Source: a virus
Direction: 5' to 3' (one strand)
Length of the DNA: 64,000 bases
IMG/VR virus record: IMGVR_UViG_3300050821_005575
Coordinates: 1-64,000 of that record
Below the pieces are notes generated by a model. That model did not search any database and was not told the origin of the DNA. It saw only the letters and a list, made by a program, of their open reading frames with translations. This document shows positions 1 to 64,000 of the stretch, one piece after another. The stretch's first letter is position 1. Each line of letters opens with the position of its first letter. Made by a program: the position numbers and the translations under genes.

Positions 1-47
1 ATCTCCGGGAATTCCCTCGTGAGCTCTTTCAGGTCAGGTGAGCCCAT
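1..47 (-). CDS. Partial gene running off the left edge
   Basis: An ATG at 47 (minus strand) opens a frame starting MGSPDLKELTREFPE that stays open to the window edge. It starts 2 nt after the stop of the preceding gene, and a G-rich Shine-Dalgarno-like stretch lies in that gene's 3' end. The compact spacing matches the rest of the leftward operon. Function cannot be judged from 15 residues. Confidence 0.55.
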   Translation of the reverse strand, partial: MGSPDLKELTREFPE

Positions 48-49
48 GT

Positions 50-316
50 CTATCCCCCACCGAAGAGAGTCTTGAGCAGGCCGATCACCGAGAGCGACGA
101 GCCGACCAGCGAGAGCGCCTGACCGGACCAACCGAGTCCGTTGTCCGGCGCGGCGGGAGTCCGCGGCGTGACGAACTTCGATGGATTCGCCCGGATCGCA
201 CGAACGACCGAAGCGGCGCCGACCGAAACGGCCTGAGCCTGCGGGACGCCGTCCACCGAGTAGAGGTGGTAGGCGTAGTCCGCCGCGACGTCCAGGGCCG
301 CCCCGAGTCTTGACAT
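50..316 (-). CDS. Small protein with hydrophobic C-terminus
   Basis: 88 aa. The start ATG overlaps the stop of the glycosyltransferase gene (TGATG), which indicates translational coupling. The N-terminal half is Ala/Val-rich and helical. The C-terminus (ALSLVGSSLSVIGLLKTLF) is a hydrophobic segment ending in Gly residues, so it may anchor in a membrane like several other products of this arm. No family recognised. Confidence 0.7.
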   Translation of the reverse strand: MSRLGAALDVAADYAYHLYSVDGVPQAQAVSVGAASVVRAIRANPSKFVTPRTPAAPDNGLGWSGQALSLVGSSLSVIGLLKTLFGGG

Positions 317-1644
317 CAGCGCACCAGCTTCAGTTCTGACTTCGCAGGCTTCCCGACGAGGTCGCAGACGACGTCGGCCCACTGGGCCGCCCGCGTCCCA
401 CCCATACAGCGGTTCGCCATGACCCAGTCGATGCAGGCCTTCCCGATCGTCTCGCGCTCGACGGAGGTCAGACTGACCATGTACTTTAGAGCTTCAAGCC
501 ACTCGCCGTCCTCGACGACCCCCATCGGCAGCCCGGCGGCCAGGAGCGCCGGATACTCGGCGACCGGCGAGCAGAGCATCGGGTAGCCCGCCGAAGCGTA
601 CTCGAGACCCTTCAGGCCGGACTTCGACTCGTTGAAGGTGTTCTTCTCCAGCGGGATGATCCCGAAGTCCGCGGCGACCGCAGCGAGCTCGTCGTGGTAG
701 TCGACAAAGTCGACAGGTTTCTTAAGGTCGATCCACTCGTAGCAGTCAGCCAGGACATCCGGGACGCGCTCGCCGAAGAGCGTGAAGCGGACTTTCCCGG
801 CACGCTCCCGGAGCAGCTCCCGGAGCGCCGGAGCAACGATTGCGAGGTCGTGACGGTGCGTCGCAGAACCCGCCCAGACGATCCGGACGAAGTCCGGGTT
901 CGGGGGGCTCCGACGCGGAGTGACGTTTGCAGTCACCATGTTCGGCAGGACGACGACGCGCTTGCCGGGATGACCGGCGAGGATCAGTCGGCCGAGCGGT
1001 TCTGTCGAGACCGTTACGAGGTCGGCGAGCTCGATCATCGCGTGTATCTCAGCCTGCTTCTCCGACGTCCCATAGATGGTCTTCGCCTGATTGTCGTCGG
1101 GGATCGCCGAGAGATTGTCGTCGAGATCGTAGACGATCTTGACGCCCTGAGCCTGCGCCTGACGGGCGATCTCGATCAGGATCTCGGCGGTGATCAGCTG
1201 GATCCAGAGGATATCGTACCGGAGCGCCTTCGAGACGTCCGGACGGGCCGTCCAGTCGGACATGACCCGACCGCCATCCTTCATCAGGTCCGACGGGATC
1301 ATCGCTCGGTAGTAGGCGGAGGCCGACTCTCCGGACGGGACAAAGAGGACCTTCGGAACGTCGCCCTTCTGGAAGAGATTCTCGAGGAAGACGTCCTCGG
1401 CGGCGTGCCGGAGGTCCAGCAGGTCCGTCATCGATCGGAGCTTCCGGGAGCCCCAGCGGATCGCCAGGATCTTGGCGACCTTGGCGGCTTCCTGGTAGAT
1501 CTCGACGTGGAAGACCGGCGCGCGGTCCTCGAACTCGATCCGGACGCCGTCGTCGGACGGACGTGGGATCCCTCCGGCCCAGAGTCGCACGGCGACCTCC
1601 GGGACCGTTCGGATCATGTCGATGAGCTGCGGTTTCTCCGGCAT
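316..1644 (-). CDS. GT4-like glycosyltransferase (GT-B fold)
   Basis: 442 aa, preceded by a strong AAGGAGGGG ribosome-binding site. The first 80 residues are unassigned. The rest has GT-B features: an N-terminal lobe with VKIVYDLDDNLSAIP, then VVVLPNMV, the nucleotide-sugar lobe starting VRIVWAGSATHRHD, and FNESKSGLKGLEYASAGYP near the acceptor/donor cleft, the equivalent of the GT4 E-x7-E region. It lies among virion genes, so it may glycosylate a particle protein or a host surface glycan. The substrate is unknown. Confidence 0.8.
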   Translation of the reverse strand: MPEKPQLIDMIRTVPEVAVRLWAGGIPRPSDDGVRIEFEDRAPVFHVEIYQEAAKVAKILAIRWGSRKLRSMTDLLDLRHAAEDVFLENLFQKGDVPKVLFVPSGESASAYYRAMIPSDLMKDGGRVMSDWTARPDVSKALRYDILWIQLITAEILIEIARQAQAQGVKIVYDLDDNLSAIPDDNQAKTIYGTSEKQAEIHAMIELADLVTVSTEPLGRLILAGHPGKRVVVLPNMVTANVTPRRSPPNPDFVRIVWAGSATHRHDLAIVAPALRELLRERAGKVRFTLFGERVPDVLADCYEWIDLKKPVDFVDYHDELAAVAADFGIIPLEKNTFNESKSGLKGLEYASAGYPMLCSPVAEYPALLAAGLPMGVVEDGEWLEALKYMVSLTSVERETIGKACIDWVMANRCMGGTRAAQWADVVCDLVGKPAKSELKLVR

Positions 1645-1707
1645 ACCTCTCCCCTCCTTCTTCTTCTACCCCGTATTCTACTGTGCAGTGAGCGTCTTTT
1701 CCATCCC

Positions 1708-2679
1708 CTACTTGATGAAGGTCTTGTAGACCATCCCGGCGCCGACGAGCGCGCCGCCCGCCCAGACGTACCAGGGAACGTTCCCCGGGAGAACGATCGT
1801 CGGGGGCGCCGACGGGATCGGGATGGCAGTCAGGTCGGCGATCTGCTTCTGGAGGACCTGCTGCTCCTTCCGGGCGTCCAGGAGGTCGATCGTGTTCTGG
1901 ATATCGTCTCGGACCGCCAGGACGACGGCTCCGGCGGGGTCGGTCCGGTCGATCTGGTACGGGAACTGGACGCCCAGGACAGGAAGCATCTGCGTGACGA
2001 ACTGGTTCATCAGAGCCGTCAGCTGGTCCTGGAAGGTCAGGCGCAGGTTGTCGTCGGTCGTGATCCAGCCGGGCTCGCGGGTGTCCCAGGCGGCCATGTT
2101 CGCGATCATGCTCTGGTGCGTCGCCTCGGTTGACTTCGCGGCAGCCTGGACGGTCGCGAGCGTCACGGCCGGATCCGGCGCGGCCGGGACGGTCGACGGG
2201 TCTGGCACCGGAGCCGGAGCGGACGGATCGGTCGCATCCTGGCCGAGGCCGCCCGGGCTGTGGTACCGGGCCGACGCTCGGCGGACGAGGATCCGGGCGC
2301 GATCGTCCGGGATCCCGCGGGCCAGGAGGTCCTGGAAGACCGAGTCCATAGCGCCCGTCTTGTCGACCATCTGCGTCGCCGACAGGCCGGACCCGGAGCG
2401 GACCCGGGCGGCGGCCCCGTGGACGAGGCTCCGGGCGCTCGTCTCGTCCATGCCGTTCACGATCAGGTTCGCGATGACCGGCTCGGTCGCGAAGGACGTC
2501 CGGTCGACGACCGGGTGCGCGTGCATCCCGTCCGGGATCAGCGTCGCGGACCTCCAGCCCTCGCGGTGGTAGCCGGGCTCGATCCCGTGCATCCCGTCCG
2601 GGATCAACGTCGCGACGTTGACGTACCGGATCGGATCCTGGATGAACCGGACGCGGGCGCGCGGGGAGGTCGTTCTCAT
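1708..2679 (-). CDS. Putative virion protein with ATLIPDGMH repeats and C-terminal anchor
   Basis: 323 aa. ATG 2679 is chosen because AAAGGA lies just upstream. Near the N-terminus a short unit recurs: VATLIPDGMHGI, SATLIPDGMHAH, then a degenerate IANLIVNGMDET. A Pro/Ala linker follows, then a helical region with Gln-rich heptads. The C-terminus is a Pro-rich stretch, one transmembrane helix (WYVWAGGALVGAGMVY) and a basic end (KTFIK). That tail plan (Pro-rich, helix, basic residues) is shared by several proteins of this arm. No known family. Confidence 0.7.
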   Translation of the reverse strand: MRTTSPRARVRFIQDPIRYVNVATLIPDGMHGIEPGYHREGWRSATLIPDGMHAHPVVDRTSFATEPVIANLIVNGMDETSARSLVHGAAARVRSGSGLSATQMVDKTGAMDSVFQDLLARGIPDDRARILVRRASARYHSPGGLGQDATDPSAPAPVPDPSTVPAAPDPAVTLATVQAAAKSTEATHQSMIANMAAWDTREPGWITTDDNLRLTFQDQLTALMNQFVTQMLPVLGVQFPYQIDRTDPAGAVVLAVRDDIQNTIDLLDARKEQQVLQKQIADLTAIPIPSAPPTIVLPGNVPWYVWAGGALVGAGMVYKTFIK

Positions 2680-2683
2680 GGTC

Positions 2684-3280
2684 TCATCCTTTCGCGTAGT
2701 AGTAGCTGCCGAAGAGCATCGCGGCAATCGCCGTGCCGATCGCCAGTGTCGGCAAGCCGGACACGTCGGTCAGGTTCCCGGACGGGCCGATCGCCGTGAT
2801 GGGGGTCACGCCCCCGACCGGGGTGATAAGCACGCCGTTTGCCGTTGCGTTCTGGATCAGGGCGGACTTCGCGGCGAGCGCCTGGGAATCCTGTGTGATC
2901 TGCGCTTCGTTCGCCTGGATCTGCGCCAGATTCTTCGCGGAGGTCGTGTTGATCTTCGCGCTCCAGATCGAGCCGACGGCGCCTGCGATGGCGCCGACGA
3001 GTCCCGAGATTCCGCCGATATCAGACTGGCCGAGCCCGGAAGATTTTGCTTCCTTGAAGGCTGCGATGTCGACGACCTGCCGGGCGAAAGCCCGGACGGC
3101 CGGGAAGAGCGCCGGACCGGGAGCGTCGGTCAGGCCGCGAGAGACGTCCCTGTTGACGATGTCCGTGAACTGCTCTTTGGTCAGGCCGCCGTTCAGGATC
3201 GCCCACGCGATCGACGGCGAGGTCATATCCGAGGCGAAGGCCGCCGCCAGCGCCTGGGCGTAGGCAACATCCGCGTCCAT
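2684..3280 (-). CDS. Putative virion membrane protein
   Basis: 198 aa. Its ATG overlaps the upstream stop (TGATG at 3278-3282). Two hydrophobic segments are visible: a Gly/Ala-rich one around residues 90-110 (GLVGAIAGAVGSIW) and a C-terminal helix (AIGTAIAAMLFGSYYYAKG). Between them is an Ala/Gln/Asn-rich helical stretch. The Gly-rich helix resembles membrane-active peptides, but no family is recognised. Confidence 0.7.
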   Translation of the reverse strand: MDADVAYAQALAAAFASDMTSPSIAWAILNGGLTKEQFTDIVNRDVSRGLTDAPGPALFPAVRAFARQVVDIAAFKEAKSSGLGQSDIGGISGLVGAIAGAVGSIWSAKINTTSAKNLAQIQANEAQITQDSQALAAKSALIQNATANGVLITPVGGVTPITAIGPSGNLTDVSGLPTLAIGTAIAAMLFGSYYYAKG

Positions 3281-4581
3281 CAGCGCTTCTTTCCGCCCGC
3301 CGCGAGCGCCACGGCGCCGCCGACACCCAGTAGAGCCAGGAGCCAGCCGCTCGACGCCGGAGCCGGTGTCGTGCTGAGCGCCGCATTGACGGTCGCGCTC
3401 GCGACAGCCTGATCGACCGCCTGCTGCGTCTGCTGGGCGACGGCGACTGCGGCCGGAGTCGGCTGAAGCTGTCCGGCGGCGGCCTGCTGGAGTAGGGCGG
3501 TCTTCTGGTCGAGCGTCAGTGCGGCCCACTTGTCCGGCGTGTATCCAGCCGCCAGGAAGGCCGTCTGGTTCGCAGTGTAGACGGAGTCGGCCTGCTGATT
3601 GACCTGAACGGTCTGGTCGGCGACCTGCTGGTTCAGGACATCAGCTTGATGCTGGTTTGACGCGGCGGCGGCAGCGGCGGCGGTCTTCTTCTGGCCGATC
3701 GCGATTGCCGTGTCGACGACAGAGGCGACGGCGGTCGAGACGCCGAGCGTGAAGGGTCCGAGGACCGTCCCGAGGATCGAGATGACCATCGGGCCCGTCT
3801 TCCCGAGCCGCGTGAAGATGTTCGTGACGTTCGGACCGCGGTTCACCAGGAAGAGCCGCTCCTGGCCGGTCGTCGGATGCGTCGCGACCAGCCAGTACCA
3901 GGGGTCCGCCATGATTCCGAACATCTTCTGGACCGCGTCGAGCACGTTGTCGGAGGCGAGGACCCAAACGCCGCCGTCAACCGGCTCCAGGAATCCGTCC
4001 GGGAGCGCTTGATAGCCCTTCCAGGTGAACGGATCCCAGATCCGGGACGTCGCAGCCGGGCCGTGCTGATTGGCCGCCGCCTTGGCGATGGCGTACTGCA
4101 TCATGACCGGATCGTTGACGCTGGTCAGGCTAGTGACCGGCGTCGTCTGGTCGACACCGGAAGGGAGGGGGGCGTAGAGCGCCGTCGAGTCCGACGATCC
4201 GGCGGCCCGCATCGCAGCGGCGCGGGCGTCGAACGTGGCCTGACCGTCCGTTGTGACGTTCCATCCGATCTGCGAGACGCCGCTGGCGAATCCCGAAGAC
4301 CGGGCGACGCTCGACCAGACCTCCTCGATCCCGTCGATCCAGCGCTTCAGGCCGTCGAACGGATTCGACATGTCGATGTTCGTCCAGGTCCCCGCCATCC
4401 AGCAAATTCCGCCAGCTCGGGGAGTACCGGACATCTGTGCCGTTCCGTCGGCGAGGTAGCGGACGGAGCAGGGGCTCAGGGAGCTTGGCCCGATGATCGG
4501 GCCTCCGCCGAGCTTACCGGCGGTCGGGTCGAGAGCGGTTGTGAAGGCTCCGAGGCCTGGACGTCGGACGTACCGGATCAC
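3280..4581 (-). CDS. Putative virion protein with N-terminal YVRRPGLG motif and C-terminal anchor
   Basis: 433 aa. It begins MIRYVRRPGLGAF, a motif also found at the start of the 88-aa protein at 17939-18205. There is a Gly-rich hydrophobic stretch near residue 270 (VISILGTVLGPFTLGVS), then a long Ala/Gln-rich helical region. It ends PAPASSGWLLALLG, one membrane helix and GGKKR. Four-nt overlap with the upstream gene. The layout suggests a membrane-anchored particle protein; no homologue is recognised. Confidence 0.7.
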   Translation of the reverse strand: MIRYVRRPGLGAFTTALDPTAGKLGGGPIIGPSSLSPCSVRYLADGTAQMSGTPRAGGICWMAGTWTNIDMSNPFDGLKRWIDGIEEVWSSVARSSGFASGVSQIGWNVTTDGQATFDARAAAMRAAGSSDSTALYAPLPSGVDQTTPVTSLTSVNDPVMMQYAIAKAAANQHGPAATSRIWDPFTWKGYQALPDGFLEPVDGGVWVLASDNVLDAVQKMFGIMADPWYWLVATHPTTGQERLFLVNRGPNVTNIFTRLGKTGPMVISILGTVLGPFTLGVSTAVASVVDTAIAIGQKKTAAAAAAASNQHQADVLNQQVADQTVQVNQQADSVYTANQTAFLAAGYTPDKWAALTLDQKTALLQQAAAGQLQPTPAAVAVAQQTQQAVDQAVASATVNAALSTTPAPASSGWLLALLGVGGAVALAAGGKKR

Positions 4582-5672
4582 CGACGCTTTCCTCCCATCG
4601 ACATCGCCGCGGCGGCGACGCCGCCCGCACCGAGCAGCCAGAAGAGTCCGCTGTTATCCGGAGCTGCGGAGGTCGCTGGAGTGGTCGTGGGGACTGCGGC
4701 CGGAGTCGGCACACCCGCCGCCGCGACGGTCGCCGCGGCCTGAGTCAGGAGCGCGAGGACCTGACCCCGCGGCATCGCCATGACCTGCGCACGCATCGAG
4801 TCCGGGATCGAGATGAATCCGGTTGTGGTCCGGACCCGCAGGCCGGTCCCGACGCCGTCGGCCGAAATCTCGAAGCGGTCGCCGGGCTGCGTGCCGGAAG
4901 CGACGAGCGATGAGACCTGCGTGATGTCGACCGGGTAGTTCGTGATCGTCTGACCCTCGACGGTCAGCGTGTAGCCGGTCGCCGTCGGCAGGCCCGCGGT
5001 TTCGTCCGTCCCGGTCGTGTACGGACCCGTCGGCGCCGGTGCGGAGGCCGGTGACGCGGCGTCGGCTGCCGCTGAAGCCGCCGCCGCGTTCGGGTCGGCC
5101 GGTGCGGCGGCGTTCGGGTCGGTCGGCGGAGGCTGCTGGACGTAGTTCACGGGAACCGGCGGCGTGTACGTCGACGGATCCACGGACTGCGCCGGGTAGG
5201 GCATCGGGGCGGGCTGCGCGACTGGCACCGGGGTCGACGCGGACGGGTCCGCCTGAGCCGGAGCGGGGGCTGGCGGAGCCGCCGCTGCAGCTGCCGTCGC
5301 GGCGGATACCGGCGGGCCTCCATGGTGCTTCTTCTTGGCGGTCAGGGCGTGCAGGCCCGGGTCGATCTTCTTGAAGGTCTTGAAGATCCGACTGTGGAAC
5401 CGCATGAGCTTCTTGAAGAAGCTGCGACCGAGGCCGTCGCCGAGTCCGCTACCGGAGGCAGCATCGCGGGAGGCTTGATGGACATTCTCCCTGAGTGCGT
5501 CCGCGAGCGCCGCCTCTGGATCCCGCTGACTGAGGATCCAGTGGACCGCCTTGTGCGAGTCCGGATGCTGGAGCTCGTCGGCGACAAGCGCGCGGGACCT
5601 CGGCGAGAGACGCCGGAAGTTCTCCGTCTCCGGTGCGCCGAGGCCGTAGCCGGGTGCTGCGTAGACTCGCAT
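4578..5672 (-). CDS. Pro/Ala-rich putative virion protein with basic amphipathic segment and C-terminal anchor
   Basis: 364 aa. It starts MRVYAAPGYGLGAPETE, a variant of the N-terminal RPGLG motif of neighbouring proteins. Around residues 85-115 is a strongly basic amphipathic stretch (FKKLMRFHSRIFKTFKK) that could be membrane-active. A Pro/Ala/Asp low-complexity linker follows, then a small beta-rich domain (YTLTVEGQTITNYPVDI onward). The C-terminus is NSGLFWLLGAGG, a helix and GGKRR. No family recognised. Confidence 0.7.
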   Translation of the reverse strand: MRVYAAPGYGLGAPETENFRRLSPRSRALVADELQHPDSHKAVHWILSQRDPEAALADALRENVHQASRDAASGSGLGDGLGRSFFKKLMRFHSRIFKTFKKIDPGLHALTAKKKHHGGPPVSAATAAAAAAPPAPAPAQADPSASTPVPVAQPAPMPYPAQSVDPSTYTPPVPVNYVQQPPPTDPNAAAPADPNAAAASAAADAASPASAPAPTGPYTTGTDETAGLPTATGYTLTVEGQTITNYPVDITQVSSLVASGTQPGDRFEISADGVGTGLRVRTTTGFISIPDSMRAQVMAMPRGQVLALLTQAAATVAAAGVPTPAAVPTTTPATSAAPDNSGLFWLLGAGGVAAAAMSMGGKRR

Positions 5673-5688
5673 CGGACCCTCCGCTTTG

Positions 5689-6093
5689 TCAGATCGGGAT
5701 CGCCTTCAGGGCGACCGGCACGAGACCGAGCGCGATCTTGCCGATGTCCTCGACGATGGTCAGGAATACCGAGGGGACCTCGTCGACGATGTCCTTCACG
5801 ATCGCGTCGGCCTCCTCCTTGATCCCCTGGCGCCAAAGGTCGACCTCAAGCTTCAGGTCGGCCTTCGCGTCCGGGTCGGACGTGATCGCGTACAGGACGA
5901 GCGACTTCGCCGCCTGAATGCTCGCGTCCTCGAGGAAGGCGAGCGCGTTCGGGTGCGCCGTGAAGAAGCCGGTCGCGGCGGCCCCTAGGGCAGCCTTCGC
6001 GTCGGCCAGGATCGAGGCGCCGATCGCGGACCAGTCGAGGCCGGACGGCGCGGGCGCCGGGGCCGGAGCGGGCGCGGGATTCGTTGGACCCAT
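5689..6093 (-). CDS. Helical putative virion protein
   Basis: 134 aa. The N-terminus is a Pro-Ala repeat, followed by mostly amphipathic helices (residues 20-125) and a hydrophobic C-terminus (GKIALGLVPVALKAIPI). It sits in the run of small structural-type genes with a 25-nt gap to the upstream gene. No domain recognised. Confidence 0.6.
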   Translation of the reverse strand: MGPTNPAPAPAPAPAPSGLDWSAIGASILADAKAALGAAATGFFTAHPNALAFLEDASIQAAKSLVLYAITSDPDAKADLKLEVDLWRQGIKEEADAIVKDIVDEVPSVFLTIVEDIGKIALGLVPVALKAIPI

Positions 6094-6118
6094 AGGGATC
6101 TCCTTCGTCCTTCAGGAC

Positions 6119-6709
6119 TTACCGGTGAACCGACGTGAATAAGGTAAGGTGGCCGCTCACCTCGCCGTTCCAGGCCCGGAGCGTTCCCGCGGACATCTTC
6201 GGGTCGCTGGCAATGTACGCCTGGAACTGCGCCATGATCGCCTGCTCCTCGGCAGGGTCGACGGTCCGGGGATCCGCCTTGATCTTCGTCGCGTGCGCGT
6301 CGAGCGCGGCCTGCGTGATAACCGGCGTCTTCCCGGCCGCGACGTCCGCGGCAATGTACTTCGCCATGTCCTTCAGGATCAGCGTCTCGCCAGTCTGGAA
6401 GTCCGCCAGCGTCTTCGCGTCGATCGCGGAGCAGCTGGCACCCAGGAGCAGGATCCCGATCAGGATGACCTGCGCGGCGTTCTTGAGCACGGTCCGGCCG
6501 GTCGTGTAGCCGAGGACCGACAGCAGGGAGGTTGCCATACCCGCGATCTGGACAGCCTTGCTGTTGCTTGGCAGGCCGGACGCCATGACGAAACCGGCCA
6601 GGGTCGTGATGAGATGCAGCCAGAATTCAGACGTCCGCCAGCCCGGCGTGACCGGAGTCGCCGGAGCGGGGCCGCTGGACTGTACGACACCCTGAGTCTC
6701 GTCCACCAT
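6119..6709 (-). CDS. Holin-like membrane protein with lipoprotein-like second half
   Basis: 196 aa. ATG 6709 has an excellent AAGGAGG site 6 nt upstream. Residues 25-75 resemble a holin: EFWLHLITTLAGFVM, a second hydrophobic segment, then LGYTTGRTVLK. A third hydrophobic segment (VILIGILLLGASC) follows and ends in a possible lipobox cysteine, after which the protein is soluble. This could be a holin fused to a spanin-like or lipoprotein tail, or a membrane protein of another kind. Two small membrane or coiled genes lie directly upstream, as in lysis cassettes. No endolysin is seen. Confidence 0.55.
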   Translation of the reverse strand: MVDETQGVVQSSGPAPATPVTPGWRTSEFWLHLITTLAGFVMASGLPSNSKAVQIAGMATSLLSVLGYTTGRTVLKNAAQVILIGILLLGASCSAIDAKTLADFQTGETLILKDMAKYIAADVAAGKTPVITQAALDAHATKIKADPRTVDPAEEQAIMAQFQAYIASDPKMSAGTLRAWNGEVSGHLTLFTSVHR

Positions 6710-6815
6710 ATCAATCCTCCTTAGTATCGCCGCACCGCCCCAGGCTTTCCGACCGTACTCGCCGTTCACCGGATCAGAACCGCCCGGCTAGGGGACGGGC
6801 GGTCGTCCGATTATA

Positions 6816-7043
6816 CTAGTCCGGCTCGCCGGACTGAAGGCGTTTCCGCGTCTCGACCTTCTTCTCGAGTCGGTCGATCATCAGGTCGAGCTTCTTCATG
6901 GCCTGCTCCTTCTCGGCCTCCGTGACCTTCGGGTCGTCGCAGAGCTCGACGAGCCTCTGAGCCTCGACACCGAGCTCATGTCGTGAAATCGCCGAGTTGA
7001 AACAGAGCATCCGGGCCGTTCTCTTCGTGACGACACCCATCAC
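6816..7043 (-). CDS. Small coiled-coil protein
   Basis: 75 aa, overlapping the upstream gene by 4 nt. Residues 30-70 are charged and heptad-like (EKEQAMKKLDLMIDRLEKKVE). It sits between two predicted membrane proteins of a possible lysis block. No family recognised. The roughly 105 nt downstream (6710-6815) hold no gene. Confidence 0.6.
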   Translation of the reverse strand: MMGVVTKRTARMLCFNSAISRHELGVEAQRLVELCDDPKVTEAEKEQAMKKLDLMIDRLEKKVETRKRLQSGEPD

Positions 7044-7300
7044 TTACCTCCGGACTTTGACCGTTCCATCTGGACACGAGCGACGCGAAGCATCGCAAGG
7101 ATCTCCTCGGACTCGGCGGCTTTTGCCGCGTTGCAGGCCTTCAGGTCCTCGTACAGTTTATTGACCCAGCCGAGCGCGACGCCGCAGATCGCGCTCATCG
7201 CGCCGACGAGTGCCAGGATGATGACCCAGGCTAGAGCGCTGATCCCACCGGACGGCGGCTCGACGTCCGACGCCGTCAGTATCGACAACAGAAGGTTCAC
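7040..7300 (-). CDS. Small single-pass membrane protein, possible lysis accessory
   Basis: 86 aa from GTG 7300, chosen because AAGGAGG lies 4-5 nt upstream; an in-frame ATG at 7342 lacks a site. A transmembrane helix (ALAWVIILALVGAMSAICGVAL) is followed by a charged helical cytoplasmic-type tail. The topology is like holin or spanin partners, but no family is recognised. A TATAAT box about 35 nt upstream may give an internal transcript. Confidence 0.6.
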   Translation of the reverse strand: MNLLLSILTASDVEPPSGGISALAWVIILALVGAMSAICGVALGWVNKLYEDLKACNAAKAAESEEILAMLRVARVQMERSKSGGK

Positions 7301-7309
7301 CCTGCCTCC

Positions 7310-7345
7310 TTGCCCCGGTCTGATCTCTATATTATAGGACATTTC
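7310..7345 (-). promoter_or_regulatory. Possible internal leftward promoter
   Basis: On the minus strand a perfect TATAAT lies in the gap between the glycine-rich spike gene and the membrane gene starting at 7300. The -35 region is poor. This is a weak prediction, but the location is right for separate expression of the putative lysis block. Confidence 0.3.
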
Positions 7346-8050
7346 TCATAGGAAGAAAGCGGTGCGTTTCGGAGAGACGGGCGGCGTCGGAGGGGGCGGG
7401 ACCGTCCCGAAGGTCGTCACGAGGACCGCGGGCGGGTAGGCGCCGTCATCCTTCCAGATTCGGATGCCGCCGGACGCGCCGGGGCCTCCGTTCACCTGCG
7501 GGAAGGTCGCCTGACTGCCGCCGCCCCCGCCACCGCCTCCCGGTCCGCCGCCCGGGCTCCCGTCGAGGTGCGCGTTCTGGGGACTCCCGTCTCCGCCTGC
7601 TCCAGCCTGCGTGCCATTGACGCCGCCTGACGGGTAGGCGCCAGCAACGCCTGGAGCCGTCGGACTGCCCGAGGAGCCTCCGCCGCCACCGGCACCCGGA
7701 GTCGACGGGACCGAAGTCGCGCCCGGGCCGCCGTCGAACAGGATCGTACCGACGCCTCCCGTACCTCCGGCGCCGGGCGTGGCGAACCCGGCATTCCCGC
7801 CGCCGTTCGCCTGGATCCCGTTCGGCAGGGTGCCGGTTCCGAAGATAGACTCACGCGGGAAGGCGTTCTGGCCGGTCCGGATGAAGTAGACATTCCCCAT
7901 GATGACGGCGATGACAGCGCGGGCGTACTCGCCGCCACCTCCTCCGCCTCCGATGTCAGTCGGGTCGCCGAGGCGTCCAGTGCCGCCCGCACCCCAAGCC
8001 TCGACGAGGGCGTTCCCCGTGAAGGTTGCAGTCCAGGTCGTGTCGGGCAT
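7346..8050 (-). CDS. Glycine-rich spike or adhesin-like protein
   Basis: 234 aa. After a short beta-like N-terminus (WTATFTGNALVEAWGAGGTG) most of the protein is Gly-rich with Pro, Ser and Ala, including runs of seven or eight glycines. This resembles the glycine-rich domains of phage receptor-binding tips. It ends PPPPTPPVSPKRTAFFL. It groups with three further spike-like genes immediately upstream. The receptor is unknown. Confidence 0.65.
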   Translation of the reverse strand: MPDTTWTATFTGNALVEAWGAGGTGRLGDPTDIGGGGGGGEYARAVIAVIMGNVYFIRTGQNAFPRESIFGTGTLPNGIQANGGGNAGFATPGAGGTGGVGTILFDGGPGATSVPSTPGAGGGGGSSGSPTAPGVAGAYPSGGVNGTQAGAGGDGSPQNAHLDGSPGGGPGGGGGGGGSQATFPQVNGGPGASGGIRIWKDDGAYPPAVLVTTFGTVPPPPTPPVSPKRTAFFL

Positions 8051-8062
8051 GGTCTACCTACC

Positions 8063-8452
8063 TCAGGTCACGACGACGGTCAGGTTCGCACCGGCCGAGA
8101 TCGAGCCGACCTGCGTGATCGATATTGCCAGGGCATGATCGGAGTCGACGAGCGTCGACGAGAAGACGAGGTCGCCAACGAGATTGCCGCTCGCGATCGT
8201 CAGTGTCCCGAGCGTCGAGACCGTCGAACCGTCGGATCGCTTGATGAGCAGGATGTCGATCGTAATGTCCGTACCGGCCGGAGCGCTCTTGACCTGACCG
8301 GTCGCCTTCGTGACTGAATCGCCCTGGCCCGGCAGCCATGGGATCAGAGCGTTGTCGGTCGTGTCGAGATTCCCCTGGAACGTGAAGGCGTACCGGACGA
8401 CCAGTGGAATTGGGATTCCGCCCGACCCGCCGCCGCCACCACCGCTAGCCAT
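8063..8452 (-). CDS. Small beta-rich putative spike protein
   Basis: 129 aa. A poly-Gly N-terminus (ASGGGGGGSGG) is followed by alternating hydrophobic and polar residues typical of a beta sandwich (VVRYAFTFQGNLDTTDN...). The same Gly-run linker opens the neighbouring spike-like genes, suggesting modules joined by flexible glycine hinges. No named family. Confidence 0.6.
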   Translation of the reverse strand: MASGGGGGGSGGIPIPLVVRYAFTFQGNLDTTDNALIPWLPGQGDSVTKATGQVKSAPAGTDITIDILLIKRSDGSTVSTLGTLTIASGNLVGDLVFSSTLVDSDHALAISITQVGSISAGANLTVVVT

Positions 8453-8479
8453 GCGTACCTCTTTCTTTCTCGTTCGGAC

Positions 8480-9037
8480 TCAGGTCGGAATCGGGGCCAG
8501 CCACGTGACCGCCAGCATCGGAGACCAGCGGAAGTAGCCGGGGTCGTTCTCGACGAAGAGTCCGTATGCCGCATCGGCCTGAGACTCCAGCAGGAAGAAG
8601 TCCCCGACGTTCGCCTGGACGAGACCCTGTGCGAAGAAGGTCAAGCCGGTCTGCGCGAGCGGCAGGCCGCGCCGGTTCGTGAAGGCCGTAAACCAGCCGC
8701 CGGGACCTCCCTCGTGGACCGGGATCCCGTTCTGGTCGACCTGACAGCCGAACTCCTCTCCGAGACTTATGGTCTCGTCGAAGCTGACGTTCCCGAAGAC
8801 GTAGTAGATCCCCGTCTTCGTGATGTTGACCTTCGTCGGGTCCGCGACCAGATCGACCATCCCGCTCGAGGCCCCGTAGACGATCGTGTCGAAGTAGGTC
8901 GCGTTACCCTGGCCTCGCGGCAGGTTGCTGATGTTCGGCATGTTCGCCGGATTTGCCAGCCGGACGCAGACCGACGGTCCGAAGACGAACGGGCTGCCGC
9001 CCCCGCCACCCCCGCCACCGCCACCGCCGCCAGCCAT
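8480..9037 (-). CDS. C1q/TNF-like spike protein
   Basis: 185 aa. A run of twelve glycines near the N-terminus leads into a domain with the look of trimeric C1q-like jelly rolls: VDLVADPTKVNITKTGIYYV, then FGNVSF, and a terminal strand YFRWSPMLAVTWL. Such domains occur in phage and bacterial surface spikes. The assignment rests on pattern only. Confidence 0.55.
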   Translation of the reverse strand: MAGGGGGGGGGGGGSPFVFGPSVCVRLANPANMPNISNLPRGQGNATYFDTIVYGASSGMVDLVADPTKVNITKTGIYYVFGNVSFDETISLGEEFGCQVDQNGIPVHEGGPGGWFTAFTNRRGLPLAQTGLTFFAQGLVQANVGDFFLLESQADAAYGLFVENDPGYFRWSPMLAVTWLAPIPT

Positions 9038-9045
9038 CGGTCACG

Positions 9046-9948
9046 CTAACCCTGGATGATGCCACGGATCATCGTGCAGCGGATGTCGTGCGCGCCGCCG
9101 AAGTCCCCTTTCGCGAGCTGGGCTCGAACGGTGACGAGGGTTCCCTCTGAAGTCCCGAGAAGCGCCGCGAAGTGCGTTCCTTCCGCCAGCGCCTGACAGT
9201 ACCGCGTCGAGGCGGACGGATTGACGTCCCCGGCGGCCCCCATATCCGCGGCCTGCTCAGGTCCGGTCACGTCGTCGATCCCGAGCCCGATGAAAGCCGT
9301 CGTGCCGGAGACGCTCTGCAGGACGTAGATACCCTCCAGGTCGACAGCGTCCTCGCCGTTCGCGATGAAGTTGACTCGGCTGCCGACGCCTCCGTTCAGC
9401 TCGATGAACGGATTCGTGTTCAACGCGTAGGTGACCTCACCCGCGCCGTCATTGTAGGCCGGATTCGCCAGGATCGACAGCGACAGGCGATTGTACCAGT
9501 TGACGATCCACCGGTTCGCGTCGCTCGACTCGAACTGCGGCGTCGCGTTTATGCGGACCCAGCCGACGAAGCGCCAGTTGAGCGCGTTCCCGGAGATCCC
9601 GAGGTACCGGACGCCGTTCACGGTCGACGGCAGCGACGCCGACAGGCGGATCGACGACGGCGAGAACGTCGCCTTCGCGTTCGAGACGTAGACGTAGTAG
9701 AGCGTGTTCGCCGCGGGGGCTGACCCTGCGTCGGCGCCCGCGCCCGTGATCAGGTGATCGGCGATACCTCTCTGGAGACCGACACCGCCGCCGGGAATGA
9801 CGACGGTCTGGCCGTTCACGACGACCTTGTTGCCGTTGTACTGCAGGAGCTGCAGCGTCGATGTGACGCCGCTCCCGAGATTGATATTGGCGAGGCGCGC
9901 CTGAAAGAGCGTCGCCGGGGACTGATTCCCGATCCCTCCGTCGGCCAT
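9046..9948 (-). CDS. Beta-rich putative structural protein
   Basis: 300 aa from ATG 9948, one base after the upstream stop. It shows repeated beta-strand character, Gly/Asn-rich turns and segments such as NTLYYVYVSNAKATFSPSS and FVGWVRINATPQFESSD, which are common in phage fibre or spike proteins. No transmembrane region. It belongs to the run of spike or capsid candidates between 7.3 and 14.3 kb. Confidence 0.6.
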   Translation of the reverse strand: MADGGIGNQSPATLFQARLANINLGSGVTSTLQLLQYNGNKVVVNGQTVVIPGGGVGLQRGIADHLITGAGADAGSAPAANTLYYVYVSNAKATFSPSSIRLSASLPSTVNGVRYLGISGNALNWRFVGWVRINATPQFESSDANRWIVNWYNRLSLSILANPAYNDGAGEVTYALNTNPFIELNGGVGSRVNFIANGEDAVDLEGIYVLQSVSGTTAFIGLGIDDVTGPEQAADMGAAGDVNPSASTRYCQALAEGTHFAALLGTSEGTLVTVRAQLAKGDFGGAHDIRCTMIRGIIQG

Positions 9949-9949
9949 A

Positions 9950-10363
9950 CTATGCGATCTCCACGGTCCAGGAAACGCCGTCGTCGGCGTCGTCGGCATC
10001 GATCCAGATTGCCGAAACGTCCGTCAGGGCCAGCTCGACGAAGGCGCCGGGCTCGAGAGGCGTCGCCTTCGCGTGGTTCTGGGCGTCCGCGGCGGACGGT
10101 CCGACGTAGATGTTACCATTGTTCGTGATGAGCGCCCGGACGAAGATCTGGAATCCGTTCGGGACGGCCTGGGCCTGAAGCTGCGCGGCGGTGCCCGGGA
10201 CCGCGACGACCTGCTGATTGACTGCAAAAGTCGGCTGGTTCGGCGGCGCACCGCCCCCGCCCCCACCGCCCGTCACGGGCAGGGGATTCAACGGACCGAT
10301 CGGGATGCCGTTCTCGTCGTGCAGGACCGACGGCCAGAGGTTCGGGTTCAGTGGCGCGGGCAT
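9950..10363 (-). CDS. Small phage-type beta-barrel protein
   Basis: 137 aa. A Gly-run hinge (VTGGGGGGGAPP) is followed by a compact beta domain whose motifs recur in small phage structural proteins: AVPNGFQIFVRAL, NGNIYVGPS, then LEPGAFVELALTD and AIWIDA. Likely a decoration or capsid-associated protein; the exact role is unknown. Confidence 0.6.
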   Translation of the reverse strand: MPAPLNPNLWPSVLHDENGIPIGPLNPLPVTGGGGGGGAPPNQPTFAVNQQVVAVPGTAAQLQAQAVPNGFQIFVRALITNNGNIYVGPSAADAQNHAKATPLEPGAFVELALTDVSAIWIDADDADDGVSWTVEIA

Positions 10364-10382
10364 CGTGTCTCCTTCTTAACCA

Positions 10383-11123
10383 CTAAGCCTCGAAGTCGCC
10401 GGTCTCCCACTCCGACGAGCCGCCCTTCGCGGAGGCCCAGTAGTAGTAGAAGCCGAAGACGCCGCGGACCGTCACGTCGACACCGGAGCGGTTCTCGATC
10501 AGCCCCTGGAACTGGCAGCGTCCGCGCAGGGCGAACTGCAGGCCCGCCTCAAAGAAGTTCAGGGGCGTTCCGACGCCCGGCCAGACCGTCGTCCGGCCGA
10601 ACTGGATCGCGTGGCTCGTCCCGTACGAGGTCGGGTTCTGGTCGTCCCAGACCGGAATGATGTTCTTCGAGGGCGCGGCGATGCCCTTCTGGCCGAGCTG
10701 GAACCAGAACTCGAGCTGCGAGTTGAGCAGCGGCGCGATCGGCGCGACGTCGAGACCGAGGAAGGACGCCACGCCACGCTGCCGGTCGGCGATCTCGCGG
10801 TCGAACACGAGCGCGATCGACCCGGCCGGGATGATGAGCGACGAGCGGACCTTGATCAGCGGCTTCGAGAACCAGGGCGGCTGATTGAAGGCCGGGAACT
10901 TGACGAAGCAGACCCGGGGCTTCGCACAGGGATCCGGCTGCGGCGGGCAGGACGGATCGTAGACGACGTCGTACGGACGCGGCTCGCCCTGTCCGGCGTC
11001 GCGCCAACCCTCGTTGTGGTACTGCTCGTGGTCCGGGCCGCCCATGCCGCCTCCGCGAGGGGGCGGGCGCGGCGGGTCCGGGGGACGTCCCGGAGGACGT
11101 CCCGGGGGTCTCTTAGCTGACAT
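10383..11123 (-). CDS. Candidate jelly-roll capsid or capsid-associated protein
   Basis: 246 aa. The first 45 residues are a basic Pro/Arg/Gly tail (KRPPGRPPGRPPDPPRPPP). The body is beta-rich, with SSLIIPAGSIALVFDRE, LEFWFQLGQKG and GLIENRSGVDVTVRGVFGFY, and ends in an acidic tail. It overlaps the adjacent 314-aa gene by 11 nt. Together with that protein and the intron-split protein it makes a trio of candidate capsid proteins. The fold is inferred by pattern only. Confidence 0.5.
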   Translation of the reverse strand: MSAKRPPGRPPGRPPDPPRPPPRGGGMGGPDHEQYHNEGWRDAGQGEPRPYDVVYDPSCPPQPDPCAKPRVCFVKFPAFNQPPWFSKPLIKVRSSLIIPAGSIALVFDREIADRQRGVASFLGLDVAPIAPLLNSQLEFWFQLGQKGIAAPSKNIIPVWDDQNPTSYGTSHAIQFGRTTVWPGVGTPLNFFEAGLQFALRGRCQFQGLIENRSGVDVTVRGVFGFYYYWASAKGGSSEWETGDFEA

Positions 11124-12057
11124 ACGAGATCTTTCTCCCCGCGAAGACGGCCTTGATCGTGTTGTCGGCGTTCGAGATGTCGGTCAGGTCGAGCTGGACT
11201 TTCGTGGATCTACGGATCAGCCAGGACGAGGCCCAGCGGGCGGGCCAGATGCCGCCTGAGCCCAGGAATCCGCCCGCGCCGTCCGGCATCTCGGCGTGTC
11301 CGCCGAACAGAAGGTCCCGATGGACATCGGCGCCGGTCAGGGCCCGGTCGTTCTGGCCGTCCCGGATCAGGCAGCGGAACTGACCGGTCGACTGCTGCGA
11401 GAGCTTGAAGCACTCGAAGTCGGAGTTGTCCGGGATCGTCATGAAGAAGATGTTCTTCTGGAGCGCCGTCAGGACGACGGGCTCGTCGGTCGTCTGGAAG
11501 TAGGCGTAGGTCCGCTCGCGCCGGTCGACGTACTTCCAGACCTCCTCCTTGATAGCTCCGGCGGGCGCCATATTCGGATAGAACTTGATGCCGCCCAGGA
11601 CGAACTCGACGAAGCGGGCGTTCGAGAGGTCGTTGTTGTAGAGCGTCAGGTTGAGCGACTGGACCGGCGGGATGAAGATCGTCTCCGGCAGGACGTACGG
11701 CTGGGAGGCGTTCCCGGACAGCGCGAGCAGGGGGACGACACGATTCGAGAACTGGATCCGCTTCCCGGGATGCTCGAGCAGGAAGTCGATGTCGTAGGTC
11801 TGGAGCAGCGCACCCGGCTGGGTCGGGTCATCGGCGGGCGCGTAGACGTTGCACTTGACGTAGAAGGCCTCGATCGGGCCGTCGTACTGCGCCGTCAGCG
11901 GGAAGGGGCCCGCCCGACCGCCTGCCGGAATCGAGATGATCTGGTTCGGCTTCGAGACGGTCAGCTCGAACGGCTGAACCCAGTCCTTCGCTGGGTTCAT
12001 GTAGATCTGACCGGTGTCTTTGTCTTTGAGGAATGTCGGGACCTGACTCCAGGCCAT
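11113..12057 (-). CDS. Candidate major or large capsid protein (beta-rich)
   Basis: 314 aa, ATG preceded by AAGGAG. The segments DIDFLLEHPGKRIQFSN, YVLPETIFIPPVQSLNLTL and FVEFVLGGIKFYP look like strands and loops of a viral jelly roll rather than an HK97 fold. There is no transmembrane segment. It is one of the best candidates for the main shell protein of this element, alongside the 220-aa intron-split product. Structure prediction would decide. Confidence 0.5.
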   Translation of the reverse strand: MAWSQVPTFLKDKDTGQIYMNPAKDWVQPFELTVSKPNQIISIPAGGRAGPFPLTAQYDGPIEAFYVKCNVYAPADDPTQPGALLQTYDIDFLLEHPGKRIQFSNRVVPLLALSGNASQPYVLPETIFIPPVQSLNLTLYNNDLSNARFVEFVLGGIKFYPNMAPAGAIKEEVWKYVDRRERTYAYFQTTDEPVVLTALQKNIFFMTIPDNSDFECFKLSQQSTGQFRCLIRDGQNDRALTGADVHRDLLFGGHAEMPDGAGGFLGSGGIWPARWASSWLIRRSTKVQLDLTDISNADNTIKAVFAGRKISYVS

Positions 12058-12113
12058 TGTAGTCTCCTTCCGAGCTAACTCAGCAGGGAAGCGGACCGCG
12101 CACAGTGCGGGCG

Positions 12114-12959
12114 CTAAAGTGCCATTGCTATCGGATTCGATTTCACGTTCATGTCACGCATCAGGGCGCTGTACTTCAATCCAACCTCGAAGCGTCCCAT
12201 TCGACGACCGACGAGTTGCTTCTCGGAGTAGTACTTAATTCCGAGGTCAGCTTGCTTCCGTTTCACGATTAGGTACGGACGCGTCAGCATGAGAAACTTG
12301 ACAGCGTCGCGATCAACGAACCGAAGAGTCCAGGATGGAACTCGCTTACAGCCGTCGCCACCGCTTTCACCCTTCGAATAGATGGTGCCCCCGAAGGCAC
12401 GTCTCAGAAACTCCAGTGAAGCGTAGATCGTATTTACAACATTCACGCTCAACTGAGTTGACGATCCGCTCGCAGTGATAGAAACGGACCCCTCAGCGTC
12501 GAAGAATCCCGCGGCGTAAGCTTCGTCTGCGAATCCATCCGGCGTCGGAAGGTCGAGCCTTTTCTTCATCTCTGAGAGGCGAACCCTAATCGTCTCGCGA
12601 GCTGCGAGCTCAACGGGAGACATGTAACGAAACCGACGCTCTTTCCTTTTAAGAAGGAGGATTGCAAGATTGACCTGCTCTGTTTTTATGGATAGGAAAT
12701 TTTTTACAGTCTCTAGAAAGTTCTCAGCCCTAGACGCAGAGCAGACCCACTGCCACCCGGGTTTTCTATTTTTCCTAGGGTCAGCAGCCTTTACGACCCA
12801 TCCTCCGAACCTGGAGAGCAGCCACTCTAAAGACTCTCGATTTGTTCCGCTGACGCGGACTCCAAGCCGGTAGATGGATCCATGTTCAACGGTGATGTAC
12901 ACTGAGCCATCACCGTCGAAAAATCCAGCTGCGTACTTCTTTTCGTTTACGTCCATCAA
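12114..12959 (-). CDS. Two-motif LAGLIDADG homing endonuclease
   Basis: 281 aa with two LAGLIDADG helices: YAAGFFDGDGSVYI near residue 9 and YAAGFFDAEGSVSI near residue 149, each ending in the catalytic acidic residue. This is the monomeric pseudo-dimeric type. The gene is more AT-rich than its neighbours, indicating recent arrival. It sits between two candidate capsid genes. No convincing group I P1 helix was found around it, so it looks free-standing. Confidence 0.9.
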   Translation of the reverse strand: MMDVNEKKYAAGFFDGDGSVYITVEHGSIYRLGVRVSGTNRESLEWLLSRFGGWVVKAADPRKNRKPGWQWVCSASRAENFLETVKNFLSIKTEQVNLAILLLKRKERRFRYMSPVELAARETIRVRLSEMKKRLDLPTPDGFADEAYAAGFFDAEGSVSITASGSSTQLSVNVVNTIYASLEFLRRAFGGTIYSKGESGGDGCKRVPSWTLRFVDRDAVKFLMLTRPYLIVKRKQADLGIKYYSEKQLVGRRMGRFEVGLKYSALMRDMNVKSNPIAMAL

Positions 12960-12960
12960 G

Positions 12961-12986
12961 GAGTGTTCCCTTTTCAGGGAACACTC
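12961..12986 (-). other. Perfect hairpin before the LAGLIDADG start codon
   Basis: GAGTGTTCCC and its exact complement GGGAACACTC flank a 6-nt loop, ending 1-2 nt before the endonuclease start region. A stem this close to the start may limit translation of the endonuclease. There is no T-run, so it is not a classical terminator. Confidence 0.5.
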
Positions 12987-13010
12987 GAAGTTGCACGTTG
13001 CTTGTAACGT

Positions 13011-13043
13011 GTTCTCTACAAAGGCTTTAGACGCCTTTGTATA
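13011..13043 (-). other. Hairpin spanning the stop of the split capsid-like gene
   Basis: ACAAAGGC and GCCTTTGT pair around a 7-nt loop that contains the gene's stop codon. No U-run follows on the minus strand. It may be a transcript-end or stability hairpin. It was examined as a group I P1 helix but lacks the terminal U.G pair. Confidence 0.4.
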
Positions 13044-14348
13044 GGATCCCTCTCATGAACCAACGAAACAGCAGGTTGCCGGTCGTCCCGGCGAGCCCGC
13101 TCGGCCAGCTGATCTTGACGGAGTACGGCTCCGTCGCGTTGATGTGCAGCGCGCGTCCACCGATGTCGAACCGGTAGATGTTGTCGCTGACGCCCCAGCC
13201 GATGTGCGGCGCGTCGGTGACGGCCTGCCCCTCGGTGTCGACACCGGCGGGCACGTCCTCGATCGGGATCGTCAGGAAGGTCGTGTCCTGGCCGAAGACG
13301 ACCTGGGCGACGCCCGCGGCTTCGACGAGCGTGTAGTTGCCGATCGACAGGAGCTTGGACGACGGGCTGCCCCAGATGCGGCAGTTATACCCGAAGACGT
13401 CGAAGCTCAAAGGCGTTCCCAGAGACCCGGCCTGGGTCTGGTTGGAATAGAGGAACGTCTTCACCGTCAGCGCGTCGTTCAGCACCTGACCGACGGGCTT
13501 CTGGTACAGCGTGAACTCGCGGTTCGGCGCCGAGGCCAGAATGATCTCCGAGTCGTACAAGGGCTGCTTGTACGACCGCACGATCGCCGCGGGCACGCCC
13601 TGCGTGATCTTGTAATCAGGCTGTTACTTTTGTGACCAGTGACCTCACTGGCGGGCGGAGCTCTTCGGCTCCACCTCTCGCGGTTCACTTCCCGCGAGTT
13701 CAGACTGTCGCACGCCCGTTTCCGGGCTCCTCTCGCTCAGTCGTTCAGCGTTCCCAGTGCCGCGCAGATTCAACTTGGCGCACTCCAAGTAGAGCTGCTT
13801 GCGGTACGCGCGTTCCCCGGGAGAGAGCTTCGAGCAATCACGGCGGGTGGAGAACGACCTCATCCGACTCCTGAGTTCGAACACCAGTTCCGCCTGCCGC
13901 GCCTTGATGACAAGGTACGGATAGATCACCCGAAGAACCTCTTCGGCGCGCTGATTACGGAAACAGAGACGGTAGACAGGCTTCTGTCCTTTGACCACTC
14001 TCCGACGATCGACCGTGATTCTTTCGATCAGATGTCCGATCCGGAATTTCACCCAGTCGATCAATTGGAGGTTCGTGTTCGTGATCTCGAGCGCACCGAC
14101 GTAGTGCTCATACCCGAGACCGCGGGAACGAAGTTCGACAATCGTCACGGCTCCGTCGCCGTCGATCATCCCGGCCAGATACGCCTTCTCGGTTTCCGTC
14201 AGCATAGGATTCGCCCTTGTTGGCCTCTCAGCTTCCAAGTCTATCAGAGAGGATTTTACAACCCCAATACAATTTAGGGTTGAACTACCGTGACCCCCTG
14301 CGCCGAGGGGTCCGCCGCCGCCGCGGCGGCTGCCTGTCCCATGTTCAT
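13027..14348 (-). CDS. Candidate capsid protein gene split by a group I intron
   Basis: Exon 1 is 14348-14276 (ATG preceded by AAGGTGG) and exon 2 is 13616-13027. Joined, they read 220 aa, with the junction VTVVQPYYKITQGVPAAIV in frame. Unspliced, exon 1 stops after 24 codons. Exon 2 alone could start at a GTG (13596), but that discards the well-placed first exon. The protein has an Ala-run N-terminus and a beta-rich body (FTLYQKPVGQ, ALTVKTFLYSNQT, SIGNYTLVEAA). It ends LLFRWFMRGILYKGV. It lies next to two other candidate capsid genes. The size is similar to single jelly-roll shell proteins, but the fold is inferred. Confidence 0.7.
13617..14275 (-). other. Group I intron, 659 nt, encoding a LAGLIDADG endonuclease
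   Basis: The exon end CAACCCT pairs with the internal guide GGGGTTG (14259-14265), giving seven pairs with the expected terminal U.G at the splice site. The P1 loop is 10 nt. The last intron base is G (13617), and joining restores the reading frame. A P2-like stem CCTCTC/GAGAGG follows P1. Near the 3' end GACTG (13738-13742) and CAGTC (13703-13707) can form P7 around a P8 hairpin GCCCG-GAAA-CGGGC, and several P9-type hairpins follow. The endonuclease C-terminus is encoded by the catalytic core. Confidence 0.8.
13645..14205 (-). CDS. Intron-encoded LAGLIDADG endonuclease (single motif)
   Basis: 186 aa from ATG 14205. One LAGLIDADG helix (YLAGMIDGDGAVTI, residues 9-22) implies a homodimer. Then come EITNTNLQLIDWVK, typical of the family, and VYRLCFRNQRAEEVL. 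The last 35-40 residues are polar and are encoded by intron core sequence, so they may be shaped by RNA structure rather than protein function. It would cut intron-less alleles and spread the intron. Confidence 0.85.
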   Translation of the reverse strand: MLTETEKAYLAGMIDGDGAVTIVELRSRGLGYEHYVGALEITNTNLQLIDWVKFRIGHLIERITVDRRRVVKGQKPVYRLCFRNQRAEEVLRVIYPYLVIKARQAELVFELRSRMRSFSTRRDCSKLSPGERAYRKQLYLECAKLNLRGTGNAERLSERSPETGVRQSELAGSEPREVEPKSSARQ

Positions 14349-14515
14349 GATATCCACCTTTCGGTCTCACGCCACTTCCGGCCGGGACTCTCGTCCACGA
14401 AATGCCGACGGGGGGCTGGCGTCCGTAGCCCACTCCCCGCGGATCGCTCGCTCGGAGCGCCCCGCGGGGAGGCACCGGAGACTCGCGCCTCCGGTGCTCC
14501 CTTGGATCGCTTGGA
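14349..14515 (-). other. Structured leader ahead of the split capsid-like gene
   Basis: About 167 nt without a gene. It holds two perfect 9-bp hairpins: GCACCGGAG/CTCCGGTGC (14472-14497) and CTCCCCGCG/CGCGGGGAG (14434-14471). No T-run and no clear promoter. It could end or stabilise transcripts between the Arg-rich gene and the capsid-like gene. Confidence 0.45.
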
Positions 14516-15637
14516 CTAGAACCGCTCGGACATGCCCCGACGCGAGAACTCGTCGTCCCCGCTGTCGTGACCCATTCCGGCGTTGGCGTTCTCGGTGTTG
14601 ACCTGGGTGAGGTACGCCCCCATCCCACCGTTCGCCTGCTGCGTGTTGAACTGGGTCAGGTACGCCTCGGAACCGGCCGGACGCAGGTACGAGATCCCGG
14701 CGGGCTGCAGGTACGTCGACATCCCCTCGGAACCCGCGCTGCGCAGGTAGCCGTGGACGCCGCCGCCCTTGAGCTCCTTGAGGACCTCCGCCTCGATCGC
14801 CTTCCGGAAGGCGTCGGTCTCCGGCGAGCCGGAGAGCGTCGGGATGAACTGCTGGGCCGGAGTGCCCGCGACCGCGAGCGAGAGCCCCTGCCAGAGGGTC
14901 GCGAATAGACCGCCGGTCAGGACCCGGGCCGTCAGCTTCGGATTCTTCAGGAGGACGGACGCGCCGGTCAGGAGCGCCGTCGAGAGCAGGGTCGAGCCGA
15001 CCTGGACGAACGGGGCCGTCCCGGCCGTGGCGGGCATCCAGGGCTGCACGTACAGCCACTTGCTCAGACCCATCGAGCCTCCGAAGCCGATGCCCATCTG
15101 GAACAGCGTCTCGAGCGTGTCCATCGAGAAGGCTGACATCAGGGCGTTCTTGATCGCCGCGACGGGGTCGCTGGACAACCGGTACGAGACCGCCGGGTTC
15201 CGACGGACACGACCGTAGCTCCGACGGGACTTACGGCTCCGACGGTGCCGACGCGGATTCGACACGACGACGGGGTTCGCGTGAACCCGACGCCGACGGC
15301 TCCGGCGGTAGCGCTTCGGGAAGCTGAACGCGCGGATCTGACCGCGACGCGAGCCGCGCCGACGGCGCTTCGCGTACTTGGTGATCTTGCGCCAGCGGCG
15401 GCCGACCTTGATGTGGCCGCTGGGATTGCGATGACGACGCCGGGACGACCGGCGAGTCTTCATGAAATGCCCCTTGGCATTTCGACGCCGCCCTGCCCGA
15501 CGGCGCGTACGGGTGCGTGCCATCCGAATCTCCTTGCCCGTCGTGCGGGCGGTTCTGGAACGAGAACGTCTCCGACGGGAAGCGACAGGCTTCCTGCCGG
15601 TTTTGCCCGGGTTCATGAAAACGAGTGCTCCGATCAT
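14516..15637 (-). CDS. Arg-rich, NP-motif putative virion protein
   Basis: 373 aa from ATG 15637. ATG 15523 (MARTRTRRR...) has a stronger AAGGAG site and is an alternative start. Residues 1-150 are extraordinarily basic, with repeated Arg runs and RNP/HRNP/SNP tripeptides, as expected of a nucleic-acid-condensing protein. A hydrophobic middle (VGSTLLSTALLTGASVLL) follows. The C-terminal 80 residues repeat a short unit: GYLRSAGSEG, TYLQPAGI, SYLRPAGSEA, then AYLTQFNTQQANGG and AYLTQVNTENANAG. No known family. Confidence 0.7.
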   Translation of the reverse strand: MIGALVFMNPGKTGRKPVASRRRRSRSRTARTTGKEIRMARTRTRRRAGRRRNAKGHFMKTRRSSRRRHRNPSGHIKVGRRWRKITKYAKRRRRGSRRGQIRAFSFPKRYRRSRRRRVHANPVVVSNPRRHRRSRKSRRSYGRVRRNPAVSYRLSSDPVAAIKNALMSAFSMDTLETLFQMGIGFGGSMGLSKWLYVQPWMPATAGTAPFVQVGSTLLSTALLTGASVLLKNPKLTARVLTGGLFATLWQGLSLAVAGTPAQQFIPTLSGSPETDAFRKAIEAEVLKELKGGGVHGYLRSAGSEGMSTYLQPAGISYLRPAGSEAYLTQFNTQQANGGMGAYLTQVNTENANAGMGHDSGDDEFSRRGMSERF

Positions 15638-15641
15638 GCTT

Positions 15642-17942
15642 CTACCCTCGCATCCAGTCGCCGACCTTCTGGCCGGGGCCCATGACCTTGATGATCGCCT
15701 TGCCGGACGGCGAGGCGAGGACCGGAACCGACTTCTTCCATTTGTGCCGGTACATGTGCGGGCCTTTCTTCGAGCCCTTCGGAGGACGGTACATGTCCTC
15801 CGGCGAGTCGCCGTAGTGCGTCATCGCGACGACAGCGTCGACCTTGTTCGGCGAGCCGAGCGGCAGATGCTTCCAGACGACGCAACGCGTGCCGCGGTCG
15901 GAGGCCTTCTGGAGCCGGGCCGCCTGCTGGCACTGCTTGATCAAATCTCGGTCGCCGATCCTGCGCGCGAGCTCCATCGCCTGCGCGACGGTCATCTTCG
16001 TGCCGGGTGTGGGGAGACGGAGCGTGCCTGGGTTCTGCAGCGCACGAGACGCCTCGGCGGAGACCTTCATGGAGGCCTTGTACGCCGCACGAGGACCGTA
16101 CATTCTCACGACCTCGGCCTTCCCCATCGCCTTACCGGCCATCGACGCGCGCGTCGGCCCCGGAACGAAGGTTCGACCGAACGATGTCGCCGCTCTTGCG
16201 GACTTCAGAATCCGACCGGATTCCTTGCGGTTCAACGGATTCGCCCCGACCGGCACGCCGAGCCTGCGCCTCCGCGTCGTCGTCCCGCCACGACGTCCGG
16301 CGTCCGTGTCGAGCCACTGTCGCTCGAGGGCGCGCTTCGCGGAGTCCGCCAGCGTGACCCATGGGAAGCGCGCATACTGCGCGGCGGTCGCCTCCGGGTA
16401 GCCGACGAAGCCGAGCAGCCAGAGGCGCTTCTGGCCGGACATCCGGTCCCACTGGACCGAGACCGGTGGATTCGCCATCAGGCCAATCGTCTGGAGGAGC
16501 GGGTTCGGAAGAACGTGTCCGTGCTTCGGATTCCTGCAGACCGGGTTTGAGCAGGGATTCTTCCGTAGCCCGAGCTCCATCTCGGCTGTCCGGTGGATGA
16601 TCTTATGGCCGACTCGCTTGTACGGCTGCTCGCCGAAGAGAGCGACCGCTGAACCCATGCCGACCGAGACTCCGGCGGCCTCGGCGGCGGCTTCGCGGTT
16701 GAATGGCTTCACGCGGCGCGAGATGTCCTGGTAGCGACGAGCGACGCGTGCGGCCTTGGCGACCTCGCCACGGTTCAGCGGGTTCATCCGAGACCGTCCG
16801 ATCCCGTACGCCTTCAGGAACTTCATCGCCTCGCCGCGTCCGTTCGCCGTGTAGACCGCGTTACCCTGGTGGTAGTCGGCGTACGGGCCGTGTCCGGACG
16901 CTTTGAAGAAGCGGTAGCGCGTCACGCCGTCGCCGGGCGCCCAGGTCGCGACAGACAGATTGAAGAGCGAGGCGGCGCGCTCCATCGCGTTCAGCTGACG
17001 CTTCGGATTGTTGAACGTGTAGATGTTCTTCCGGACACGACCTGGATTCTCGTGCGCCGAACGCGGCGGCGAGAGGTCGACCGTCGTGAAGGTCTCGTGC
17101 GGGTACTCGCGCATGACCTTCGGGACGTCGTAGACGGACTTCGCGTACAGCGGCTCGAAGGACCTGGACTTCGGGATCAGCTTGTACCGGTAGCCCTTCT
17201 CGAACATCCCCATGTCCATCTCGAACTCGGACGATGCGCCCTTGCGCGCGACGGTCGAGGACATCCCGCGGCTCGTCGGCCGGACGAGTAGGTGATCCCA
17301 GTTGCCGAGCTCAGCCTCTCCCTCGAAGGAGTCCCGGAATGTCCGGGCCGCCATCTCGCGCGTCGCCTTGTTGAATATCGTGTCGATCTTCGGCGGGAGC
17401 GAGCCGCGCTCGGAGCTCTGGACGAATTCGCGGATGTACTTCTTCGCGCCGGACTCCATCAGGTACATGAAGAGCTTGACGGCCTTTTCGCGGTCGTAGA
17501 CGCCCTTCCGGCGCTTCAGCATCAGGTTCTTCACGATCGGAACGTACTGCTGCCGGTGCAGGTCCGCGTCGTTCTCGATGTACAGCTCGAGTTCGCGCGC
17601 CGCGTCGGCGTTGGCCGGACCGGACGGAGGATTGTTGAAGGTGTAGATGTTCCGGCGAACCGTGCCGCGGGGATTCGAACGTGCCGAGCCGCGGGGATAG
17701 ATCTCCTCGGTGATACCCATCACGTACGCCATCGCCACCGAGATCTTCATGCCGACTCGAGCGCCCATGATGTCTAGGTAGATGAAGTAGATCCGACCGG
17801 TCTTATTGGCGAGCGCCTGACCACGCTCGGCGCACTTCCGGATCGCCTCCGCGCCGACGCCGGTCGCGCGCTTCGTGTAGACGACCTCTCCGGTCGTCTT
17901 GTCGACCAGGATGAAGGACGGCGGATTCTTCGCGGCTCTCAT
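15642..17942 (-). CDS. Large NP-motif multi-segment protein
   Basis: 766 aa. Thirteen Asn-Pro dipeptides, mostly preceded by Arg, Lys, Ser or Asn, punctuate the protein. Two blocks recur: RRNIYTFNNP and RKNIYTFNNP, each followed by an Ala/Glu-rich helix; and RMNPLNRGEVAKAAR matched by GANPLNRKESGRILKSAR. A Cys cluster (NPCSNPVCRNPKHGHVLPNP) lies near residue 480. The repeated segment plan suggests a polyprotein-like or multi-domain particle protein. No catalytic motif recognised. Confidence 0.65.
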   Translation of the reverse strand: MRAAKNPPSFILVDKTTGEVVYTKRATGVGAEAIRKCAERGQALANKTGRIYFIYLDIMGARVGMKISVAMAYVMGITEEIYPRGSARSNPRGTVRRNIYTFNNPPSGPANADAARELELYIENDADLHRQQYVPIVKNLMLKRRKGVYDREKAVKLFMYLMESGAKKYIREFVQSSERGSLPPKIDTIFNKATREMAARTFRDSFEGEAELGNWDHLLVRPTSRGMSSTVARKGASSEFEMDMGMFEKGYRYKLIPKSRSFEPLYAKSVYDVPKVMREYPHETFTTVDLSPPRSAHENPGRVRKNIYTFNNPKRQLNAMERAASLFNLSVATWAPGDGVTRYRFFKASGHGPYADYHQGNAVYTANGRGEAMKFLKAYGIGRSRMNPLNRGEVAKAARVARRYQDISRRVKPFNREAAAEAAGVSVGMGSAVALFGEQPYKRVGHKIIHRTAEMELGLRKNPCSNPVCRNPKHGHVLPNPLLQTIGLMANPPVSVQWDRMSGQKRLWLLGFVGYPEATAAQYARFPWVTLADSAKRALERQWLDTDAGRRGGTTTRRRRLGVPVGANPLNRKESGRILKSARAATSFGRTFVPGPTRASMAGKAMGKAEVVRMYGPRAAYKASMKVSAEASRALQNPGTLRLPTPGTKMTVAQAMELARRIGDRDLIKQCQQAARLQKASDRGTRCVVWKHLPLGSPNKVDAVVAMTHYGDSPEDMYRPPKGSKKGPHMYRHKWKKSVPVLASPSGKAIIKVMGPGQKVGDWMRG

Positions 17943-18205
17943 CGGCGCCTCCGCATCGAGACATGCGTCCGAGGGACCGGATTCCGACGGACGGCTGACG
18001 CAGCGCGCGTCTCGCGCCGGGAGAACCAGACGCCGATCATGGCTGAGACCGCGGCGCCTGCGACCATGCCGACGACGACCATCGGCAGGACGTCGTTGAC
18101 GAGCATGTTCTCGATGACCGGCGCCATCGACGCCGTCGCCGCGTCGGTGATCGACGTGGTCACGTCGCCGAGGCCGGGTCTCCGGATGTAGGTGATCTGG
18201 CTCAT
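17939..18205 (-). CDS. Small membrane protein with YIRRPGLG motif and Arg tail
   Basis: 88 aa. It starts MSQITYIRRPGLGDV, matching the start of the 433-aa protein at 3280-4581. One transmembrane helix (VLPMVVVGMVAGAAVSAMIGVW) is followed by a basic tail with RRNP and a terminal RRRR. Overlaps the downstream gene by 4 nt. Likely a particle membrane protein; no family. Confidence 0.7.
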   Translation of the reverse strand: MSQITYIRRPGLGDVTTSITDAATASMAPVIENMLVNDVLPMVVVGMVAGAAVSAMIGVWFSRRETRAASAVRRNPVPRTHVSMRRRR

Positions 18206-18214
18206 TCTCGTTGA

Positions 18215-19855
18215 CTAGCGGCTACGGCGCCGACCGGCCGTGCCGGGGCGCTGCTTGTGCATGACGTAATAGGTCCCGGCGCCGATGATCCCGAAGAAGG
18301 CCAGCGTGACCGGGTTCAGGTACCAGGGGACGGTTCCGGGCGCGAGAACCGTCTTCCCGGCGAGCTTGTTCGTCGCGGCGATGACGGACTGCATGAGCGA
18401 GGACTGCATCGCGGCGGGCGCGATCGTCCCCGCCGCCGTGAAGGCCGAGGCGATCGAGGTCCAGACCGAGCCGCCCGCGGAGGCCGCGGCGGCGGCAGTC
18501 GGCGAGGAGGAGGCCGCGGGCGTCGGGACAGGCGCGAGCTGGTTCGACGTGACCGCGGTCGACATGATCGAGGCCGAGGACGCGGCGGGCGCCGGAGCGG
18601 GCGCAGGAGCCGCGGCCGGGATTGACGTGACGATGTCCGGCGTCGGCGACGTGCCCGAGGAGTCCGGCGAGAGCGAGGTCACCAGACCCGGGTCGCTCGT
18701 CGTGTCCTGGCCCATGCCCTCCATGACCCCAAACGGGATCCGGCGGGGTGAGACCATGACGTTACGGCGTCTGACCATCATCGGCTGTCCCATGTTCGTC
18801 CTCACTTGTCTCTCGGGTGACTCGGCGGCCTTGACCTTCACGTACGCGCCCGTCCGGACGTACCGGACGGAGTCCTGGCCCATCTGCCCGTTCCAGCGCG
18901 AGCCGGGCGGGTAGAACTGGCTCGTGATCTTGTAGCGGGGATTGACGTCCTGGGTCTGGTAGTAGGGGTTCCCGTGGTCGTTCGTCGGGTAGCCCGCGAT
19001 CGACTCGATCCGCTCGGACGGGTTAACCAGCGGCGCGGCCTTCAGGAGGTGCATGTCCGGATTGAGGTCGGCGTCTGGGATCTGCGTCTCGTGCGGCGGG
19101 AGGAGCTGTAGGTCGTCGAAGTTGCCGGGCGGGATCAGGCCGGGCCCGGCGCCGAAGTCCTTCGGGATCCCGTAGGCGATGTAGTCCTGAGGATAGGCCG
19201 TGTCGATGGGCGCGGTCGGCGAGGCCTGATTGTCGCCGAAACCGCTCAGACCTCTATTGATGGCGGCCATGTCGGCTCCCTTCAGGACGCTCTCGATCGG
19301 CTGCTCCGGCCAGCGGGCCAGCATGTTCGGCGCGACCGGCGGACGCCAGCCCGAGTAGGCGCCGGGCGTCGACGAGTCGAGCGGGTACCAGTTGCCGTCG
19401 ACAAGGAGCGACGTCCAGACGTGCGAGAACTCGTCCGGCCGGGACGCGTCGACCTTCGCGGTCTCGAAGGCGTACTGGAAGCCCAGGATGCCGCCCAGCG
19501 TCGCGGTCATGATCGCGAAGGTGTCGCAGTCCCCGGTGAAGAGTCCCGGACCGTTGTAGGTCCCGGCCTGCTTCGCCTGGATGACCGGACGCATCGCCTC
19601 GATCGGATGCTCCAGACCCTCGACCTGGAAGGCATCGGACTTGAAGATCCCGTGAGCCTTACACCAGTTGAAGATCGCGTCGGCCGTCGCCGTGGTCTTC
19701 CCGCGGACGTCCCCGGAGACGGACATCCGGATCCAGGTCGCGATCTTCTGGAGCGTCGGGTCGAGCTTCCCCTGCGCGACCAGGGTGTGCATCTTGTCGA
19801 TCGTGGTCGACGTGCCGGACACGCCTCGGTCGAGGTTCTCGACGGTCGAGCTCAT
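18215..19855 (-). CDS. Transglutaminase-fold protein with C-terminal membrane anchor
   Basis: 546 aa; AGGAG lies 7 nt before ATG. A transglutaminase-like triad is readable: Cys110 in TGDCDTFAIMTATLGG, His145 in FSHVWTSLLVDG and Asp160 in WYPLDSSTPG. Such domains act as cysteine peptidases or crosslinkers. The middle is soluble; an Ala/Pro/Ser linker (residues 400-490) leads to GTVPWYLNPVTLAFFGIIGAG, a transmembrane helix with a basic tail (RRRSR). The tail plan copies the 323-aa protein at 1708. Possible roles are particle maturation, crosslinking or envelope entry. Confidence 0.7.
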   Translation of the reverse strand: MSSTVENLDRGVSGTSTTIDKMHTLVAQGKLDPTLQKIATWIRMSVSGDVRGKTTATADAIFNWCKAHGIFKSDAFQVEGLEHPIEAMRPVIQAKQAGTYNGPGLFTGDCDTFAIMTATLGGILGFQYAFETAKVDASRPDEFSHVWTSLLVDGNWYPLDSSTPGAYSGWRPPVAPNMLARWPEQPIESVLKGADMAAINRGLSGFGDNQASPTAPIDTAYPQDYIAYGIPKDFGAGPGLIPPGNFDDLQLLPPHETQIPDADLNPDMHLLKAAPLVNPSERIESIAGYPTNDHGNPYYQTQDVNPRYKITSQFYPPGSRWNGQMGQDSVRYVRTGAYVKVKAAESPERQVRTNMGQPMMVRRRNVMVSPRRIPFGVMEGMGQDTTSDPGLVTSLSPDSSGTSPTPDIVTSIPAAAPAPAPAPAASSASIMSTAVTSNQLAPVPTPAASSSPTAAAAASAGGSVWTSIASAFTAAGTIAPAAMQSSLMQSVIAATNKLAGKTVLAPGTVPWYLNPVTLAFFGIIGAGTYYVMHKQRPGTAGRRRSR

Positions 19856-19880
19856 CGAGAACTCCTGGAGGTAATGGGGA

Positions 19881-19910
19881 GAGGGCTCCGGACGGGTGTC
19901 CGGAGCCCTC
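19881..19910 (-). terminator. Strong 13-bp GC hairpin, possible terminator
   Basis: GAGGGCTCCGGAC and GTCCGGAGCCCTC pair perfectly around GGGT, upstream of the transglutaminase-like gene. No T-run on either strand, so it may be a stability or attenuation element instead. The rest of 19911-20023 shows only a small CCTGGA/TCCAGG hairpin and no gene. Confidence 0.4.
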
Positions 19911-19999
19911 CGGAAGAAGGAAGAGCTAAGGAGGAGGTCAGGTCACGTTCGGCGGAACCGGGCGAACAGCGCATTGCGCTCCCTGGATTTCTCCAGGCT

Positions 20000-20024
20000 G
20001 TCCACCCAGTACGGGCGATCCACC
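20000..20024 (-). repeat. 25-bp intergenic direct repeat, copy 1
   Basis: Minus strand reads GG(T)GGATCGC(C)CGTACTGGG(T)GGAC. It matches 20247-20271 at 22 of 25 positions. It lies immediately after the stop of the Com-like zinc protein. Role unknown. Confidence 0.6.
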
Positions 20025-20200
20025 TACTTCTTCGTCGCGAGCACGGTCACGGTCGGTTTACCGGCGCGGACCTCGATGAGCAGCTGCGCGGCACACCTCT
20101 TGTTTCCGCACTTGGCTTCGAGGCTCCCCTCGATCCGCTGCCGCATCAGCCAGTTTCCGCAGGCCGGACACCGCAGGTCATTCCCCGTGCTCTCAGGCAT
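20024..20200 (-). CDS. Com-like zinc ribbon protein
   Basis: 58 aa. The arrangement LRCPACGNWLM, a helix, then AKCGNKRCAAQLLIEVRAG gives two Cys pairs like the phage Mu Com translational regulator family, which binds RNA or DNA through a treble-clef zinc site. It is bracketed by a terminator upstream and repeats on both sides. Regulatory role is inferred from the family only. Confidence 0.65.
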   Translation of the reverse strand: MPESTGNDLRCPACGNWLMRQRIEGSLEAKCGNKRCAAQLLIEVRAGKPTVTVLATKK

Positions 20201-20216
20201 CTTTTCGTTCTTTACG

Positions 20217-20246
20217 AAAAAAGCCGCGACGTTTCCGCCGCGGCTT
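20217..20246 (-). terminator. Rho-independent terminator (leftward)
   Basis: On the minus strand AAGCCGCG and CGCGGCTT pair (8 bp, 10-nt loop) and run straight into TTTTTT. This is the clearest classical terminator in the window. It ends transcripts of the first late genes before the Com-like gene, so genes further left must be read through or restarted. Confidence 0.75.
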
Positions 20247-20271
20247 GTCCGCCCAGTACGAGCGATCCGCC
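20247..20271 (-). repeat. 25-bp intergenic direct repeat, copy 2
   Basis: Near-identical to 20000-20024. It lies just upstream of the terminator stem on the minus strand. The surrounding 20272-20327 holds no gene. A TTGACA at 20315-20310 (minus) has no good -10 partner. Confidence 0.6.
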
Positions 20272-20327
20272 GAATCTCTACGTGACAGTTTGCGACGAGC
20301 TGGATTGTTTGTCAAGCGAAATCCGAA

Positions 20328-20474
20328 TCAGAGAATCTCGAGGACACGCCGACAGCGTTTACAGACGACGCACCAGCGCGTCCGACCCCAGAGCGCGGCA
20401 ATATTCTCGACAGCGGGATCGTGTCCGCGAAGGATCAAGCAGGCCGTCTGACGGAGCCACCGCAGGAAGCGCAC
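20328..20474 (-). CDS. Small basic CxxC protein
   Basis: 48 aa from GTG 20474, one base after the upstream stop (TGA-C-GTG). It has an amphipathic basic N-terminus (MRFLRWLRQTACLILRGHD) and WCVVCKRCRRVLEIL, with Cys spacing CxxCxxC. Small phage proteins with GHD and CxxC motifs are common and usually uncharacterised. Confidence 0.55.
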   Translation of the reverse strand: MRFLRWLRQTACLILRGHDPAVENIAALWGRTRWCVVCKRCRRVLEIL

Positions 20475-20475
20475 G

Positions 20476-20790
20476 TCACTTCTTTGTCCGCGCGCCGCTG
20501 AACAGCGCGGAAAACGCCGACTGGAGTCCGCCAGATTTGATGATGATCCGGAGATCCTCGCGCAGGCCGCGGATCTCGTCGATCAGCTCGTCGGTCACGT
20601 CGCGCATCCCGTCCTTCGGCATCATGACGGTCTCGGCGACGCCGGAGGCGACGTCGATCAGGCCGTTCATGACCTCGATCTGCTTCTTCGCGACCGCGGA
20701 GAGGTTCGCCGTCGCGAGGGCGATGTCCTCGAAGGACTTGATGAACTGCGCCCGCTGCTGGCGGATCTGCGCTTCGTCGTCCGGCGGCAT
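20476..20790 (-). CDS. Small helical late protein
   Basis: 104 aa, almost all predicted helix with Gln/Ala-rich N-terminus and EIRGLREDLRIIIKS heptads. Preceded by the CGTGTACACG element and GGGGA. It follows two other helical genes at the head of the late block. Possible chaperone or scaffold-type protein; no family. Confidence 0.65.
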   Translation of the reverse strand: MPPDDEAQIRQQRAQFIKSFEDIALATANLSAVAKKQIEVMNGLIDVASGVAETVMMPKDGMRDVTDELIDEIRGLREDLRIIIKSGGLQSAFSALFSGARTKK

Positions 20791-20804
20791 GTCGTCGAAG
20801 TCCC

Positions 20805-20814
20805 CGTGTACACG
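20805..20814 (-). promoter_or_regulatory. CGTGTACACG intercistronic palindrome (minus-strand copy)
   Basis: Perfect 10-bp palindrome, extended to 12 bp by flanking C and G. It begins 1 nt after the stop of one gene and precedes the Shine-Dalgarno of the next. Same placement as the copies at 31761, 42061, 57288 and 61813. Confidence 0.6.
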
Positions 20815-20815
20815 G

Positions 20816-21121
20816 TCAGACGGACTTGTTCCTCTTCCGGACCTCGTCGAGGACGAGGTCGATCGACTCGACCATCTTGTCGACTTCCTTCGGTGAGGTC
20901 CGTTCGAGGATCTGTGCGACGCCGGTGATCTGCTTCAGGAACTCCATGCCGACCGGGATCCCGTTCGAGATCAGGAGCTCCTTCGTCTCGGACTCGCTCA
21001 GGCCGTTCCGCTTCGCGGACTCAATAACTGCCCGCTCTCCGAGGATGAAGGACTGCCTGAAGAGGTCCTGGATCTGATCCAGGATGACCTCCTGGGACGT
21101 CTTGTTCTCGAGATGCTCCAT
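20816..21121 (-). CDS. Small helical late protein
   Basis: 101 aa; ATG overlaps the upstream stop (TAATG). Helical throughout, with ESETKELLISNGIPVG suggesting a short helix-turn-helix-like or coiled segment, and a charged C-terminus (VLDEVRKRNKSV). It lies between the large coiled-coil gene and another small helical gene. No family. Confidence 0.65.
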   Translation of the reverse strand: MEHLENKTSQEVILDQIQDLFRQSFILGERAVIESAKRNGLSESETKELLISNGIPVGMEFLKQITGVAQILERTSPKEVDKMVESIDLVLDEVRKRNKSV

Positions 21122-23184
21122 TACTTTCCACCCTTCGCTTTCTCTTTGATCCACTCGGCCTGGACGGTCTTGATGAGCCGCCGCAGGAAGCTCGCGACGG
21201 CCTCGTCCTCACCTGCCTTCTTGATCTCGTCTACCTGCGCGCGGTCACCGCCGGACTCCATCAGGAGCGCCTCGAGCTGCGGACCGGAGTCAATCGCCTC
21301 GAGCCGGTCGAGCAGCTCGTCGTCGAGGAACTCGATCGCATCGGCGGCGACGTAGGACTCGACGTGCTTGTTCTCGGCGGCCTGCTGCGGGAATCCCTGC
21401 CGGATCTCCGAGCGGATCCCGTGCAGGACGAAGTCGACGGCGAACTTCCGGTCGTACTTCATCTCGCCGGGGTGGACCGGGAACGGGATCTTCAGGGTCG
21501 CACCGCCCTCGCCGAGCATCGGGAAGACTCCGTGCTTCACATCACCTCCTTCGCCGGGTGCCGCCTCTGCGGGCGCCACCGGCTGCGTCTTTTTCGTCAG
21601 GTCGGTCGGCTGGATCGCGATCTGCTTGACGGTGCCGCCTGAGCTCCGCTGCTCCGAGACGACTTTCGTCCCGGCGTGACGGGGCGGGACGGCGATCTTG
21701 CCCTTCGGGACCTGCATCGCGATCAGCCGTCCGCTCGCGTCGGGCGTCAGCTGGATCCCCTGCGCCATCAGGTCGTCGTGGACCTTCTTCGCGACGGCCT
21801 GGGCGGCCTCGGCGTGGATCTGCTGCTCGCGCTCCTTCGAGACGACGCCGCCCGGCTCCTTCTTCATCTGCGTCTCGACGAGCGACTTCAGGATCGGCGC
21901 GAACTCTTTGACGGCGAGCTTCGCGACGTCCTCGTACTCGGAGCCGCTCTCGCCGCCTTCCTTCCCGCCACCTCCGGCCATCAGATTGTCGAAGGACATG
22001 TCGATCAGGCGGCCCTCGAGCTCGGACAGGCGGGTGCCCTTACCCTCCCCGGCGCCCGTGATCGCCTTCAGCTTCTCAGCGCGGTTCAGGAACGTGTCGA
22101 GCTCGTCGCCGGACGAACGGACCGGCGCCGCAGCCTTCGTCGTCAGAGCGGTCATGAGCGTGGAGATCTGCGTCGCGTCGCTGTCCATCTTCTTCGTCAG
22201 GAACTTCATCACGTCGGACTCGCCGGACGACGCGGGCTTCGCGGTCGCAAGCGCAGCGATCGACTGCGCGAGCGATGTGATCGAGGTCTCTAGCTTGTCG
22301 AAACGGTCGTTGACCTTCTTCTCGGCGAGCTGTGCGGCGAGCTGGGCATTCTGCTCGCGGAGCTTCTTGACCTCGTCAGACTCGCCGACCGGCAGCGCGG
22401 GCGCGGGCGGCTTGTTCCCGCCCTCCATGTCCCGGACCTGGGACTCGAGTTCCTCGATCTCCTTCTTGACGCGGGCACGCTCGAGGCGACGCTCGAGGTC
22501 CTGACGGAGTTTGATGAGCGGATCCGTCTCGCGCATCGTCGGGTCGCTGGCGGAGGTCGGAATCATCGTCCGGGGGTCCTGCTGCGCGGCCTGCTGCTGC
22601 GCGGCGGTCGGCGCGTCCTCGAAGAACGGCTCCGCATCGACCTCGGGATGCTCGATCGTGAAGAAGCCGAGCATCTTCTCCTCGCCGTTCGTCGTCGCCG
22701 GGTGGATCGTACACTTGTACTTCTTCCCGCCGTGCCGGTCGAAGACGTCGTTCTCGATCTCCTCGCGCGTCGTCGGACACTGGTAGCGATCCGGAAGCTT
22801 GATCGCGCAGCGACGGCGCGTCCCGTCGGCCATCTCGACGGACTTCGGAAACTGCCGCTGGACGACGACCATGTTCCTGCCGTCGGCGAGCAACGCGTCG
22901 GTGTCGTCCGGAGGCTCGACGTCGGACGCCGGGGTCGCGACGGGGGCGGGCTTCGTCGTGTCTCCGCCGAAACGCTTCGCGGCGGCCCGGGCGGACTTGT
23001 CAGAACCTTTGATGGTCAGCTGGACCTGCGCGGGCTCGTCGGCAGGACTCTCCGGAGCGTCCGGGATCGGCTCGGTCTCCGTCAGGACCGTCCCGGCGCC
23101 GGATCCGAGCGCGGGATCCTCTGGGACGTCACCGCCGTTACTTGACAGGTCGGACGGACGACTCTTTGAGGGCTTTCGCGACAT
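21121..23184 (-). CDS. Large coiled-coil protein, candidate scaffold
   Basis: 687 aa from ATG 23184, which has GGAGG upstream. Residues 1-70 are acidic and Pro-rich; residues 100-180 contain a Cys/His region (RRCAIKLPDRYQCPTT, KKYKCTIHPATT) that may bind zinc. Residues 215-310 are a long coiled coil (LRQDLERRLERARVKKEIEE). The C-terminal third holds a compact domain (IRSEIRQGFPQQAAENKHVE, then a Leu/Glu-rich end). As nearly the first gene of the late block it could be a scaffold or internal protein. Confidence 0.65.
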   Translation of the reverse strand: MSRKPSKSRPSDLSSNGGDVPEDPALGSGAGTVLTETEPIPDAPESPADEPAQVQLTIKGSDKSARAAAKRFGGDTTKPAPVATPASDVEPPDDTDALLADGRNMVVVQRQFPKSVEMADGTRRRCAIKLPDRYQCPTTREEIENDVFDRHGGKKYKCTIHPATTNGEEKMLGFFTIEHPEVDAEPFFEDAPTAAQQQAAQQDPRTMIPTSASDPTMRETDPLIKLRQDLERRLERARVKKEIEELESQVRDMEGGNKPPAPALPVGESDEVKKLREQNAQLAAQLAEKKVNDRFDKLETSITSLAQSIAALATAKPASSGESDVMKFLTKKMDSDATQISTLMTALTTKAAAPVRSSGDELDTFLNRAEKLKAITGAGEGKGTRLSELEGRLIDMSFDNLMAGGGGKEGGESGSEYEDVAKLAVKEFAPILKSLVETQMKKEPGGVVSKEREQQIHAEAAQAVAKKVHDDLMAQGIQLTPDASGRLIAMQVPKGKIAVPPRHAGTKVVSEQRSSGGTVKQIAIQPTDLTKKTQPVAPAEAAPGEGGDVKHGVFPMLGEGGATLKIPFPVHPGEMKYDRKFAVDFVLHGIRSEIRQGFPQQAAENKHVESYVAADAIEFLDDELLDRLEAIDSGPQLEALLMESGGDRAQVDEIKKAGEDEAVASFLRRLIKTVQAEWIKEKAKGGK

Positions 23185-23380
23185 TCCAGGCCTCCAGAAT
23201 TTGCGGATGACTGATGAACCCCTTGAAGAGGTGCATCGGACAGTAGATGTGGACGGATCCGTTGACGGCGAGGGTCGCATTGCAGTGGTGCGCGTCGACC
23301 TGTTTCGACCCGAAGAGCTGGCCCGTGAGGGGACAGAGCACCTTCACCTGAGGTAGGAGCACTCTTCCGGGCTTCGTCAT
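23138..23380 (-). CDS. Small Cys/His protein, first gene of the leftward operon
   Basis: 80 aa. Contains CPLTGQLFGSKQVDAHHC and HIYCPMHLFKGF, a Cys/His set that could hold zinc. The ATG falls at the predicted transcription start of the leftward promoter and has no Shine-Dalgarno, so translation may be leaderless. Overlaps the next gene by 46 nt. Confidence 0.65.
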   Translation of the reverse strand: MTKPGRVLLPQVKVLCPLTGQLFGSKQVDAHHCNATLAVNGSVHIYCPMHLFKGFISHPQILEAWNVAKALKESSVRPVK

Positions 23381-23386
23381 GCCCTA

Positions 23387-23415
23387 TTTATATATAGCCT
23401 GGATCGTCGGGTCAA
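23387..23415 (-). promoter_or_regulatory. Leftward sigma70-type promoter of the late arm
   Basis: Minus strand TTGACC (23415-23410), 17-nt spacer, TATAAA (23392-23387). The predicted start is at or beside the ATG at 23380. It is back-to-back with the rightward promoter at 23441. Confidence 0.65.
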
Positions 23416-23440
23416 TCGTTTTCGGAATCCGATTTTCCAC

Positions 23441-23468
23441 TTGACAGGCCAACCCAGCGTGCTATACT
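23441..23468 (+). promoter_or_regulatory. Rightward sigma70-type promoter of the early arm
   Basis: TTGACA (23441-23446), 16-nt spacer, TATACT (23463-23468). The predicted start is about 23475, exactly the first base of the structured leader RNA. Confidence 0.75.
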
Positions 23469-23474
23469 CATTCC

Positions 23475-23609
23475 GTGGGCGCCAGACGACACAGCATAGA
23501 GTCCCTGAATCATCGCGGCCGGGGTATTGGTCTGTCCGCATCCGGCTCTGGTGCCCACACATCACGCGCCGGTATGTGCGCGGATGGACTACGGGCCGCG
23601 ATGATTCAG
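23475..23609 (+). ncRNA. Structured leader RNA, pseudoknot type, copy 1
   Basis: Helix A is GTGGGCGCCAG (23475-23485) with CTGGTGCCCAC (23548-23558), 11 bp with one wobble. Helix B is CTGAATCATCGCGGCC (23505-23520) with its exact complement at 23594-23609, 16 bp. Inside B lie a 10-bp stem with two wobbles (23530-23539/23580-23589) and CCGGC/GCCGG (23542-23546/23568-23572), whose loop carries the 3' arm of A. Order A-B-A'-B' is a pseudoknot. RNA copy 2 at 53458 has the same order and shared patches (GAGTCC, TGTCC-AT, CACG, ATGG-ACT). It starts at the predicted +1 of the promoter. Confidence 0.7.
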
Positions 23610-23628
23610 CGGCTCTAGGCACACTCCG

Positions 23629-23661
23629 GACGGCGGGGAGGAGGACCCCGTCGGCCGGATG
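23629..23661 (+). terminator. GC-rich hairpin in the early leader, possible attenuator
   Basis: CCGG-CGGGG around 23625-23640 pairs with CCCCG-CCGG at 23648-23661, with mismatches, around a purine loop (AGGAGGA). No T-run. It lies between the structured RNA and the helicase start. Confidence 0.35.
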
Positions 23662-23683
23662 AGAGACGAAGAAGGAGGAGCCC

Positions 23684-25429
23684 GTGACGAACGCTGTGGT
23701 CCCGGCGAAGCCCGCGCTGTCGCCCTGGACCTTCACCGACGAAGAGATCTTGGCGCACTTCCCAGCTGGAAAGACTCCGCGCCCCCAGCAGATCGAAGCG
23801 ATCAAGAAGATCAATGCCGCCTTCCGCGACGGGAAACGCGTCGTCGGTCTCGAGATGCCGGTCGGCTCCGGCAAGAGCTTCGTCTGCATGACCTTCGCGA
23901 ACGCCGCCCGTACGATCGGCGGCACGCACTTTTGCACGGCTCAACGAATTCTCCAGAAGCAGTACGCCCGGGACTTCCCTGCACCAGAGATGGAGGTCCT
24001 GATGGGGCGGGCAAACTACGCCTGCACGCATCCGGACGCCAAGCCGGACACCGACGCGGCGCACGGTGTCTGCCGTTCCAAGAGTAAGGGGATCCTGGCG
24101 ACCTGCCTGCATGACGACGCCGAGCCGATCGCCCGGGCAGCCGGGATCTCTCCGATGCAGGCCGCCGTCTCGCTCGCGCTACCGGCGAGCTGCCATAAGT
24201 GCCCCTACTGGTCTCAGCTCCAGCGTTGCGCGGATCACCCGATCACACTCTTCAACTTTTCGAGCTTCCTCTTCCAGCAACGCATCGGACGCTTCGGTAA
24301 ACGCGGCCTCATGCTGATCGATGAGTGCCACGCGACTGAGGGAAATCTGATGGCGTTCGTTTCGATGGAGTTGACCGAGTGGTCCCTGTCGATCGTCGAC
24401 GTGAAGATCGGCGACGAACCGATCGAGTCGAAGGCTCAGTTCGCCGAGTGGCTCCGCGAGACCGACCTGCTCCGTAAAATCGAAACGGCGCTCAAAAGCG
24501 CCGAGGACGGAGCCGAGGACGTTCCGGAGGATCTGTCGGCGGCCGAGGCCGACGCTCTGAAAGAACTCCAGATGAAGCTCAGTAACTTCATGGCGTACCT
24601 GGACAAGACGGAGTGGGTCCTAGAAACGAACGTGTACAAGGACCGTCGCGGTGAGTCGTCCCTCAAGATCGTCGCCCGTCCGCTCTACGCGAAGGACTTC
24701 GCCGAGGATCTACTTTTCAGGCACGCCGACCGCGTCCTGGCGATGTCCGGAACGATCCTAGACATCCGGATCTGGTCGGAAGGGCTCGGTCTCGATCCGA
24801 AGGCGGTCGCCTTCGTCTCGATGGATTCGGACTTCCCTGTCGAGAATCGAAAAGTCTTTTTGTCATACGCTGGGAATTGCTCTCGAAAAACTCTAGATGA
24901 AACTAAACCTAAGCTGGTACGACTGGTCCGCGCGATCTTAGCCGCCCACGTCGGTCAGCGCGGCCTGATCCACACGCAGAGCCACGACCTCGCCAGCTAC
25001 CTCCGGCAGGAGGTCGCCTCGCCTCGCTTCCTGTTCGCCGACCAGTTCGACGGCGACAAGGACGAGATGCTCCAGGCACACGCCGAGCGCGAGGACAGCG
25101 TCCTTGTCTCCCCTGGAATGAAGGAGGGCGTCGACCTCCGTGACGAGCTTGGCCGCTTCAATGTGATCCTGAAGATGCCGTATGCCTCGATCGGCGACAA
25201 GATCATCAAGGAGCGTATGGAGAAAAACCCAACATGGTATTCGTACAAAACAATTATTGACCTCCTCCAGAGTCTAGGGCGTACGACTCGAAGCAAGACA
25301 GACTGGAGTTACACCTACATTCTGGATAGCGGATTTGAAAATCTCTTATTTAGAAATGGGCACATGATCCCGGACTGGGTAAAGGCTGCCTTTGTTCGTG
25401 GCCTTCCAAAGGAGATCAGACGTGCTTGA
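23684..25429 (+). CDS. DinG/XPD-like superfamily 2 helicase
   Basis: 581 aa from GTG 23684 with AAGGAGGA upstream. Walker A is PVGSGKS (residues 59-65) and the DECH box is LIDECHATE (213-216). Cysteines at 114, 130, 141, 170, 173 and 182 lie between them, where XPD/DinG enzymes hold a 4Fe-4S cluster. The second domain has VLAMSGTILD, GLIHTQS, and SLGRTTRSKTDW as the motif VI-like region. It unwinds DNA with 5'-3' polarity in family members. The last 70 codons are AT-richer, next to an inserted HNH gene. Confidence 0.85.
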   Translation: MTNAVVPAKPALSPWTFTDEEILAHFPAGKTPRPQQIEAIKKINAAFRDGKRVVGLEMPVGSGKSFVCMTFANAARTIGGTHFCTAQRILQKQYARDFPAPEMEVLMGRANYACTHPDAKPDTDAAHGVCRSKSKGILATCLHDDAEPIARAAGISPMQAAVSLALPASCHKCPYWSQLQRCADHPITLFNFSSFLFQQRIGRFGKRGLMLIDECHATEGNLMAFVSMELTEWSLSIVDVKIGDEPIESKAQFAEWLRETDLLRKIETALKSAEDGAEDVPEDLSAAEADALKELQMKLSNFMAYLDKTEWVLETNVYKDRRGESSLKIVARPLYAKDFAEDLLFRHADRVLAMSGTILDIRIWSEGLGLDPKAVAFVSMDSDFPVENRKVFLSYAGNCSRKTLDETKPKLVRLVRAILAAHVGQRGLIHTQSHDLASYLRQEVASPRFLFADQFDGDKDEMLQAHAEREDSVLVSPGMKEGVDLRDELGRFNVILKMPYASIGDKIIKERMEKNPTWYSYKTIIDLLQSLGRTTRSKTDWSYTYILDSGFENLLFRNGHMIPDWVKAAFVRGLPKEIRRA

Positions 25430-26261
25430 AAGAACTGGACTTTGCAACTGCGGCTGCGGCGGTAGAACTACAGTAGCAAAAAAGAACTGCAAAACATCGA
25501 ATAGAATGAAGGGATTTAGTTCATTTTACATTCGAGGGCACCAACCTAAAGATTCTGTAAGGTTGAGCCAAGATAGACTTCTCAACGAGAATAAGATCTG
25601 TACTTCCTGCAAACTTGAGAAAAAAAAATCTGAATTCAGAAAGAAAAGTGGGGCGTATGGAGACGGGCGTTCATCGTATTGCTTTCCTTGCGAAAAAGTA
25701 AAATTAAAAAATTACTTCAAAACAGAAGCTGGAAAGCAATCAAGAAAAAGAGCTGCTGTAAAACTTCGTAAATCCGGCTACTATAAAAATCTTGAATGCA
25801 GGGTAGATCAGAGATTTCGTCGAGCAAAGCAAAGAGCAAAATCAATAGGAAGGTTATTTGATATTTCATTCGAAGAGTACAAAGAAATAATCTCAAAGCC
25901 TTGCCACTACTGCAGGCTTCCGATGGATCAGAAGTCAGGATACTGCCTAGAACGGCTTGATAATTCAGTTGGGTATACAAAAATAAACGTAGTTCCATGC
26001 TGTACGCTATGTAACTGCACAAGAAGCAATAGATTCACTGTCGGAGAAATGATTTCTTTTCTTGGACCAACAATTCACATTATCCGTACTTCAAGAACTT
26101 GCAATAACCTAGATCCGCAGCACTATCTTGGGTTAATCGAAAAATTCAAATCTCTATTTTCCGAATTCAATCAACAGCTAAAGGATAGCTTTAGTTGCGA
26201 TACGACCCATTCCGACACAGCGCCCGTGTCTAAGGAACAGAAGAAGGTCGAGCCGCAGTAG
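25422..26261 (+). CDS. HNH homing endonuclease in an AT-rich island
   Basis: 279 aa from GTG 25422, with AAAGGAG upstream and an 8-nt overlap with the helicase stop. It has an N-terminal zinc knuckle (CNCGCGGRT), a second Cys pair (CTSCKLEKKKSEFRK...CFPC), then the HNH core: CHYCRLPMDQKSG, LERLDNSVGYTKINVVPCC and CNCTRSN. The gene is strongly AT-rich compared with both neighbours, indicating recent insertion. It is the clearest horizontally acquired gene in the window. Confidence 0.85.
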   Translation: MLERTGLCNCGCGGRTTVAKKNCKTSNRMKGFSSFYIRGHQPKDSVRLSQDRLLNENKICTSCKLEKKKSEFRKKSGAYGDGRSSYCFPCEKVKLKNYFKTEAGKQSRKRAAVKLRKSGYYKNLECRVDQRFRRAKQRAKSIGRLFDISFEEYKEIISKPCHYCRLPMDQKSGYCLERLDNSVGYTKINVVPCCTLCNCTRSNRFTVGEMISFLGPTIHIIRTSRTCNNLDPQHYLGLIEKFKSLFSEFNQQLKDSFSCDTTHSDTAPVSKEQKKVEPQ

Positions 26262-26292
26262 ACGGCCCGAAGGGAAGAAGAAGGAGGAGAGT

Positions 26293-27567
26293 ATGTCCGG
26301 CGACCCGTTCGAGGATCCCGTCGTTCATAAGCAGTACCTGAAGATCGCCCTGTCCGGCGAGGGCGGATCCGGAAAAACAAGAGCGCTGCTGTCGTTCCCG
26401 AAACCCTGCGTCATCGATACCGAGAAGGGCACGCTGCCGTACCGGGGCAAGTACGACTTCAAGGTGAAGGTCCTGAACCGCTGGCGCCAGCTCGACGGCG
26501 TGCTCAAGTGGCTCAGGGCGAACCCTGGCGTCTACGAGACACTCGCGATCGACTCGACGACGATCTTCTACCTGGATCTGATCCAGGAGATCGTCGACTA
26601 CATCAAGAACAAGCGCGGCAACGAGATCATGTCCCCGGGCGACTGGGGAATCGAAAAGAGGCGTTGGGCCGCCTTCCTGAACCAGTTGGTCGAGCTGCCG
26701 ATGCACGTCATCCTCTCCTTCCGAGAGAAGGCCGAGTACGAGGAGACCATCAACAAGATGGGCGAGGAGGTCCGGAAGAAGACCGGCTCGTTCCTCGCCG
26801 AAGCCGACAAGCAGACCGAGTATCTGTTCGACCTCGGCTACCGCTGCCACACGGAGCTCAACAAGAAGGACAAGACGACGAAGTTCCTGATGACCTGCAC
26901 GAAGACGCGCTTCGACTGGTCGCCGAAGTATGGCATCTGGGACGTGACCGGCAAGCGCGCCTACCAGGAGTTCTTTGCACCGCACGCCGTGAAGATGCTG
27001 GACGCCCCGGACGCGCCGGTCGTCGAGCCGACCGAGCCGATCCTGATCCTGCCGGATCCGACGCCGGTCGAGCGGACCGCCGACGCCATCGAGACCGTCG
27101 CGAAGGCTGACCCCGAGACGATCAAGGCCGCCGCCGAGAGCTTCGCGAAGCCGAAGCCGGAATCCGACACAATGGAGACGCTGAACAAGCTCTTCAGCTA
27201 TCCGAAGCCGGACCCGTCCCAGCCGGAGGCGACGCTCGAGGATATCAAGGTCCTGATGACCCGTTGGAGTGAAATCAACTGGCCCGACCAGAAGTACAAG
27301 TGCCGAGCCCAGACCTGCGGGGCGGACGGACACACCCATCACAACACGACGAAAGCCGAAGGGAAGTCGCTCCTGCTGGCCGCCTACGACGTCGCCTCGT
27401 CGAAGGAGCTCCGGAAGCCACAGGTCGATTTTCTCTACGACGCATTCGGCAAGGTCCTGTCCGGACTTGCCTTCATGGCTCGCGATGCGAATGGAGCCGT
27501 CTACATCGCGACGCCTCCCGGTGAGACGGAGGAGGAGGTGCGGGCGAACGTCCTGAAGTGGGAGTAG
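26293..27567 (+). CDS. Sak4-like RecA-fold ATPase
   Basis: 424 aa. Walker A is GEGGSGKT (22-29) and the Walker B region is ETLAIDSTTIFY near residue 86. The fold and context (helicase before, SSB-like protein after) match the phage Sak4/AAA_24 group used in single-strand annealing and recombination. Residues 230-330 are a Pro/Glu-rich linker. The C-terminal 110 residues (CRAQTCGADGHTHH...) add a Cys/His patch and a helical domain not typical of Sak4. Confidence 0.8.
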   Translation: MSGDPFEDPVVHKQYLKIALSGEGGSGKTRALLSFPKPCVIDTEKGTLPYRGKYDFKVKVLNRWRQLDGVLKWLRANPGVYETLAIDSTTIFYLDLIQEIVDYIKNKRGNEIMSPGDWGIEKRRWAAFLNQLVELPMHVILSFREKAEYEETINKMGEEVRKKTGSFLAEADKQTEYLFDLGYRCHTELNKKDKTTKFLMTCTKTRFDWSPKYGIWDVTGKRAYQEFFAPHAVKMLDAPDAPVVEPTEPILILPDPTPVERTADAIETVAKADPETIKAAAESFAKPKPESDTMETLNKLFSYPKPDPSQPEATLEDIKVLMTRWSEINWPDQKYKCRAQTCGADGHTHHNTTKAEGKSLLLAAYDVASSKELRKPQVDFLYDAFGKVLSGLAFMARDANGAVYIATPPGETEEEVRANVLKWE

Positions 27568-27641
27568 ATGTTTGCTCTGGAGGGGGTGGACCGCTGTGGT
27601 TGACTTCCTAATACCGAACAAAGAAAAAGAAAGGAAGAACA

Positions 27642-28271
27642 ATGGGTAATCCAGAGAATCCCTTCGCGGACTTCGAGACCGACTTCAAGTCCGCCGACAA
27701 GGCGGATCCGGCGGCGACTCCAGGTCGCGTTCCTCCGGAGACCTACAAGTTTGTCCTGACCGCCGCGGACGTGAAGGGCGACGGCGTCCTCGCGGACCAC
27801 GAGGTCTTCGTCGCGAACTCCGGATCGAAGGGCTTCAAGCTCTTCTGCGAGATCCTTGAGCCCGAGTCCGTCCCGAACCCGAAGACCGGCGAGCCGCACG
27901 TCACGAAGGGCGTCGTCCTCGAGCATGTCTTCTGGGTCACGCAGAAGAATCTCCCGTACATCAAGCGGGACATCTCAACGATCCTCGAGCGCGACCTCGG
28001 CTCACTGACCGAGCTCACGACAACCACCTGGGCCGGTCGGACCTTCGAGGGTGTCGTGAAGGATGAAACCAGGGACGGCTACACGCGCAGCCGGATCGCC
28101 TTCATCAACGCCTGGGTCCCCGTCGCCGAGGACAAGAAGGAGGATCAGAAGAAGCTCGAAGCGAGCAAGGCGAAGACCGCGCAGCCCGCGAAGGGTGCGG
28201 CAACTCACGCAAAGGGTGCGGCGCCTGTGAAGGGGCAGCCCGCGACCAAGTCCGGCAGCTCGGATTTCTAG
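27642..28271 (+). CDS. SSB-like DNA-binding protein
   Basis: 209 aa. Beta-rich core from YKFVLTAADV through FKLFCEILEPES to TWAGRTFEGVV, compatible with an OB-type or DUF669-like fold, followed by a Lys/Ala-rich linker and the tail SGSSDF. Together with the Sak4-like ATPase it forms a typical phage recombination pair. AGGAA lies before ATG. The 27568-27641 gap has no visible promoter. Confidence 0.65.
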   Translation: MGNPENPFADFETDFKSADKADPAATPGRVPPETYKFVLTAADVKGDGVLADHEVFVANSGSKGFKLFCEILEPESVPNPKTGEPHVTKGVVLEHVFWVTQKNLPYIKRDISTILERDLGSLTELTTTTWAGRTFEGVVKDETRDGYTRSRIAFINAWVPVAEDKKEDQKKLEASKAKTAQPAKGAATHAKGAAPVKGQPATKSGSSDF

Positions 28272-28308
28272 CACGTTCCGAAGGGGACTGACATCCTCTT
28301 CTCTCTCT

Positions 28309-28355
28309 GCTGTCCACCGGGTCCTCCCTATTCCCGGTGGACAGCGATAGAGGGA
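28309..28355 (+). promoter_or_regulatory. Hairpin with possible pseudoknot in the primase leader
   Basis: GCTGTCCACCGGG and CCCGGTGGACAGC pair perfectly (13 bp, 28309-28321/28333-28345). The 11-nt loop contains CCTCC, which could mimic an anti-Shine-Dalgarno, and TCCCT (28325-28329), which can pair with AGGGA at 28351-28355. A second hairpin CCGCGC/GCGCGG lies at 28377-28396, just before the primase ribosome-binding site. Confidence 0.5.
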
Positions 28356-28417
28356 ACGGGCTAGATCGGGTGGGATCCGCGCGGTGGCACGCGCGGCATA
28401 GAACGGAGAGAGTCGCG

Positions 28418-30832
28418 GTGTCTGACACGAAGCCGGAGATCGCATCTTCGGCACGCTTCATACAAGAGCTCTGGCGATCCGCCCCAGCAGACTGGATCGT
28501 CGAGATCAATCTCCTCCAGTACCGGCCGACCCAGGATAACCCCGACGCGAAGCGGATGCGGGCGCTCTTCTTTCCGGTTAAGCAGGCGCTCGCCGACTGG
28601 GAGACGATCCGGAGGCAGCTCGAACACTTCAACAAGACCCAGGTCGAGAACATCCACCACGGCGTCAATCCGCGCTTCCGGAAACCGAAAAAGCACGGTC
28701 TGAACTCAGACGTCTCGCACTACGTCGCGGCCTGGGTCGACGTCGATTTCCACGGCCAGGAAACAGCCGTCCGGAAGCAGTTCGCAGAAGTAATCTCAGA
28801 CCTGCGCGCCCGTGGCCTCGGACCGTCCGTCATCATCGAGTCCGGACGTGGCCTGCACGCCTACTGGCTCTTCACCCAGCCGGTCCTGGTCGCGGTCGCC
28901 CGTCCGATCTGCACGGGCCTTCAGGACTACTTCAAGATCGCCGACCCTGTCAGCGACCAGCGCCGGATCCTCCGGCTGCCGGGCTTCGCGAATCTGAAGG
29001 ACCCGAGGGATCCTCGCTTCTGCACGATCGCCGAGGCGACCTGGGAGCGCTACGCGCCAGAGGCTTTCAAGGACTTCGCGATCGACCCGAAGAAGAGCGA
29101 ACACGACCTCGAGCTCGAAGTGGAGGAGAAAGAGAAGTCCCAGACGAAGACCTCGTCTCGGGACTCCCGGATCGAAGAGATTAAGGGCGGCGTCGACGAG
29201 TCCGGTGGTCCTTACGGGGGGCGCCACCTATCGGCCGTTGCTCTCGCCGGGCACTACTGCTCGAAGCTCAAGACGAAGAAGCTCGCGATGTACGCGATGA
29301 AGGACTGGAACACGAAGAACCGGCCGCCGATGCCGGACGACGAGGTCGAGAAGATTGTCGAGGATATCTGGGCTCGCGAGGAGATCAAGCGCGCCGAGGA
29401 GAAGGAAGACCGGAAGGACCGGCAAGACGACGCCCCAAAGGGGCCATCAGACGGCCCGCCCTGGTTCGACGAGGACGGCCGACTCGTCCCGGCGCTGCTG
29501 GCCGCGCACATCATGTCCGAGACGCGCTTCCTGGCGACGCCGATCGGCGACGACGGGAAGGGTATCCGGCTGTACTTCTACAGGGACGGCGTCTTCAAGC
29601 CCGGTGGATCCGACTTCGCCCGTCGCGAGATCGTGAAGGCGATGGGCAAGTCTCTCCGTGACAAGCACCTGACCGAGGTCGTCGAGCTCATCGTCGAGCT
29701 ATCAAAGAGACCGTACGATGAAGTCGATCTTTACGCGAAGAATCTGATCAACGTCAAGAACGGAATGCTCGACTGGAGGACGAAGCAGCTCTCCCCTCAC
29801 GACCCGAAGTACCTCTCGACGATCCAGATTCCGGTCGTCTGGGATCCTGCGGCGAAGTCCGAGACGCTCGACAGGTTCTTCAAGACGATCCTGCCGGAGG
29901 ACGCGATCCTTCTCGTCGAGGAGTACGTCGGGCACATGATGATCCCGGACGCCTCGATGACGAAGTGTCTCGTCCTGGTCGGGGAGGGCGGGAACGGAAA
30001 GTCGACGTTCCTCGAGCTCGTCGAGCACCTGATCGGAGAGCGGAACATTTCGTACTGCTCGCTCCAGAGCCTCACCGAGGAGCGCTTCCTGGCCTCGGTC
30101 CTGATCGGGAAGCTCGCGAACTGCTACGACGAGCTCGAGTCGAAGGCGCTCGAGAACACCGGGATCTTCAAGCAGATCACCGACGGGAATCAGATCAAGG
30201 CCGAGGAGAAGGGTAAGGCGCCGTTCTGGTTCCGACCGTTCTGCCGGATGGTCTTCGCGACGAACCAGATGCCCCGCGCGACTGACAGGTCCTCGGCCTA
30301 CTTCGACCGATTCCTTTTCGTTGAGTTCAATCAGCGGATCAGGGATACCGGGAGCGAGATCAAGAAGTACTCAGAGAAGCTGGTCTCCGAACCTGGACTG
30401 CTGTCGGCGTTCCTGTCGCGAGCGGTCGACGGGCTTGGCCGCCTCATAGCTCGAAGCCGATTCACGATTCCCGGATCCTCGAAGAACGCGCTCGAGGAGT
30501 ACCGGCGGGACTGCAACTCGGCCTACGACTTCCTCCGGGAGTGCTGTCGCGAGGAGACGAACGGCTGGCTCGCCGGGCCACTCGTCTACGACCGGTACAA
30601 GGTTTGGTCCGAGGATGGCGGCCGGAAACCGATGTCGACGCGCGAGTTCAACAAGACCCTCCGGGGTGCGAATGTTAGAGAGGTCCGGCGCGGCGAGGCG
30701 CGTGGCTGGGGCGGTATGACGTGGTCGAACGGTCACCCACCGACTGGCGCTCGGGACGAAGTCCAGGAGTTTGGTAAGTCGAGGCCTACAGACGCTTCGT
30801 CACCGACGAAACAGCTTGGCCTTGATTTTTGA
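28418..30832 (+). CDS. PrimPol-D5 superfamily 3 primase-helicase
   Basis: 804 aa from GTG 28418 (CGGAGAG upstream). N-terminal AEP primase motifs: WVDVDF (D108, D110), SGRGLHAYW (142-150) and DQRRILRLPGFANLK (180-194). A charged linker follows (250-370). The C-terminal half is D5/SF3: Walker A GEGGNGKST (about 523-531), CYDELE as Walker B-like, and MVFATNQMPRATD as motif C. It combines priming and unwinding in one polypeptide, so it is the likely replication initiator. No DNA polymerase gene is seen in the window. Confidence 0.9.
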   Translation: MSDTKPEIASSARFIQELWRSAPADWIVEINLLQYRPTQDNPDAKRMRALFFPVKQALADWETIRRQLEHFNKTQVENIHHGVNPRFRKPKKHGLNSDVSHYVAAWVDVDFHGQETAVRKQFAEVISDLRARGLGPSVIIESGRGLHAYWLFTQPVLVAVARPICTGLQDYFKIADPVSDQRRILRLPGFANLKDPRDPRFCTIAEATWERYAPEAFKDFAIDPKKSEHDLELEVEEKEKSQTKTSSRDSRIEEIKGGVDESGGPYGGRHLSAVALAGHYCSKLKTKKLAMYAMKDWNTKNRPPMPDDEVEKIVEDIWAREEIKRAEEKEDRKDRQDDAPKGPSDGPPWFDEDGRLVPALLAAHIMSETRFLATPIGDDGKGIRLYFYRDGVFKPGGSDFARREIVKAMGKSLRDKHLTEVVELIVELSKRPYDEVDLYAKNLINVKNGMLDWRTKQLSPHDPKYLSTIQIPVVWDPAAKSETLDRFFKTILPEDAILLVEEYVGHMMIPDASMTKCLVLVGEGGNGKSTFLELVEHLIGERNISYCSLQSLTEERFLASVLIGKLANCYDELESKALENTGIFKQITDGNQIKAEEKGKAPFWFRPFCRMVFATNQMPRATDRSSAYFDRFLFVEFNQRIRDTGSEIKKYSEKLVSEPGLLSAFLSRAVDGLGRLIARSRFTIPGSSKNALEEYRRDCNSAYDFLRECCREETNGWLAGPLVYDRYKVWSEDGGRKPMSTREFNKTLRGANVREVRRGEARGWGGMTWSNGHPPTGARDEVQEFGKSRPTDASSPTKQLGLDF

Positions 30833-31050
30833 GCTAAAAATGATGTTTTCAGTGACAGTCGATGACAAAAGTGACAGAACAGATCTATTCTACCTCGTAT
30901 TTGGGATATAGAAAAATATTAAGTAGAGTAGCGTTGAAGGAATAATTTTCTACGTGTGTAAATGCGGAGCAGAATGGGTTTGGACTGTCACTTTTGTCAC
31001 TAAATTCACCGTCTCAAAATGAGAATGTTAGATACGTTTGAGGTATAAAA
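30833..31050 (+). other. AT-rich inverted-repeat region, candidate replication origin
   Basis: 218 nt with no gene, directly after the primase-helicase. TGACAAAAGTGACAG (30863-30877) recurs as an exact inverted copy at 30985-30999, and GTGACAG also occurs at 30852-30858. The stretch between is AT-rich. A small TCTCA/TGAGA hairpin follows near 31013. Iterated GTGACA units plus AT-rich DNA beside the initiator gene fit an origin; they could also be an operator. Confidence 0.45.
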
Positions 31051-31530
31051 ATGAGCTCAATTCAAGCCACGATCGCCGCGAAGCAGCGGGCGATGCTCCC
31101 GCAGCGCCTCACGAACGGCGCCGCAGTCCTCGGCCGCCTCTGGCGTGAGAACATCCGCTGCCTCGGGAGCTGGTCCGGCCTCTGCCCGTGCCCGGCGCCG
31201 ACAGACTTCTGCGGTGCAAAGGCGAAGTGGCTCGGGCTGATCCGGGAGCTCTGTGGTGGACCGCCCTACGAAACACCCTGGAACTCGCCGGAGGTCCTGT
31301 CCGGGACCGAGGGTTACCTCGTGTTGGAGTTAATGAGCCGGAAGATGATCGAGGCAACCGGCCTGACGATCCGGATCGCCCGGCCCGGCGACCGCGTGCC
31401 GCTCCGGATCGGACCGAAGGGGACGGACTTCCAGACCGTCATCGACCTCGCGGCGATCGACGACGACGCCGTCCAGGCCGTCGCGCTCGACGCTGTCGTG
31501 AAGCTCCAGGAGGTGTTCGGTGCCCGCTGA
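31051..31530 (+). CDS. Unknown protein, first of a small early operon
   Basis: 159 aa; GAGG lies 7 nt before ATG. Contains LGSWSGLCPCPAPTDFCGAK and a conserved-looking RIARPGDRVPLRIGPKGTDF. No recognised domain. It opens a tightly packed run of four genes (31051-32285). Confidence 0.6.
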   Translation: MSSIQATIAAKQRAMLPQRLTNGAAVLGRLWRENIRCLGSWSGLCPCPAPTDFCGAKAKWLGLIRELCGGPPYETPWNSPEVLSGTEGYLVLELMSRKMIEATGLTIRIARPGDRVPLRIGPKGTDFQTVIDLAAIDDDAVQAVALDAVVKLQEVFGAR

Positions 31531-31759
31531 GAATCCCTTCGGCGAGATCGACCGGGCGTTCAACGAGACGCTACAGAAGCATCTCGACCTTGCTCTCGAG
31601 CTGGACCGGATGGACGAGGACGTGACCTCGTGGGAAGCCGATTTCCTCCAGAGCATCATCGCCAGACTACGCGACAAGAAGATCCCGCTGACCCAGGGCC
31701 AGATCGACACGCTGTACAAGATGTGCGACCAGTACGACATCGACCGCGACGAGGACTAA
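31520..31759 (+). CDS. Small acidic helical protein
   Basis: 79 aa from GTG 31520, overlapping the upstream gene by 11 nt. Highly helical and acidic (LELDRMDEDVTSWEADF, ending YDIDRDED). Followed by the CGTGTACACG element. No family. Confidence 0.6.
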   Translation: MPAENPFGEIDRAFNETLQKHLDLALELDRMDEDVTSWEADFLQSIIARLRDKKIPLTQGQIDTLYKMCDQYDIDRDED

Positions 31760-31760
31760 G

Positions 31761-31770
31761 CGTGTACACG
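31761..31770 (+). promoter_or_regulatory. CGTGTACACG intercistronic palindrome
   Basis: Starts 1 nt after a stop codon; AGGAG of the next gene follows directly. One of five exact copies in the window. Confidence 0.6.
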
Positions 31771-31782
31771 AGGAGATTCGAC

Positions 31783-32019
31783 ATGGTCGAACGAGGCGGA
31801 CCCTCCGACATGTTCGGGCCGCTCCTGCCGCGCCGGAAACGCGCCCGCGGCTGGACGGAGCTCGACCGGATCCGGAGGCGCTACGCGAAGCTCTCCCAGC
31901 TCGTCGCCGACGGTGAGGCGAACGAGCGGCAGATGGAGGAGGCGAGTCGCCTCAGAATCCTAATCATCGACCGCGAGAACGAGGCGAGGGTGAAATGGGC
32001 GAAGTCATTCGGCAAGTAG
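31783..32019 (+). CDS. Small basic coiled protein
   Basis: 78 aa from ATG 31783 with GAGGAG upstream. It has a basic segment (LLPRRKRARGWTELDRIRR) then a Glu/Arg helix (RQMEEASRLRILIIDRENEAR). A GTG start within the palindrome (31762) would add seven residues. No family. Confidence 0.55.
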   Translation: MVERGGPSDMFGPLLPRRKRARGWTELDRIRRRYAKLSQLVADGEANERQMEEASRLRILIIDRENEARVKWAKSFGK

Positions 32020-32285
32020 AAGGCTCGACGGCCTTCCTGCAGCTCCTCGAGGAGCGTAAGGATTCCTGTTTTCTTTGCCGCTGGACCCTCTTCGATCTGA
32101 CAAAAAACGGCAAGCTGACCGGCTGGCCGCTCGACGCTTTCAGTAAGCCGGACTTCCCGATCTCGGCGAAACTCACTCACGCCATCCTCGAGCTCGGAGA
32201 CTCGGCGCCGGACGACTGGGAGGACGACGAGGATCTCGCCTCGGTCGTCGCGCACCTGCTCGAAACCTCCACGACCCTGTACTGA
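31995..32285 (+). CDS. Small protein with CxxC
   Basis: 96 aa, overlapping the upstream gene by 25 nt. Contains DSCFLCRWTLFD and an acidic C-terminus (DSAPDDWEDDEDLASVV). No recognised family. Confidence 0.55.
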   Translation: MGEVIRQVEGSTAFLQLLEERKDSCFLCRWTLFDLTKNGKLTGWPLDAFSKPDFPISAKLTHAILELGDSAPDDWEDDEDLASVVAHLLETSTTLY

Positions 32286-32296
32286 AAGGATTTCCG

Positions 32297-32695
32297 ATGC
32301 CCTTCCGCTGCAAGATCTGCGAGCTCGACATCCTGCCCGGCGCGCCGATGGTCTCGAACGAGCGCGACGAGGTCGCGCACGAGACCTGCTTCAGGCCTGT
32401 CGCGAACCTCGTCGCTCATACTGTGTCGAAGCCGCCTGTTCCGGCCGCGCCGGAGCCCTGCATATCAGCCGTCAAACAAACGATTTGCATAGTCTGTGGA
32501 ATAGATTGCATCAGTCGATGTCCTTGTGGTGCGTTAGTTTGTCAAGCTTACAGCTTTGAGCGCTCATGTAGCCTAACCCATGAGAGCACTTGTGGTATCG
32601 CCAGGAGATCTAGAGAGGTAGATAGCGAGGTTGTGAAAAGTGAAAAACAAGATCTCTATAAAAAACGGAACGGAAAATGCAAGAAATTAAAATAG
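32297..32695 (+). CDS. Zinc-finger protein with AT-rich second half
   Basis: 132 aa. N-terminal knuckle CKICELDILPGAPMV...HETC is encoded by GC-rich DNA. From about residue 55 (ISAVKQTICIVCG) the DNA turns AT-rich and the protein becomes a different Cys-rich and then Lys-rich sequence. The change continues into the inserted endonuclease gene, so the original 3' end may have been replaced during insertion. Confidence 0.6.
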   Translation: MPFRCKICELDILPGAPMVSNERDEVAHETCFRPVANLVAHTVSKPPVPAAPEPCISAVKQTICIVCGIDCISRCPCGALVCQAYSFERSCSLTHESTCGIARRSREVDSEVVKSEKQDLYKKRNGKCKKLK

Positions 32696-33309
32696 GAGAT
32701 AAGTTTGGCCGTCTCGTAGTTCTTCGTGAATCTTCAAGAGCGTCCTCAAAGAGGCGTGAGAGGCGATGGTTTGTTCGTTGTGATTGCGGTAAAGCTCTAA
32801 TTGTTAGAGATCAGAGCTTAAAGAGAGGGTTAACGAAATCGTGCGGATGTTTAGCTCTCGAATTAAAAATAATACGCTCTAGGACGCATGGGCTCACGAA
32901 AATCCCAGAGTACAAAATTTGGAACACAATGATCCAGAGATGCCATAACAAAAACTCTACTAAATATCGGCGATACGGTGCGCGTGGAATACACGTCTGC
33001 CGTGCTTGGAGGGAGTCATTTGAGAGGTTTATCAGGTACGTCGGGCGTCGCCCTACTAACAAGCATTCGATAGGTAGAATTGATAATAACGGTAACTACG
33101 AGCCAGGAAACGTTATCTGGGATACCGCTAAAAGTCAGGCGTCGAATAGATCGTCAAATGTATTCGTAACGATACGCGGAGTTACAAAGACCGCTACCGA
33201 ATGGGCTGTAGAGAATCAGATCTCACCAAAGATCGCTTTAGATCGGATCCGTAGTGGCTGGAAACGCGCAATAGCCGTAACTAAGCCTAAAGGCTGGAGT
33301 CGCCGATGA
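32677..33309 (+). CDS. Phage homing endonuclease (W.V.C.CG...SCGC type)
   Basis: 210 aa. It shows the hallmark order of a widespread phage endonuclease group: RWFVRCDCGKALIV, LTKSCGCLALE, HGLTKIPEYKIWNTMIQRCH, YGARGIHVCRAWRESFERF, then RIDNNGNYEPGNVIWDT. AT-rich, overlapping the genes on both sides (19 and 4 nt). It probably moved in with the 3' end of the preceding gene. Confidence 0.8.
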   Translation: MQEIKIGDKFGRLVVLRESSRASSKRRERRWFVRCDCGKALIVRDQSLKRGLTKSCGCLALELKIIRSRTHGLTKIPEYKIWNTMIQRCHNKNSTKYRRYGARGIHVCRAWRESFERFIRYVGRRPTNKHSIGRIDNNGNYEPGNVIWDTAKSQASNRSSNVFVTIRGVTKTATEWAVENQISPKIALDRIRSGWKRAIAVTKPKGWSRR

Positions 33310-35024
33310 TCCTTGTAACCTTTGCGGGTGCCACGTCGGCCCTGACCGGCCGGACGCGCTCCGTCGTCCAGTTCGGCCTCGCCAGAAGCTCTTCACCGGC
33401 TGAAGCGCTTATGGCAGCGTTCGACAAGTTCCAGGACGAGAAGGAGGCTTTCCTGTTCGTCCAGCCGGGCGGCCGGGTCTGGACCGCACCGGTCTTCAAC
33501 TACCTGAAGGGTCCAGCCTTCGACGTCGCGGCTTGTGTCGACCGGATCGGCGCGGCCCCGCTGACGCCGCGGCAGTTCGACGGGATCGGTATCGTCGGCC
33601 TCGAGACGCTCCTGCTCCGGCCGACTCCGGGCGCCGAGCGACTGCTTCTGCGCTGGATCGACCGGAACGCCGCCGTGCCGGGCCGTGAGGACGTCAATCT
33701 CTGCGTCGCCCTGGCGGAGACGCGGGACGTCTCGTTCGCCTTCCTGCCACCATCCTGGCGCTGGCAGACCGGCTCGGCCGTCCCGGAGTCCGATGCCGTC
33801 GTGCGCTTCGGCGCGTCCGGTCCAGGCCTCGCGCCGCCACCGGCACCGCGTGTCTCGGACCTAGCCGTGCCGAAGACTCCGGAGCCGTCCACGCCGAAGC
33901 GCCGGTCGCCAGAGGTCGTCGTCGTCGGACATTTCTTCCAGTATACGGGCTACGGGAAAATGAACCGGGAAGTCCTCCTTCGGATTGCGAATTCCATGTC
34001 CGTCCGGATCGACGACACGCACAAGGAGCCGGTCTATGTCGCCGAGGACATCCGGGCCCGCCTTGACGTCCACAAGCGCGTCCTGGTCGGCCCGCGGGCA
34101 CCGCTCCTGCGGATCATGGGACCGGATCACATCACTGACCGGACCCGCCACCGGATCGTCTACACGATGCAGGAGTCCTCGGAGAGAGTTCATCCGGACA
34201 TGGTCAAGAGGGCGAACGAGAACTTCGACGAGCTCTGGACGCCGACCCAGTGGAACGCCGACGTCTTCAAGGCGTCCGGCGTGAAGCTGCCGATGCAGGT
34301 CATCCCGCTCGGCGTCGACACGGCGGTCTACCGGCCGATCCGTGACTGTAAGCTTCCGCCGTGCAGGCTAATCTCGATGGCTCGCCGTGGATTCTCCGGA
34401 GTGCCGCCCGGCTTCACGTTCCTGACGGTGGGCTTGCCTGGGTTTCGTAAGGGCTGGGATGTGATCGCCGATGCGATGGAACTGGCTTTCAGTGGCCGGA
34501 AGAACGTCAATCTCGTCATCGCTCTGACGCACTCTCCGACCGCCTGGAAGGAAAAGGTCTACCAGCAGTTTGCGAAGTACACCATTCCGATCTGGACGCT
34601 CGAAGGCTCCTTCGACGAGCATGAGCTAGCCCGGATCTACTCGTCGGTCGACGCGTACGTCTCGGCCTCGCGCGGCGAGGGCTTCAATCTTCCGGCGCTC
34701 GAGGCCGCCGCGTGCGGTCGGCCGGTCATCGTCCCGAACAACACCGCTCACACGGAGATCTTCGGTCCGGAGGCCTACCTGTTCGACCCGGACGGCGTGA
34801 AGACCTACCCGGAGGGCGACTGGATCTCGGACTGGTACCGCGGTATGCTCTTCTCGAGGTTCGGGAAGCCCGCGATCCGGCGGCTCGCGGCGGTCCTCGA
34901 GCACGTCGCCCGCGGGAAGGATGTCCGGAGGCTCGACCTCCTCGAGAAGGTCCGCCGGAAGTACACCTGGGACGCGACGGCCCGGTCCGTCGTTGAGCGT
35001 CTGCTGGAGGTTCAGCCGACATGA
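33306..35024 (+). CDS. Two-part glycosyltransferase, C-terminal GT4
   Basis: 572 aa. Residues 1-190 are a separate domain (FAGATSALTGRTRSVVQFG, then VNLCVALAETRDVSF), possibly a partial GT-A fold. Residues 205-570 are GT4-like: VVVVGHFFQYTGYGKMNRE, VIPLGVDTAVYRP, FTFLTVGLPGFRKGWD and SRGEGFNLPALEAAACGRP, which carries the E-x7-E motif. It starts the glycan island. The substrate is unknown. Confidence 0.8.
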   Translation: MILVTFAGATSALTGRTRSVVQFGLARSSSPAEALMAAFDKFQDEKEAFLFVQPGGRVWTAPVFNYLKGPAFDVAACVDRIGAAPLTPRQFDGIGIVGLETLLLRPTPGAERLLLRWIDRNAAVPGREDVNLCVALAETRDVSFAFLPPSWRWQTGSAVPESDAVVRFGASGPGLAPPPAPRVSDLAVPKTPEPSTPKRRSPEVVVVGHFFQYTGYGKMNREVLLRIANSMSVRIDDTHKEPVYVAEDIRARLDVHKRVLVGPRAPLLRIMGPDHITDRTRHRIVYTMQESSERVHPDMVKRANENFDELWTPTQWNADVFKASGVKLPMQVIPLGVDTAVYRPIRDCKLPPCRLISMARRGFSGVPPGFTFLTVGLPGFRKGWDVIADAMELAFSGRKNVNLVIALTHSPTAWKEKVYQQFAKYTIPIWTLEGSFDEHELARIYSSVDAYVSASRGEGFNLPALEAAACGRPVIVPNNTAHTEIFGPEAYLFDPDGVKTYPEGDWISDWYRGMLFSRFGKPAIRRLAAVLEHVARGKDVRRLDLLEKVRRKYTWDATARSVVERLLEVQPT

Positions 35025-36427
35025 GCAAGCTGATCGATGTTGAGGTCCGCGGCGGCCTCGGGGACGTCTTCATCCAGTTTCACGAGACGACGGCCTACGA
35101 CGAGATCGACGCGATGAGTCAGGACGACCGGGCGCGCGTCACGATCATCTCGCACAACCCATTCGCCGACGAGATCTTCAAGTGGCATCCGAAGCGCGAC
35201 CGGATCGAGATCGTGAAGTCCCGGCACTTCTTCCTGGCGCCGTACGACGTCCCGGGGCCGCGGATCGCCGCCGGGGTCGCACCGGTCGCTCCGGCTGGAC
35301 ATCCTGGACGTCAGAGGCAGCCGATCAGATTCTATCCGTCACCTGACGACTTAAAGATCCTGGAGACCGTCGTTCCGAAGGCTCCGTTCCTTGTCATCGC
35401 GCCGACCGCGTCTGGCATGGAGATCGAGAATCGGAACTTCCCTCCTGGGATTATCACGACGATCGTCGATCTTGCCCGGTCACGACGGATCCCAATTATC
35501 TTCGTTGGTAGAACCTACCAAGGGCCGCACGCACCAAAGGCCGCACCGACGTACCCACCAGGAGTCATCGATCTGACAGACCTTCTATCAGTACCAGGAA
35601 CCGCTGAGGTCTTAAAGCGTAGCCGGGCAACTGTCTGCGCGCATTCAGCGTTGCTTCTTTTGAGTTGGTATGAGCGTAAGCCAAATTTTATATTGATGCC
35701 TCCGAGATATAAACACGTTGACTTCGACAACCCGTCGCCATTCGGTTTCGGGAAGGACTTTCCTGAGACCGTTCGGATGATGTTTAGTGAGTTCACGTCT
35801 CAGAAATTCGATATCTTTCTCGAGAAGAACTTTCAGGAGAATCCTGCCGTGTCAACGATACCGCATCCGATATTTGAATCCTGGTACGCACCTGGAGGTC
35901 AGGGAAGTGGTCCAGGGTCTTCCCCAGCGCACACCGCTCTCTGGCGAATGTTCTTGGAGAGGTTCATTCAGAGGAGTCACGTCAAGTCAGTCGTCGACTT
36001 CGGCTGCGGAGACTGGCAGTTCTCGCGCCTCGTACGCTGGGGGTCAGTCCCGTACCACGGGGTTGACGTCGTCCCATCACTGATCTCCAGTCTCCGTGAG
36101 AAGTACACGAGACCTGGAGTCTCATTCTCGTGCGTGGATTCAGAGGACCCAGCTATCCCGGATGGTGACCTCCTCGTGACGAAGGATGTTCTGCAGCACC
36201 TCCAGAACAATGTCGTCTCGAGGCTTATCGAGAAGTTCCGGAAATTCCGCCTCGTACTGCTAGTGAACGACTGGCACGAGTCGAATCCGAACTACGAGAT
36301 CCATACGGCCCAGTGGCGTCCCCTCGACTTCGCGAAGCCGCCGTTCTCGATCGATGTCAGCTTAGCCTTCGACTTCAAGGATCAGTGGGGGAAGCGGGCG
36401 TACCTCTGGATTCCAGGCGGAAAATAA
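35021..36427 (+). CDS. GT9-like glycosyltransferase fused to a methyltransferase
   Basis: 468 aa. Residues 1-270 resemble GT9 heptosyltransferase-type enzymes (VRGGLGDVFIQF at the start, FLVIAPTASGMEIENRNFP, PIIFVGRTY). Residues 305-468 are a class I SAM methyltransferase: VVDFGCGDWQFSRLV (motif I), YHGVDVV, DLLVTKDVLQHL. Part of the middle is less GC-rich than its surroundings. The fusion couples sugar transfer and methylation of the same glycan, by inference. Confidence 0.75.
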   Translation: MSKLIDVEVRGGLGDVFIQFHETTAYDEIDAMSQDDRARVTIISHNPFADEIFKWHPKRDRIEIVKSRHFFLAPYDVPGPRIAAGVAPVAPAGHPGRQRQPIRFYPSPDDLKILETVVPKAPFLVIAPTASGMEIENRNFPPGIITTIVDLARSRRIPIIFVGRTYQGPHAPKAAPTYPPGVIDLTDLLSVPGTAEVLKRSRATVCAHSALLLLSWYERKPNFILMPPRYKHVDFDNPSPFGFGKDFPETVRMMFSEFTSQKFDIFLEKNFQENPAVSTIPHPIFESWYAPGGQGSGPGSSPAHTALWRMFLERFIQRSHVKSVVDFGCGDWQFSRLVRWGSVPYHGVDVVPSLISSLREKYTRPGVSFSCVDSEDPAIPDGDLLVTKDVLQHLQNNVVSRLIEKFRKFRLVLLVNDWHESNPNYEIHTAQWRPLDFAKPPFSIDVSLAFDFKDQWGKRAYLWIPGGK

Positions 36428-36436
36428 AAATCGTAC

Positions 36437-36464
36437 TTGACACTCATACGTATAGGTGTATAAT
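36437..36464 (+). promoter_or_regulatory. Rightward sigma70-type promoter inside the glycan island
   Basis: TTGACA (36437-36442), 16-nt spacer, TATAAT (36459-36464). CATACG (36445-36450) and CGTATG (36470-36475) form an inverted pair around the -10 and could be an operator. The start of the next gene (36473) lies near the predicted +1, so translation may be leaderless. Confidence 0.75.
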
Positions 36465-36472
36465 TGGATCGT

Positions 36473-36598
36473 ATGGAAAAGATCAAGCTGACCGTTCTGT
36501 CCTGCGAAAAGTGCAGACACCGTTGGATTCCAAGACATCAGAAGCAACCGGCGGTCTGCCCGAAGTGTAAGCGGAAGGACTGGACTGTTAAGAGGTAG
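36473..36598 (+). CDS. Zinc-ribbon microprotein
   Basis: 41 aa. LSCEKCRHRWIPR...AVCPKCKRKDW is a textbook two-knuckle zinc ribbon, as used to bind nucleic acid. No Shine-Dalgarno; ATG is within a few bases of the predicted transcription start. Confidence 0.65.
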   Translation: MEKIKLTVLSCEKCRHRWIPRHQKQPAVCPKCKRKDWTVKR

Positions 36599-36606
36599 GA
36601 GGCTCT

Positions 36607-37476
36607 ATGAAGATCCTCGCGATCGTCGCTATCCTGTGCGCCATCCCTCCTCAGGCGACCGAGCTCACCAAGGCCGAGAAGGTCCTGGTTGATCGTCCGG
36701 ACGATCCAGCCGCGAACACGACGCTCGGTGCCTACTACGCGGGGAGCGCTGACTGGGAGCGGGCCATGCCGTACCTCGGCAAGTCGAAGGCTCCGGAGGT
36801 CGTGACCGGCCTCGACGCTGAGAAGAAGGAGGATGGGAACTACCTGACCTGGGTCGAGATCGCCGACGCATGGACGAAGAAGCTGCCGAAGTCCGGCTCG
36901 GTCCGGCAGACCTGCATTGACCGGGCGAACTACTGGTACCTGCGGGCGTGGCCGAATCTCGACGAGGTATGGCGGGCAAAGCTCCGGGAGCGTCTGGCGC
37001 GCCTGTACACTCCGACTACCCCCGGCCGGTCCACTGGCTTTCAGGAGGGCTGGAGCGGCCCTGCCGATGGCGCTCACAAGGCGCTCCTGACTGCCGAGCG
37101 CGTCCACTCCGGCGGAACGGCCATGAAGCTCATCCCGAGTAAGAAGGCGAAGAACGCGCGCCTGCTGTTCACGCCGTCGGTTGAAGTGAAGCCCGGTAAG
37201 AAGGTTGAATTCTCCCTCTGGATCCTGACCGACGGGACCGGCTCCGTCGACGACCACGTCCGCTTCTACATCGACGGGCAGGTCGGCGCGAAGGCGATCG
37301 TGAAAGACTGTCCGATCTGGCAGCGTCTCTCCTTCGAGACAGAGGCTGGCGAGGGTACGATCAAAGCGAACATCGAGGTCGTTCTATTCTCGACGTTCGG
37401 GACGGCGTACGTCGACGACGTCTCCATCAAGATTGACGGGAAGGAAGGTTTGCAGGGCGGGAGCTTCGAGAAATGA
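36607..37476 (+). CDS. Secreted protein, TPR-like plus carbohydrate-binding-like domain
   Basis: 289 aa. Signal peptide MKILAIVAILCAIPPQATE. Residues 30-140 are TPR-like and include RANYWYLRAWPNLDEVW followed by AKLRERLARLY, a pattern I associate with planctomycete proteins. Residues 150-285 form a beta-sandwich of the family-4/9 carbohydrate-binding type (GTAMKLIPSKKAKNARLLF, VEFSLWILTD). May display or recognise a glycan at the host surface. Confidence 0.6.
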   Translation: MKILAIVAILCAIPPQATELTKAEKVLVDRPDDPAANTTLGAYYAGSADWERAMPYLGKSKAPEVVTGLDAEKKEDGNYLTWVEIADAWTKKLPKSGSVRQTCIDRANYWYLRAWPNLDEVWRAKLRERLARLYTPTTPGRSTGFQEGWSGPADGAHKALLTAERVHSGGTAMKLIPSKKAKNARLLFTPSVEVKPGKKVEFSLWILTDGTGSVDDHVRFYIDGQVGAKAIVKDCPIWQRLSFETEAGEGTIKANIEVVLFSTFGTAYVDDVSIKIDGKEGLQGGSFEK

Positions 37477-38204
37477 CTCTCCGTCGGAACCTCCTGTTTC
37501 ACTGCTACCCGATCAAGGGGACGCTCTGGCCCTGGCACGTCGAGCGCCTCCTGGAGTACCGGCACGTCTGGAACGGTCGCCGGATCGTCGTCCTGGCTCT
37601 GGACGGCAGGACCGCACCGGAGATCGAGCTCCGCGCCGCCTTCGCCCCGCTAGACGCCGAGATCCTCGTCCGCCGGAACATCCCTGGTCTCGCCGAGACG
37701 GCGCACTTCATCGAAGCCTTGGGGATCCTGGAGTCCCGTCGACCCGACGAGGCGACCTTCTACGCGCACGCGAAGGGCGTCACGAAGAAGACGGAGCCCT
37801 TGAAGGAGGCTGTCAGGCGCTGGTCGGATCTGCTGTATCGGGCGACGCTGACCTATCCGGATCTGATCGACCGACGGCTCGCGTCGACCGGGACCGTCGG
37901 CTGTCTCCGCTGGACTCACCTGAAGGTCCAGCCGCTCCGGACCGGCTGGTGCTGGGCCGGTACCTTCTTCTGGGTCCGGCACGACCTCCTGTTCGCACGG
38001 GACTGGCGCCGGATCGCTCAGGAGGTCTACGGAGTCGAGGACTACCCGAGCTGGCAGTTCTCGATTGGCGAGAGCTCCTGCCTGACCCGCGAGGAGGTCA
38101 CGCCGGAGGACCTGTACGGCGGCGCCATCGACGAGCTATTCCATCAGGAGACGATGGGCGCGCTCGATATCGAGAATCAACGTACTCTGGAGGGTATGAA
38201 ATGA
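37473..38204 (+). CDS. Putative glycosyltransferase
   Basis: 243 aa; ATG overlaps the upstream stop. RRIVVLALDGRT, then EATFYAHAKGVTKK and GWCWAGTFFWVR are features seen in glycosyltransferase-like proteins of polysaccharide loci. Packed between other sugar genes with 4-nt overlaps. Exact family unsure. Confidence 0.6.
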   Translation: MTLRRNLLFHCYPIKGTLWPWHVERLLEYRHVWNGRRIVVLALDGRTAPEIELRAAFAPLDAEILVRRNIPGLAETAHFIEALGILESRRPDEATFYAHAKGVTKKTEPLKEAVRRWSDLLYRATLTYPDLIDRRLASTGTVGCLRWTHLKVQPLRTGWCWAGTFFWVRHDLLFARDWRRIAQEVYGVEDYPSWQFSIGESSCLTREEVTPEDLYGGAIDELFHQETMGALDIENQRTLEGMK

Positions 38205-38890
38205 GCGGCAGGCACGCGATCGTCACGGCAGCTCTCGGGCCGTCGCACGCGGCCCTGGCGAAGGTCTCTGTGCCGCTGCTCGAGAAGTACGCGCTCCGGA
38301 TCGGCGCCGACCTGTACGTCAACTGTACGCGTCTCTTTCCGGACCGGCATCCCTACTGGGAGAAGTTCGCCCTGAGCAAGTTTCTTCAGAGCTACGACCG
38401 CGTCGCCTGGATCGACATCGACACGATCGTCAATCCAGCTGCGCCGTCGATCTTCGAGGCGGCTCCGGTCGGGAAGTTCTGCGCCTTCGACGAGGGTCTG
38501 GTCTTCGGCGACAGGCAGGAACAGCTCTGGAAGGACTCTGCCTTCTACGGCGTCGGCGGCGACCGGATCGTCGGCTGGCCCCACAAGTACTTCAACGTCG
38601 GTGTCATGGTCATCGAGCCGTCCCACGAGCCCCTGTTCAAGCAGCCGTCGCTCGTCAAATCGGACTCGATCATGCCGGAGCAGACCTACCTGAACCTGAA
38701 GCTCGCGGAGACCCGTACACCCTGTCACGACCTGACCTCGCTTTGGAACGGCCTTCACTCGATCCACGCTGAGGGCGACCGGAAGCGACTGAACATCGTC
38801 CATTACGCGGGCTGGCCGAAGACGCCGGACTGGGTCTATCGCGTGACCACGCAGATGAAGAAGGATCTCGCCGTCTGGGGTGCCGCGTGA
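38201..38890 (+). CDS. GT8-like glycosyltransferase (GT-A fold)
   Basis: 229 aa. The metal-binding DxD motif is VAWIDIDTIVNP near residue 72. YFNVGVMVIEPSHEPLF and NIVHYAGWPK (a HxxGxxKPW-like motif) match GT8/nucleotide-sugar transferases. Overlaps neighbours by 4 nt. Confidence 0.75.
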   Translation: MSGRHAIVTAALGPSHAALAKVSVPLLEKYALRIGADLYVNCTRLFPDRHPYWEKFALSKFLQSYDRVAWIDIDTIVNPAAPSIFEAAPVGKFCAFDEGLVFGDRQEQLWKDSAFYGVGGDRIVGWPHKYFNVGVMVIEPSHEPLFKQPSLVKSDSIMPEQTYLNLKLAETRTPCHDLTSLWNGLHSIHAEGDRKRLNIVHYAGWPKTPDWVYRVTTQMKKDLAVWGAA

Positions 38891-40074
38891 GCGAGGACGA
38901 AGCGGTCGCCCTGGCGTCAGACGTCAAGGGTTGGCTGTCCGAACCGGAGATCCGTGTGCTCTATCGGTCTACCGTCGATGCTCTGAGACGGAATCCGTCT
39001 GGTATGATCGTCGAAATCGGCAGCTACCACGGACGTTCGACCGTCGTCCTGGCGTCGGCAGCACGGGACGCAGGTTACGGCACCCGCATCCTCGCGATCG
39101 ACCCGCACGAAGGAAACCTGACCGGCCTGCAGGCCGCCCCGAGCTGGGGAGCGTTCCTTGAGAATATCGACCGGTCAGGACTCTCAGAGTTCATTGTCCC
39201 TCTACTGAATAACTCGTCCGAGGTCGCCCTGTCGTCGTCGGACCGGATCGCCATGCTGCTCGTCGACGGCCTGCATGACGCCGCGTCCGTCGCGGCCGAC
39301 TACGCGCACTTCGGTCCACATGTTCCGGTCGGCGGCCTCATCGCCTTCCACGACTACTGGAACACGGACTACCCTGGTGTCCGGTCCGTCGCCGATGCGC
39401 GGATCGTCGACGGCCAGCTCAGGACGTACGCAGCGCCGCCGAAGCCGTCCAAGGATGACAGTCTGCTCGTTACGCAGAAGCTCCCACGCCTGTCGATCAT
39501 CATTCCGACCTGCGGGCGCATGTCTCTCGGCCGTACGCTGGAATCAATCGCCCGAGAAGGGGGATTGTTGAGCGACGAGATCATCGTCGTTGGGGACGGC
39601 CCGCAGCAGGTCGCTCAGACGATCGTGGAGTCATTCAACAATGGTGGGAGGCTGTTTATCCGCTACCTCGAGCACGGGCCGACCCATGTCAACGGGATTG
39701 CCCAGCGGAACTTCGCGATGCCGCTCGCAACCGGAACGCACCTGATGTTCCTCGACGACGATGACGTGCCCGCTGAGGGCGCCATCCGAACCATCCGTCA
39801 GGAGATCGTCGAGAACCCGGACCGGCCGCTGATCTTCCGGGAGGAGTCCCGTACACCGCGGCACCCCTGGGGCGTCGTCTGGAAGGACCGGGAGATCCGG
39901 CGCGGGAACGTCGGCACGCAAGGGATCGTCGTCCCGAACGTCCAAGCGCGTCTCGGCTCCTGGGGTAACTCCTACGAAGGCGACTACGATTTCGCCAGGA
40001 CGACGGTCGACCTGTACCCGAACCGCGACAAAGACGTCGTCTGGGTCGATCGGGTCGTCGCGTACCTGTACTAG
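38887..40074 (+). CDS. Methyltransferase-GT2 glycosyltransferase fusion
   Basis: 395 aa from GTG. Residues 35-150 are a class I methyltransferase of the Methyltransf_24 type (IVEIGSYHGRSTVVLAS, ILAIDPHEGN, LLVDGLHD). Residues 195-395 are GT2: LSIIIPTCGRMSLGRTLES and the metal site LMFLDDDDVPAEG. The second methyl-/glycosyltransferase fusion in this island. Confidence 0.8.
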   Translation: MSEDEAVALASDVKGWLSEPEIRVLYRSTVDALRRNPSGMIVEIGSYHGRSTVVLASAARDAGYGTRILAIDPHEGNLTGLQAAPSWGAFLENIDRSGLSEFIVPLLNNSSEVALSSSDRIAMLLVDGLHDAASVAADYAHFGPHVPVGGLIAFHDYWNTDYPGVRSVADARIVDGQLRTYAAPPKPSKDDSLLVTQKLPRLSIIIPTCGRMSLGRTLESIAREGGLLSDEIIVVGDGPQQVAQTIVESFNNGGRLFIRYLEHGPTHVNGIAQRNFAMPLATGTHLMFLDDDDVPAEGAIRTIRQEIVENPDRPLIFREESRTPRHPWGVVWKDREIRRGNVGTQGIVVPNVQARLGSWGNSYEGDYDFARTTVDLYPNRDKDVVWVDRVVAYLY

Positions 40075-40087
40075 TTGGAGGAATAAA

Positions 40088-40657
40088 ATGAACATCGGAA
40101 AACAATTCTCGGTTGACGTTGAAGGAACGGTCTACACGATCGTCTATTCGAAGCACTTCGCGGAACGGTATGACTTGGATGAGCCAGGACGCCCGGCAGT
40201 CAGGAGGTCCGTCGGCGAGGATCTGATCGAGCAGAAGATCCGGGAAGCTCTACCTGAGATCGACGAAGTCTGCTCGTACAGACTTCCCGTGTCCGGCATC
40301 ATCCAGTCTCGCTCGGCGAAGCTGAACATGTCGTTCTCCGTCATAGAAACCTCTCGCGGGCGAATCATTACGATGATGAACGCGATGCGGAAGACCGGGT
40401 ACACGCCGAAGTCAGCGAAGGACTACATCATCCAGGTTAATCCGCCTGTGACGGTCCGCTTCCGACGCGGCATATCAAAGGGCCTTCAGGAGACAGTTCT
40501 GTCCGACCTGATCCCGCAGCTTGGCGGCCTCGAGGATGGAACCGCCTACCATCTTCGCGGAGAAGAGGTCGAGTACTGGGTTGAGATGGCCGGAGAGAAT
40601 GCCTACGTGGACGATGCCGACTGGATCCGGGACGTGTATGAAATTCAGGTTTCTTGA
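40088..40657 (+). CDS. Unknown early protein
   Basis: 189 aa; GGAGG 8 nt before ATG. YSKHFAERYDLDEPGR at the N-terminus resembles the HAxxR stretch of DUF4258-like proteins (compare 57289-57618). The rest is unassigned. Confidence 0.6.
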   Translation: MNIGKQFSVDVEGTVYTIVYSKHFAERYDLDEPGRPAVRRSVGEDLIEQKIREALPEIDEVCSYRLPVSGIIQSRSAKLNMSFSVIETSRGRIITMMNAMRKTGYTPKSAKDYIIQVNPPVTVRFRRGISKGLQETVLSDLIPQLGGLEDGTAYHLRGEEVEYWVEMAGENAYVDDADWIRDVYEIQVS

Positions 40658-40673
40658 AGTGATTGTAATCCCG

Positions 40674-40802
40674 ATGAAATGTGAGTGCGGGCGGCGGCTC
40701 CGTCGACTACCTAGGAGTCGTGAGCGGAAGTACGGACGTTCGGTCATGGTTTTGTATTGCCCGAGCTGTAACGTTCTTCTCGAGAAGAGAATCTCAAAGT
40801 AG
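40674..40802 (+). CDS. Zinc-ribbon microprotein
   Basis: 42 aa. MKCECGRRLRR and LYCPSCNVLLEKR give a CxC...CxxC zinc site. An earlier in-frame ATG at 40638 lies inside the upstream gene. Its stop overlaps the first GGCAC-type repeat. Confidence 0.5.
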   Translation: MKCECGRRLRRLPRSRERKYGRSVMVLYCPSCNVLLEKRISK

Positions 40803-40824
40803 GCACACTACTACGATTGAGTGC
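40803..40824 (+). repeat. GGCAC-type intercistronic hairpin, copy 1
   Basis: GCAC-N14-GTGC beginning at the stop codon of the zinc microprotein. It shares CACACTA and ATTGAGTGC with copies 5 and 3. Confidence 0.55.
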
Positions 40825-40827
40825 AGC

Positions 40828-40944
40828 GTGAAGAAGGAAAACAAAGACACGATCGGGTGTTTCCTGGTCGTCAGCGCGGTCATTATCCTCTTCGCCGCTG
40901 TCCTGGCTGTCGCGTTTCGGGTGTTCCGAATGATCGCGTACTAA
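40828..40944 (+). CDS. Single-pass membrane microprotein
   Basis: 38 aa from GTG. A charged N-terminus (KKENKDT), then one transmembrane helix (CFLVVSAVIILFAAVLAVAF). It begins just after repeat copy 1. Confidence 0.5.
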   Translation: MKKENKDTIGCFLVVSAVIILFAAVLAVAFRVFRMIAY

Positions 40945-40952
40945 AAACGACA

Positions 40953-41024
40953 ATGTACGACTGTGAAAACTGCGACGAAGACTGCGAGTGTCCGTGTCAT
41001 GTCGACGGCGGATCTTGCGTCTGA
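40953..41024 (+). CDS. Cys-rich micropeptide
   Basis: 23 aa with six cysteines: YDCENCDEDCECPCH then GGSC. Too short for certainty, but the Cys density is far above chance and the next gene follows by 19 nt. Confidence 0.4.
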   Translation: MYDCENCDEDCECPCHVDGGSCV

Positions 41025-41043
41025 GAGTAGATAGGAGAGAGAG

Positions 41044-41694
41044 ATGATCCCGCCAATTGAGTCGCTCGAGGAGCTTCATCGAGACATCGTCGTCCGCGAC
41101 ATCAAGATCAATAATCTCAGCGAGCACTGCATGGTCGCTGAGAGGGAGGTTAAGGACCTCAAGGGCGTCGTCTCGCAGAAGAACGCCCAGGTGGTCCGGC
41201 TCGAAGCCGAGAACGTCCGCCTGAAGATGCAGCGGACCGACGCCGAACTCGCCGGGCAGGTCGAGGGACTCCGGAAGGAGGTCGGCATCAAGGACCGCGC
41301 GTTGGTCGACTACAAGCGCCAGCTCGCCATCTTCATCGAGAACGAAAAGCTGATCCTCGCTAGGGCGTCCGCCGCCGAGCAGAAGGTCGCGACGCTCCAG
41401 AACACGCTGACGGCGATGCAGGTCGATCGTGACACGTCAGAGCGCCGGGCTGCCTCCGCATCCGACGTTGCCCGCGAGTCCGAACGTCTCGTCGCACAGG
41501 CCGTCGTGAAGGCGAAGGACGCCGACGAGCGCGCCCGCGTCGCCGTGAAGCCGTACGAGAACCTCCTGCGGCTCGCCGAGGCCGTCGTCCTGAAGTCGCC
41601 GTCACTGAACCGCAACGAGACTGAAGCGAAGTCCTTCCGGACGGCGCTCGAGCTGCACCGGAAGTCGAAGGGACAGTCTGTGGGACCGGGGTAA
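41044..41694 (+). CDS. Long coiled-coil protein
   Basis: 216 aa; AGGAGAGAG precedes ATG. Residues 30-185 are an almost unbroken coiled coil (KNAQVVRLEAENVRLKMQR). No catalytic motifs. Structural or tethering role is the most one can say. Confidence 0.65.
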   Translation: MIPPIESLEELHRDIVVRDIKINNLSEHCMVAEREVKDLKGVVSQKNAQVVRLEAENVRLKMQRTDAELAGQVEGLRKEVGIKDRALVDYKRQLAIFIENEKLILARASAAEQKVATLQNTLTAMQVDRDTSERRAASASDVARESERLVAQAVVKAKDADERARVAVKPYENLLRLAEAVVLKSPSLNRNETEAKSFRTALELHRKSKGQSVGPG

Positions 41695-41699
41695 GGGTA

Positions 41700-41741
41700 G
41701 GGCGGGCCGCGGCCGGGAACGCCCCGGCGCGCGGCCCGCCC
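41700..41741 (+). terminator. Very GC-rich hairpin, possible terminator
   Basis: GGGCGGGCCGC and GCGGCCCGCCC pair perfectly; an inner CCGGG/CCCGG continues the stem to a 5-nt loop. No T-run follows. Likely ends or pauses transcription after the coiled-coil gene. Confidence 0.5.
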
Positions 41742-41766
41742 CGGTTGGGGCGTGCTTCTAGTCGAA

Positions 41767-41774
41767 GTATACAC
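41767..41774 (+). promoter_or_regulatory. Variant of the GTGTACAC palindrome
   Basis: GTATACAC, followed at once by GGAGG and the next start codon. One mismatch from the consensus; same position relative to the start as the exact copies. Confidence 0.4.
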
Positions 41775-41783
41775 GGAGGTCGC

Positions 41784-42059
41784 GTGACGAAGGTCGAGTT
41801 CCTGGAGCGCTGGGCGAAGCGCGCGACAGGCGATAAACCCGTCGAGTCCTTCGAGCGGGACCTCGAGTCGCTGATGGCGATGACGATCCGGGCGGCGACC
41901 TCAGGGATCGCGAAGGGTCTGAACGCCGCGGCCCGGCAGTCCGTCAGCATCATGCACGAGCGAATCCTGCGAGAGGTCGCCGCGACTGTCGTCCCGGCCG
42001 TCGAGGCGGCGCTCATGAAGGCGAATGGCATCGAGGAAGAGGGAGTCGATCCGAAGTGA
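41784..42059 (+). CDS. Small helical protein
   Basis: 91 aa from GTG, GGAGG upstream. Helical and Ala-rich (LNAAARQSVSIMHERILREV). No family. The CGTGTACACG element follows its stop. Confidence 0.55.
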   Translation: MTKVEFLERWAKRATGDKPVESFERDLESLMAMTIRAATSGIAKGLNAAARQSVSIMHERILREVAATVVPAVEAALMKANGIEEEGVDPK

Positions 42060-42060
42060 T

Positions 42061-42070
42061 CGTGTACACG
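42061..42070 (+). promoter_or_regulatory. CGTGTACACG intercistronic palindrome
   Basis: Starts 1 nt after the TGA and runs into GGAG of the next gene. A GTG inside it opens a 6-codon frame ending in TGA that overlaps the next ATG. Confidence 0.6.
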
Positions 42071-42078
42071 GAGACTTT

Positions 42079-42699
42079 ATGACGCGCGGCACCGAGCAAG
42101 GCAAGAAGATCGACGAGATCGCTCTCGACTGGGATTCGCACCTGATCGTCCGATATCACTCCAGTCGGTACGCTCCGACATTCACCGTCGAAGCCGGAAA
42201 CGAAAGCTTCACGGGAGATAACCTGAAGCTCCTGATCGAGCAGGCCACGGTCTACCTGAGCGGCTGGTCGAAACTGAAGTGGGAGCCGATCATTGCGATC
42301 AGGACAGAGGTCTACGATGACATGCGCCCGAGCTTCGAGCGGCTCTTCCGGTCGAAGCATAAGGGGAAGGCCGTTTACCGCCGCTGGCGCGTCGGCGAGG
42401 ACGACGAGCCTGAGTTCGGTTCATACCACAAGGATAAGCACGCCAAGACGGAAAACTCTATGGACGGCGTGCCTGGGAGTATCGACCGCGGTCCTGGCGG
42501 ACGCATCGTCGCTTTCACGCCTGAGCGCTGGACGCAGCTCCGGGGGCTTCGGAAGATGCTCGGGGATGCGATGGAGATCGCCCAGGCAAAGCTATCGAAG
42601 ATCCTGGCCGATACGTCCGAGTCCGGATTCGACGCCTTCCTGAAGCAGATCTCGAACGGGGATCGCGCCGCCCTGCCGTTCAACGCTGCACCGAAGTAA
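42079..42699 (+). CDS. Unknown early protein
   Basis: 206 aa. Mixed alpha/beta with no recognised motif; a Trp/Arg-rich middle (VYRRWRVGEDDEPEFG) and a helical C-terminus. GGAG upstream. Confidence 0.6.
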   Translation: MTRGTEQGKKIDEIALDWDSHLIVRYHSSRYAPTFTVEAGNESFTGDNLKLLIEQATVYLSGWSKLKWEPIIAIRTEVYDDMRPSFERLFRSKHKGKAVYRRWRVGEDDEPEFGSYHKDKHAKTENSMDGVPGSIDRGPGGRIVAFTPERWTQLRGLRKMLGDAMEIAQAKLSKILADTSESGFDAFLKQISNGDRAALPFNAAPK

Positions 42700-42775
42700 C
42701 AATGAGTGCTGTGATGATGCTATGACGAGGTGGTGGGCCTTAGATCCTAGGTTCTTCAGTCAACCGGAGAAGAAG

Positions 42776-43381
42776 ATGAGACAATGCACGATCTGCGGAA
42801 GCCAAGCCGAGCAGCATATGTGCGGCGGGACTCCGACGCTGCCTCCGTACGATAGCCTGTCGGAAGAGATTCGGAATCTTCGCGCTGGGCTCGAATCTCT
42901 CCAGCGGTCTCATATGCAGGACATGGAGATGGCGATTGAGCAGCGCGATAAGGCGTACAGCGAATTGGACGCCATGAAACTTCAGATTGGCGAACAGGCC
43001 AAGGCGATTCGGAATGTCCAGCGTGCGCTCATACGGAATGAGAACCGTGAAATCAACATGGGCGAGGCTTGGGCGCTGATCACGGAGGCCGTCGCTGAAA
43101 AGCCAAAGAGCGAGAGCGGTGAGGCGATGGTCTGGAGGGCCTGCCCAGAGCACAAGCACCACGAGAAGAAGCCGTTCAAGTGGGGCCCGTCGCCGTGGCA
43201 CCCCTGCCCGAACTGTGAATACCGGAACATCACCGAGAAACTGGAGACCGGCCCGCAGACGTTCACCGAGAAGCGGTCTGAGTCCTCACGGAAGATCGAG
43301 CATTGCAAGTCGCCCGCCTGCAATGGTGACGACAATTGCCAATGCAAGTGCTATGACTGCCTTCAAATCGTGAACTTCTGA
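42776..43381 (+). CDS. Cys-rich zinc protein with coiled middle
   Basis: 201 aa from ATG 42776 with GGAGAAG upstream (42722 is possible). N-terminal knuckle CTICGSQAEQHMC, coiled middle, then HPCPNCEYRNI and a C-terminal cluster (CNGDDNCQCKCYDC). Several zinc sites are likely. No family. Confidence 0.6.
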   Translation: MRQCTICGSQAEQHMCGGTPTLPPYDSLSEEIRNLRAGLESLQRSHMQDMEMAIEQRDKAYSELDAMKLQIGEQAKAIRNVQRALIRNENREINMGEAWALITEAVAEKPKSESGEAMVWRACPEHKHHEKKPFKWGPSPWHPCPNCEYRNITEKLETGPQTFTEKRSESSRKIEHCKSPACNGDDNCQCKCYDCLQIVNF

Positions 43382-43403
43382 AGAACGCATTTAGGATTGA
43401 CAG

Positions 43404-43553
43404 ATGAATAAGGACATCAAGAAGTGCCCGCCTTGTACCAAGGAAACCGGAAGGCAGGGGTTTGTCATCCGGTACTACCGGGGCGGGAGAATCCGGCTGC
43501 ACAAGAAATGCGCCCGGCAGTTCGATCAGAATAGAAGTGCGTTTGGCTTTTGA
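43404..43553 (+). CDS. Small zinc-like protein
   Basis: 49 aa. KKCPPCTKETGRQGFVIRYY then RLHKKCARQF: a CxxC and a distal HKKC. Overlap with the next gene is avoided by starting that gene at ATG 43559. Confidence 0.5.
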   Translation: MNKDIKKCPPCTKETGRQGFVIRYYRGGRIRLHKKCARQFDQNRSAFGF

Positions 43554-43558
43554 GCTAT

Positions 43559-43867
43559 ATGACGAAAAGAAGACGCAAAAGTTCAAGAGAGCCGATCCCC
43601 GCCAAGGCAGTCCAGCTTGTCAGGCGATTGGTGAAACGTCTTGGAGAAGACGAGGTGTGGATTCGCTGCCGCTGGAGTTACAAAAGCGGCTGGAGCGTCG
43701 AGGTCGTCGTGTCGTTCTCGGGATATTACGACCGCGTCAGTAAGCTGCTGCGAGAGGTCAGAGGCTTCAAGTGGGTCGTGAGTTGGCACAAGGAAGGTCT
43801 TGAGCTTCACGTATGGCACGACGACTGGTACGAGAAATTCAAAAAGAATGAGGCTCGTGAATCATGA
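43559..43867 (+). CDS. Unknown small basic protein
   Basis: 102 aa. Basic N-terminus (TKRRRKSSRE), then an aromatic beta region (WIRCRWSYKSGWSVEVVVSF). No family; 4-nt overlap with the HigA-like gene. Confidence 0.55.
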   Translation: MTKRRRKSSREPIPAKAVQLVRRLVKRLGEDEVWIRCRWSYKSGWSVEVVVSFSGYYDRVSKLLREVRGFKWVVSWHKEGLELHVWHDDWYEKFKKNEARES

Positions 43868-44115
43868 CGTCCGAACAGCGCAAACTATTGGGCGAGATCA
43901 TCAACGACGAACTGATGGAGCGCGGCTGGACGCTGGAGGATCTCGCCAAGAAGTCCGAGCTTCAGGCACTCCGTATTCGAGAGCTTGTTGGCGGGTGCGG
44001 GCCAATGACGAAGGTTGTTGCCCTTGGGCTGTCGAACGCCTTCGGCACCTCGATGGAATTCTGGATCAACCTTTGTCACCAACCCCAAGAAGGGAAGGTG
44101 TCAGATCGAAAATAG
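43864..44115 (+). CDS. HigA/VapI-like helix-turn-helix protein
   Basis: 83 aa. IINDELMERGWTLEDLAKKS followed by MTKVVALGLSNAFGTSMEFW matches the XRE-family antitoxin core, including the conserved GTS-x-EFW ending. No HigB-like toxin is next to it, so it may act as a stand-alone repressor or immunity protein. Confidence 0.75.
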   Translation: MTSEQRKLLGEIINDELMERGWTLEDLAKKSELQALRIRELVGGCGPMTKVVALGLSNAFGTSMEFWINLCHQPQEGKVSDRK

Positions 44116-44305
44116 GCTCTGTGGTTCCACGCTTCAAGGTCATGGGCCAGACGTCCATTGCAACCTTCCCTATGGACACCGGAAACTGAAGTGCTTCAGC
44201 GCAATCGAATGTCAGGACGGTGTTCTGCTCTGCCTGGAATGGCACTTCGTCCCGGCAGAAGAACGAAAAGCGACCGACACTTCCAGCGAAAGGAGTAAGT
44301 CATGA
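44105..44305 (+). CDS. Small Cys/His protein, start uncertain
   Basis: About 66 aa. CGSTLQGHGPDVHCNLPYGH is a knuckle common in small phage proteins (CG..L....C.LP.GH). No ATG or GTG exists near the start in this frame; TTG 44015 or a non-canonical ATC at 44105 are the options, with translation coupled to the upstream gene. Confidence 0.45.
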   Translation: MENRLCGSTLQGHGPDVHCNLPYGHRKLKCFSAIECQDGVLLCLEWHFVPAEERKATDTSSERSKS

Positions 44306-44481
44306 GCGATCGAGAAAGAATCGTGAAAGCTTTAGAAGAGGCTCTTCGGAAGACTGAGGAGATTACGAACGCCCAGAGGAAGCAGTGGCCGAACACAAAA
44401 GCTTGGGGCAATACGCTAGCCGCCCGCGAGGCTATGGCAGCGACCTTTCGAGAAGCGATTGAGATTGCTAGGACAGCTTAG
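44302..44481 (+). CDS. Small helical protein
   Basis: 59 aa; AAGGAG upstream and a 4-nt overlap with the preceding gene. Charged helices (RERIVKALEEALRKTEEI). No family. Confidence 0.55.
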   Translation: MSDRERIVKALEEALRKTEEITNAQRKQWPNTKAWGNTLAAREAMAATFREAIEIARTA

Positions 44482-44488
44482 TAGGATA

Positions 44489-44513
44489 GGCACAGAATAA
44501 TGGAAGAGTGCAG
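44489..44513 (+). repeat. GGCAC-type intercistronic hairpin, copy 2
   Basis: GCACAGAA...GAGTGC with the next gene's ATG (44500) in the loop, so folding could gate initiation. Confidence 0.55.
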
Positions 44514-45420
44514 ACTCCATCCGACAGCCGGACGGCACTTCGTCCACGTCTTTCCGAGCGATCCGTTTCTCGGAGAGATCCGAGACTGCTATAGGTCAGC
44601 GGCGCGTCGGATCCCCTGGATGTCGGTTGACGATATTTCGTACTGGCATCCTGACCGACCAGAATGGGGCGACCGTGAGCGTGTGGTGATATTCTGGGGA
44701 GCGTCCCCTGGCTGGATCCCGAGGCACCGACGAGCCGCTGCAGTCCTGCGCTATACAGAGTCTGTCGGAATCCCGGAAGGTCTGAATCCAGTTCAGCGTC
44801 AGCTCGTCGAGCAGTTTTCGGCGTGCTCAGAAGCTTTCGATATGCTACTCGGTGGAACCGTAACAGTCGCCGACTTCTGGTCCGGGAAGTACAAGATGAC
44901 CGCCTTCGCGCCGATCGGCTACGAGCCGGAGATCCTCGGTCGACCGGACTGGTCGACGCCGAAGATCGCAGACTTCGCCTTCCGAGGGAATCTCATCGGC
45001 CGTCGGATGTACATCATGAAGAAGCTTCAGAAGTCCTTTCTGAACATCAACTGGATCCACTCGTTCGGCCTCGAGAGGAAATTTCAGCTAGATAAAACGC
45101 TGATTGACCTGTACATCGGTCATTCCAGCGACCTGAGCTTTCCAGGGATGCGTCTCTGGCAGGGAATCTCTTCGTCGGCGGCGCTCGTCATGGAGCCTCG
45201 GGATGCATGGCCCGCGGTCGCCGGTCGTCACTATATCGAGATCCCTGAGGCCGATCCGGACCTCTTCGGCTTCTTCGTCGAGAAGCTGCGGGAGCTCCTG
45301 CGGGACACCGCCGCCCTTCGGTTGATCGCAGAGACGGCCCATAAGGAGCTCTCGGCCTATACGATCGACCGGTGTATGGAGGACTTTGTCGTCCCGGCAA
45401 CGAAGGGGCTGCGCGGGTGA
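44500..45420 (+). CDS. CgeB-like glycosyltransferase
   Basis: 306 aa. A GT-B C-terminal lobe is visible: FAFRGNLIGRRMYIM, then LYIGHSSDLSFPGMRLW and SSAALVMEPRD, the order found in CgeB/SpsH-like transferases. It starts a three-gene overlapping unit with the BKACE and acyltransferase genes. Confidence 0.65.
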   Translation: MEECRLHPTAGRHFVHVFPSDPFLGEIRDCYRSAARRIPWMSVDDISYWHPDRPEWGDRERVVIFWGASPGWIPRHRRAAAVLRYTESVGIPEGLNPVQRQLVEQFSACSEAFDMLLGGTVTVADFWSGKYKMTAFAPIGYEPEILGRPDWSTPKIADFAFRGNLIGRRMYIMKKLQKSFLNINWIHSFGLERKFQLDKTLIDLYIGHSSDLSFPGMRLWQGISSSAALVMEPRDAWPAVAGRHYIEIPEADPDLFGFFVEKLRELLRDTAALRLIAETAHKELSAYTIDRCMEDFVVPATKGLRG

Positions 45421-46271
45421 ACGACGTCATTCTGTCCCTAACTCCGACCGGCATGGTCCCGACGAAGGCGATGACGCAGTACGTTCCGATCGATCCGCCG
45501 GAGATCGTCGACGACGTTCTGGCCTGCCACGCGACCGGCATCACGTCGGTCCACCTGCACGCTAGACGTGTTGACGGCACACCGACGCATCGTGCAGATG
45601 TCTATGGCCGGATCATCGAGGGGATCCGCCGGGCAGCTCCGGAGATCGTCATCTGCGTCTCGCTGTCAGGTCGGGTCGTCCGGGATCTCGCTCAGCGCGC
45701 CGAGCCGCTGACCCTGCTCGGTGACCTGAAGCCTGACATGGGCTCCCTGACGCTCTCGTCGATGAATTTCCCGGGTCAACCGTCCGTCAACGAGCCCGCG
45801 GTCATCCAGGGGCTCGCCGAGGAGATGCTCCGACGCGGTGTCGTCCCGGAGCTAGAGATCTTCGATCTCGGAATGGTCAACTACGCGCACTATCTGTACG
45901 AAAAAGGACTCCTGAAGAAGCCTCTGTACGCGAACATCTTCCTGGGCGGGATCGCCGGGGCTCAGCTAGACCTCGTCCACGCCGGGATCCTCCTGAAGGA
46001 CCTGCCGCAGCTGACCTACTGGTCCTTCGGCGGCCTCGGTGACGCGCAGCTCGGCGCGAACGTCCTAGCCCTGACGATGGGCGGCGGCGTCCGGGTCGGC
46101 CTTGAAGATTCGATCTGGTCGGACCCGTCCAGAACGACGCTGGCGACGAACCTCGACCTCGTCGAGCGGATCCACCGGCTAGCCGGAATGCTCGGCCGGA
46201 AGGTCATGAAGCCGCTGGACTTCCGGATCCTGATGGGCATGGAGATCGCGAAGGGGAGGTACGGGCGATGA
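45417..46271 (+). CDS. BKACE-family beta-keto acid cleavage enzyme
   Basis: 284 aa from GTG, 4-nt overlap with the transferase before it. SVHLHARRVDG holds His46 and His48 and VRVGLEDSIW holds Glu230, the zinc ligands of the 3-keto-5-aminohexanoate cleavage enzyme, at the same positions. The family cleaves beta-keto acids with acetyl-CoA to give acetoacetate and a CoA ester. A CoA-linked product could feed the acyltransferase encoded next. I know of no virus role for this enzyme; the substrate is unknown. Confidence 0.85.
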   Translation: MNDVILSLTPTGMVPTKAMTQYVPIDPPEIVDDVLACHATGITSVHLHARRVDGTPTHRADVYGRIIEGIRRAAPEIVICVSLSGRVVRDLAQRAEPLTLLGDLKPDMGSLTLSSMNFPGQPSVNEPAVIQGLAEEMLRRGVVPELEIFDLGMVNYAHYLYEKGLLKKPLYANIFLGGIAGAQLDLVHAGILLKDLPQLTYWSFGGLGDAQLGANVLALTMGGGVRVGLEDSIWSDPSRTTLATNLDLVERIHRLAGMLGRKVMKPLDFRILMGMEIAKGRYGR

Positions 46272-46936
46272 CTCGACCGTTCGTCATGTTCGGCTTCTCG
46301 CACCTGTTCGGCGACATCGTCGACTGTATCGAGTCGGTCGACGGACAGCTCGACCGCGTCTACCTGAACGTCCCGGAGACCTTCGAGAAGCCGGGACGCG
46401 CTTCGCTCTCTCAGAGGATCTCGCGGCTCGGTTATCACGTCACCGTCGAAAACATAATTAGCTTCCGGAGGGTCCACCCAAGCGAAAGCTACGTCATCGG
46501 ATTCTCCCGGAGTCAGGCAGATGAGCTTATCCGGCACTTGGAGGTTGGACTCGGACCGTGCAATCCGCTAACCCACAAGTCGGCGATCCTTCAGATGGGA
46601 GCTTCTCTCGGTCCATGGTCGATCGTTAACGCAGGGGCGATTCTCGGCTCCTGGAGCAAGTTCGGCCGCCACGTCATCGTGAACCGCGGCGCGAATGTCG
46701 GACACGACGCCATCGTTGGAGACCACTGCTTCATCGCTCCTGCCGCAGTCCTCTGCAGCCACGTCGTCCTGGACGAGGACGTCTTTGTCGGCGCGAACGC
46801 GACGATCCTGCCGGACGTCCACGTCGGTGCCGGGGCGACGGTCGCCGCTGGCGCTGTCGTCCTCGAGGACGTCCCGGCGCACACGATGGTTGCCGGGGTC
46901 CCTGCGGTCGTCAAGAATGCTCCGATCGGTGCCTGA
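46268..46936 (+). CDS. NeuD/PglD-like acyltransferase (left-handed beta-helix)
   Basis: 222 aa. N-terminal Rossmann-like part, then hexapeptide repeats from about residue 105: VIVNRGANVGHDAIVGDHCF, PDVHVGAGATVAAGAVVLED, ending AGVPAVV. This is the sugar O-/N-acyltransferase fold using acyl-CoA. Overlaps the BKACE gene by 4 nt. Confidence 0.8.
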   Translation: MTRPFVMFGFSHLFGDIVDCIESVDGQLDRVYLNVPETFEKPGRASLSQRISRLGYHVTVENIISFRRVHPSESYVIGFSRSQADELIRHLEVGLGPCNPLTHKSAILQMGASLGPWSIVNAGAILGSWSKFGRHVIVNRGANVGHDAIVGDHCFIAPAAVLCSHVVLDEDVFVGANATILPDVHVGAGATVAAGAVVLEDVPAHTMVAGVPAVVKNAPIGA

Positions 46937-47145
46937 TGCTGATCGCGATTCTCTGCGACGCCGGTCCTGACCTCGACGGGTCCGAACGACGGGTCACGAT
47001 CCTGATCGATGCGGAGGGGAACCGCCACGAGACTCGCATCGGCTGGCCGGATGTCGGCGACGTCAGTATCTGCTGGGGGCCGATCCTGCTTATCACGCGC
47101 GAGGAGTACATCCTGGAGTCTCACATCGCCTACGGAAGCGCCTAG
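46936..47145 (+). CDS. Unknown small protein
   Basis: 69 aa, overlapping the acyltransferase stop (TGATG). Alternating strand pattern (RRVTILIDAEGNRHETRIG). No family. Confidence 0.5.
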   Translation: MLIAILCDAGPDLDGSERRVTILIDAEGNRHETRIGWPDVGDVSICWGPILLITREEYILESHIAYGSA

Positions 47146-47155
47146 AGGAGGAATC

Positions 47156-47350
47156 ATGCTGAAGGAACTGTTCACGCACATCGACGCCTTCGTGACGAAG
47201 TACGGCGGCTCGACGCCGGACAAGATGAGGGCCGACCTCCTGGAGCTCATCCAGAAGGCCTCCGACCACGGCGCCGATAAGAACCAAGGGAACGTTGCCG
47301 GGATCGCCGTCAAGGCGATCAAGGCGCTGTTCGGCAAGAAGGAGGACTGA
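47156..47350 (+). CDS. Small helical protein
   Basis: 64 aa with GAGGAGG upstream. Helical, Lys-rich C-terminus (VAGIAVKAIKALFGKKED). No family. Confidence 0.55.
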   Translation: MLKELFTHIDAFVTKYGGSTPDKMRADLLELIQKASDHGADKNQGNVAGIAVKAIKALFGKKED

Positions 47351-47352
47351 CC

Positions 47353-47463
47353 GTGACGGGCGAGCTGGCGCCGTTCGTCCACGTCGCGATCGGCTTCGCG
47401 CTCGGGATCTTCACATGGTCGATCCTGTGCGGGGGACGACGGCGCCGAAGGAGGGGGCTATGA
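47353..47463 (+). CDS. Single-pass membrane microprotein
   Basis: 36 aa from GTG. One transmembrane helix (HVAIGFALGIFTWSILCGG) and an Arg tail (RRRRRRGL). Stop overlaps the next ATG. Confidence 0.5.
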   Translation: MTGELAPFVHVAIGFALGIFTWSILCGGRRRRRRGL

Positions 47464-47945
47464 AGACACTGGACGCAGATGAAGTTACCGAGGAGACTGC
47501 ACACCGGGAGCGGAAGTGGGGGCTCCTGCAGGCGCGGACCATCTCCGATGGCGGTCAGACCGTCTACATGAAGCGCCTGACGATCCTGCTGACGCCGTGG
47601 TTCTCGATCAAGCTCCATCGGATCTACCGGCCGGACAAGGATCGTGACCTCCACGATCACCCCTGGACGTTCTTCTCGATCCTTCTCTTGGGTCGGTACA
47701 TCGAGGACACGGTCAACGGCCCGCGCTTCGTCAACTGGTGGAACTGGAAGCGCGCGGAGGGTCGACACTCGATCCTCGTGACGACCCGGACGCCGGTCTG
47801 GACGCTCGTCTTCACCGGCCCGAAGCGGCGGGTCTGGGGTTTCTGGGTGGACGGAGGAACTCGGTTCGTCGACTGGGAGACGTACGACACGCTGAAGGGA
47901 CGTGGGGAGACCTCTTCGCTCCAGGATCAGACTAAGGTTTTATAA
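47460..47945 (+). CDS. Cupin-like protein
   Basis: 161 aa; AAGGAGGGG upstream. LLTPWFSIKLHRIYRPDKDR, DLHDHPWTFFSILLLGRY and a later beta hairpin fit the one-domain cupin often found in phage and bacterial sugar loci. Metal ligands could be the two His of DLHDHPW. Role unknown. Confidence 0.65.
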   Translation: MKTLDADEVTEETAHRERKWGLLQARTISDGGQTVYMKRLTILLTPWFSIKLHRIYRPDKDRDLHDHPWTFFSILLLGRYIEDTVNGPRFVNWWNWKRAEGRHSILVTTRTPVWTLVFTGPKRRVWGFWVDGGTRFVDWETYDTLKGRGETSSLQDQTKVL

Positions 47946-47964
47946 TCTACGAACGGAGGCGAAG

Positions 47965-48285
47965 GTGAATCTACTCGAGGTCCAGTCGAAGCTCCCGTGG
48001 GGGATGAAGTACAGCGAGCTCTTCCAGAGGAATCCATGCATCCATAAGGACTTCCAGCACGCCCTCGTCCATGTTGCGAAGGCCTCCGGGAAGCTCTGGA
48101 CGATGGTTGAAGCTGCAGATCATTCTATCGACGTACCGAACTTTCCGAAGGCTGAGGTCGAGAAGTATCTGGCCGACCTCGTGATCTGCGCACTGCGCAT
48201 GGCGAATACGAACCCGAGCGGACTGATCGACCTTCAGGCTGCGGTCATCAACCGCCTGGAGACGAAGAACGGGGTGAAGCTGTGA
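47965..48285 (+). CDS. MazG-like protein
   Basis: 106 aa from GTG (GGAGG upstream). HALVHVAKASGKLWTMVEAADH and KYLADLVICALRMANTNP resemble the helical MazG-type nucleotide pyrophosphohydrolases of phages, though the usual E-x-x-E pattern is only partly visible. Catalysis is uncertain. Confidence 0.5.
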   Translation: MNLLEVQSKLPWGMKYSELFQRNPCIHKDFQHALVHVAKASGKLWTMVEAADHSIDVPNFPKAEVEKYLADLVICALRMANTNPSGLIDLQAAVINRLETKNGVKL

Positions 48286-48443
48286 AGGTTCACATCGCCG
48301 CGCTGGTCGACCTCAGCGCGAAGCGCGGAGGCTGGCCGTCGCATTCCAGTCTCGTCGGTCGATGCGGCCGGACTCGACCTCAGGAGACCACGACAAGACG
48401 GAGTCGAGCGACCTGTAAAGCTTGCTTAAAAGCGAAGGTCTAA
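48282..48443 (+). CDS. Small Cys-containing protein
   Basis: 53 aa from GTG, overlapping the preceding stop. VHIAALVDLSAKRGGW...CGR...TCKACLKAK matches the H...C...CxxC plan of small phage zinc proteins. Confidence 0.5.
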   Translation: MKVHIAALVDLSAKRGGWPSHSSLVGRCGRTRPQETTTRRSRATCKACLKAKV

Positions 48444-48444
48444 G

Positions 48445-48669
48445 ATGGAAGACGCGATCAAGACCGTCTGCACGATCCTTGGAGCTCCGATCTGCACGTT
48501 TTTCTGGTGGGTTATCAGTCAGTCATTCCAGAAAACCCTCGTAAAGGACACCGGCTGGAAGTGGCTGAAGTACCCGTTCATGATCGCAGACGGCGCGTAC
48601 GCCGGACTGTGCGGCTACGCCTTCGCGACCGAACTGACGAGGCTTGGTCTTTTTATAGCTGCACACTAG
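48445..48669 (+). CDS. Small membrane protein
   Basis: 74 aa. Two hydrophobic segments (VCTILGAPICTFFWWVI; AYAGLCGYAFATELT). Its stop lies in the hairpin at 48659. No family. Confidence 0.6.
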   Translation: MEDAIKTVCTILGAPICTFFWWVISQSFQKTLVKDTGWKWLKYPFMIADGAYAGLCGYAFATELTRLGLFIAAH

Positions 48670-48684
48670 AAATATAGTGTGCAG
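48659..48684 (+). repeat. GGCAC-type intercistronic hairpin, copy 3 (extended)
   Basis: CTGCACACTA and TAGTGTGCAG pair perfectly over 10 bp around GAAATA. It contains the stop codon and overlaps the poor -35 region of the tmRNA promoter. Confidence 0.6.
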
Positions 48685-48700
48685 AATCCGAAACAGAAGC

Positions 48701-48706
48701 TATAAT
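48701..48706 (+). promoter_or_regulatory. TATAAT box upstream of the tmRNA
   Basis: Perfect -10 hexamer, 51 nt before the mature tmRNA 5' end. The -35 position reads TGTGCA, a poor match. A CGGCAGT/ACTGCCG hairpin (48712-48731) lies in the predicted precursor leader. Confidence 0.5.
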
Positions 48707-48756
48707 CCGTCCGGCAGTTGAGCGACTGCCGTGGTGGCATTGTGTTCTTTGGAAAT

Positions 48757-49050
48757 GGGCCCGAACAGGATTCGACCGGAACCGCGGGGCCGGGTGTTGC
48801 GCGCCGTAGTTGGTCGCTTGGCTACGATAAAAGGCGACCAAACAACTAACTGGCAAGCGCCAGCTCCTCGCCGCGGCCTGACCGCGACCGTCCGCTCTCG
48901 CTGACCTCCGATAGGCAGGGACGGACGTAAACAGGATCGGAGGACCCCTGGGCACACTGCTGTAGGTTGGCGGACCTAAACCGCCTACGCGCGTAGAAGC
49001 CTCGGTTTCCGGCTCTAGGGACGGCGGTTCGATTCCGCCCGGGTCCACCA
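48757..49050 (+). ncRNA. ssrA: tmRNA (transfer-messenger RNA)
   Basis: 294 nt. The acceptor stem is GGGCCCG at the 5' end with CGGGTCC before A-CCA, including the alanine-identity G3.U70 pair; CCA is encoded. T-arm is GGCGG-TTCGATT-CCGCC. Pseudoknot PK1 is CGTAG/CTACG (48805-48809/48822-48826) with GGTCGC/GCGACC (48812-48817/48834-48839). Twelve nt after PK1 the resume codon GGC (48852) opens the tag GKRQLLAAA, stop TGA 48879-48881, a degron-like end. It rescues stalled ribosomes. Flanked by phage-type genes on both sides. Confidence 0.92.
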
Positions 49051-49069
49051 TTTACAGGAAGGGAAGAGA

Positions 49070-49618
49070 ATGCATCCATCGGTCATCGACTTTCTTCGTC
49101 GAAACGTCCAGTCCAGCGACATCCTCGGGAAGAGCGTACTTGAAGTCGGCAGCTACAACGTCAACGGGAGCCCGCGCGAGGTCATCGAGCCGCTGCGGCC
49201 GGGCTCGTACATCGGCGTCGACGCGCAGTCCGGCCCGTGCGTCGACAAAGTCGTCGCGGCGGACGATCTCGTCAAGGAGTTCGGCGAGGAGCGCTTCGAC
49301 GTCGTCGTCTCGACCGAAATGCTCGAGCACGTCCGCTACTGGCGCCGGATCGTCACGCAGATGAAGGCTGTCGTGAAGATCGGCGGCCTGCTGGTCGTCA
49401 CGACTCGTTCGCCGGGCTTCCCGTACCATGCTTATCCGGAGGATCACTGGCGCTTCACGAAGGATCACTTTCTGTCGATCTTTCAGGATATGGCGATCCT
49501 GGTCCTCGAGGATGACATTCCGAACATGCCGGGCGTCCTACTGAAGGCTCGACGTAAGCCTTGCCACCTCCTGACCGTCGAGGAGCTCGGTCCGATCACC
49601 CCCGGGAACTCGAGGTAA
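49070..49618 (+). CDS. Class I SAM-dependent methyltransferase
   Basis: 182 aa; AGGAAGGG upstream, 19 nt after the tmRNA. Motif I is VLEVGSYNVNG, the acidic residue after strand 2 is YIGVDAQSG, and VVVSTEMLEHVRYW follows. Common type in phage and polysaccharide loci. Target unknown. Confidence 0.75.
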   Translation: MHPSVIDFLRRNVQSSDILGKSVLEVGSYNVNGSPREVIEPLRPGSYIGVDAQSGPCVDKVVAADDLVKEFGEERFDVVVSTEMLEHVRYWRRIVTQMKAVVKIGGLLVVTTRSPGFPYHAYPEDHWRFTKDHFLSIFQDMAILVLEDDIPNMPGVLLKARRKPCHLLTVEELGPITPGNSR

Positions 49619-49619
49619 C

Positions 49620-50405
49620 GTGAGTAAGAAACCGAAGAGCGACTACCGGATCCCGTCGGCCTGCTTCGTCTGCGGCGCAGACTTCATGGGTCGCTACAAC
49701 GTCGGCGATCGGGCGAAGGTCTGCACGCCGCCGGACCACGTCTGCAAGCGGAAGACCGTCAAGATCCCCGGCCGCCGGGACAAGCTCATCACCTGCGTCG
49801 ACGGCTGCTGCCGGTCGAAGTACGCGAAGGGCTCAACGGTCTCATCGTCGAACGCCGCGATCGACACGCGGAAGTACCTGAGCGAGGACGAGTACCAGAA
49901 GGTTATCGCTGCCAGCCGGAAGATCGACGATCCGGCCGGGATCACGATCCGGTTCATCCTAGAGACTGGCTGCCGATGCGGCGAGGCTCTGCTTGTCCGG
50001 AAGCGCTACATCGAGTGGAAGGACGGGCCGATCTCGACGATCCGGATGCCGACCCTGAAGAAGGCTGGGCACCCGCTTCTGCCGGTCGACCTCGACAACA
50101 AGTCCGACCTCGCGAAGGAGCTCCGGACCTGGACCCGGAAGATGTCCGACACGGATATGATCTTCCAGATCCCAAAACGGACGCTCCAGAGCCTCTTCGA
50201 GCGGATCCTGGATAAGATCAAGACGGACCGCTTCGGCCTGATCCACATCCTCCGGCACACCCGCGCCAGCCGCCTGATCGAGGCTGGGATGGACTTCAAC
50301 TACGTTCGCTCTCAGCTCCGCTGGTCGTCGATCGAGCTGGCGAAGATCTACGTCCACACGAAGGAGGAGAAGGTTGTCAGCGGATTCGAGAAGCTACGGA
50401 AATGA
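49620..50405 (+). CDS. Tyrosine recombinase (integrase) with zinc-rich N-terminus
   Basis: 261 aa from GTG. Catalytic residues: Arg119 (ETGCRCGEAL), His209 and Arg212 (HILRHTRAS), Trp235 and Tyr244 (IYVHTKEE). Residues 14-65 hold seven cysteines (CFVCG...CTPP...CKRK...CVDGCC), probably a zinc domain in place of a full core-binding domain. It lies one gene after the tmRNA, and ssrA is a well-known integration target, so the element may integrate at the host ssrA. Confidence 0.8.
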   Translation: MSKKPKSDYRIPSACFVCGADFMGRYNVGDRAKVCTPPDHVCKRKTVKIPGRRDKLITCVDGCCRSKYAKGSTVSSSNAAIDTRKYLSEDEYQKVIAASRKIDDPAGITIRFILETGCRCGEALLVRKRYIEWKDGPISTIRMPTLKKAGHPLLPVDLDNKSDLAKELRTWTRKMSDTDMIFQIPKRTLQSLFERILDKIKTDRFGLIHILRHTRASRLIEAGMDFNYVRSQLRWSSIELAKIYVHTKEEKVVSGFEKLRK

Positions 50406-50749
50406 TACAGAAAGTAAAAGAGGAGTTCTGTTTTTCCTGCGAGGGGCTCCTCCTTACGCCGGACGAGAAGCTCGGTCCGTTCTGTAAGCTCTGCTTCCAG
50501 AAGACGAAGCGCCGAGACCCGCTCATGCGGGCTGCGATCCGCTCGTCCGCGGTCGTCGTCGTGCCGCTGGTCTGTCCGCACGAGGAGCGGAAGCACGGCA
50601 ACTGTCGCTTCAAGGAGCCGCGGTACTTCTCCGTGATCGTCCTCGACAAGCAGCTTGAGGCGACGAAGATCACGGGTCCTTACACGGAGCGCGGCGCCGA
50701 GCGCGAGGCGAAGCGGGTCCGCCGGGGGATCGACAGGAGGGGACGATGA
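50402..50749 (+). CDS. Zinc-knuckle protein
   Basis: 115 aa. FCFSCEGLLLTPDEKLGPFC then CKLC gives a four-Cys site; a beta region follows, ending in a basic tail. No family. Confidence 0.55.
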   Translation: MIQKVKEEFCFSCEGLLLTPDEKLGPFCKLCFQKTKRRDPLMRAAIRSSAVVVVPLVCPHEERKHGNCRFKEPRYFSVIVLDKQLEATKITGPYTERGAEREAKRVRRGIDRRGR

Positions 50750-50976
50750 GACGGCTGGTCGGACGTATCTCGAAGTACGACTGCGACCGCTGCGGGAAGA
50801 AGGAGTTCTGCCAGAGCACCGGCTTCGAGAAGCCGAGCGACGACTTGTCGGTAAATCGAGGCGCCTCGATCATGCTTCCGATCGTCGAGGACGGCGAGCT
50901 CTCCTTCCAGACGAAGGATCTCTGCGGGGATTGCGTGACGTCGCTGTCGGACTGGATGAAGAAGAAGGAGGGTTAG
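50746..50976 (+). CDS. Zinc-ribbon-like protein
   Basis: 76 aa. YDCDRCGKKEFC and LCGDCVTSLSDW place two CxxC pairs about 50 residues apart. Overlaps its upstream neighbour by 4 nt. Confidence 0.55.
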   Translation: MRRLVGRISKYDCDRCGKKEFCQSTGFEKPSDDLSVNRGASIMLPIVEDGELSFQTKDLCGDCVTSLSDWMKKKEG

Positions 50977-50977
50977 T

Positions 50978-51325
50978 ATGTTCCAGAAGAGTATCGAAGC
51001 GATCATCGCTCAGGGCGTCAAGGATCTCGAGGCCGTCGTGAAGCAGACACGTCAGGCGGCCGACGACGCGAAGATTCGAGTCTCGCAGTGCCAGTCCGAG
51101 ATCCAGTCTCTCGTCAACCTTGCGAAGCAGGTCCCGGAGAAGGTATTTGACCGGTACTCGAACGTTCTGGTCGGGACGGTCAATCAGTACGGGGAGAGTC
51201 CTACCGGCCTGTATGCCTCGATTAGATTATCAACATCGGAGGCACAGCTTCAAGGGCTCATGGGTTCAGAAGATCTGAAGCGTGGTAAGTACCGCGTGAT
51301 CGTACTCCTTGAGCAGATCTCGTAG
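50978..51325 (+). CDS. Helical protein
   Basis: 115 aa. Helical N-terminal half (VKDLEAVVKQTRQAADDAKI), beta-like C-terminal half. No family. Confidence 0.5.
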   Translation: MFQKSIEAIIAQGVKDLEAVVKQTRQAADDAKIRVSQCQSEIQSLVNLAKQVPEKVFDRYSNVLVGTVNQYGESPTGLYASIRLSTSEAQLQGLMGSEDLKRGKYRVIVLLEQIS

Positions 51326-51520
51326 ATGAAGATGAGCATCGGTCTTAGGGCTGGTCTGTCGTACGACACTACCTGCAATCGTCCAGGAGCAAAGCCGCCC
51401 ATGCTGTACTACCTGCACGGCAAGGGTCGCTTCATTCGCTGCACCAGCCGTCTCTGGAAGACCGTAAATAAACGTGTCGTCGCTCAAGGTCGAGATCTCC
51501 CTGGTTTCTGTCATAAATAG
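51326..51520 (+). CDS. Small unknown protein
   Basis: 64 aa, ATG abutting the upstream stop. Basic and aromatic, two cysteines. No family. Confidence 0.45.
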   Translation: MKMSIGLRAGLSYDTTCNRPGAKPPMLYYLHGKGRFIRCTSRLWKTVNKRVVAQGRDLPGFCHK

Positions 51521-51528
51521 GAGGCTCT

Positions 51529-51753
51529 ATGTTCTGGTTTCTCAGGAAGCTCTTCTGGTGGCCCCGCTGGACCTACTCGATCGCCGTCGGCACCTCGCAC
51601 GCGAGCGCTGAGGAGGCGAAGGCGAACGCGCTGATCCAGGCAGGGAAGATCGGCGGCGAGATCATAGGGATTGCAGCGGCCGACATGTGCTGCCAGAATG
51701 AGGCGGTCCCCGGGGGATGCGAGTGGGACGTCTACCTGCTCGTCCGGAACTAG
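51529..51753 (+). CDS. Small protein with aromatic N-terminus
   Basis: 74 aa; AGGAGG upstream. FWFLRKLFWWPRW is a strongly amphipathic, possibly membrane-surface N-terminus. The rest is an alpha/beta domain with CC and C.W residues. No family. Confidence 0.5.
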   Translation: MFWFLRKLFWWPRWTYSIAVGTSHASAEEAKANALIQAGKIGGEIIGIAAADMCCQNEAVPGGCEWDVYLLVRN

Positions 51754-51774
51754 ACCGCCGACAGGGAGGAGACC

Positions 51775-52872
51775 ATGGAATCCGAGATCATCACCGAGCT
51801 GGACGGGTCCGGGATCCGCTTCGTTGGGCTCAGGAACCCGTCTCCGTTCCTGGACAGGACCGTCACCAACCGGAACGAGGCATACGCAATGCTCGGTGGT
51901 CACACGCTCGACGTCGACATACGGGCTGGCAAGGATCCTGTCCTCGCGCTCACGCCGGAGCTCCGCTTTCAGTACATGACCGAGGCGACGATCGACAAGC
52001 GGACCGGAATGCCTAAGGTCGTCCAGAAGAAGGGTGTCGCCAAGATCCAGCACTCCCACATGGACGAGTTCGTCCTGACGGCTCCGTCGCTCTTCACGGC
52101 GACCTCGAAGATGTCGGCGGCATCCTGGTCGGTCCCGGCAGGTCCGCCGTCGGTCGGCGGGGCCTGCGCCTCGGCCGAGCTCTACAAGAACACGTCGAAG
52201 TACAACGTCGCCCTCCAGCAGGGAGACGTCGAGCAGCGTCCGGCCTCGAAGCCGGAGTGGATCTGCAACTTCTGCTACGCCGGGAAGTCGAACTACATGC
52301 ACCGGACCTCACAGTACTCCCAGACGGCCCGCCTGATCTGGCTGACCGGCATGGTCGATCATCTGGGCGTCGACGGCGCCGCGGAGAAAATGGCCGAGGC
52401 GCTGCGGGTCCACCAGGGCAACACGAAGAGGCGCGCGAAGGCCGGAGAGAATCCGAAGTTCTTCCGGATACACGACTCCGGAGACTTCCAGCTGTCGCCG
52501 AATACGTACCTGCTCTGGTGTCTCGTCGCCCGGGCGATGCCGGAGGTCAACTTCTGGGCGCCGACCCGCATGTGGACCTTCCCGAAGTTCAACGAGCTTG
52601 TCCGCGCGAACCCGCCGCCGGATAACATGTCGATCCGGCCGTCGGCCCTGCACTTCGGCGACATCGCGCCGGACCTGGACGGCTTCGACCATGGGTCCTC
52701 AGCGCACTCGATCGAAGTCGATCCCGTCAAGGCCGGGAAGGCCGACTGGATCTGCCCGGCCTACCAGCACGACGGCCATACGTGCGCGGGTGCTGGCGGC
52801 CCGAAGGGCGAGAAGGACTGCCGTGTCTGCTGGGTCCACGTCGACATGTCCGTTTCCTACAGGAGCCACTGA
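51775..52872 (+). CDS. Gp88-like phage protein
   Basis: 365 aa; GGAGGAG upstream. ICNFCYAGKSNYM, then FFRIHDSGDFQLSPNTYLLW and VNFWAPTRMW match the family of mycobacteriophage gene 88 proteins. Function unknown in the family. It has further Cys pairs at the C-terminus. Confidence 0.7.
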   Translation: MESEIITELDGSGIRFVGLRNPSPFLDRTVTNRNEAYAMLGGHTLDVDIRAGKDPVLALTPELRFQYMTEATIDKRTGMPKVVQKKGVAKIQHSHMDEFVLTAPSLFTATSKMSAASWSVPAGPPSVGGACASAELYKNTSKYNVALQQGDVEQRPASKPEWICNFCYAGKSNYMHRTSQYSQTARLIWLTGMVDHLGVDGAAEKMAEALRVHQGNTKRRAKAGENPKFFRIHDSGDFQLSPNTYLLWCLVARAMPEVNFWAPTRMWTFPKFNELVRANPPPDNMSIRPSALHFGDIAPDLDGFDHGSSAHSIEVDPVKAGKADWICPAYQHDGHTCAGAGGPKGEKDCRVCWVHVDMSVSYRSH

Positions 52873-53135
52873 TGAACAAGCTGCAGGTCGAACTGGATCG
52901 CTTCCTGGGCGGTGCCCGCTCCAATCCGCCGGAGGCGAAGATGTACGAGTTCCTGGAGGTCCTGTCTGGGGACGGAAAGCTCTTCGACTACTCCGAGCAG
53001 GACTGGGTCGAGGCCGGTCGCTCCCAGGGCATGACCGACGACCAGATCGCGGCCTGGATCGAGACCGCGGCCTCCTGGCTCGACGACACGACCGACGAGG
53101 GGAAGTACGAGCCTGAGCTGGCGGCCTGGGCGTAG
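52872..53135 (+). CDS. Small acidic protein
   Basis: 87 aa overlapping the Gp88-like stop. Helical, acidic (IETAASWLDDTTDEGKYEPE). No family. The roughly 60 nt downstream hold no feature. Confidence 0.55.
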   Translation: MNKLQVELDRFLGGARSNPPEAKMYEFLEVLSGDGKLFDYSEQDWVEAGRSQGMTDDQIAAWIETAASWLDDTTDEGKYEPELAAWA

Positions 53136-53196
53136 CAGGCGGCGCCGGAGCGACTGCGCGGGAAGAGCGTAGTGGAAGTGTTTTAGGAGAAGAAGG

Positions 53197-53403
53197 ATGA
53201 GCGACGTCGACAACGGCGGTCAGGCTTTCCCAAGTGACAGCGATGAGTCTGGGTTCGCTGGAATGACACTTCGCGACTACTTCGCCAGTCAGGTGATCTT
53301 AGGTTACCTGAGAGGCGAGCCGATCCACATTGCAGCGCAACGGGCCTATGCGGCGGCGGACGCCATGATCGCCGTTCGTAACTTAAAGAAGGCTGCACAG
53401 TAA
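53197..53403 (+). CDS. Small phage-type protein
   Basis: 68 aa, preceded by AGGAGAAG. GGQAFPSDSDESGFAGMTLR followed by DYFASQ is a stretch seen in many small phage proteins of unknown function. Ends AAQ-stop within repeat copy 4. Confidence 0.6.
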   Translation: MSDVDNGGQAFPSDSDESGFAGMTLRDYFASQVILGYLRGEPIHIAAQRAYAAADAMIAVRNLKKAAQ

Positions 53404-53418
53404 TCGGGTTGAGTGCAG
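53393..53418 (+). repeat. GGCAC-type intercistronic hairpin, copy 4
   Basis: CTGCAC and GTGCAG pair; both arms differ from the consensus in compensating ways. It contains the TAA of the preceding gene. Confidence 0.65.
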
Positions 53419-53424
53419 AACAGC

Positions 53425-53453
53425 TTGACAGAGGTACGTTCAGTGTTTATACT
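53425..53453 (+). promoter_or_regulatory. Rightward sigma70-type promoter with overlapping inverted repeat
   Basis: TTGACA (53425-53430), 17-nt spacer, TATACT (53448-53453). TTCAGT (53439-53444) and ACTGAA (53451-53456) flank the -10 and may be an operator. Predicted start is about 53460, the first bases of the structured RNA. Confidence 0.8.
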
Positions 53454-53457
53454 GAAT

Positions 53458-53561
53458 GCTGTCCAAGGTGCTGTGCGATATGAGTCCTACGAACTGCGGC
53501 GATGTCCTATCTCTCGTACTGCGCCTTGGACAGTTCAGCACGTCAATGGGACTCGCCGCAG
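53458..53561 (+). ncRNA. Structured leader RNA, pseudoknot type, copy 2
   Basis: Helix A CTGTCCAAGGTGC (53459-53471) pairs with GCGCCTTGGACAG (53521-53533), 13 bp with one wobble. Helix B CTGCGGCGA (53494-53502) pairs with TCGCCGCAG (53553-53561). The order A-B-A'-B' is a pseudoknot, as in copy 1 at 23475. GAGTCC (53482-53487) can also pair with GGACTC (53549-53554), competing with B, which would suit a switch. The next gene follows at 53584. Confidence 0.7.
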
Positions 53562-53583
53562 CTCGAAGGGTTCGGAGGTTATA

Positions 53584-54003
53584 ATGAAGGGTCTCCCTCC
53601 CGAAGGCCTCTGGATCTCCCCGGAAGGGAAGAAGATCCGCGTGGTCGAGCATCTCATCACGATCGCCCACTACCCTGAAAAGTTTGGCATCACGGATCGT
53701 CAGGTTGAAGGTAAGTCGATCTCGCAGCTACGTGAGATCGCCGACGATCTGATACGGGACGGTTGGGTCCGCTACCGGCACTTTGGAGACTCGTACAATT
53801 TCGAGGTCGTGAACGCGAAACGGAAGATCGAGACGATCGAGGACGTGCTGACTCTCGTCGATGCGTACACGCTTGAGAAGGTGTACATCGCTCAGGCGGA
53901 GCCTCGTAAAGACTTCACCGGGACCGTCGAAGATGTCTTCGAGCGTCGGATCTTCGGATATCAGGAGAACCCGAAGAGGAAGAACCGCTGGCGGTTCACT
54001 TAA
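53584..54003 (+). CDS. Unknown protein downstream of the structured RNA
   Basis: 139 aa; GGAGG lies before ATG 53584. Mixed fold with EDVLTLVDAYTLEKV. An upstream in-frame extension to 53413 is rejected because it would cover the promoter and RNA. No family; it is the gene the structured RNA most likely controls. Confidence 0.6.
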   Translation: MKGLPPEGLWISPEGKKIRVVEHLITIAHYPEKFGITDRQVEGKSISQLREIADDLIRDGWVRYRHFGDSYNFEVVNAKRKIETIEDVLTLVDAYTLEKVYIAQAEPRKDFTGTVEDVFERRIFGYQENPKRKNRWRFT

Positions 54004-54025
54004 GCACACTAGACCTATTGAGTGC
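54004..54025 (+). repeat. GGCAC-type intercistronic hairpin, copy 5
   Basis: GCACACTA...ATTGAGTGC starting directly after the TAA. AGGGAGGA of the next gene follows. Confidence 0.55.
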
Positions 54026-54040
54026 CAAGGGAGGATAGCT

Positions 54041-54313
54041 ATGAAAACGATCCTGACACAAGCCCAGAATGATGTTCTTGGTGATCTTGCGATCGAACTC
54101 CTAAGGAAGCTTGGGCCCCCGGAGGACAGGACAAAGCTCATCGTCATCGTCGATGCTTTCCGGATGGCCGTCGAGCCTCAGATCATCGAGATCCGGAAGC
54201 TCCGGGAGATCGCCAAGCACGCAGGGGCGCACGCCAGGGGTGATGAGGACGGCGCGAAACTGTACGAGCTTCTCGACGCCACGCGCGACCCTGAGTTAAT
54301 GTTTACCCGGTAG
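54041..54313 (+). CDS. Small helical protein
   Basis: 90 aa; GGGAGG upstream. Helical (FRMAVEPQIIEIRKLREI). No family. Confidence 0.55.
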   Translation: MKTILTQAQNDVLGDLAIELLRKLGPPEDRTKLIVIVDAFRMAVEPQIIEIRKLREIAKHAGAHARGDEDGAKLYELLDATRDPELMFTR

Positions 54314-54314
54314 G

Positions 54315-54342
54315 GTGGCACAGAAGCCGAATTGAGTGCCAC
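54315..54342 (+). repeat. GGCAC-type intercistronic hairpin, copy 6
   Basis: GTGGCAC and GTGCCAC pair perfectly over 7 bp around AGAAGCCGAATTGA. Starts 1 nt after the stop. Confidence 0.7.
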
Positions 54343-54358
54343 TGGGAACGAATTCCGC

Positions 54359-54386
54359 TTGACTTATTCTCATGCCATGATACAAT
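54359..54386 (+). promoter_or_regulatory. Rightward sigma70-type promoter
   Basis: TTGACT (54359-54364), 16-nt spacer, TACAAT (54381-54386). The leader to ATG 54417 is about 24 nt with AAAGG. Confidence 0.65.
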
Positions 54387-54416
54387 GCTTTCATTGAATT
54401 GAGAAAAGGTGAAACA

Positions 54417-54638
54417 ATGAACTACGAAGAGATGGTCAAGGAGATCCGGGCGAGCGAGAACTTGGGGCGCGGGTCCTGCTCCTGGGTGGACGAATGCCTG
54501 ACGGACGAGGAACTTACTAAGCAGCTCCGGGATCTTGTCGAGGGTGACCGGATCTGCCAGCCGATGAAGAAGCCGACCGCCGCCAAGGTGATCCGCGAAC
54601 TGACCCGCATCAATCGGGCCGTGCTGGAGCGGATGTGA
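54417..54638 (+). CDS. Small acidic protein
   Basis: 73 aa. LTDEELTKQLRDLVEGDRI and a basic helical end. Directly downstream of a promoter. No family. Confidence 0.55.
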   Translation: MNYEEMVKEIRASENLGRGSCSWVDECLTDEELTKQLRDLVEGDRICQPMKKPTAAKVIRELTRINRAVLERM

Positions 54639-55126
54639 AGACCGTCGTTTTCGTCGGGTGCGGGAAGGCTAAGCTGGACCGGAAGGCCCCGGCCAAAGAT
54701 CTCTACACGTCCACCCTGTTCAAGAAGTGCCGTGCCTACGCGGAGCGGTACGGCGACGAGTGGGCCATCCTGTCCGCGAGGTATCGGCTTGTGATGCCAG
54801 ATCAGGTAATTGAGCCATATGACGTCTGCCTGGACGACTACGACCGCGTTGGGCTTCAGGGCTGGGTCCACTTGACTCAATACGAGATTGTGGCCCGGTG
54901 GCCCAGCGAAACGACCAAGTACGTCTGCCTCGGCGGGGCGCTCTACTCGCTGGCCTTCACGGGCTACCCACGGCACCTTCAGGTAGAGCTTCCGATGTGT
55001 CACCTTGGGATGGGTGAGCGTTTGCAATTCCTGACCCGTGAGAACGCGAGGGCTTGGAACGATGCGCGCAACGCAGAAAGCGTTCCAGGCGTTGCCCCTC
55101 GCGCTCTCAAGGGTGAGGTTTCATAG
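54635..55126 (+). CDS. DUF6884-type protein
   Basis: 163 aa from GTG overlapping the upstream stop. VVFVGCGKAKLDRKAPAKDL, YTSTLFKKCRAYAE, then WAILSARYRLVMPD and IEPYDVCLDDY match the order conserved in the family. Its members are sometimes linked to modified-guanine metabolism; the activity here is unproven. Confidence 0.7.
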   Translation: MKTVVFVGCGKAKLDRKAPAKDLYTSTLFKKCRAYAERYGDEWAILSARYRLVMPDQVIEPYDVCLDDYDRVGLQGWVHLTQYEIVARWPSETTKYVCLGGALYSLAFTGYPRHLQVELPMCHLGMGERLQFLTRENARAWNDARNAESVPGVAPRALKGEVS

Positions 55127-55143
55127 AAGACTCGGAGGATGAA

Positions 55144-55329
55144 ATGACATGGCCGAGAAGCGAGAAGAAGCAATTCCGCCATCGCCACCGCTGCAGGCAT
55201 TGCAGGCGGGAATTCCTGTGTTGGGTGCCTCTGTGCCCTGGCGATCGGGAGTGCAGCAAGAAGCCGTGCCTGAGTCGTCGCGCTGCGGGTGCTGGGGCAA
55301 AGACGCTTGGCACCGGAAGTACGGAATGA
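55144..55329 (+). CDS. Small zinc-finger protein
   Basis: 61 aa; GGAGG upstream. HRCRHCRREFLCWVPLC then ECSKKPC. The other overlapping frame at 55149 lacks a ribosome-binding site and any motif. Confidence 0.5.
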   Translation: MTWPRSEKKQFRHRHRCRHCRREFLCWVPLCPGDRECSKKPCLSRRAAGAGAKTLGTGSTE

Positions 55330-55381
55330 AGCCGGGCGAAGTCTGTGTGAATTCGTAGAAGAACTGATTGGAAACTCATAG

Positions 55382-55525
55382 ATGATCTGCGCCAATAGGA
55401 AGTGCGCCAAGCCGTTCACGCCGGACAAGCCCTGGGGGAAGTATTGCTCCGAAAGTTGCGGGGACAAGGCTCGCCACCAGCGGTACTACCGGCGCAAGAA
55501 GAGGTCGGCACAGAAGGCAGATTGA
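55382..55525 (+). CDS. Zinc microprotein ending in the repeat
   Basis: 47 aa. MICANRKCAKPF then KYCSESCGDKARHQRYY is a treble-clef-like C-x5-C...CSxxC site. The last codons (SAQKAD) are encoded by repeat copy 7. Confidence 0.6.
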   Translation: MICANRKCAKPFTPDKPWGKYCSESCGDKARHQRYYRRKKRSAQKAD

Positions 55526-55530
55526 GTGCC
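55507..55530 (+). repeat. GGCAC-type intercistronic hairpin, copy 7
   Basis: GGCACAGAAGGCAGATTGAGTGCC: GGCAC and GTGCC pair. It contains the TGA of the zinc gene; AGGAGGGG follows. Confidence 0.65.
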
Positions 55531-55540
55531 AGGAGGGGAT

Positions 55541-55687
55541 ATGGAGTATGGGAAAAGGTGTCCGTGTAAGGTAGACCATAGAAAGGTGAAGTTGCGCTGT
55601 TCCTTGTGCGGCCATTTCAAGGAGCGCACGAAGAGGTGTCAATTTTACGAAATTCTTACAGCTTCCGTAGTGGCACAGAAGAGGTAA
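55541..55687 (+). CDS. Zinc microprotein ending in the repeat
   Basis: 48 aa; AGGAGGGG upstream. RCPCKVDH, RCSLCGHF and KRCQF give a CxC/CxxC site. Ends VAQKR-stop, encoded by repeat copy 8. Confidence 0.6.
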   Translation: MEYGKRCPCKVDHRKVKLRCSLCGHFKERTKRCQFYEILTASVVAQKR

Positions 55688-55694
55688 GAGTGCT
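55671..55694 (+). repeat. GGCAC-type intercistronic hairpin, copy 8
   Basis: TGGCACAGAAGAGGTAAGAG then TGCT. It holds the stop of one gene and the GTG start (55690) of the next. Confidence 0.65.
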
Positions 55695-55785
55695 GGTCGG
55701 AATTATCGTAGGTCTTGCTTACATTCTCGCTGGAGTTCTAGCTGAAGCGTGGGACCGCCAGGACGGGTTGGCACAGAAGAGGTAA
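55690..55785 (+). CDS. Single-pass membrane microprotein framed by repeats
   Basis: 31 aa from GTG inside repeat copy 8. One transmembrane helix (VGIIVGLAYILAGVLAEAW), ending LAQKR from repeat copy 9. A gene of only 96 nt lying wholly between two repeats. Confidence 0.55.
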   Translation: MLVGIIVGLAYILAGVLAEAWDRQDGLAQKR

Positions 55786-55793
55786 AGAATGCC
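55769..55793 (+). repeat. GGCAC-type intercistronic hairpin, copy 9
   Basis: TGGCACAGAAGAGGTAAAGA then ATGCC. It contains a stop and the next ATG (55789). Confidence 0.6.
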
Positions 55794-56031
55794 GAAGACA
55801 TTTAAGATTGACCCATGCTGGTTCGGAGAGCGAAAGGTCGTCTATGTCCGCGTAGAACTTCCGAGTCACAAGGACCGAGCCTCTACGGCGCACTTCGTCG
55901 TCTATGGACACTCGGTCGACAAAGTAGCCGACAAGGTCTTCAGTGCCCTAGCGAGAGAGTTCGGGTGGCATGGGGGCGGCCACCCAAGAGTCGGCCGGAC
56001 GCCTAAGAAGAAGCTGGCACAGAAAAGGTGA
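55789..56031 (+). CDS. Small protein ending LAQKR
   Basis: 80 aa. KVVYVRVELPSHKDRASTAH, a likely alpha/beta fold, basic end with the repeat-encoded LAQKR. No family. Confidence 0.55.
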   Translation: MPKTFKIDPCWFGERKVVYVRVELPSHKDRASTAHFVVYGHSVDKVADKVFSALAREFGWHGGGHPRVGRTPKKKLAQKR

Positions 56032-56039
56032 AGAGTGCA
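56015..56039 (+). repeat. GGCAC-type intercistronic hairpin, copy 10
   Basis: TGGCACAGAAAAGGTGAAGA then GTGCA. It holds the TGA and the next GTG start (56035). Confidence 0.65.
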
Positions 56040-56235
56040 TAAGATCTCGAAGATGATGGCGGCGATCATAGTCAAGAAGGATGGCTCCGTCTGCTATACG
56101 ATTCATGACGCCAAAGGAACTGTTGTGGCAGGTGGCGGAACTCGCCGTGGGAAGAATGCTCCAAAGGATCCGATCAAGACGGCCTGCCAGAGCGTTGAGC
56201 GAATGCTTAGAGGACTTTTGGCACAGAAAGGCTGA
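56035..56235 (+). CDS. Small protein ending LAQKG
   Basis: 66 aa from GTG inside repeat copy 10. Lys-rich; AIIVKKDGSVCYTIHDAKG looks like a beta hairpin. No family. C-terminal LLAQKG is encoded by copy 11. Confidence 0.55.
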   Translation: MHKISKMMAAIIVKKDGSVCYTIHDAKGTVVAGGGTRRGKNAPKDPIKTACQSVERMLRGLLAQKG

Positions 56236-56248
56236 AAGAGTGCCAAAA
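56216..56248 (+). repeat. GGCAC-type intercistronic hairpin, copy 11
   Basis: TTTTGGCAC and GTGCCAAAA pair perfectly over 9 bp. The stem is extended beyond the consensus with matched changes. It holds the stop of one gene and the GTG (56240) of the next. Confidence 0.75.
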
Positions 56249-56497
56249 GAAGTCTACCTGAAAACCGGCTACTACGTCATGTGGTACTCTCGCCGGAGCG
56301 AGGCTGGTCATCTTCGTCGCTGGCGCTCGGCGAGTAAGCACGGCCTTCTGATCTGCGTCGGCTGCGGCTTCTCCTGGCTGAAGGTGGCGACCGCGAAGAT
56401 CAGTCTGGACGGAGAAGTCGAGTGCCGGGACAAGAGCGACTGCTTCCGGCGTCAGACGATGCGGATGAGAGTGAAGGGGGAAAATGATGGATCCTGA
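56240..56497 (+). CDS. Small Cys-containing protein
   Basis: 85 aa from GTG. LLICVGCGFSWL and VECRDKSDCF: probable zinc ligands. Overlaps the next gene by 14 nt. Confidence 0.55.
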   Translation: MPKEVYLKTGYYVMWYSRRSEAGHLRRWRSASKHGLLICVGCGFSWLKVATAKISLDGEVECRDKSDCFRRQTMRMRVKGENDGS

Positions 56498-56714
56498 TAC
56501 TCCTGTAATCTGCGGCGACCACAACTACGTCGCATTCTCTCCGTGCCCGCGATGTGCGGCTATGACGGCGCCGCCACGGCCGGTCACCGCTACGTTCATT
56601 AGCCGAGTCGAAGTCGTTGCGAAATCAGACTTGAAACCATGGTGGATTCCTAAGATCGTTTTCATGTGGATGGCGAAAGTTGTTTCTAGGACGCAGGAAG
56701 TGAGATTAAAATAG
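56484..56714 (+). CDS. Small zinc-like protein
   Basis: 76 aa. CGDHNYVAFSPCPRC is a CxxH...CxxC knuckle; basic C-terminus. No family. Confidence 0.5.
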   Translation: MMDPDTPVICGDHNYVAFSPCPRCAAMTAPPRPVTATFISRVEVVAKSDLKPWWIPKIVFMWMAKVVSRTQEVRLK

Positions 56715-56723
56715 AATATACCT

Positions 56724-57032
56724 ATGAAAGTAAAGATACTCCTGACAAAGGCGGAGCAGTCCGTCGGACTTCAGTACCTTCCGATGATCCCTGGCGACAC
56801 CATCTACATCTTCGTTAGCCCTTCTCTCGGGGGTTACTTCCACTCCAGGAACGTGATAGGGCCGTTCGATCTGGTCTTCCTATCGTCGAGCCGTCAAGTT
56901 CTCTTTCAGAGAACCATGATCCCTCCGAACGATATCGTCGCGACTCCTCCTGGCGCCGCGTGGGCCCTGGAGGCGAAGCCTGGGGTGCTGCAGCGGTTCA
57001 TCGTTCAAGGTAAGTTCACGCTGAGCTTCTGA
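56724..57032 (+). CDS. Unknown protein
   Basis: 102 aa. Beta-rich, hydrophobic (MIPGDTIYIFVSPSLGGYF). Stop overlaps the next ATG by 1 nt. No family. Confidence 0.5.
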   Translation: MKVKILLTKAEQSVGLQYLPMIPGDTIYIFVSPSLGGYFHSRNVIGPFDLVFLSSSRQVLFQRTMIPPNDIVATPPGAAWALEAKPGVLQRFIVQGKFTLSF

Positions 57033-57280
57033 TGCCGAAGGAGATCCTCGTCTACCGCGGCTGGATCGGCGCGAAGGAGTTCGATCGTGCCGAGCTGGAG
57101 AAGATGGGGATCGAGCTCGGCCGCTGGAATCCGGAAGGAGCGTTCGACTACGTGTCGATGACGGCTGACGTGTACGCCGTCTTCACGAAGCGCTGGAAGG
57201 GTCGCGGGGTCTGGGGACTGATCGGCAAGCGGGAGCTCGTCTACTCGAAGACCGAGGACGACATCGACATCCCGTTCTGA
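57032..57280 (+). CDS. Unknown small protein
   Basis: 82 aa. GWIGAKEFDRAELEKMGIEL; alpha/beta. Followed by a CGTGTACACG element. Confidence 0.5.
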   Translation: MPKEILVYRGWIGAKEFDRAELEKMGIELGRWNPEGAFDYVSMTADVYAVFTKRWKGRGVWGLIGKRELVYSKTEDDIDIPF

Positions 57281-57287
57281 ATCAGAT

Positions 57288-57297
57288 CGTGTACACG
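57288..57297 (+). promoter_or_regulatory. CGTGTACACG intercistronic palindrome
   Basis: Seven nt after a stop codon. The next gene starts either at the GTG inside it (57289) or at the ATG just after it (57298). Confidence 0.55.
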
Positions 57298-57618
57298 ATG
57301 ACTTCTACGGGCTGGAAGTTCTCGGCGCACGCCGCCGAGCGTCTCGCGAAACGGTTGAGGCTTATCCTGGATATGCGGGTTGAGGCCGAGATCTCGCGGA
57401 TGCTCGACTCGGCCCAGGCGAAGCCGGTAAAGCTGAACTACGGCCGGTCCCTGTACCAGATCCCGGTCATGGGTGTCAACGTGATCGCGGTCTGCAATAC
57501 TCGGGAGCGCATCGTCATCACGTTCATGGACGCGGAGAGATGGAACACGAAGTTCAAGCGCCGAACCAAACGCGACGACAAGTTCCGCCCTAAGGGCGGA
57601 TTCGACGAGGAGGAGTAG
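57289..57618 (+). CDS. DUF4258-like protein
   Basis: 109 aa. FSAHAAERLAKRLRL is the N-terminal helix typical of DUF4258/RelE-neighbour folds, followed by YQIPVMGVNVIAVCNT and ERIVITFMDAERW. Start GTG 57289 or ATG 57298. Confidence 0.55.
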   Translation: MYTMTSTGWKFSAHAAERLAKRLRLILDMRVEAEISRMLDSAQAKPVKLNYGRSLYQIPVMGVNVIAVCNTRERIVITFMDAERWNTKFKRRTKRDDKFRPKGGFDEEE

Positions 57619-57621
57619 TAC

Positions 57622-57650
57622 TGGACAGGTCGGAATCCAGTCTGCATACT
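57622..57650 (+). promoter_or_regulatory. Possible rightward promoter
   Basis: TGGACA (57622-57627), 17-nt spacer, CATACT (57645-57650). ACTGGA and TCCAGT form an inverted pair over the -35 region. The next GTG start is 11 nt after the -10. Confidence 0.45.
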
Positions 57651-57661
57651 ATTAGACTACT

Positions 57662-58180
57662 GTGCCGAACGAACGGGAAGAGATCAGAAGGGCGATTGCT
57701 CTTGCAGAGCAGAAAGCGAAGGAGAGACTGATGCGTGGATCCCCGGCATTCCTTCCAGGCTCGTCGTACGTCGCCGGATTCAGTGAGGAGCCGTCGGTCG
57801 TCGTCTCAGTCCAGAAGCTCGGGAACGGGTACATGCTGGACCTCCGGACGAACCCGAAGCGCCCGCCTCTCCCGCGTCCCGTCCACGTCCCGAGCCCGTT
57901 CGCCGGTCAGGATCCCGACGAGTTGATCGACCGGATGATCGACGGCCTCGGCTCACTGGTCCGGTCCATCAACGACAAAGGGGCGGGAGAGCACTGGAAG
58001 GACGAGGACGACCGGAGGCAGGTCCGGGAAGCCTTCCGGATCATGTTCCCCGGCCTGACGAGCAGCGTCGATCGGCTGGTCTCCGACGAGCCGGAGCCGA
58101 CCTACGAGGAGCCGCGGCACGAGCAACTCGTCTTCGAGACGAAGGAGAAGCTCTTCGAGTATCTGACGAAGAGCCTGTAG
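57662..58180 (+). CDS. Unknown early protein
   Basis: 172 aa from GTG 57662, near the predicted transcription start, no Shine-Dalgarno. Helical ends with a Pro-rich middle (RPPLPRPVHVPSPF). No family. Confidence 0.55.
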   Translation: MPNEREEIRRAIALAEQKAKERLMRGSPAFLPGSSYVAGFSEEPSVVVSVQKLGNGYMLDLRTNPKRPPLPRPVHVPSPFAGQDPDELIDRMIDGLGSLVRSINDKGAGEHWKDEDDRRQVREAFRIMFPGLTSSVDRLVSDEPEPTYEEPRHEQLVFETKEKLFEYLTKSL

Positions 58181-58211
58181 TCGGCGCGGCATCGGGAAGA
58201 AGGAGAGGGTC

Positions 58212-58775
58212 GTGGACTTCCATCTAGAACGAATCTCGGTAGGTCGATTTAGATTTATCGTTGACAGAGAACCTCAACAGTTCGGATTCTGTCGGTGTGG
58301 CTGCGGCCTAAAGACGGACATAGCTACATACAACGTACCGGGTAAAACTATTAAAGGTCAGCCTTTAAGGTACCGGTCCGGTCACGGAGCGATGGCAAAA
58401 AAAACTGAGAAAGAAGTTGTACTGAAAGGTACGTGCCTCGTTTGGATGGGAGTTAGAAGTAGCGAGGGGTACGCGATTGTCGGCCATGTGTATATCCACA
58501 CACTTTTATACGAAAAATTAACCGGTCGCATTCCTGATGGCCTTGAGCTAGATCATCTCTGTCGAAATAGGTTTTGTATAAATCCAAGACACGTCGAGCC
58601 TGTGTCCCGTGCCGAAAACTGCAGAAGAGGTGATGGGACAAAACTTACGTATTCAGATGTCGCTCAAATAAAAAGCATGAGAGAAAGAGGGGTAACCTTA
58701 AAAACAATAGCGAAAATATTCAGCGTTGGGCATCCACACGTTTCTAGGATCTGCTCTGGAAAGGTATGGAAATGA
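58212..58775 (+). CDS. HNH endonuclease in an AT-rich island
   Basis: 187 aa; GGAGAGGG upstream. FCRCGCGLKTDIA, then the HNH_3 core GLELDHLCRNRFCINPRHVE and a C-terminal HTH-like region (LKTIAKIFSVGHPHVSRICS). AT-rich against its neighbours. Confidence 0.85.
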   Translation: MDFHLERISVGRFRFIVDREPQQFGFCRCGCGLKTDIATYNVPGKTIKGQPLRYRSGHGAMAKKTEKEVVLKGTCLVWMGVRSSEGYAIVGHVYIHTLLYEKLTGRIPDGLELDHLCRNRFCINPRHVEPVSRAENCRRGDGTKLTYSDVAQIKSMRERGVTLKTIAKIFSVGHPHVSRICSGKVWK

Positions 58776-59257
58776 GCGGAGGATTCGGAGAGCGGATAAC
58801 AATGATCTGCGCTGTTTGCAGCTCCGCCCATCACGATAGCAGTAAAGAGGTCTACGTTCACGATGCGCAGACAGGGGCTTATAGGAAGGCGATTTGTCCG
58901 CTATGCGTCTGTCTTGATTGCTGCCAACTCCACAACGACCCGATCCGATCGAAGATCCGGCCGCTGATGATGGGCCAGACGCTCGCGCAGCAGTACCACC
59001 TGACCGTCGACGAGCACCTGCCTGGACAGCCTGCACGGAAACGGAACATCACGATCAAGGCGCCCGGTCCGCTCAACGTCCCGGAGGCGATCAAAGCGAT
59101 GGGGGACCTGATGGGCCTGCAGGGTCCGGAGGCGCCTCCCCGCCACAACCTACAGCAGTCTGTTCCCTGTAACTGTAGTAAGAATGCCGTTTCGAAGTGC
59201 ATCGCCTGCGAGATGCCGCTCTGTATCAAGTGCCTGAAGACTCATGACTGTGGATAA
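58772..59257 (+). CDS. Cys-rich protein with two zinc regions
   Basis: 161 aa from ATG 58772 (58802 is possible). MICAVCSSAHHDSS, CPLCVCLDCC, and a C-terminal CNCSKNAVSKCIACEMPLC. Middle has a soluble helical segment. No family. Confidence 0.55.
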   Translation: MSGGFGERITMICAVCSSAHHDSSKEVYVHDAQTGAYRKAICPLCVCLDCCQLHNDPIRSKIRPLMMGQTLAQQYHLTVDEHLPGQPARKRNITIKAPGPLNVPEAIKAMGDLMGLQGPEAPPRHNLQQSVPCNCSKNAVSKCIACEMPLCIKCLKTHDCG

Positions 59258-59278
59258 TTCTCAAAGGAGGATCTGACG

Positions 59279-59623
59279 ATGGACAGCGGCGTGACTTTCC
59301 TGATGACCCCGCTCCCCGGACAGCGGATCGTCGATGGCAAGGATCCGGACGACTGGGAGGACGGCTCGGTCCTGGCGCTCCGGAAGGGTGGCGACGAGGT
59401 CCTGTTCGCCTCCTGGGAGGTCGAAAATCCGAAGGGGATGACCTGGATCCCGGTCGGCGAGTTCTCGCCGGATCCGGAGTCGGTCCAGCCGCCGAACCTC
59501 GAGCGCGAGGAGGAGCACCTGGAGCCGCCCGCCGACGAGACCGGCGCATCGGAGCGTCCGTCCGCGGCCGGTCCGTTCGGACGTGGCTCCGGCAGCCTCC
59601 GGCGCCGTCCGGGGGTGGAGTAG
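59279..59623 (+). CDS. Small acidic protein
   Basis: 114 aa; AAAGGAGG upstream. Beta-like N-terminal half, then an acidic Pro-rich tail. No family. Confidence 0.5.
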   Translation: MDSGVTFLMTPLPGQRIVDGKDPDDWEDGSVLALRKGGDEVLFASWEVENPKGMTWIPVGEFSPDPESVQPPNLEREEEHLEPPADETGASERPSAAGPFGRGSGSLRRRPGVE

Positions 59624-59626
59624 ACC

Positions 59627-60010
59627 ATGGGCAAGAAGGGCAAGCCGGAGGAGTCCGAGCAGTTCGAGGTCTGGATCTCCTCGGTCAAGGGTTGGTTCCG
59701 CGTCGAGGAGAACGGAAACGAAGGTGTCTTCGTCAGCAAGAACCGGGCGATGCTGCTGGCGGAGTCGAAGTCTCACGGCGAGGAGGTCGTCGAGACCATG
59801 GTCATCTCCCGTCGGCCGATCGCCGTCTTCAACGGCGAGGCGATTGCCGTCAAACACCGTCTGGCCGCCGTTGGGAAGAAGGAGACAAGCAATGCCGAGG
59901 TTCACAGCGGTCGTAAGGATCAGGTCGACGTTCCGGAAGCCCGCCCTACAGACCAACCTGAAACCGGTCCTGGTGGGGCCGGACGGGAAGGAGCTCCCGA
60001 AGGACGATAG
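59627..60010 (+). CDS. Unknown protein overlapping the next gene
   Basis: 127 aa. N-terminal 85 residues form a compact domain (FEVWISSVKGWFRVEENG). The last 39 codons overlap the next gene in another frame and encode a low-complexity tail. Confidence 0.5.
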   Translation: MGKKGKPEESEQFEVWISSVKGWFRVEENGNEGVFVSKNRAMLLAESKSHGEEVVETMVISRRPIAVFNGEAIAVKHRLAAVGKKETSNAEVHSGRKDQVDVPEARPTDQPETGPGGAGREGAPEGR

Positions 60011-60251
60011 CGGTGCCTACATCGGCACCGGCACGCAGAAGTTCGAGAAGACGGAGACGGACTCGACGCACGACCCCCTGACCGACGAGGCCGGGAACAT
60101 CGTGACGGCCGGGAACCCCGACGCGCTCCTCCGGAAGGTGAAGGAACACTTCGCCGCGGACGAGTTCGAGAACGTCAAGGTCCTGGAGGTCTCGATCCAG
60201 GAGACCCTGACCATGAAGCATGTGACCGGTGAGGAGCTCGCGAAGCTGTGA
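59892..60251 (+). CDS. Unknown protein with strong ribosome-binding site
   Basis: 119 aa; GAAGGAG 7 nt before ATG. FTAVVRIRSTFRKPALQTNL and EFENVKVLEVSIQETLTM. Overlap with the upstream frame is 119 nt. Confidence 0.55.
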   Translation: MPRFTAVVRIRSTFRKPALQTNLKPVLVGPDGKELPKDDSGAYIGTGTQKFEKTETDSTHDPLTDEAGNIVTAGNPDALLRKVKEHFAADEFENVKVLEVSIQETLTMKHVTGEELAKL

Positions 60252-60595
60252 TCGGGGGAACCGTGACAAACCCGTCCGGACTTACTAAGGATCCGATCGA
60301 AGGCGATGTTCCGGTCGCCTGCACGGTCTCAGGCGCCGTCTACACGCTCCGGAAGGTCGTCGGCGGGGAGACGCCGAAGGAGCTGGAGGTCGCCCTGCGC
60401 GGCCTCGAACGGGACGGCGTCAACATGCGCTTCGTCGGCGTCCCCTGCTCGGACTGCCGGTTCACGGTCTCGACGGACCGGGACCTCGGCAAGCGCTCGA
60501 CCTGCGAGTACCGGCCCCTCCGCGGGCCTCTGTACGTCCCCAGACAGACCGGAGCCCTGCCTACCCAGGAACGGGGCTCCCCACCCCTCTCCTAA
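60248..60595 (+). CDS. Unknown protein ending in a hairpin
   Basis: 115 aa from GTG overlapping the upstream stop. VGVPCSDCRFTVSTDRDLG; CxxC and a later Cys. Its 3' end forms the outer arm of the compound hairpin. Confidence 0.5.
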   Translation: MIGGTVTNPSGLTKDPIEGDVPVACTVSGAVYTLRKVVGGETPKELEVALRGLERDGVNMRFVGVPCSDCRFTVSTDRDLGKRSTCEYRPLRGPLYVPRQTGALPTQERGSPPLS

Positions 60596-60650
60596 CGCCA
60601 GGAGGGGCCCGGCCTTACACGGGCCCCTCCGGCGGCGTCAGGGGTGGGGT
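60579..60650 (+). terminator. Compound GC hairpin, possible terminator
   Basis: Outer stem CCCCACCCCT/AGGGGTGGGG (10 bp), then CGCC/GGCG and GGAGGGGCCCG/CGGGCCCCTCC (11 bp). No T-run. It separates the preceding genes from the HNH-AP2 gene. Confidence 0.55.
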
Positions 60651-60662
60651 ATTGGAGGTTAA

Positions 60663-61112
60663 ATGAAGAAAGTCCAGCTAAGGAAGAGCGATCTCTTCGC
60701 CCTAGTGGATGATGAGGACTACGATCGAGTCTCGAAGTATAGGTGGACTCTTGAGATCCGAAAGAATGGCCTTCGGTACGCCAGGGCATCCGTCTCCGGA
60801 AAGGTTATTCGACTCCATAGATTCATCTTGAACCTACGTCCAGGCGTCGGCAGTGTCGATCATGAGGACGGAGACGGACTCAATAACACGAAGAAGAACC
60901 TACTGGAGACCACAAGGGCGGAAAACGTCCGGAATGGAAGAGTCCATAGCGACTCAACCTCAAGGTATAAAGGGGTCCTCCGGGTGAAGTTGAGATGGAT
61001 GGCTAAGCTAATCCTTGGGACGTTCGATACAGAAGAGGAAGCTGCGGCGGCCTACAGGAAAGCATTCCAGGCGTACTTCGGACGCCCTCCCAGGTACCCA
61101 TCTAAGGGGTAA
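60663..61112 (+). CDS. HNH endonuclease with AP2-like domain
   Basis: 149 aa; GGAGG upstream. LHRFILNLRPGVGSVDHEDG and DGLNNTKKNLLETTRAENVR (HNH), then SRYKGVLRVKLRWMAKLILG and GTFDTEEEAAAAYRKA, the AP2 DNA-binding fold. Classic mobile phage endonuclease. Confidence 0.85.
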   Translation: MKKVQLRKSDLFALVDDEDYDRVSKYRWTLEIRKNGLRYARASVSGKVIRLHRFILNLRPGVGSVDHEDGDGLNNTKKNLLETTRAENVRNGRVHSDSTSRYKGVLRVKLRWMAKLILGTFDTEEEAAAAYRKAFQAYFGRPPRYPSKG

Positions 61113-61152
61113 ATACCCCCTCTAGGGATGCACACAACTCTCATTGTGTGCA
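61106..61152 (+). other. Two hairpins before the SprT-like gene
   Basis: GGGG(T)...(A)CCCC at 61106-61119, then TGCACACAA and TTGTGTGCA (61129-61137/61144-61152, 9 bp). The second resembles the extended GGCAC-type element at 48659. Confidence 0.5.
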
Positions 61153-61170
61153 ATATTCCGTTTTTTCGCC

Positions 61171-61199
61171 TTGACTACTGTACAGTAGTCGTATATAAT
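61171..61199 (+). promoter_or_regulatory. Strong promoter with an 18-bp operator palindrome
   Basis: TTGACT (61171-61176), 17-nt spacer, TATAAT (61194-61199). GACTACTGTACAGTAGTC (61173-61190) is a perfect palindrome over the -35 and spacer, ideally placed for a repressor. Confidence 0.85.
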
Positions 61200-61226
61200 C
61201 TGGTCATGACGAAGAAGGAGGTCCCC

Positions 61227-61811
61227 GTGAAGGCGGTCAAGATCAACCGGGAGGCGTGGCTCCGGGCGGCCTACGCGCTCCTCCGGAGGAAGCTCCTGAA
61301 GGAGGCGCCGGAGCAGGTCGCGCTCTCCTGGTCCTTCCCAGCCAAGGGCGGCACCTCGGCGAACCGGCGCCGGATCGGCGAGTGTCACTACAAGGGCGGC
61401 TCGGCCGACGGCGCGATCGAGGGCGACCGGGTCATCCTGATCTCGCCGACGCTGAAGTCGCCCCTGGAGCTCATCGAGACCCTCCTGCACGAGATGGTCC
61501 ACGCGGCCCTGCCGATGGGCTGCGGCCACCGGAAGCAGTTCTCCCGCCTCGCGGCCCGGGTCGGCCTCGTGAAGCCCTGGACGGCCACCAAGGCCTCGCC
61601 GGAGCTCGCGAAGCGGATTGAGGGTGAGTTCCTGCCCGCCCTGCCCGCGTGGCCCGGCGGCCACCTCGTCATCCAGGCGACCCAGAAGAACCGCCAGCTG
61701 AAGGGCGTCTGCGAGTGCGAGCGGATCATCCGGGGTTCGGCTAAGCTCTTCGAGGCCGGACCGATCATCTGCGGCCTCTGCGAGGCGCCCTTCGAGCTGG
61801 AGGCGAAGTAG
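61227..61811 (+). CDS. SprT-like zinc metalloprotein
   Basis: 194 aa from GTG 61227 (AAGGAGG 6 nt upstream); ATG 61206 at the predicted +1 is an alternative. HEMVHAALP holds His88, Glu89 and His92, with His101 as third ligand (GCGHRKQF). A C-terminal zinc ribbon (CECERI...CGLCE) follows. SprT/Spartan-like proteins cleave DNA-bound proteins in other organisms. Tightly regulated by the palindromic operator, by inference. Confidence 0.8.
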   Translation: MKAVKINREAWLRAAYALLRRKLLKEAPEQVALSWSFPAKGGTSANRRRIGECHYKGGSADGAIEGDRVILISPTLKSPLELIETLLHEMVHAALPMGCGHRKQFSRLAARVGLVKPWTATKASPELAKRIEGEFLPALPAWPGGHLVIQATQKNRQLKGVCECERIIRGSAKLFEAGPIICGLCEAPFELEAK

Positions 61812-61812
61812 A

Positions 61813-61822
61813 CGTGTACACG
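61813..61822 (+). promoter_or_regulatory. CGTGTACACG intercistronic palindrome
   Basis: Starts 1-2 nt after the SprT-like stop. The HNH gene may start at the GTG inside it. Confidence 0.55.
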
Positions 61823-62290
61823 GACAGATCCCTAGGTCTTGCGATTCGATTCTGGATGCACGTTCAGGTGTCAACGACGAACGCCTGCTGGCTCTGGACG
61901 GCCTCAACGGTAAAGGGATACGGACAGATCGGAGCTGGTGGCACGGGCGGAAGGATGTTGAAGGCTCACAGGGTCTCCTGGGAGATGCATAACGGTCAGA
62001 TTCTGGATGGGATGGGCGTTCTCCATAGTTGCGACACCCCCCTCTGCGTCAATCCGAAGCATCTTTTCCTTGGAACAACGGCTGATAACAATAAGGACAT
62101 GGTCGAGAAGGGGAGGCAGGTAAGAGGGTCTCGTGTGGCCCATAAGACCAGCTTGACCGAGGCTAAGGTTTTAGAGATGAAGCTACTCCTTAAGATTGGA
62201 CAGATCAGATCTGAGATCTCTAAGAAGTTCAACGTTACGATGAACGTGGTCAATGAGATAGCCAGCGGAAGAACGTGGAGGCATGTATGA
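61814..62290 (+). CDS. HNH endonuclease
   Basis: 158 aa. ACWLWTASTVKGYGQIG, KAHRVSWEMHNGQ, LHSCDTPLCVNPKHLFLGT and DNNKDMVEKGR define the HNH_3 group; a C-terminal HTH-like region follows. It immediately follows a regulated gene. Confidence 0.85.
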   Translation: MYTDRSLGLAIRFWMHVQVSTTNACWLWTASTVKGYGQIGAGGTGGRMLKAHRVSWEMHNGQILDGMGVLHSCDTPLCVNPKHLFLGTTADNNKDMVEKGRQVRGSRVAHKTSLTEAKVLEMKLLLKIGQIRSEISKKFNVTMNVVNEIASGRTWRHV

Positions 62291-62709
62291 TGACGGAAAT
62301 CAGGTCTCCTAAACTGTTTAACGGAAAATACACCGTCGAGTCCAAGGCGACCGGCGAGCACCGGACCTTCTGGGTCCGAACGCAGCCCACGGACGCCGAG
62401 TTCGCGCCCGGCAAGCGCGTCCTGGGGCTCCTGACCGGCACGCAGAACGACGACCCGGACCACTACACCGGCTTCGCCTTCGTCGACGACAGCGGGATCC
62501 ACGTCTGGCGCTCGAAGGCCGAGAAGTCCCCGCTCTGGGGGCAGTACGCCGACCTGCTCTGGACGCTGGCCCTGGACGGTGCCCTATCGCCCTGGGCCGA
62601 CAAAGGCTTCACGATCCTCATGGAGGGCGCCTGCGTGCGCTGCAATCGACCCCTGACCAACCCTCAGTCGATCAAGACCGGGATCGGACCGATTTGCGAG
62701 GGCCTGTAG
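62287..62709 (+). CDS. DUF6011-type protein
   Basis: 140 aa, GGAGG upstream. The C-terminus CVRCNRPLTNPQSIKTGIGP followed by ICEGL matches the short zinc motif of DUF6011 exactly in spacing. The N-terminal 95 residues are a beta-rich domain. Function unknown. Confidence 0.7.
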   Translation: MMTEIRSPKLFNGKYTVESKATGEHRTFWVRTQPTDAEFAPGKRVLGLLTGTQNDDPDHYTGFAFVDDSGIHVWRSKAEKSPLWGQYADLLWTLALDGALSPWADKGFTILMEGACVRCNRPLTNPQSIKTGIGPICEGL

Positions 62710-62717
62710 GAGGAATT

Positions 62718-62879
62718 ATGGTCGTGAGAAAAGGTGGCCCTAAGCACTTCTTCGATGGTCATTCAGACCCGGAGTGGATGGCGATGGCTATGTGGTGGGC
62801 TCTCACAAGATCGGAGACGTGCCACCTGCCTATCCGTCGTCCGATGCGCTGCACCTACATGTGGATGTGTTTGAATTGA
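62718..62879 (+). CDS. Small aromatic protein
   Basis: 53 aa; AGGAGGAA upstream. Met/Trp-rich (DPEWMAMAMWWALTRSETCH). No family. Confidence 0.5.
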   Translation: MVVRKGGPKHFFDGHSDPEWMAMAMWWALTRSETCHLPIRRPMRCTYMWMCLN

Positions 62880-62890
62880 AGGAGGAGACC

Positions 62891-63097
62891 ATGTTCTGCG
62901 CCACCTGCGTCAGCTACCCGAACCACGTCAGCTTCGCCGCCGAGGTGATCGCCGACGACTACGGCAAGTTCTGCGGCAACGGCCTGCGCTTCGCCAGCCC
63001 GGACGAGGCGAAGGCGTACGCCAAGGACCTCTTCTCGCGCTGGACCGCCGTCCGGTCCTGGCGCGTCGTCCCGTCGACGGATCCCGTGAATCAGTAG
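62891..63097 (+). CDS. Small unknown protein
   Basis: 68 aa; AAGGAGGAG upstream. CATCVSYPNHVSFAAEVIA; one CxxC. No family. Confidence 0.55.
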   Translation: MFCATCVSYPNHVSFAAEVIADDYGKFCGNGLRFASPDEAKAYAKDLFSRWTAVRSWRVVPSTDPVNQ

Positions 63098-63110
63098 AAG
63101 GAGGAGCCAG

Positions 63111-63440
63111 ATGTCGTTTCCGCCGATTGTCCGCCGCGCGATCCTCGACCGCCAGCCATCCAGGCGTCGCCGCACACAGCCCGGGTCGACCGTCACCTCG
63201 GTCGTCGTCCGGCTCGCCGTCGCTCCGGAGCGGGTCCGACTGTTCAAGATCGACGCGCGTTACCGTCAGCTCAACCTGAGCACCAAGGAGCTGTCCTGTC
63301 TGCAGCCGATCCAGATCACGCTCTTCTGGAATCGCTACGCGTGCCGGTCCGTCCGGCTGATCATCAATCAGCGCCGGGCGTACCTGCTGTCGGTCACGGA
63401 GACCGGAATCGTCGTCTTCTCGTACTCGAAGATCTCTTAG
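63111..63440 (+). CDS. Unknown small protein
   Basis: 109 aa; AAGGAGGAG upstream. Basic, beta-rich (ITLFWNRYACRSVRLIINQR). No family. Confidence 0.5.
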   Translation: MSFPPIVRRAILDRQPSRRRRTQPGSTVTSVVVRLAVAPERVRLFKIDARYRQLNLSTKELSCLQPIQITLFWNRYACRSVRLIINQRRAYLLSVTETGIVVFSYSKIS

Positions 63441-63449
63441 GATGTGGCT

Positions 63450-63578
63450 ATGATCCAGGTGATGATGCTCTGCTGGGCGAACGGACACGTCGGGGCGGGT
63501 GCCCCGCTGGTCCTCCTGGCAGCGGTCCTGCTCGTCGTCGCGCTGCTCGGCAGCATGTCGCGCGAGGAGGGCTCATGA
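63450..63578 (+). CDS. Single-pass membrane microprotein
   Basis: 42 aa. One transmembrane helix (APLVLLAAVLLVVALLGSM). Stop overlaps the next ATG. Confidence 0.5.
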   Translation: MIQVMMLCWANGHVGAGAPLVLLAAVLLVVALLGSMSREEGS

Positions 63579-63889
63579 GGTTATCCGACGTCAACCCCGC
63601 GAAGTGCCCGCACCTGTACGCCGCCCTGAAGCGCGGCCAGGAGCGCCAGTACGAGGGCTGGGCGCGTGTCGCCGAGCTGCGCCGGTCCGGACAGGAGGAC
63701 GCGGCCGGTCGCCTCGTCCGGAAGCTGCTCGGCGTCCATGGGCCGCCGATGCCGGAGGAGGTCAAGGAGAAGCTCCGCCGGTACAACGAGGAGCACCGGG
63801 ACGAGATCCGCGAGAGGCGTCTGCAGGCCGTCGCGACGCGCCGCCGGACGCTGGCGCTCCTGACGACGGGAAGGAGGATCGGACGTTGA
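63575..63889 (+). CDS. Small basic helical protein
   Basis: 104 aa; GAGGAGG upstream. AKCPHLYAALKRGQERQYEG, then Arg-rich helices (RDEIRERRLQAVATRRR). No family. Confidence 0.55.
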   Translation: MRLSDVNPAKCPHLYAALKRGQERQYEGWARVAELRRSGQEDAAGRLVRKLLGVHGPPMPEEVKEKLRRYNEEHRDEIRERRLQAVATRRRTLALLTTGRRIGR

Positions 63890-64000
63890 TCGAGACGAAG
63901 CTGAAGTGGACGGTCTACGTCGGCGGTCGCCTGCTCGATGTCATGACCGACGAGCAGGTCGAGGAGATGATCCAGACCTGGAAGGTGATCCTGATCGACG
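63886..64000 (+). CDS. Partial gene at the right edge
   Basis: From TTG 63886, overlapping the upstream stop, with AAGGAGG in place. Open to the window end (38 codons): KLKWTVYVGGRLLDVMTDEQ. Function not assignable. Confidence 0.5.
   Translation, partial: MIETKLKWTVYVGGRLLDVMTDEQVEEMIQTWKVILID

What the first reader, a model, noticed from the sequence alone, without database searches (positions are those of the whole stretch)
23475..53561. Two related pseudoknot RNAs, each starting at the +1 of a strong promoter
Seen: RNAs at 23475-23609 and 53458-53561 both have helix order A-B-A'-B', both begin within a base or two of the predicted start of a TTGACA/TATACT promoter, and share patches (GAGTCC, TGTCC-AT, CACG, ATGG-ACT) in the same order although the helix sequences differ. 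That is the pattern of a conserved RNA class. GAGTCC/GGACT can compete with helix B, so a switch is possible. The topology recalls HDV-type ribozymes or H-type riboswitches, but the helix lengths differ.
Basis: partly seen in the sequence, partly recalled or inferred. Interest (0 to 1): 0.85.

Follow-up and report, generated by a model that had tools for sequence, protein, structure and literature searches.

The report
Phage mRNA starts locked in pseudoknots
Two messages of an uncultivated phage, one of them leading its DNA-replication genes, begin at the very first base with a knotted RNA fold that is conserved in related phages; in the first message the same stretch appears also to encode a small protein whose start codon is hidden inside the knot, which suggests a built-in lock on the message's 5' end.

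Summary
The structures are real. Both RNAs begin at the predicted +1 of the only two exact TTGACA-N16/17-TATACT promoters in the window and fold as pseudoknots A-B-A'-B'. RNA1 (23475-23618) has six homologues in uncultivated phages, always 59-65 nt upstream of the start codon of a DinG-like helicase gene. Its helices covary strongly: 16 pairs have changes on both sides, against at most 4 when the pairing is slid. RNA2 (53458-53573) has one homologue, in the same genomic place but in front of an unrelated gene. Neither matches Rfam.

RNA1 and RNA2 are no more alike in sequence than shuffles. The GAGTCC/GGACT competitor is not conserved. Nothing points to an HDV-type ribozyme or a known riboswitch.

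New observation: in all seven RNA1s, GTG at +1 opens a 44-47-codon frame ending in TAG at the 3' edge of the fold. The same phages place other start codons 6-8 nt after a -10 box, so RNA1 is probably a leaderless small ORF. Helix A covers that start codon.

Best explanation: a 5'-terminal pseudoknot that locks the mRNA end and gates leaderless translation. The mechanism is inferred, not shown. put-like antitermination is the main rival.

The parts
23441..23468 (+). Promoter of RNA1: TTGACA, 16-nt spacer, TATACT; +1 at 23475
   Evidence: Exact match, 2 in window against 0.00 expected; exact in 5 of 7 homologues, -35 weaker in L066 and L067; -10 followed by exactly 6 nt and GTG in 7/7
23475..23618 (+). 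RNA1: pseudoknot RNA; the same nucleotides form an open frame GTG (+1) ... TAG of 47 codons, a probable leaderless small ORF
   Evidence: Seven homologues, covariation; frame open in 7/7, lengths 135-144 all divisible by 3
23475..23486 (+). Helix A 5' strand, contains the GTG at +1
   Evidence: 12 bp with 23547-23558; in the main block 6 of 9 pairs changed on both sides among homologues
23547..23558 (+). Helix A 3' strand (TCTGGTGCCCAC), in the apical loop of the long stem
   Evidence: duplex energy -23.5 kcal/mol
23497..23520 (+). Outer stem TAGAGTC (23497-23503) and helix B 5' strand (23505-23520)
   Evidence: pairs with 23594-23617; 7 of 22 pairs changed on both sides
23534..23537 (+). Inner stem P4, GTCC, with GGAC at 23586-23589
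   Evidence: 89% of cells paired in 7 sequences
23594..23617 (+). Helix B 3' strand (23594-23609) and outer stem GGCTCTA (23611-23617); TAG stop at 23616-23618
   Evidence: TAG kept in L030 and L067 although its two partner bases are lost
23625..23659 (+). Second hairpin with loop AGGAGGA
   Evidence: GGAGGA loop in 7/7 homologues, stem sequence different in each
23684..25429 (+). DinG-like DNA helicase, first large gene after RNA1 (SD AAGGAGG 23672-23678)
   Evidence: PF13307, PHROG 2488 DNA helicase E=1e-99; same gene after RNA1 in all relatives
53425..53453 (+). Promoter of RNA2: TTGACA, 17-nt spacer, TATACT
   Evidence: conserved in G002 with one change in the spacer
53458..53573 (+). RNA2: second 5'-terminal pseudoknot RNA
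   Evidence: homologue in G002 (L014 10705-10587, minus strand), 97% identical, identity ends at the 3' edge of the fold
53458..53471 (+). Helix A 5' strand of RNA2, with 53521-53534
   Evidence: 14 bp; C-G to U-A double change and G-U to A-U between the two copies
53482..53510 (+). Outer stem, helix B and inner stem of RNA2, 5' strands (GAGTCC; CGA; CTGCGGCGA; GTCCTAT)
   Evidence: pair with 53546-53573
53584..54003 (+). ORF directly after RNA2 (139 aa, no Pfam or PHROG match); a different ORF sits here in G002

Best explanation
RNA1 and RNA2 are 5'-terminal pseudoknots built into the starts of two rightward phage transcripts. The first 12-14 nt of the message pair with the apical loop of a long stem-loop formed by the next ~100 nt (shown by covariation for RNA1, compatible for RNA2). 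In RNA1 those first nucleotides include a GUG that opens a 44-47-codon frame filling the whole fold, so RNA1 is probably a leaderless small ORF ahead of the helicase operon (moderately supported). Proposed working (inferred): while the 5' strand is being made, or whenever helix A is opened, a 70S ribosome can take the 5'-terminal GUG. Once the apical loop has been transcribed, helix A covers +1 to +12, the stretch an initiating ribosome must hold, and closes both the start codon and the 5' end. The result would be a brief or conditional synthesis of the small protein and a 5' end protected from pyrophosphohydrolase, RNase E or RNase J, giving a long-lived operon mRNA. RNA2 would be the same kind of end lock without the leaderless frame. 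The helicase itself has its own Shine-Dalgarno site and, in RNA1 only, an intervening hairpin with an invariant GGAGGA loop that may carry separate translational control.
For: Helix A starts at +1 with no overhang in 7/7 RNA1s, and its pairs covary. The exact 5' position is needed for an end lock or a leaderless start, but not for an aptamer or an antiterminator. Whole structure: 16 pairs changed on both sides, 0 of 500 shuffles, at most 4 when slid. A wobble U-G at one pair in 5 of 7, with U-A in the other two, argues for RNA rather than a DNA palindrome. Frame: GTG at +1 to TAG, open in 7/7, all lengths divisible by 3, while both other forward frames are closed in at least 6 of 7; the two closest pairs differ only by 3-nt indels; amino-acid scores in this frame exceed permuted substitutions in several pairs; TAG is kept where pairing is lost. 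The same phages use leaderless starts: a zinc-ribbon microprotein gene has ATG 6-8 nt after a -10-like box in five of five relatives, and SprT-like at 61171 has ATG at 6 nt in the window. [quoted passage not shown] RNA2 precedes unrelated genes in two phages, so its function does not depend on the product.
Against: No transcript, translation or stability data. The host is unknown, so leaderless translation is inferred from gene layout. Coding evidence for the RNA1 frame is moderate: substitutions are not concentrated at third positions, codon-position GC is not gene-like, and the non-coding spacer to the helicase is also 2 mod 3 in six of seven. In L066 the middle of the frame is shifted relative to the others. 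RNA2 has no start codon at +1, so the gating half of the model does not cover it. A lock on a strong early promoter's mRNA looks wasteful unless something opens it, and no opener is identified.
Confidence: 0.4

Rival explanations
1. put-like antiterminators: the nascent RNA folds at the start of the transcript, binds RNA polymerase and lets it read through terminators and pauses in the long rightward operons, as putL and putR do in phage HK022.
For: HK022 also has two related structured RNAs (~70 nt), one on each early transcript, with putL just downstream of its promoter (PMC9378689). RNA1 heads the rightward arm (the genes to its left run leftward) and RNA2 heads a second segment of it. RNA2 is kept in front of unrelated genes, and some loop sequence is kept as well as pairing.
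Against: putRNA is two stem-loops, not a 5'-closed pseudoknot, and putR acts ~270 nt from its start, so no exact +1 is needed. Terminator-like sites downstream are not in excess (19 against 17.4 and 10 against 12.7 in shuffles) and the few on the + strand are weak. Does not explain the open frame.
Confidence: 0.2
2. Cis-regulatory leader that binds a protein or a metabolite (autoregulatory operator or riboswitch) and controls the helicase operon.
For: RNA1 is always 59-65 nt upstream of the same helicase gene and is followed by a hairpin with an invariant GGAGGA loop and then the ribosome-binding site; part of its loop region is identical between the window and L004.
Against: No U-run after the fold and the Shine-Dalgarno of RNA1 is not within it. 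The proposed competitor GAGTCC/GGACT is kept in none of the six homologues. No Rfam match. RNA2 precedes unrelated genes.
Confidence: 0.17
3. Autonomous non-coding RNA: the folded part is cut off from the transcript and acts in trans.
For: RNA2 identity (97%) covers promoter and fold and stops at the 3' edge of the fold; the fold is compact and would be stable.
Against: No terminator at the 3' edge; in RNA2 the Shine-Dalgarno and ATG of the next gene follow within 1-11 nt; RNA1 frame and helicase linkage unexplained.
Confidence: 0.1
4. Self-cleaving ribozyme of HDV-like topology.
For: The order A-B-A'-B' resembles the P1-P2 order of HDV ribozymes (own knowledge; helix order).
Against: No Rfam hit up to E=10; helix A 9-14 bp; cleavage at its own 5' edge would remove nothing because transcription starts there.
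Confidence: 0.02
5. DNA-level element (inverted repeats used as origin or protein site), with RNA folding incidental.
For: RNA1 lies at the divergence of the leftward and rightward gene arms, next to replication genes.
Against: Helices kept through wobble pairs (U-G in 5 of 7 at one pair); helix A tied exactly to the transcription start in 7/7.
Confidence: 0.05

Closest known systems
HK022 putL/putR RNAs (PMC9378689)
   Same: Two structured RNAs in one phage at the starts of two phage transcripts; cis-acting leaders not tied to one gene product
   Different: put: ~70 nt, two stem-loops with a short triplex, putR ~270 nt from its start; here 116-144 nt pseudoknots closed on nucleotide +1, no matching fold, open frame inside RNA1
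Leaderless mRNAs and their small 5' ORFs in mycobacteria (PMC4633059)
   Same: RTG at the transcript 5' end opening a small ORF ahead of a leadered gene
   Different: Those need nothing beyond the RTG; here the RTG and the following ~10 nt are paired in a conserved helix and the whole ORF lies in a pseudoknot
5'-terminal stem-loops that stabilise bacterial mRNAs (e.g. ompA leader; own knowledge, not checked here)
   Same: Base-pairing of the extreme 5' end
   Different: Here a pseudoknot with a distal loop, conserved by covariation, in phage transcripts
HDV-like ribozymes and H-type pseudoknot riboswitches (SAM-II, preQ1; own knowledge)
   Same: Helix order A-B-A'-B'
   Different: Much longer helices, no model match, no cleavable leader, no expression platform found

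Membership tests
   Model R1 from seven RNA1s does not list RNA2 at E<=1 over 244 kb; 8.3 bits, partly out of register, when the stretch is scored alone; alignment scores equal shuffles
Conserved structured RNA (RNA1) | Compensatory changes in homologues | tested here: met
   16 pairs changed on both sides, 92.3% paired, 0/500 shuffles, slid controls at most 4 pairs
Conserved structured RNA (RNA2) | Compensatory changes in homologues | tested here: inconclusive
   Only two copies; one double change and three wobble-compatible changes, none breaking a pair
Any family of Rfam 15 | Score at or above the family's gathering cut-off | tested here: not met
   best sub-threshold hits are mostly eukaryotic microRNA and lncRNA models, far below their cut-offs
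HDV-like ribozyme | 7-bp P1 at the cleavage site, P1.1 and catalytic C | tested here: not met
   Helix A is 9-14 bp; no Rfam hit. Cleavage itself not testable here
put antiterminator RNA | Two stem-loops binding the beta' zinc-binding domain of RNA polymerase | tested here: not met
   Fold differs: one long stem with a 5' pseudoknot. Polymerase binding and antitermination not testable with these tools
Leaderless small ORF (RNA1) | RTG at the transcription start followed by a conserved open frame | tested here: inconclusive
   GTG 6 nt after the -10 and frame open in 7/7, lengths divisible by 3; codon-level selection weak to moderate; start site predicted, not mapped
Riboswitch with transcriptional or translational expression platform | Terminator or Shine-Dalgarno alternately paired with the aptamer | tested here: not met
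   No U-run after either fold; competitor pairing not conserved
Riboswitch | Ligand binding | not testable with these tools
   needs in-line probing or SHAPE

The most novel reading that the evidence does not exclude
A phage class of self-locking leaderless messages: the message's own coding sequence folds so that its apical loop captures the 5'-terminal start codon, limiting translation of a microprotein to the time of transcription (or to an opening signal) and capping the mRNA end of the replication operon.
Probability: 0.28. Interest if true: 0.8.

Novelty: new variant of a known kind. Interest (0 to 1): 0.6.

Why it matters
If true, it is an RNA family without an Rfam entry that couples three things usually studied apart: promoter-defined 5' ends, leaderless translation and pseudoknot folding. 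It would show how a leaderless message can be regulated without any 5' leader, by folding its own coding region onto its start codon, and would give a compact, testable 5'-end lock for mRNA.

Tried and rejected
blastn of both RNAs and of 24 kb of the window against phage records: no match. Helicase and primase by tblastn find only remote cultured phages, so no cultured host. RNA1 pattern in 84,980 bacterial and archaeal genomes: 17 stretches; seven folded, covering all six source genomes, none with this fold, the rest being further copies of the Anaerolineales repeat. Promoter plus GAGTCY pattern in IMG/VR: 48 hits, mostly chance, among them L027 and L030 as new members; L041 has a 14-bp 5' helix but no helix B and was rejected. 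L064 and L065 matched the RNA1 pattern by chance. RNA2 pattern: only G002. RNA2 is not found in G001, G003-G006 by DNA search. GGAGGA-loop hairpins elsewhere: no wider regulon. P5 stem inside RNA1: weak, 82% paired, and likely to conflict sterically with helix A. Minus-strand model hits at the same places are mirror images of the palindrome. Frameshift-stimulating pseudoknot: rejected, the fold starts at the first base of the message. Searches failed for formal reasons.
Full report
What was checked. The window is part of a 70,980-base IMG/VR virus record. TTGACA-N16..19-TATACT occurs only twice in 64 kb, at 23441-23468 and 53425-53453, with 0.00 expected. RNA1 begins 6 nt after its -10 box. 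Helix A of RNA2 begins 4-5 nt after its -10 box. Minimum-energy folds (no pseudoknots allowed) give a long stem-loop in each (z = -5.6 and -2.6), and the loop is complementary to the 5' end over 12 and 14 nt. Interleaved 9+9 bp helices are common in a GC-rich 64-kb window (14 to 31 per randomised copy). Anchored at +1 and with the lengths seen, they did not arise in 2000 shuffles of either RNA.

Homologues of RNA1. The helicase gene led to G001 (84% identical protein) and the primase gene to G002. Two pattern scans gave L027, L030, L066 and L067. A later scan on the -10 box plus the 5' half found the same set and nothing new. All seven RNA1s are 135-144 nt, start with GTG exactly 6 nt after TATACT, end in CTCTAG, and are followed by a hairpin with an invariant GGAGGA loop, a Shine-Dalgarno site and the GTG start of a DinG-like helicase. 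On the alignment, 92.3% of cells pair. 16 of 44 pairs show changes on both sides (shuffles 8.5, none of 500 as high; slid pairings at most 4). Helix A alone has 6 of 9 such pairs in its main block.

Homologue of RNA2. G002 carries RNA2 at the corresponding place, 97% identical from the promoter to the 3' edge of the fold, after which similarity stops and an unrelated ORF begins. All differences inside helices keep pairing: one C-G to U-A exchange and three wobble changes. With two copies this is compatible with the fold, not proof of it. No other copy was found.

Are RNA1 and RNA2 one class? Not by the tests available. Alignment scores are within shuffles, and the RNA1 model does not recognise RNA2. 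Of the listed patches, GAGTC is kept in both families; the others are not kept among RNA1 homologues. They share promoter, 5'-anchored pseudoknot, GAGTCY and GTCC/GGAC. Distant kinship or convergence on one function remain open.

The reading frame. Every RNA1 length is a multiple of three, and the frame from GTG at +1 to the final TAG is open in all seven (VG.R...IESLN.RGRG...QRL* in the main group); both other forward frames are closed in at least six of seven. The two closest pairs differ by 3-nt indels only. TAG stays in L030 and L067, where its two pairing partners are gone. Against this, substitutions do not favour third positions, amino-acid scores are only partly better than permutation (p between 0.006 and 0.43 over non-independent pairs), and the non-coding spacer also keeps its length modulo three in six of seven. 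Leaderless starts are normal in these phages: a zinc-ribbon microprotein has ATG 6-8 nt after a -10-like box in G000, G001, G002, G003 and G006, and the SprT-like gene at 61171 has ATG at 6 nt. [quoted passage not shown] I therefore regard RNA1 as a probable leaderless small ORF (about 65-70%).

How it may work. Helix A covers +1 to +12, including the GUG. That is the stretch an initiating ribosome must hold on a leaderless message and the one 5'-dependent decay enzymes need free (general knowledge, not tested). Its estimated stability is -16 to -27 kcal/mol. The zero overhang at +1 in seven of seven is the strongest reason to prefer a 5'-end lock over an aptamer or an antiterminator. Shown: promoter match, fold, covariation, frame. 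Inferred: start site, translation, masking, protection, timing.

Rivals. HK022 putRNAs are the nearest functional analogue: two related leader RNAs in one phage that act on RNA polymerase without protein (PMC9378689). Their fold is different, and the operons here show no excess of terminator-like sites, so this stays a rival. An operator or riboswitch for the helicase operon fits RNA1 but not RNA2. A ribozyme is improbable because the transcript has no 5' leader to cleave and no Rfam model matches.

Limits. The phages are uncultivated, the host is unknown, and all seven RNA1s come from IMG/VR. No RNA data were available.

Noticed in passing
window 36437-36598: Third exact sigma-70 promoter (TTGACA-N16-TATAAT) with ATG 8 nt after the -10: a leaderless 41-aa zinc-ribbon microprotein, with relatives in G001, G002, G003 and G006 also 6-8 nt after a -10-like box.
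   Followed up: partly
window 61171-61205: Promoter containing the palindrome GACTACTGTACAGTAGTC between -35 and -10, ATG 6 nt after TATAAT of a SprT-like gene; the palindrome recurs upstream of the same gene in G001 (L009:4881), and a related promoter with TTGACTACTGTACAGTA lies in G002 (L014:2133, minus strand). Looks like a repressor operator.
   Followed up: no
window 48757-49050: Phage-encoded tmRNA with tag GKRQLLAAA, just before an ORF (49070) conserved in G001 and G002 and a tyrosine integrase gene (49620-50405), possibly an attachment region.
   Followed up: no
window 23625-23659: Hairpin with invariant GGAGGA loop and freely varying stem between RNA1 and the helicase in seven phages; could be a protein site or a presented Shine-Dalgarno sequence.
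   Followed up: partly
window 53456-53584: In RNA2 a frame (ATG 53456, GTG 53468) runs to a stop that overlaps the ATG of the next gene in both phages, but substitutions show no protein-level selection and the first ATG lies before the likely start site.
   Followed up: partly
L011 551-586 (G002): A 14-bp hairpin with a GGAGGA loop followed by AAGAAGAAGGA, without an RNA1-like fold.
   Followed up: no
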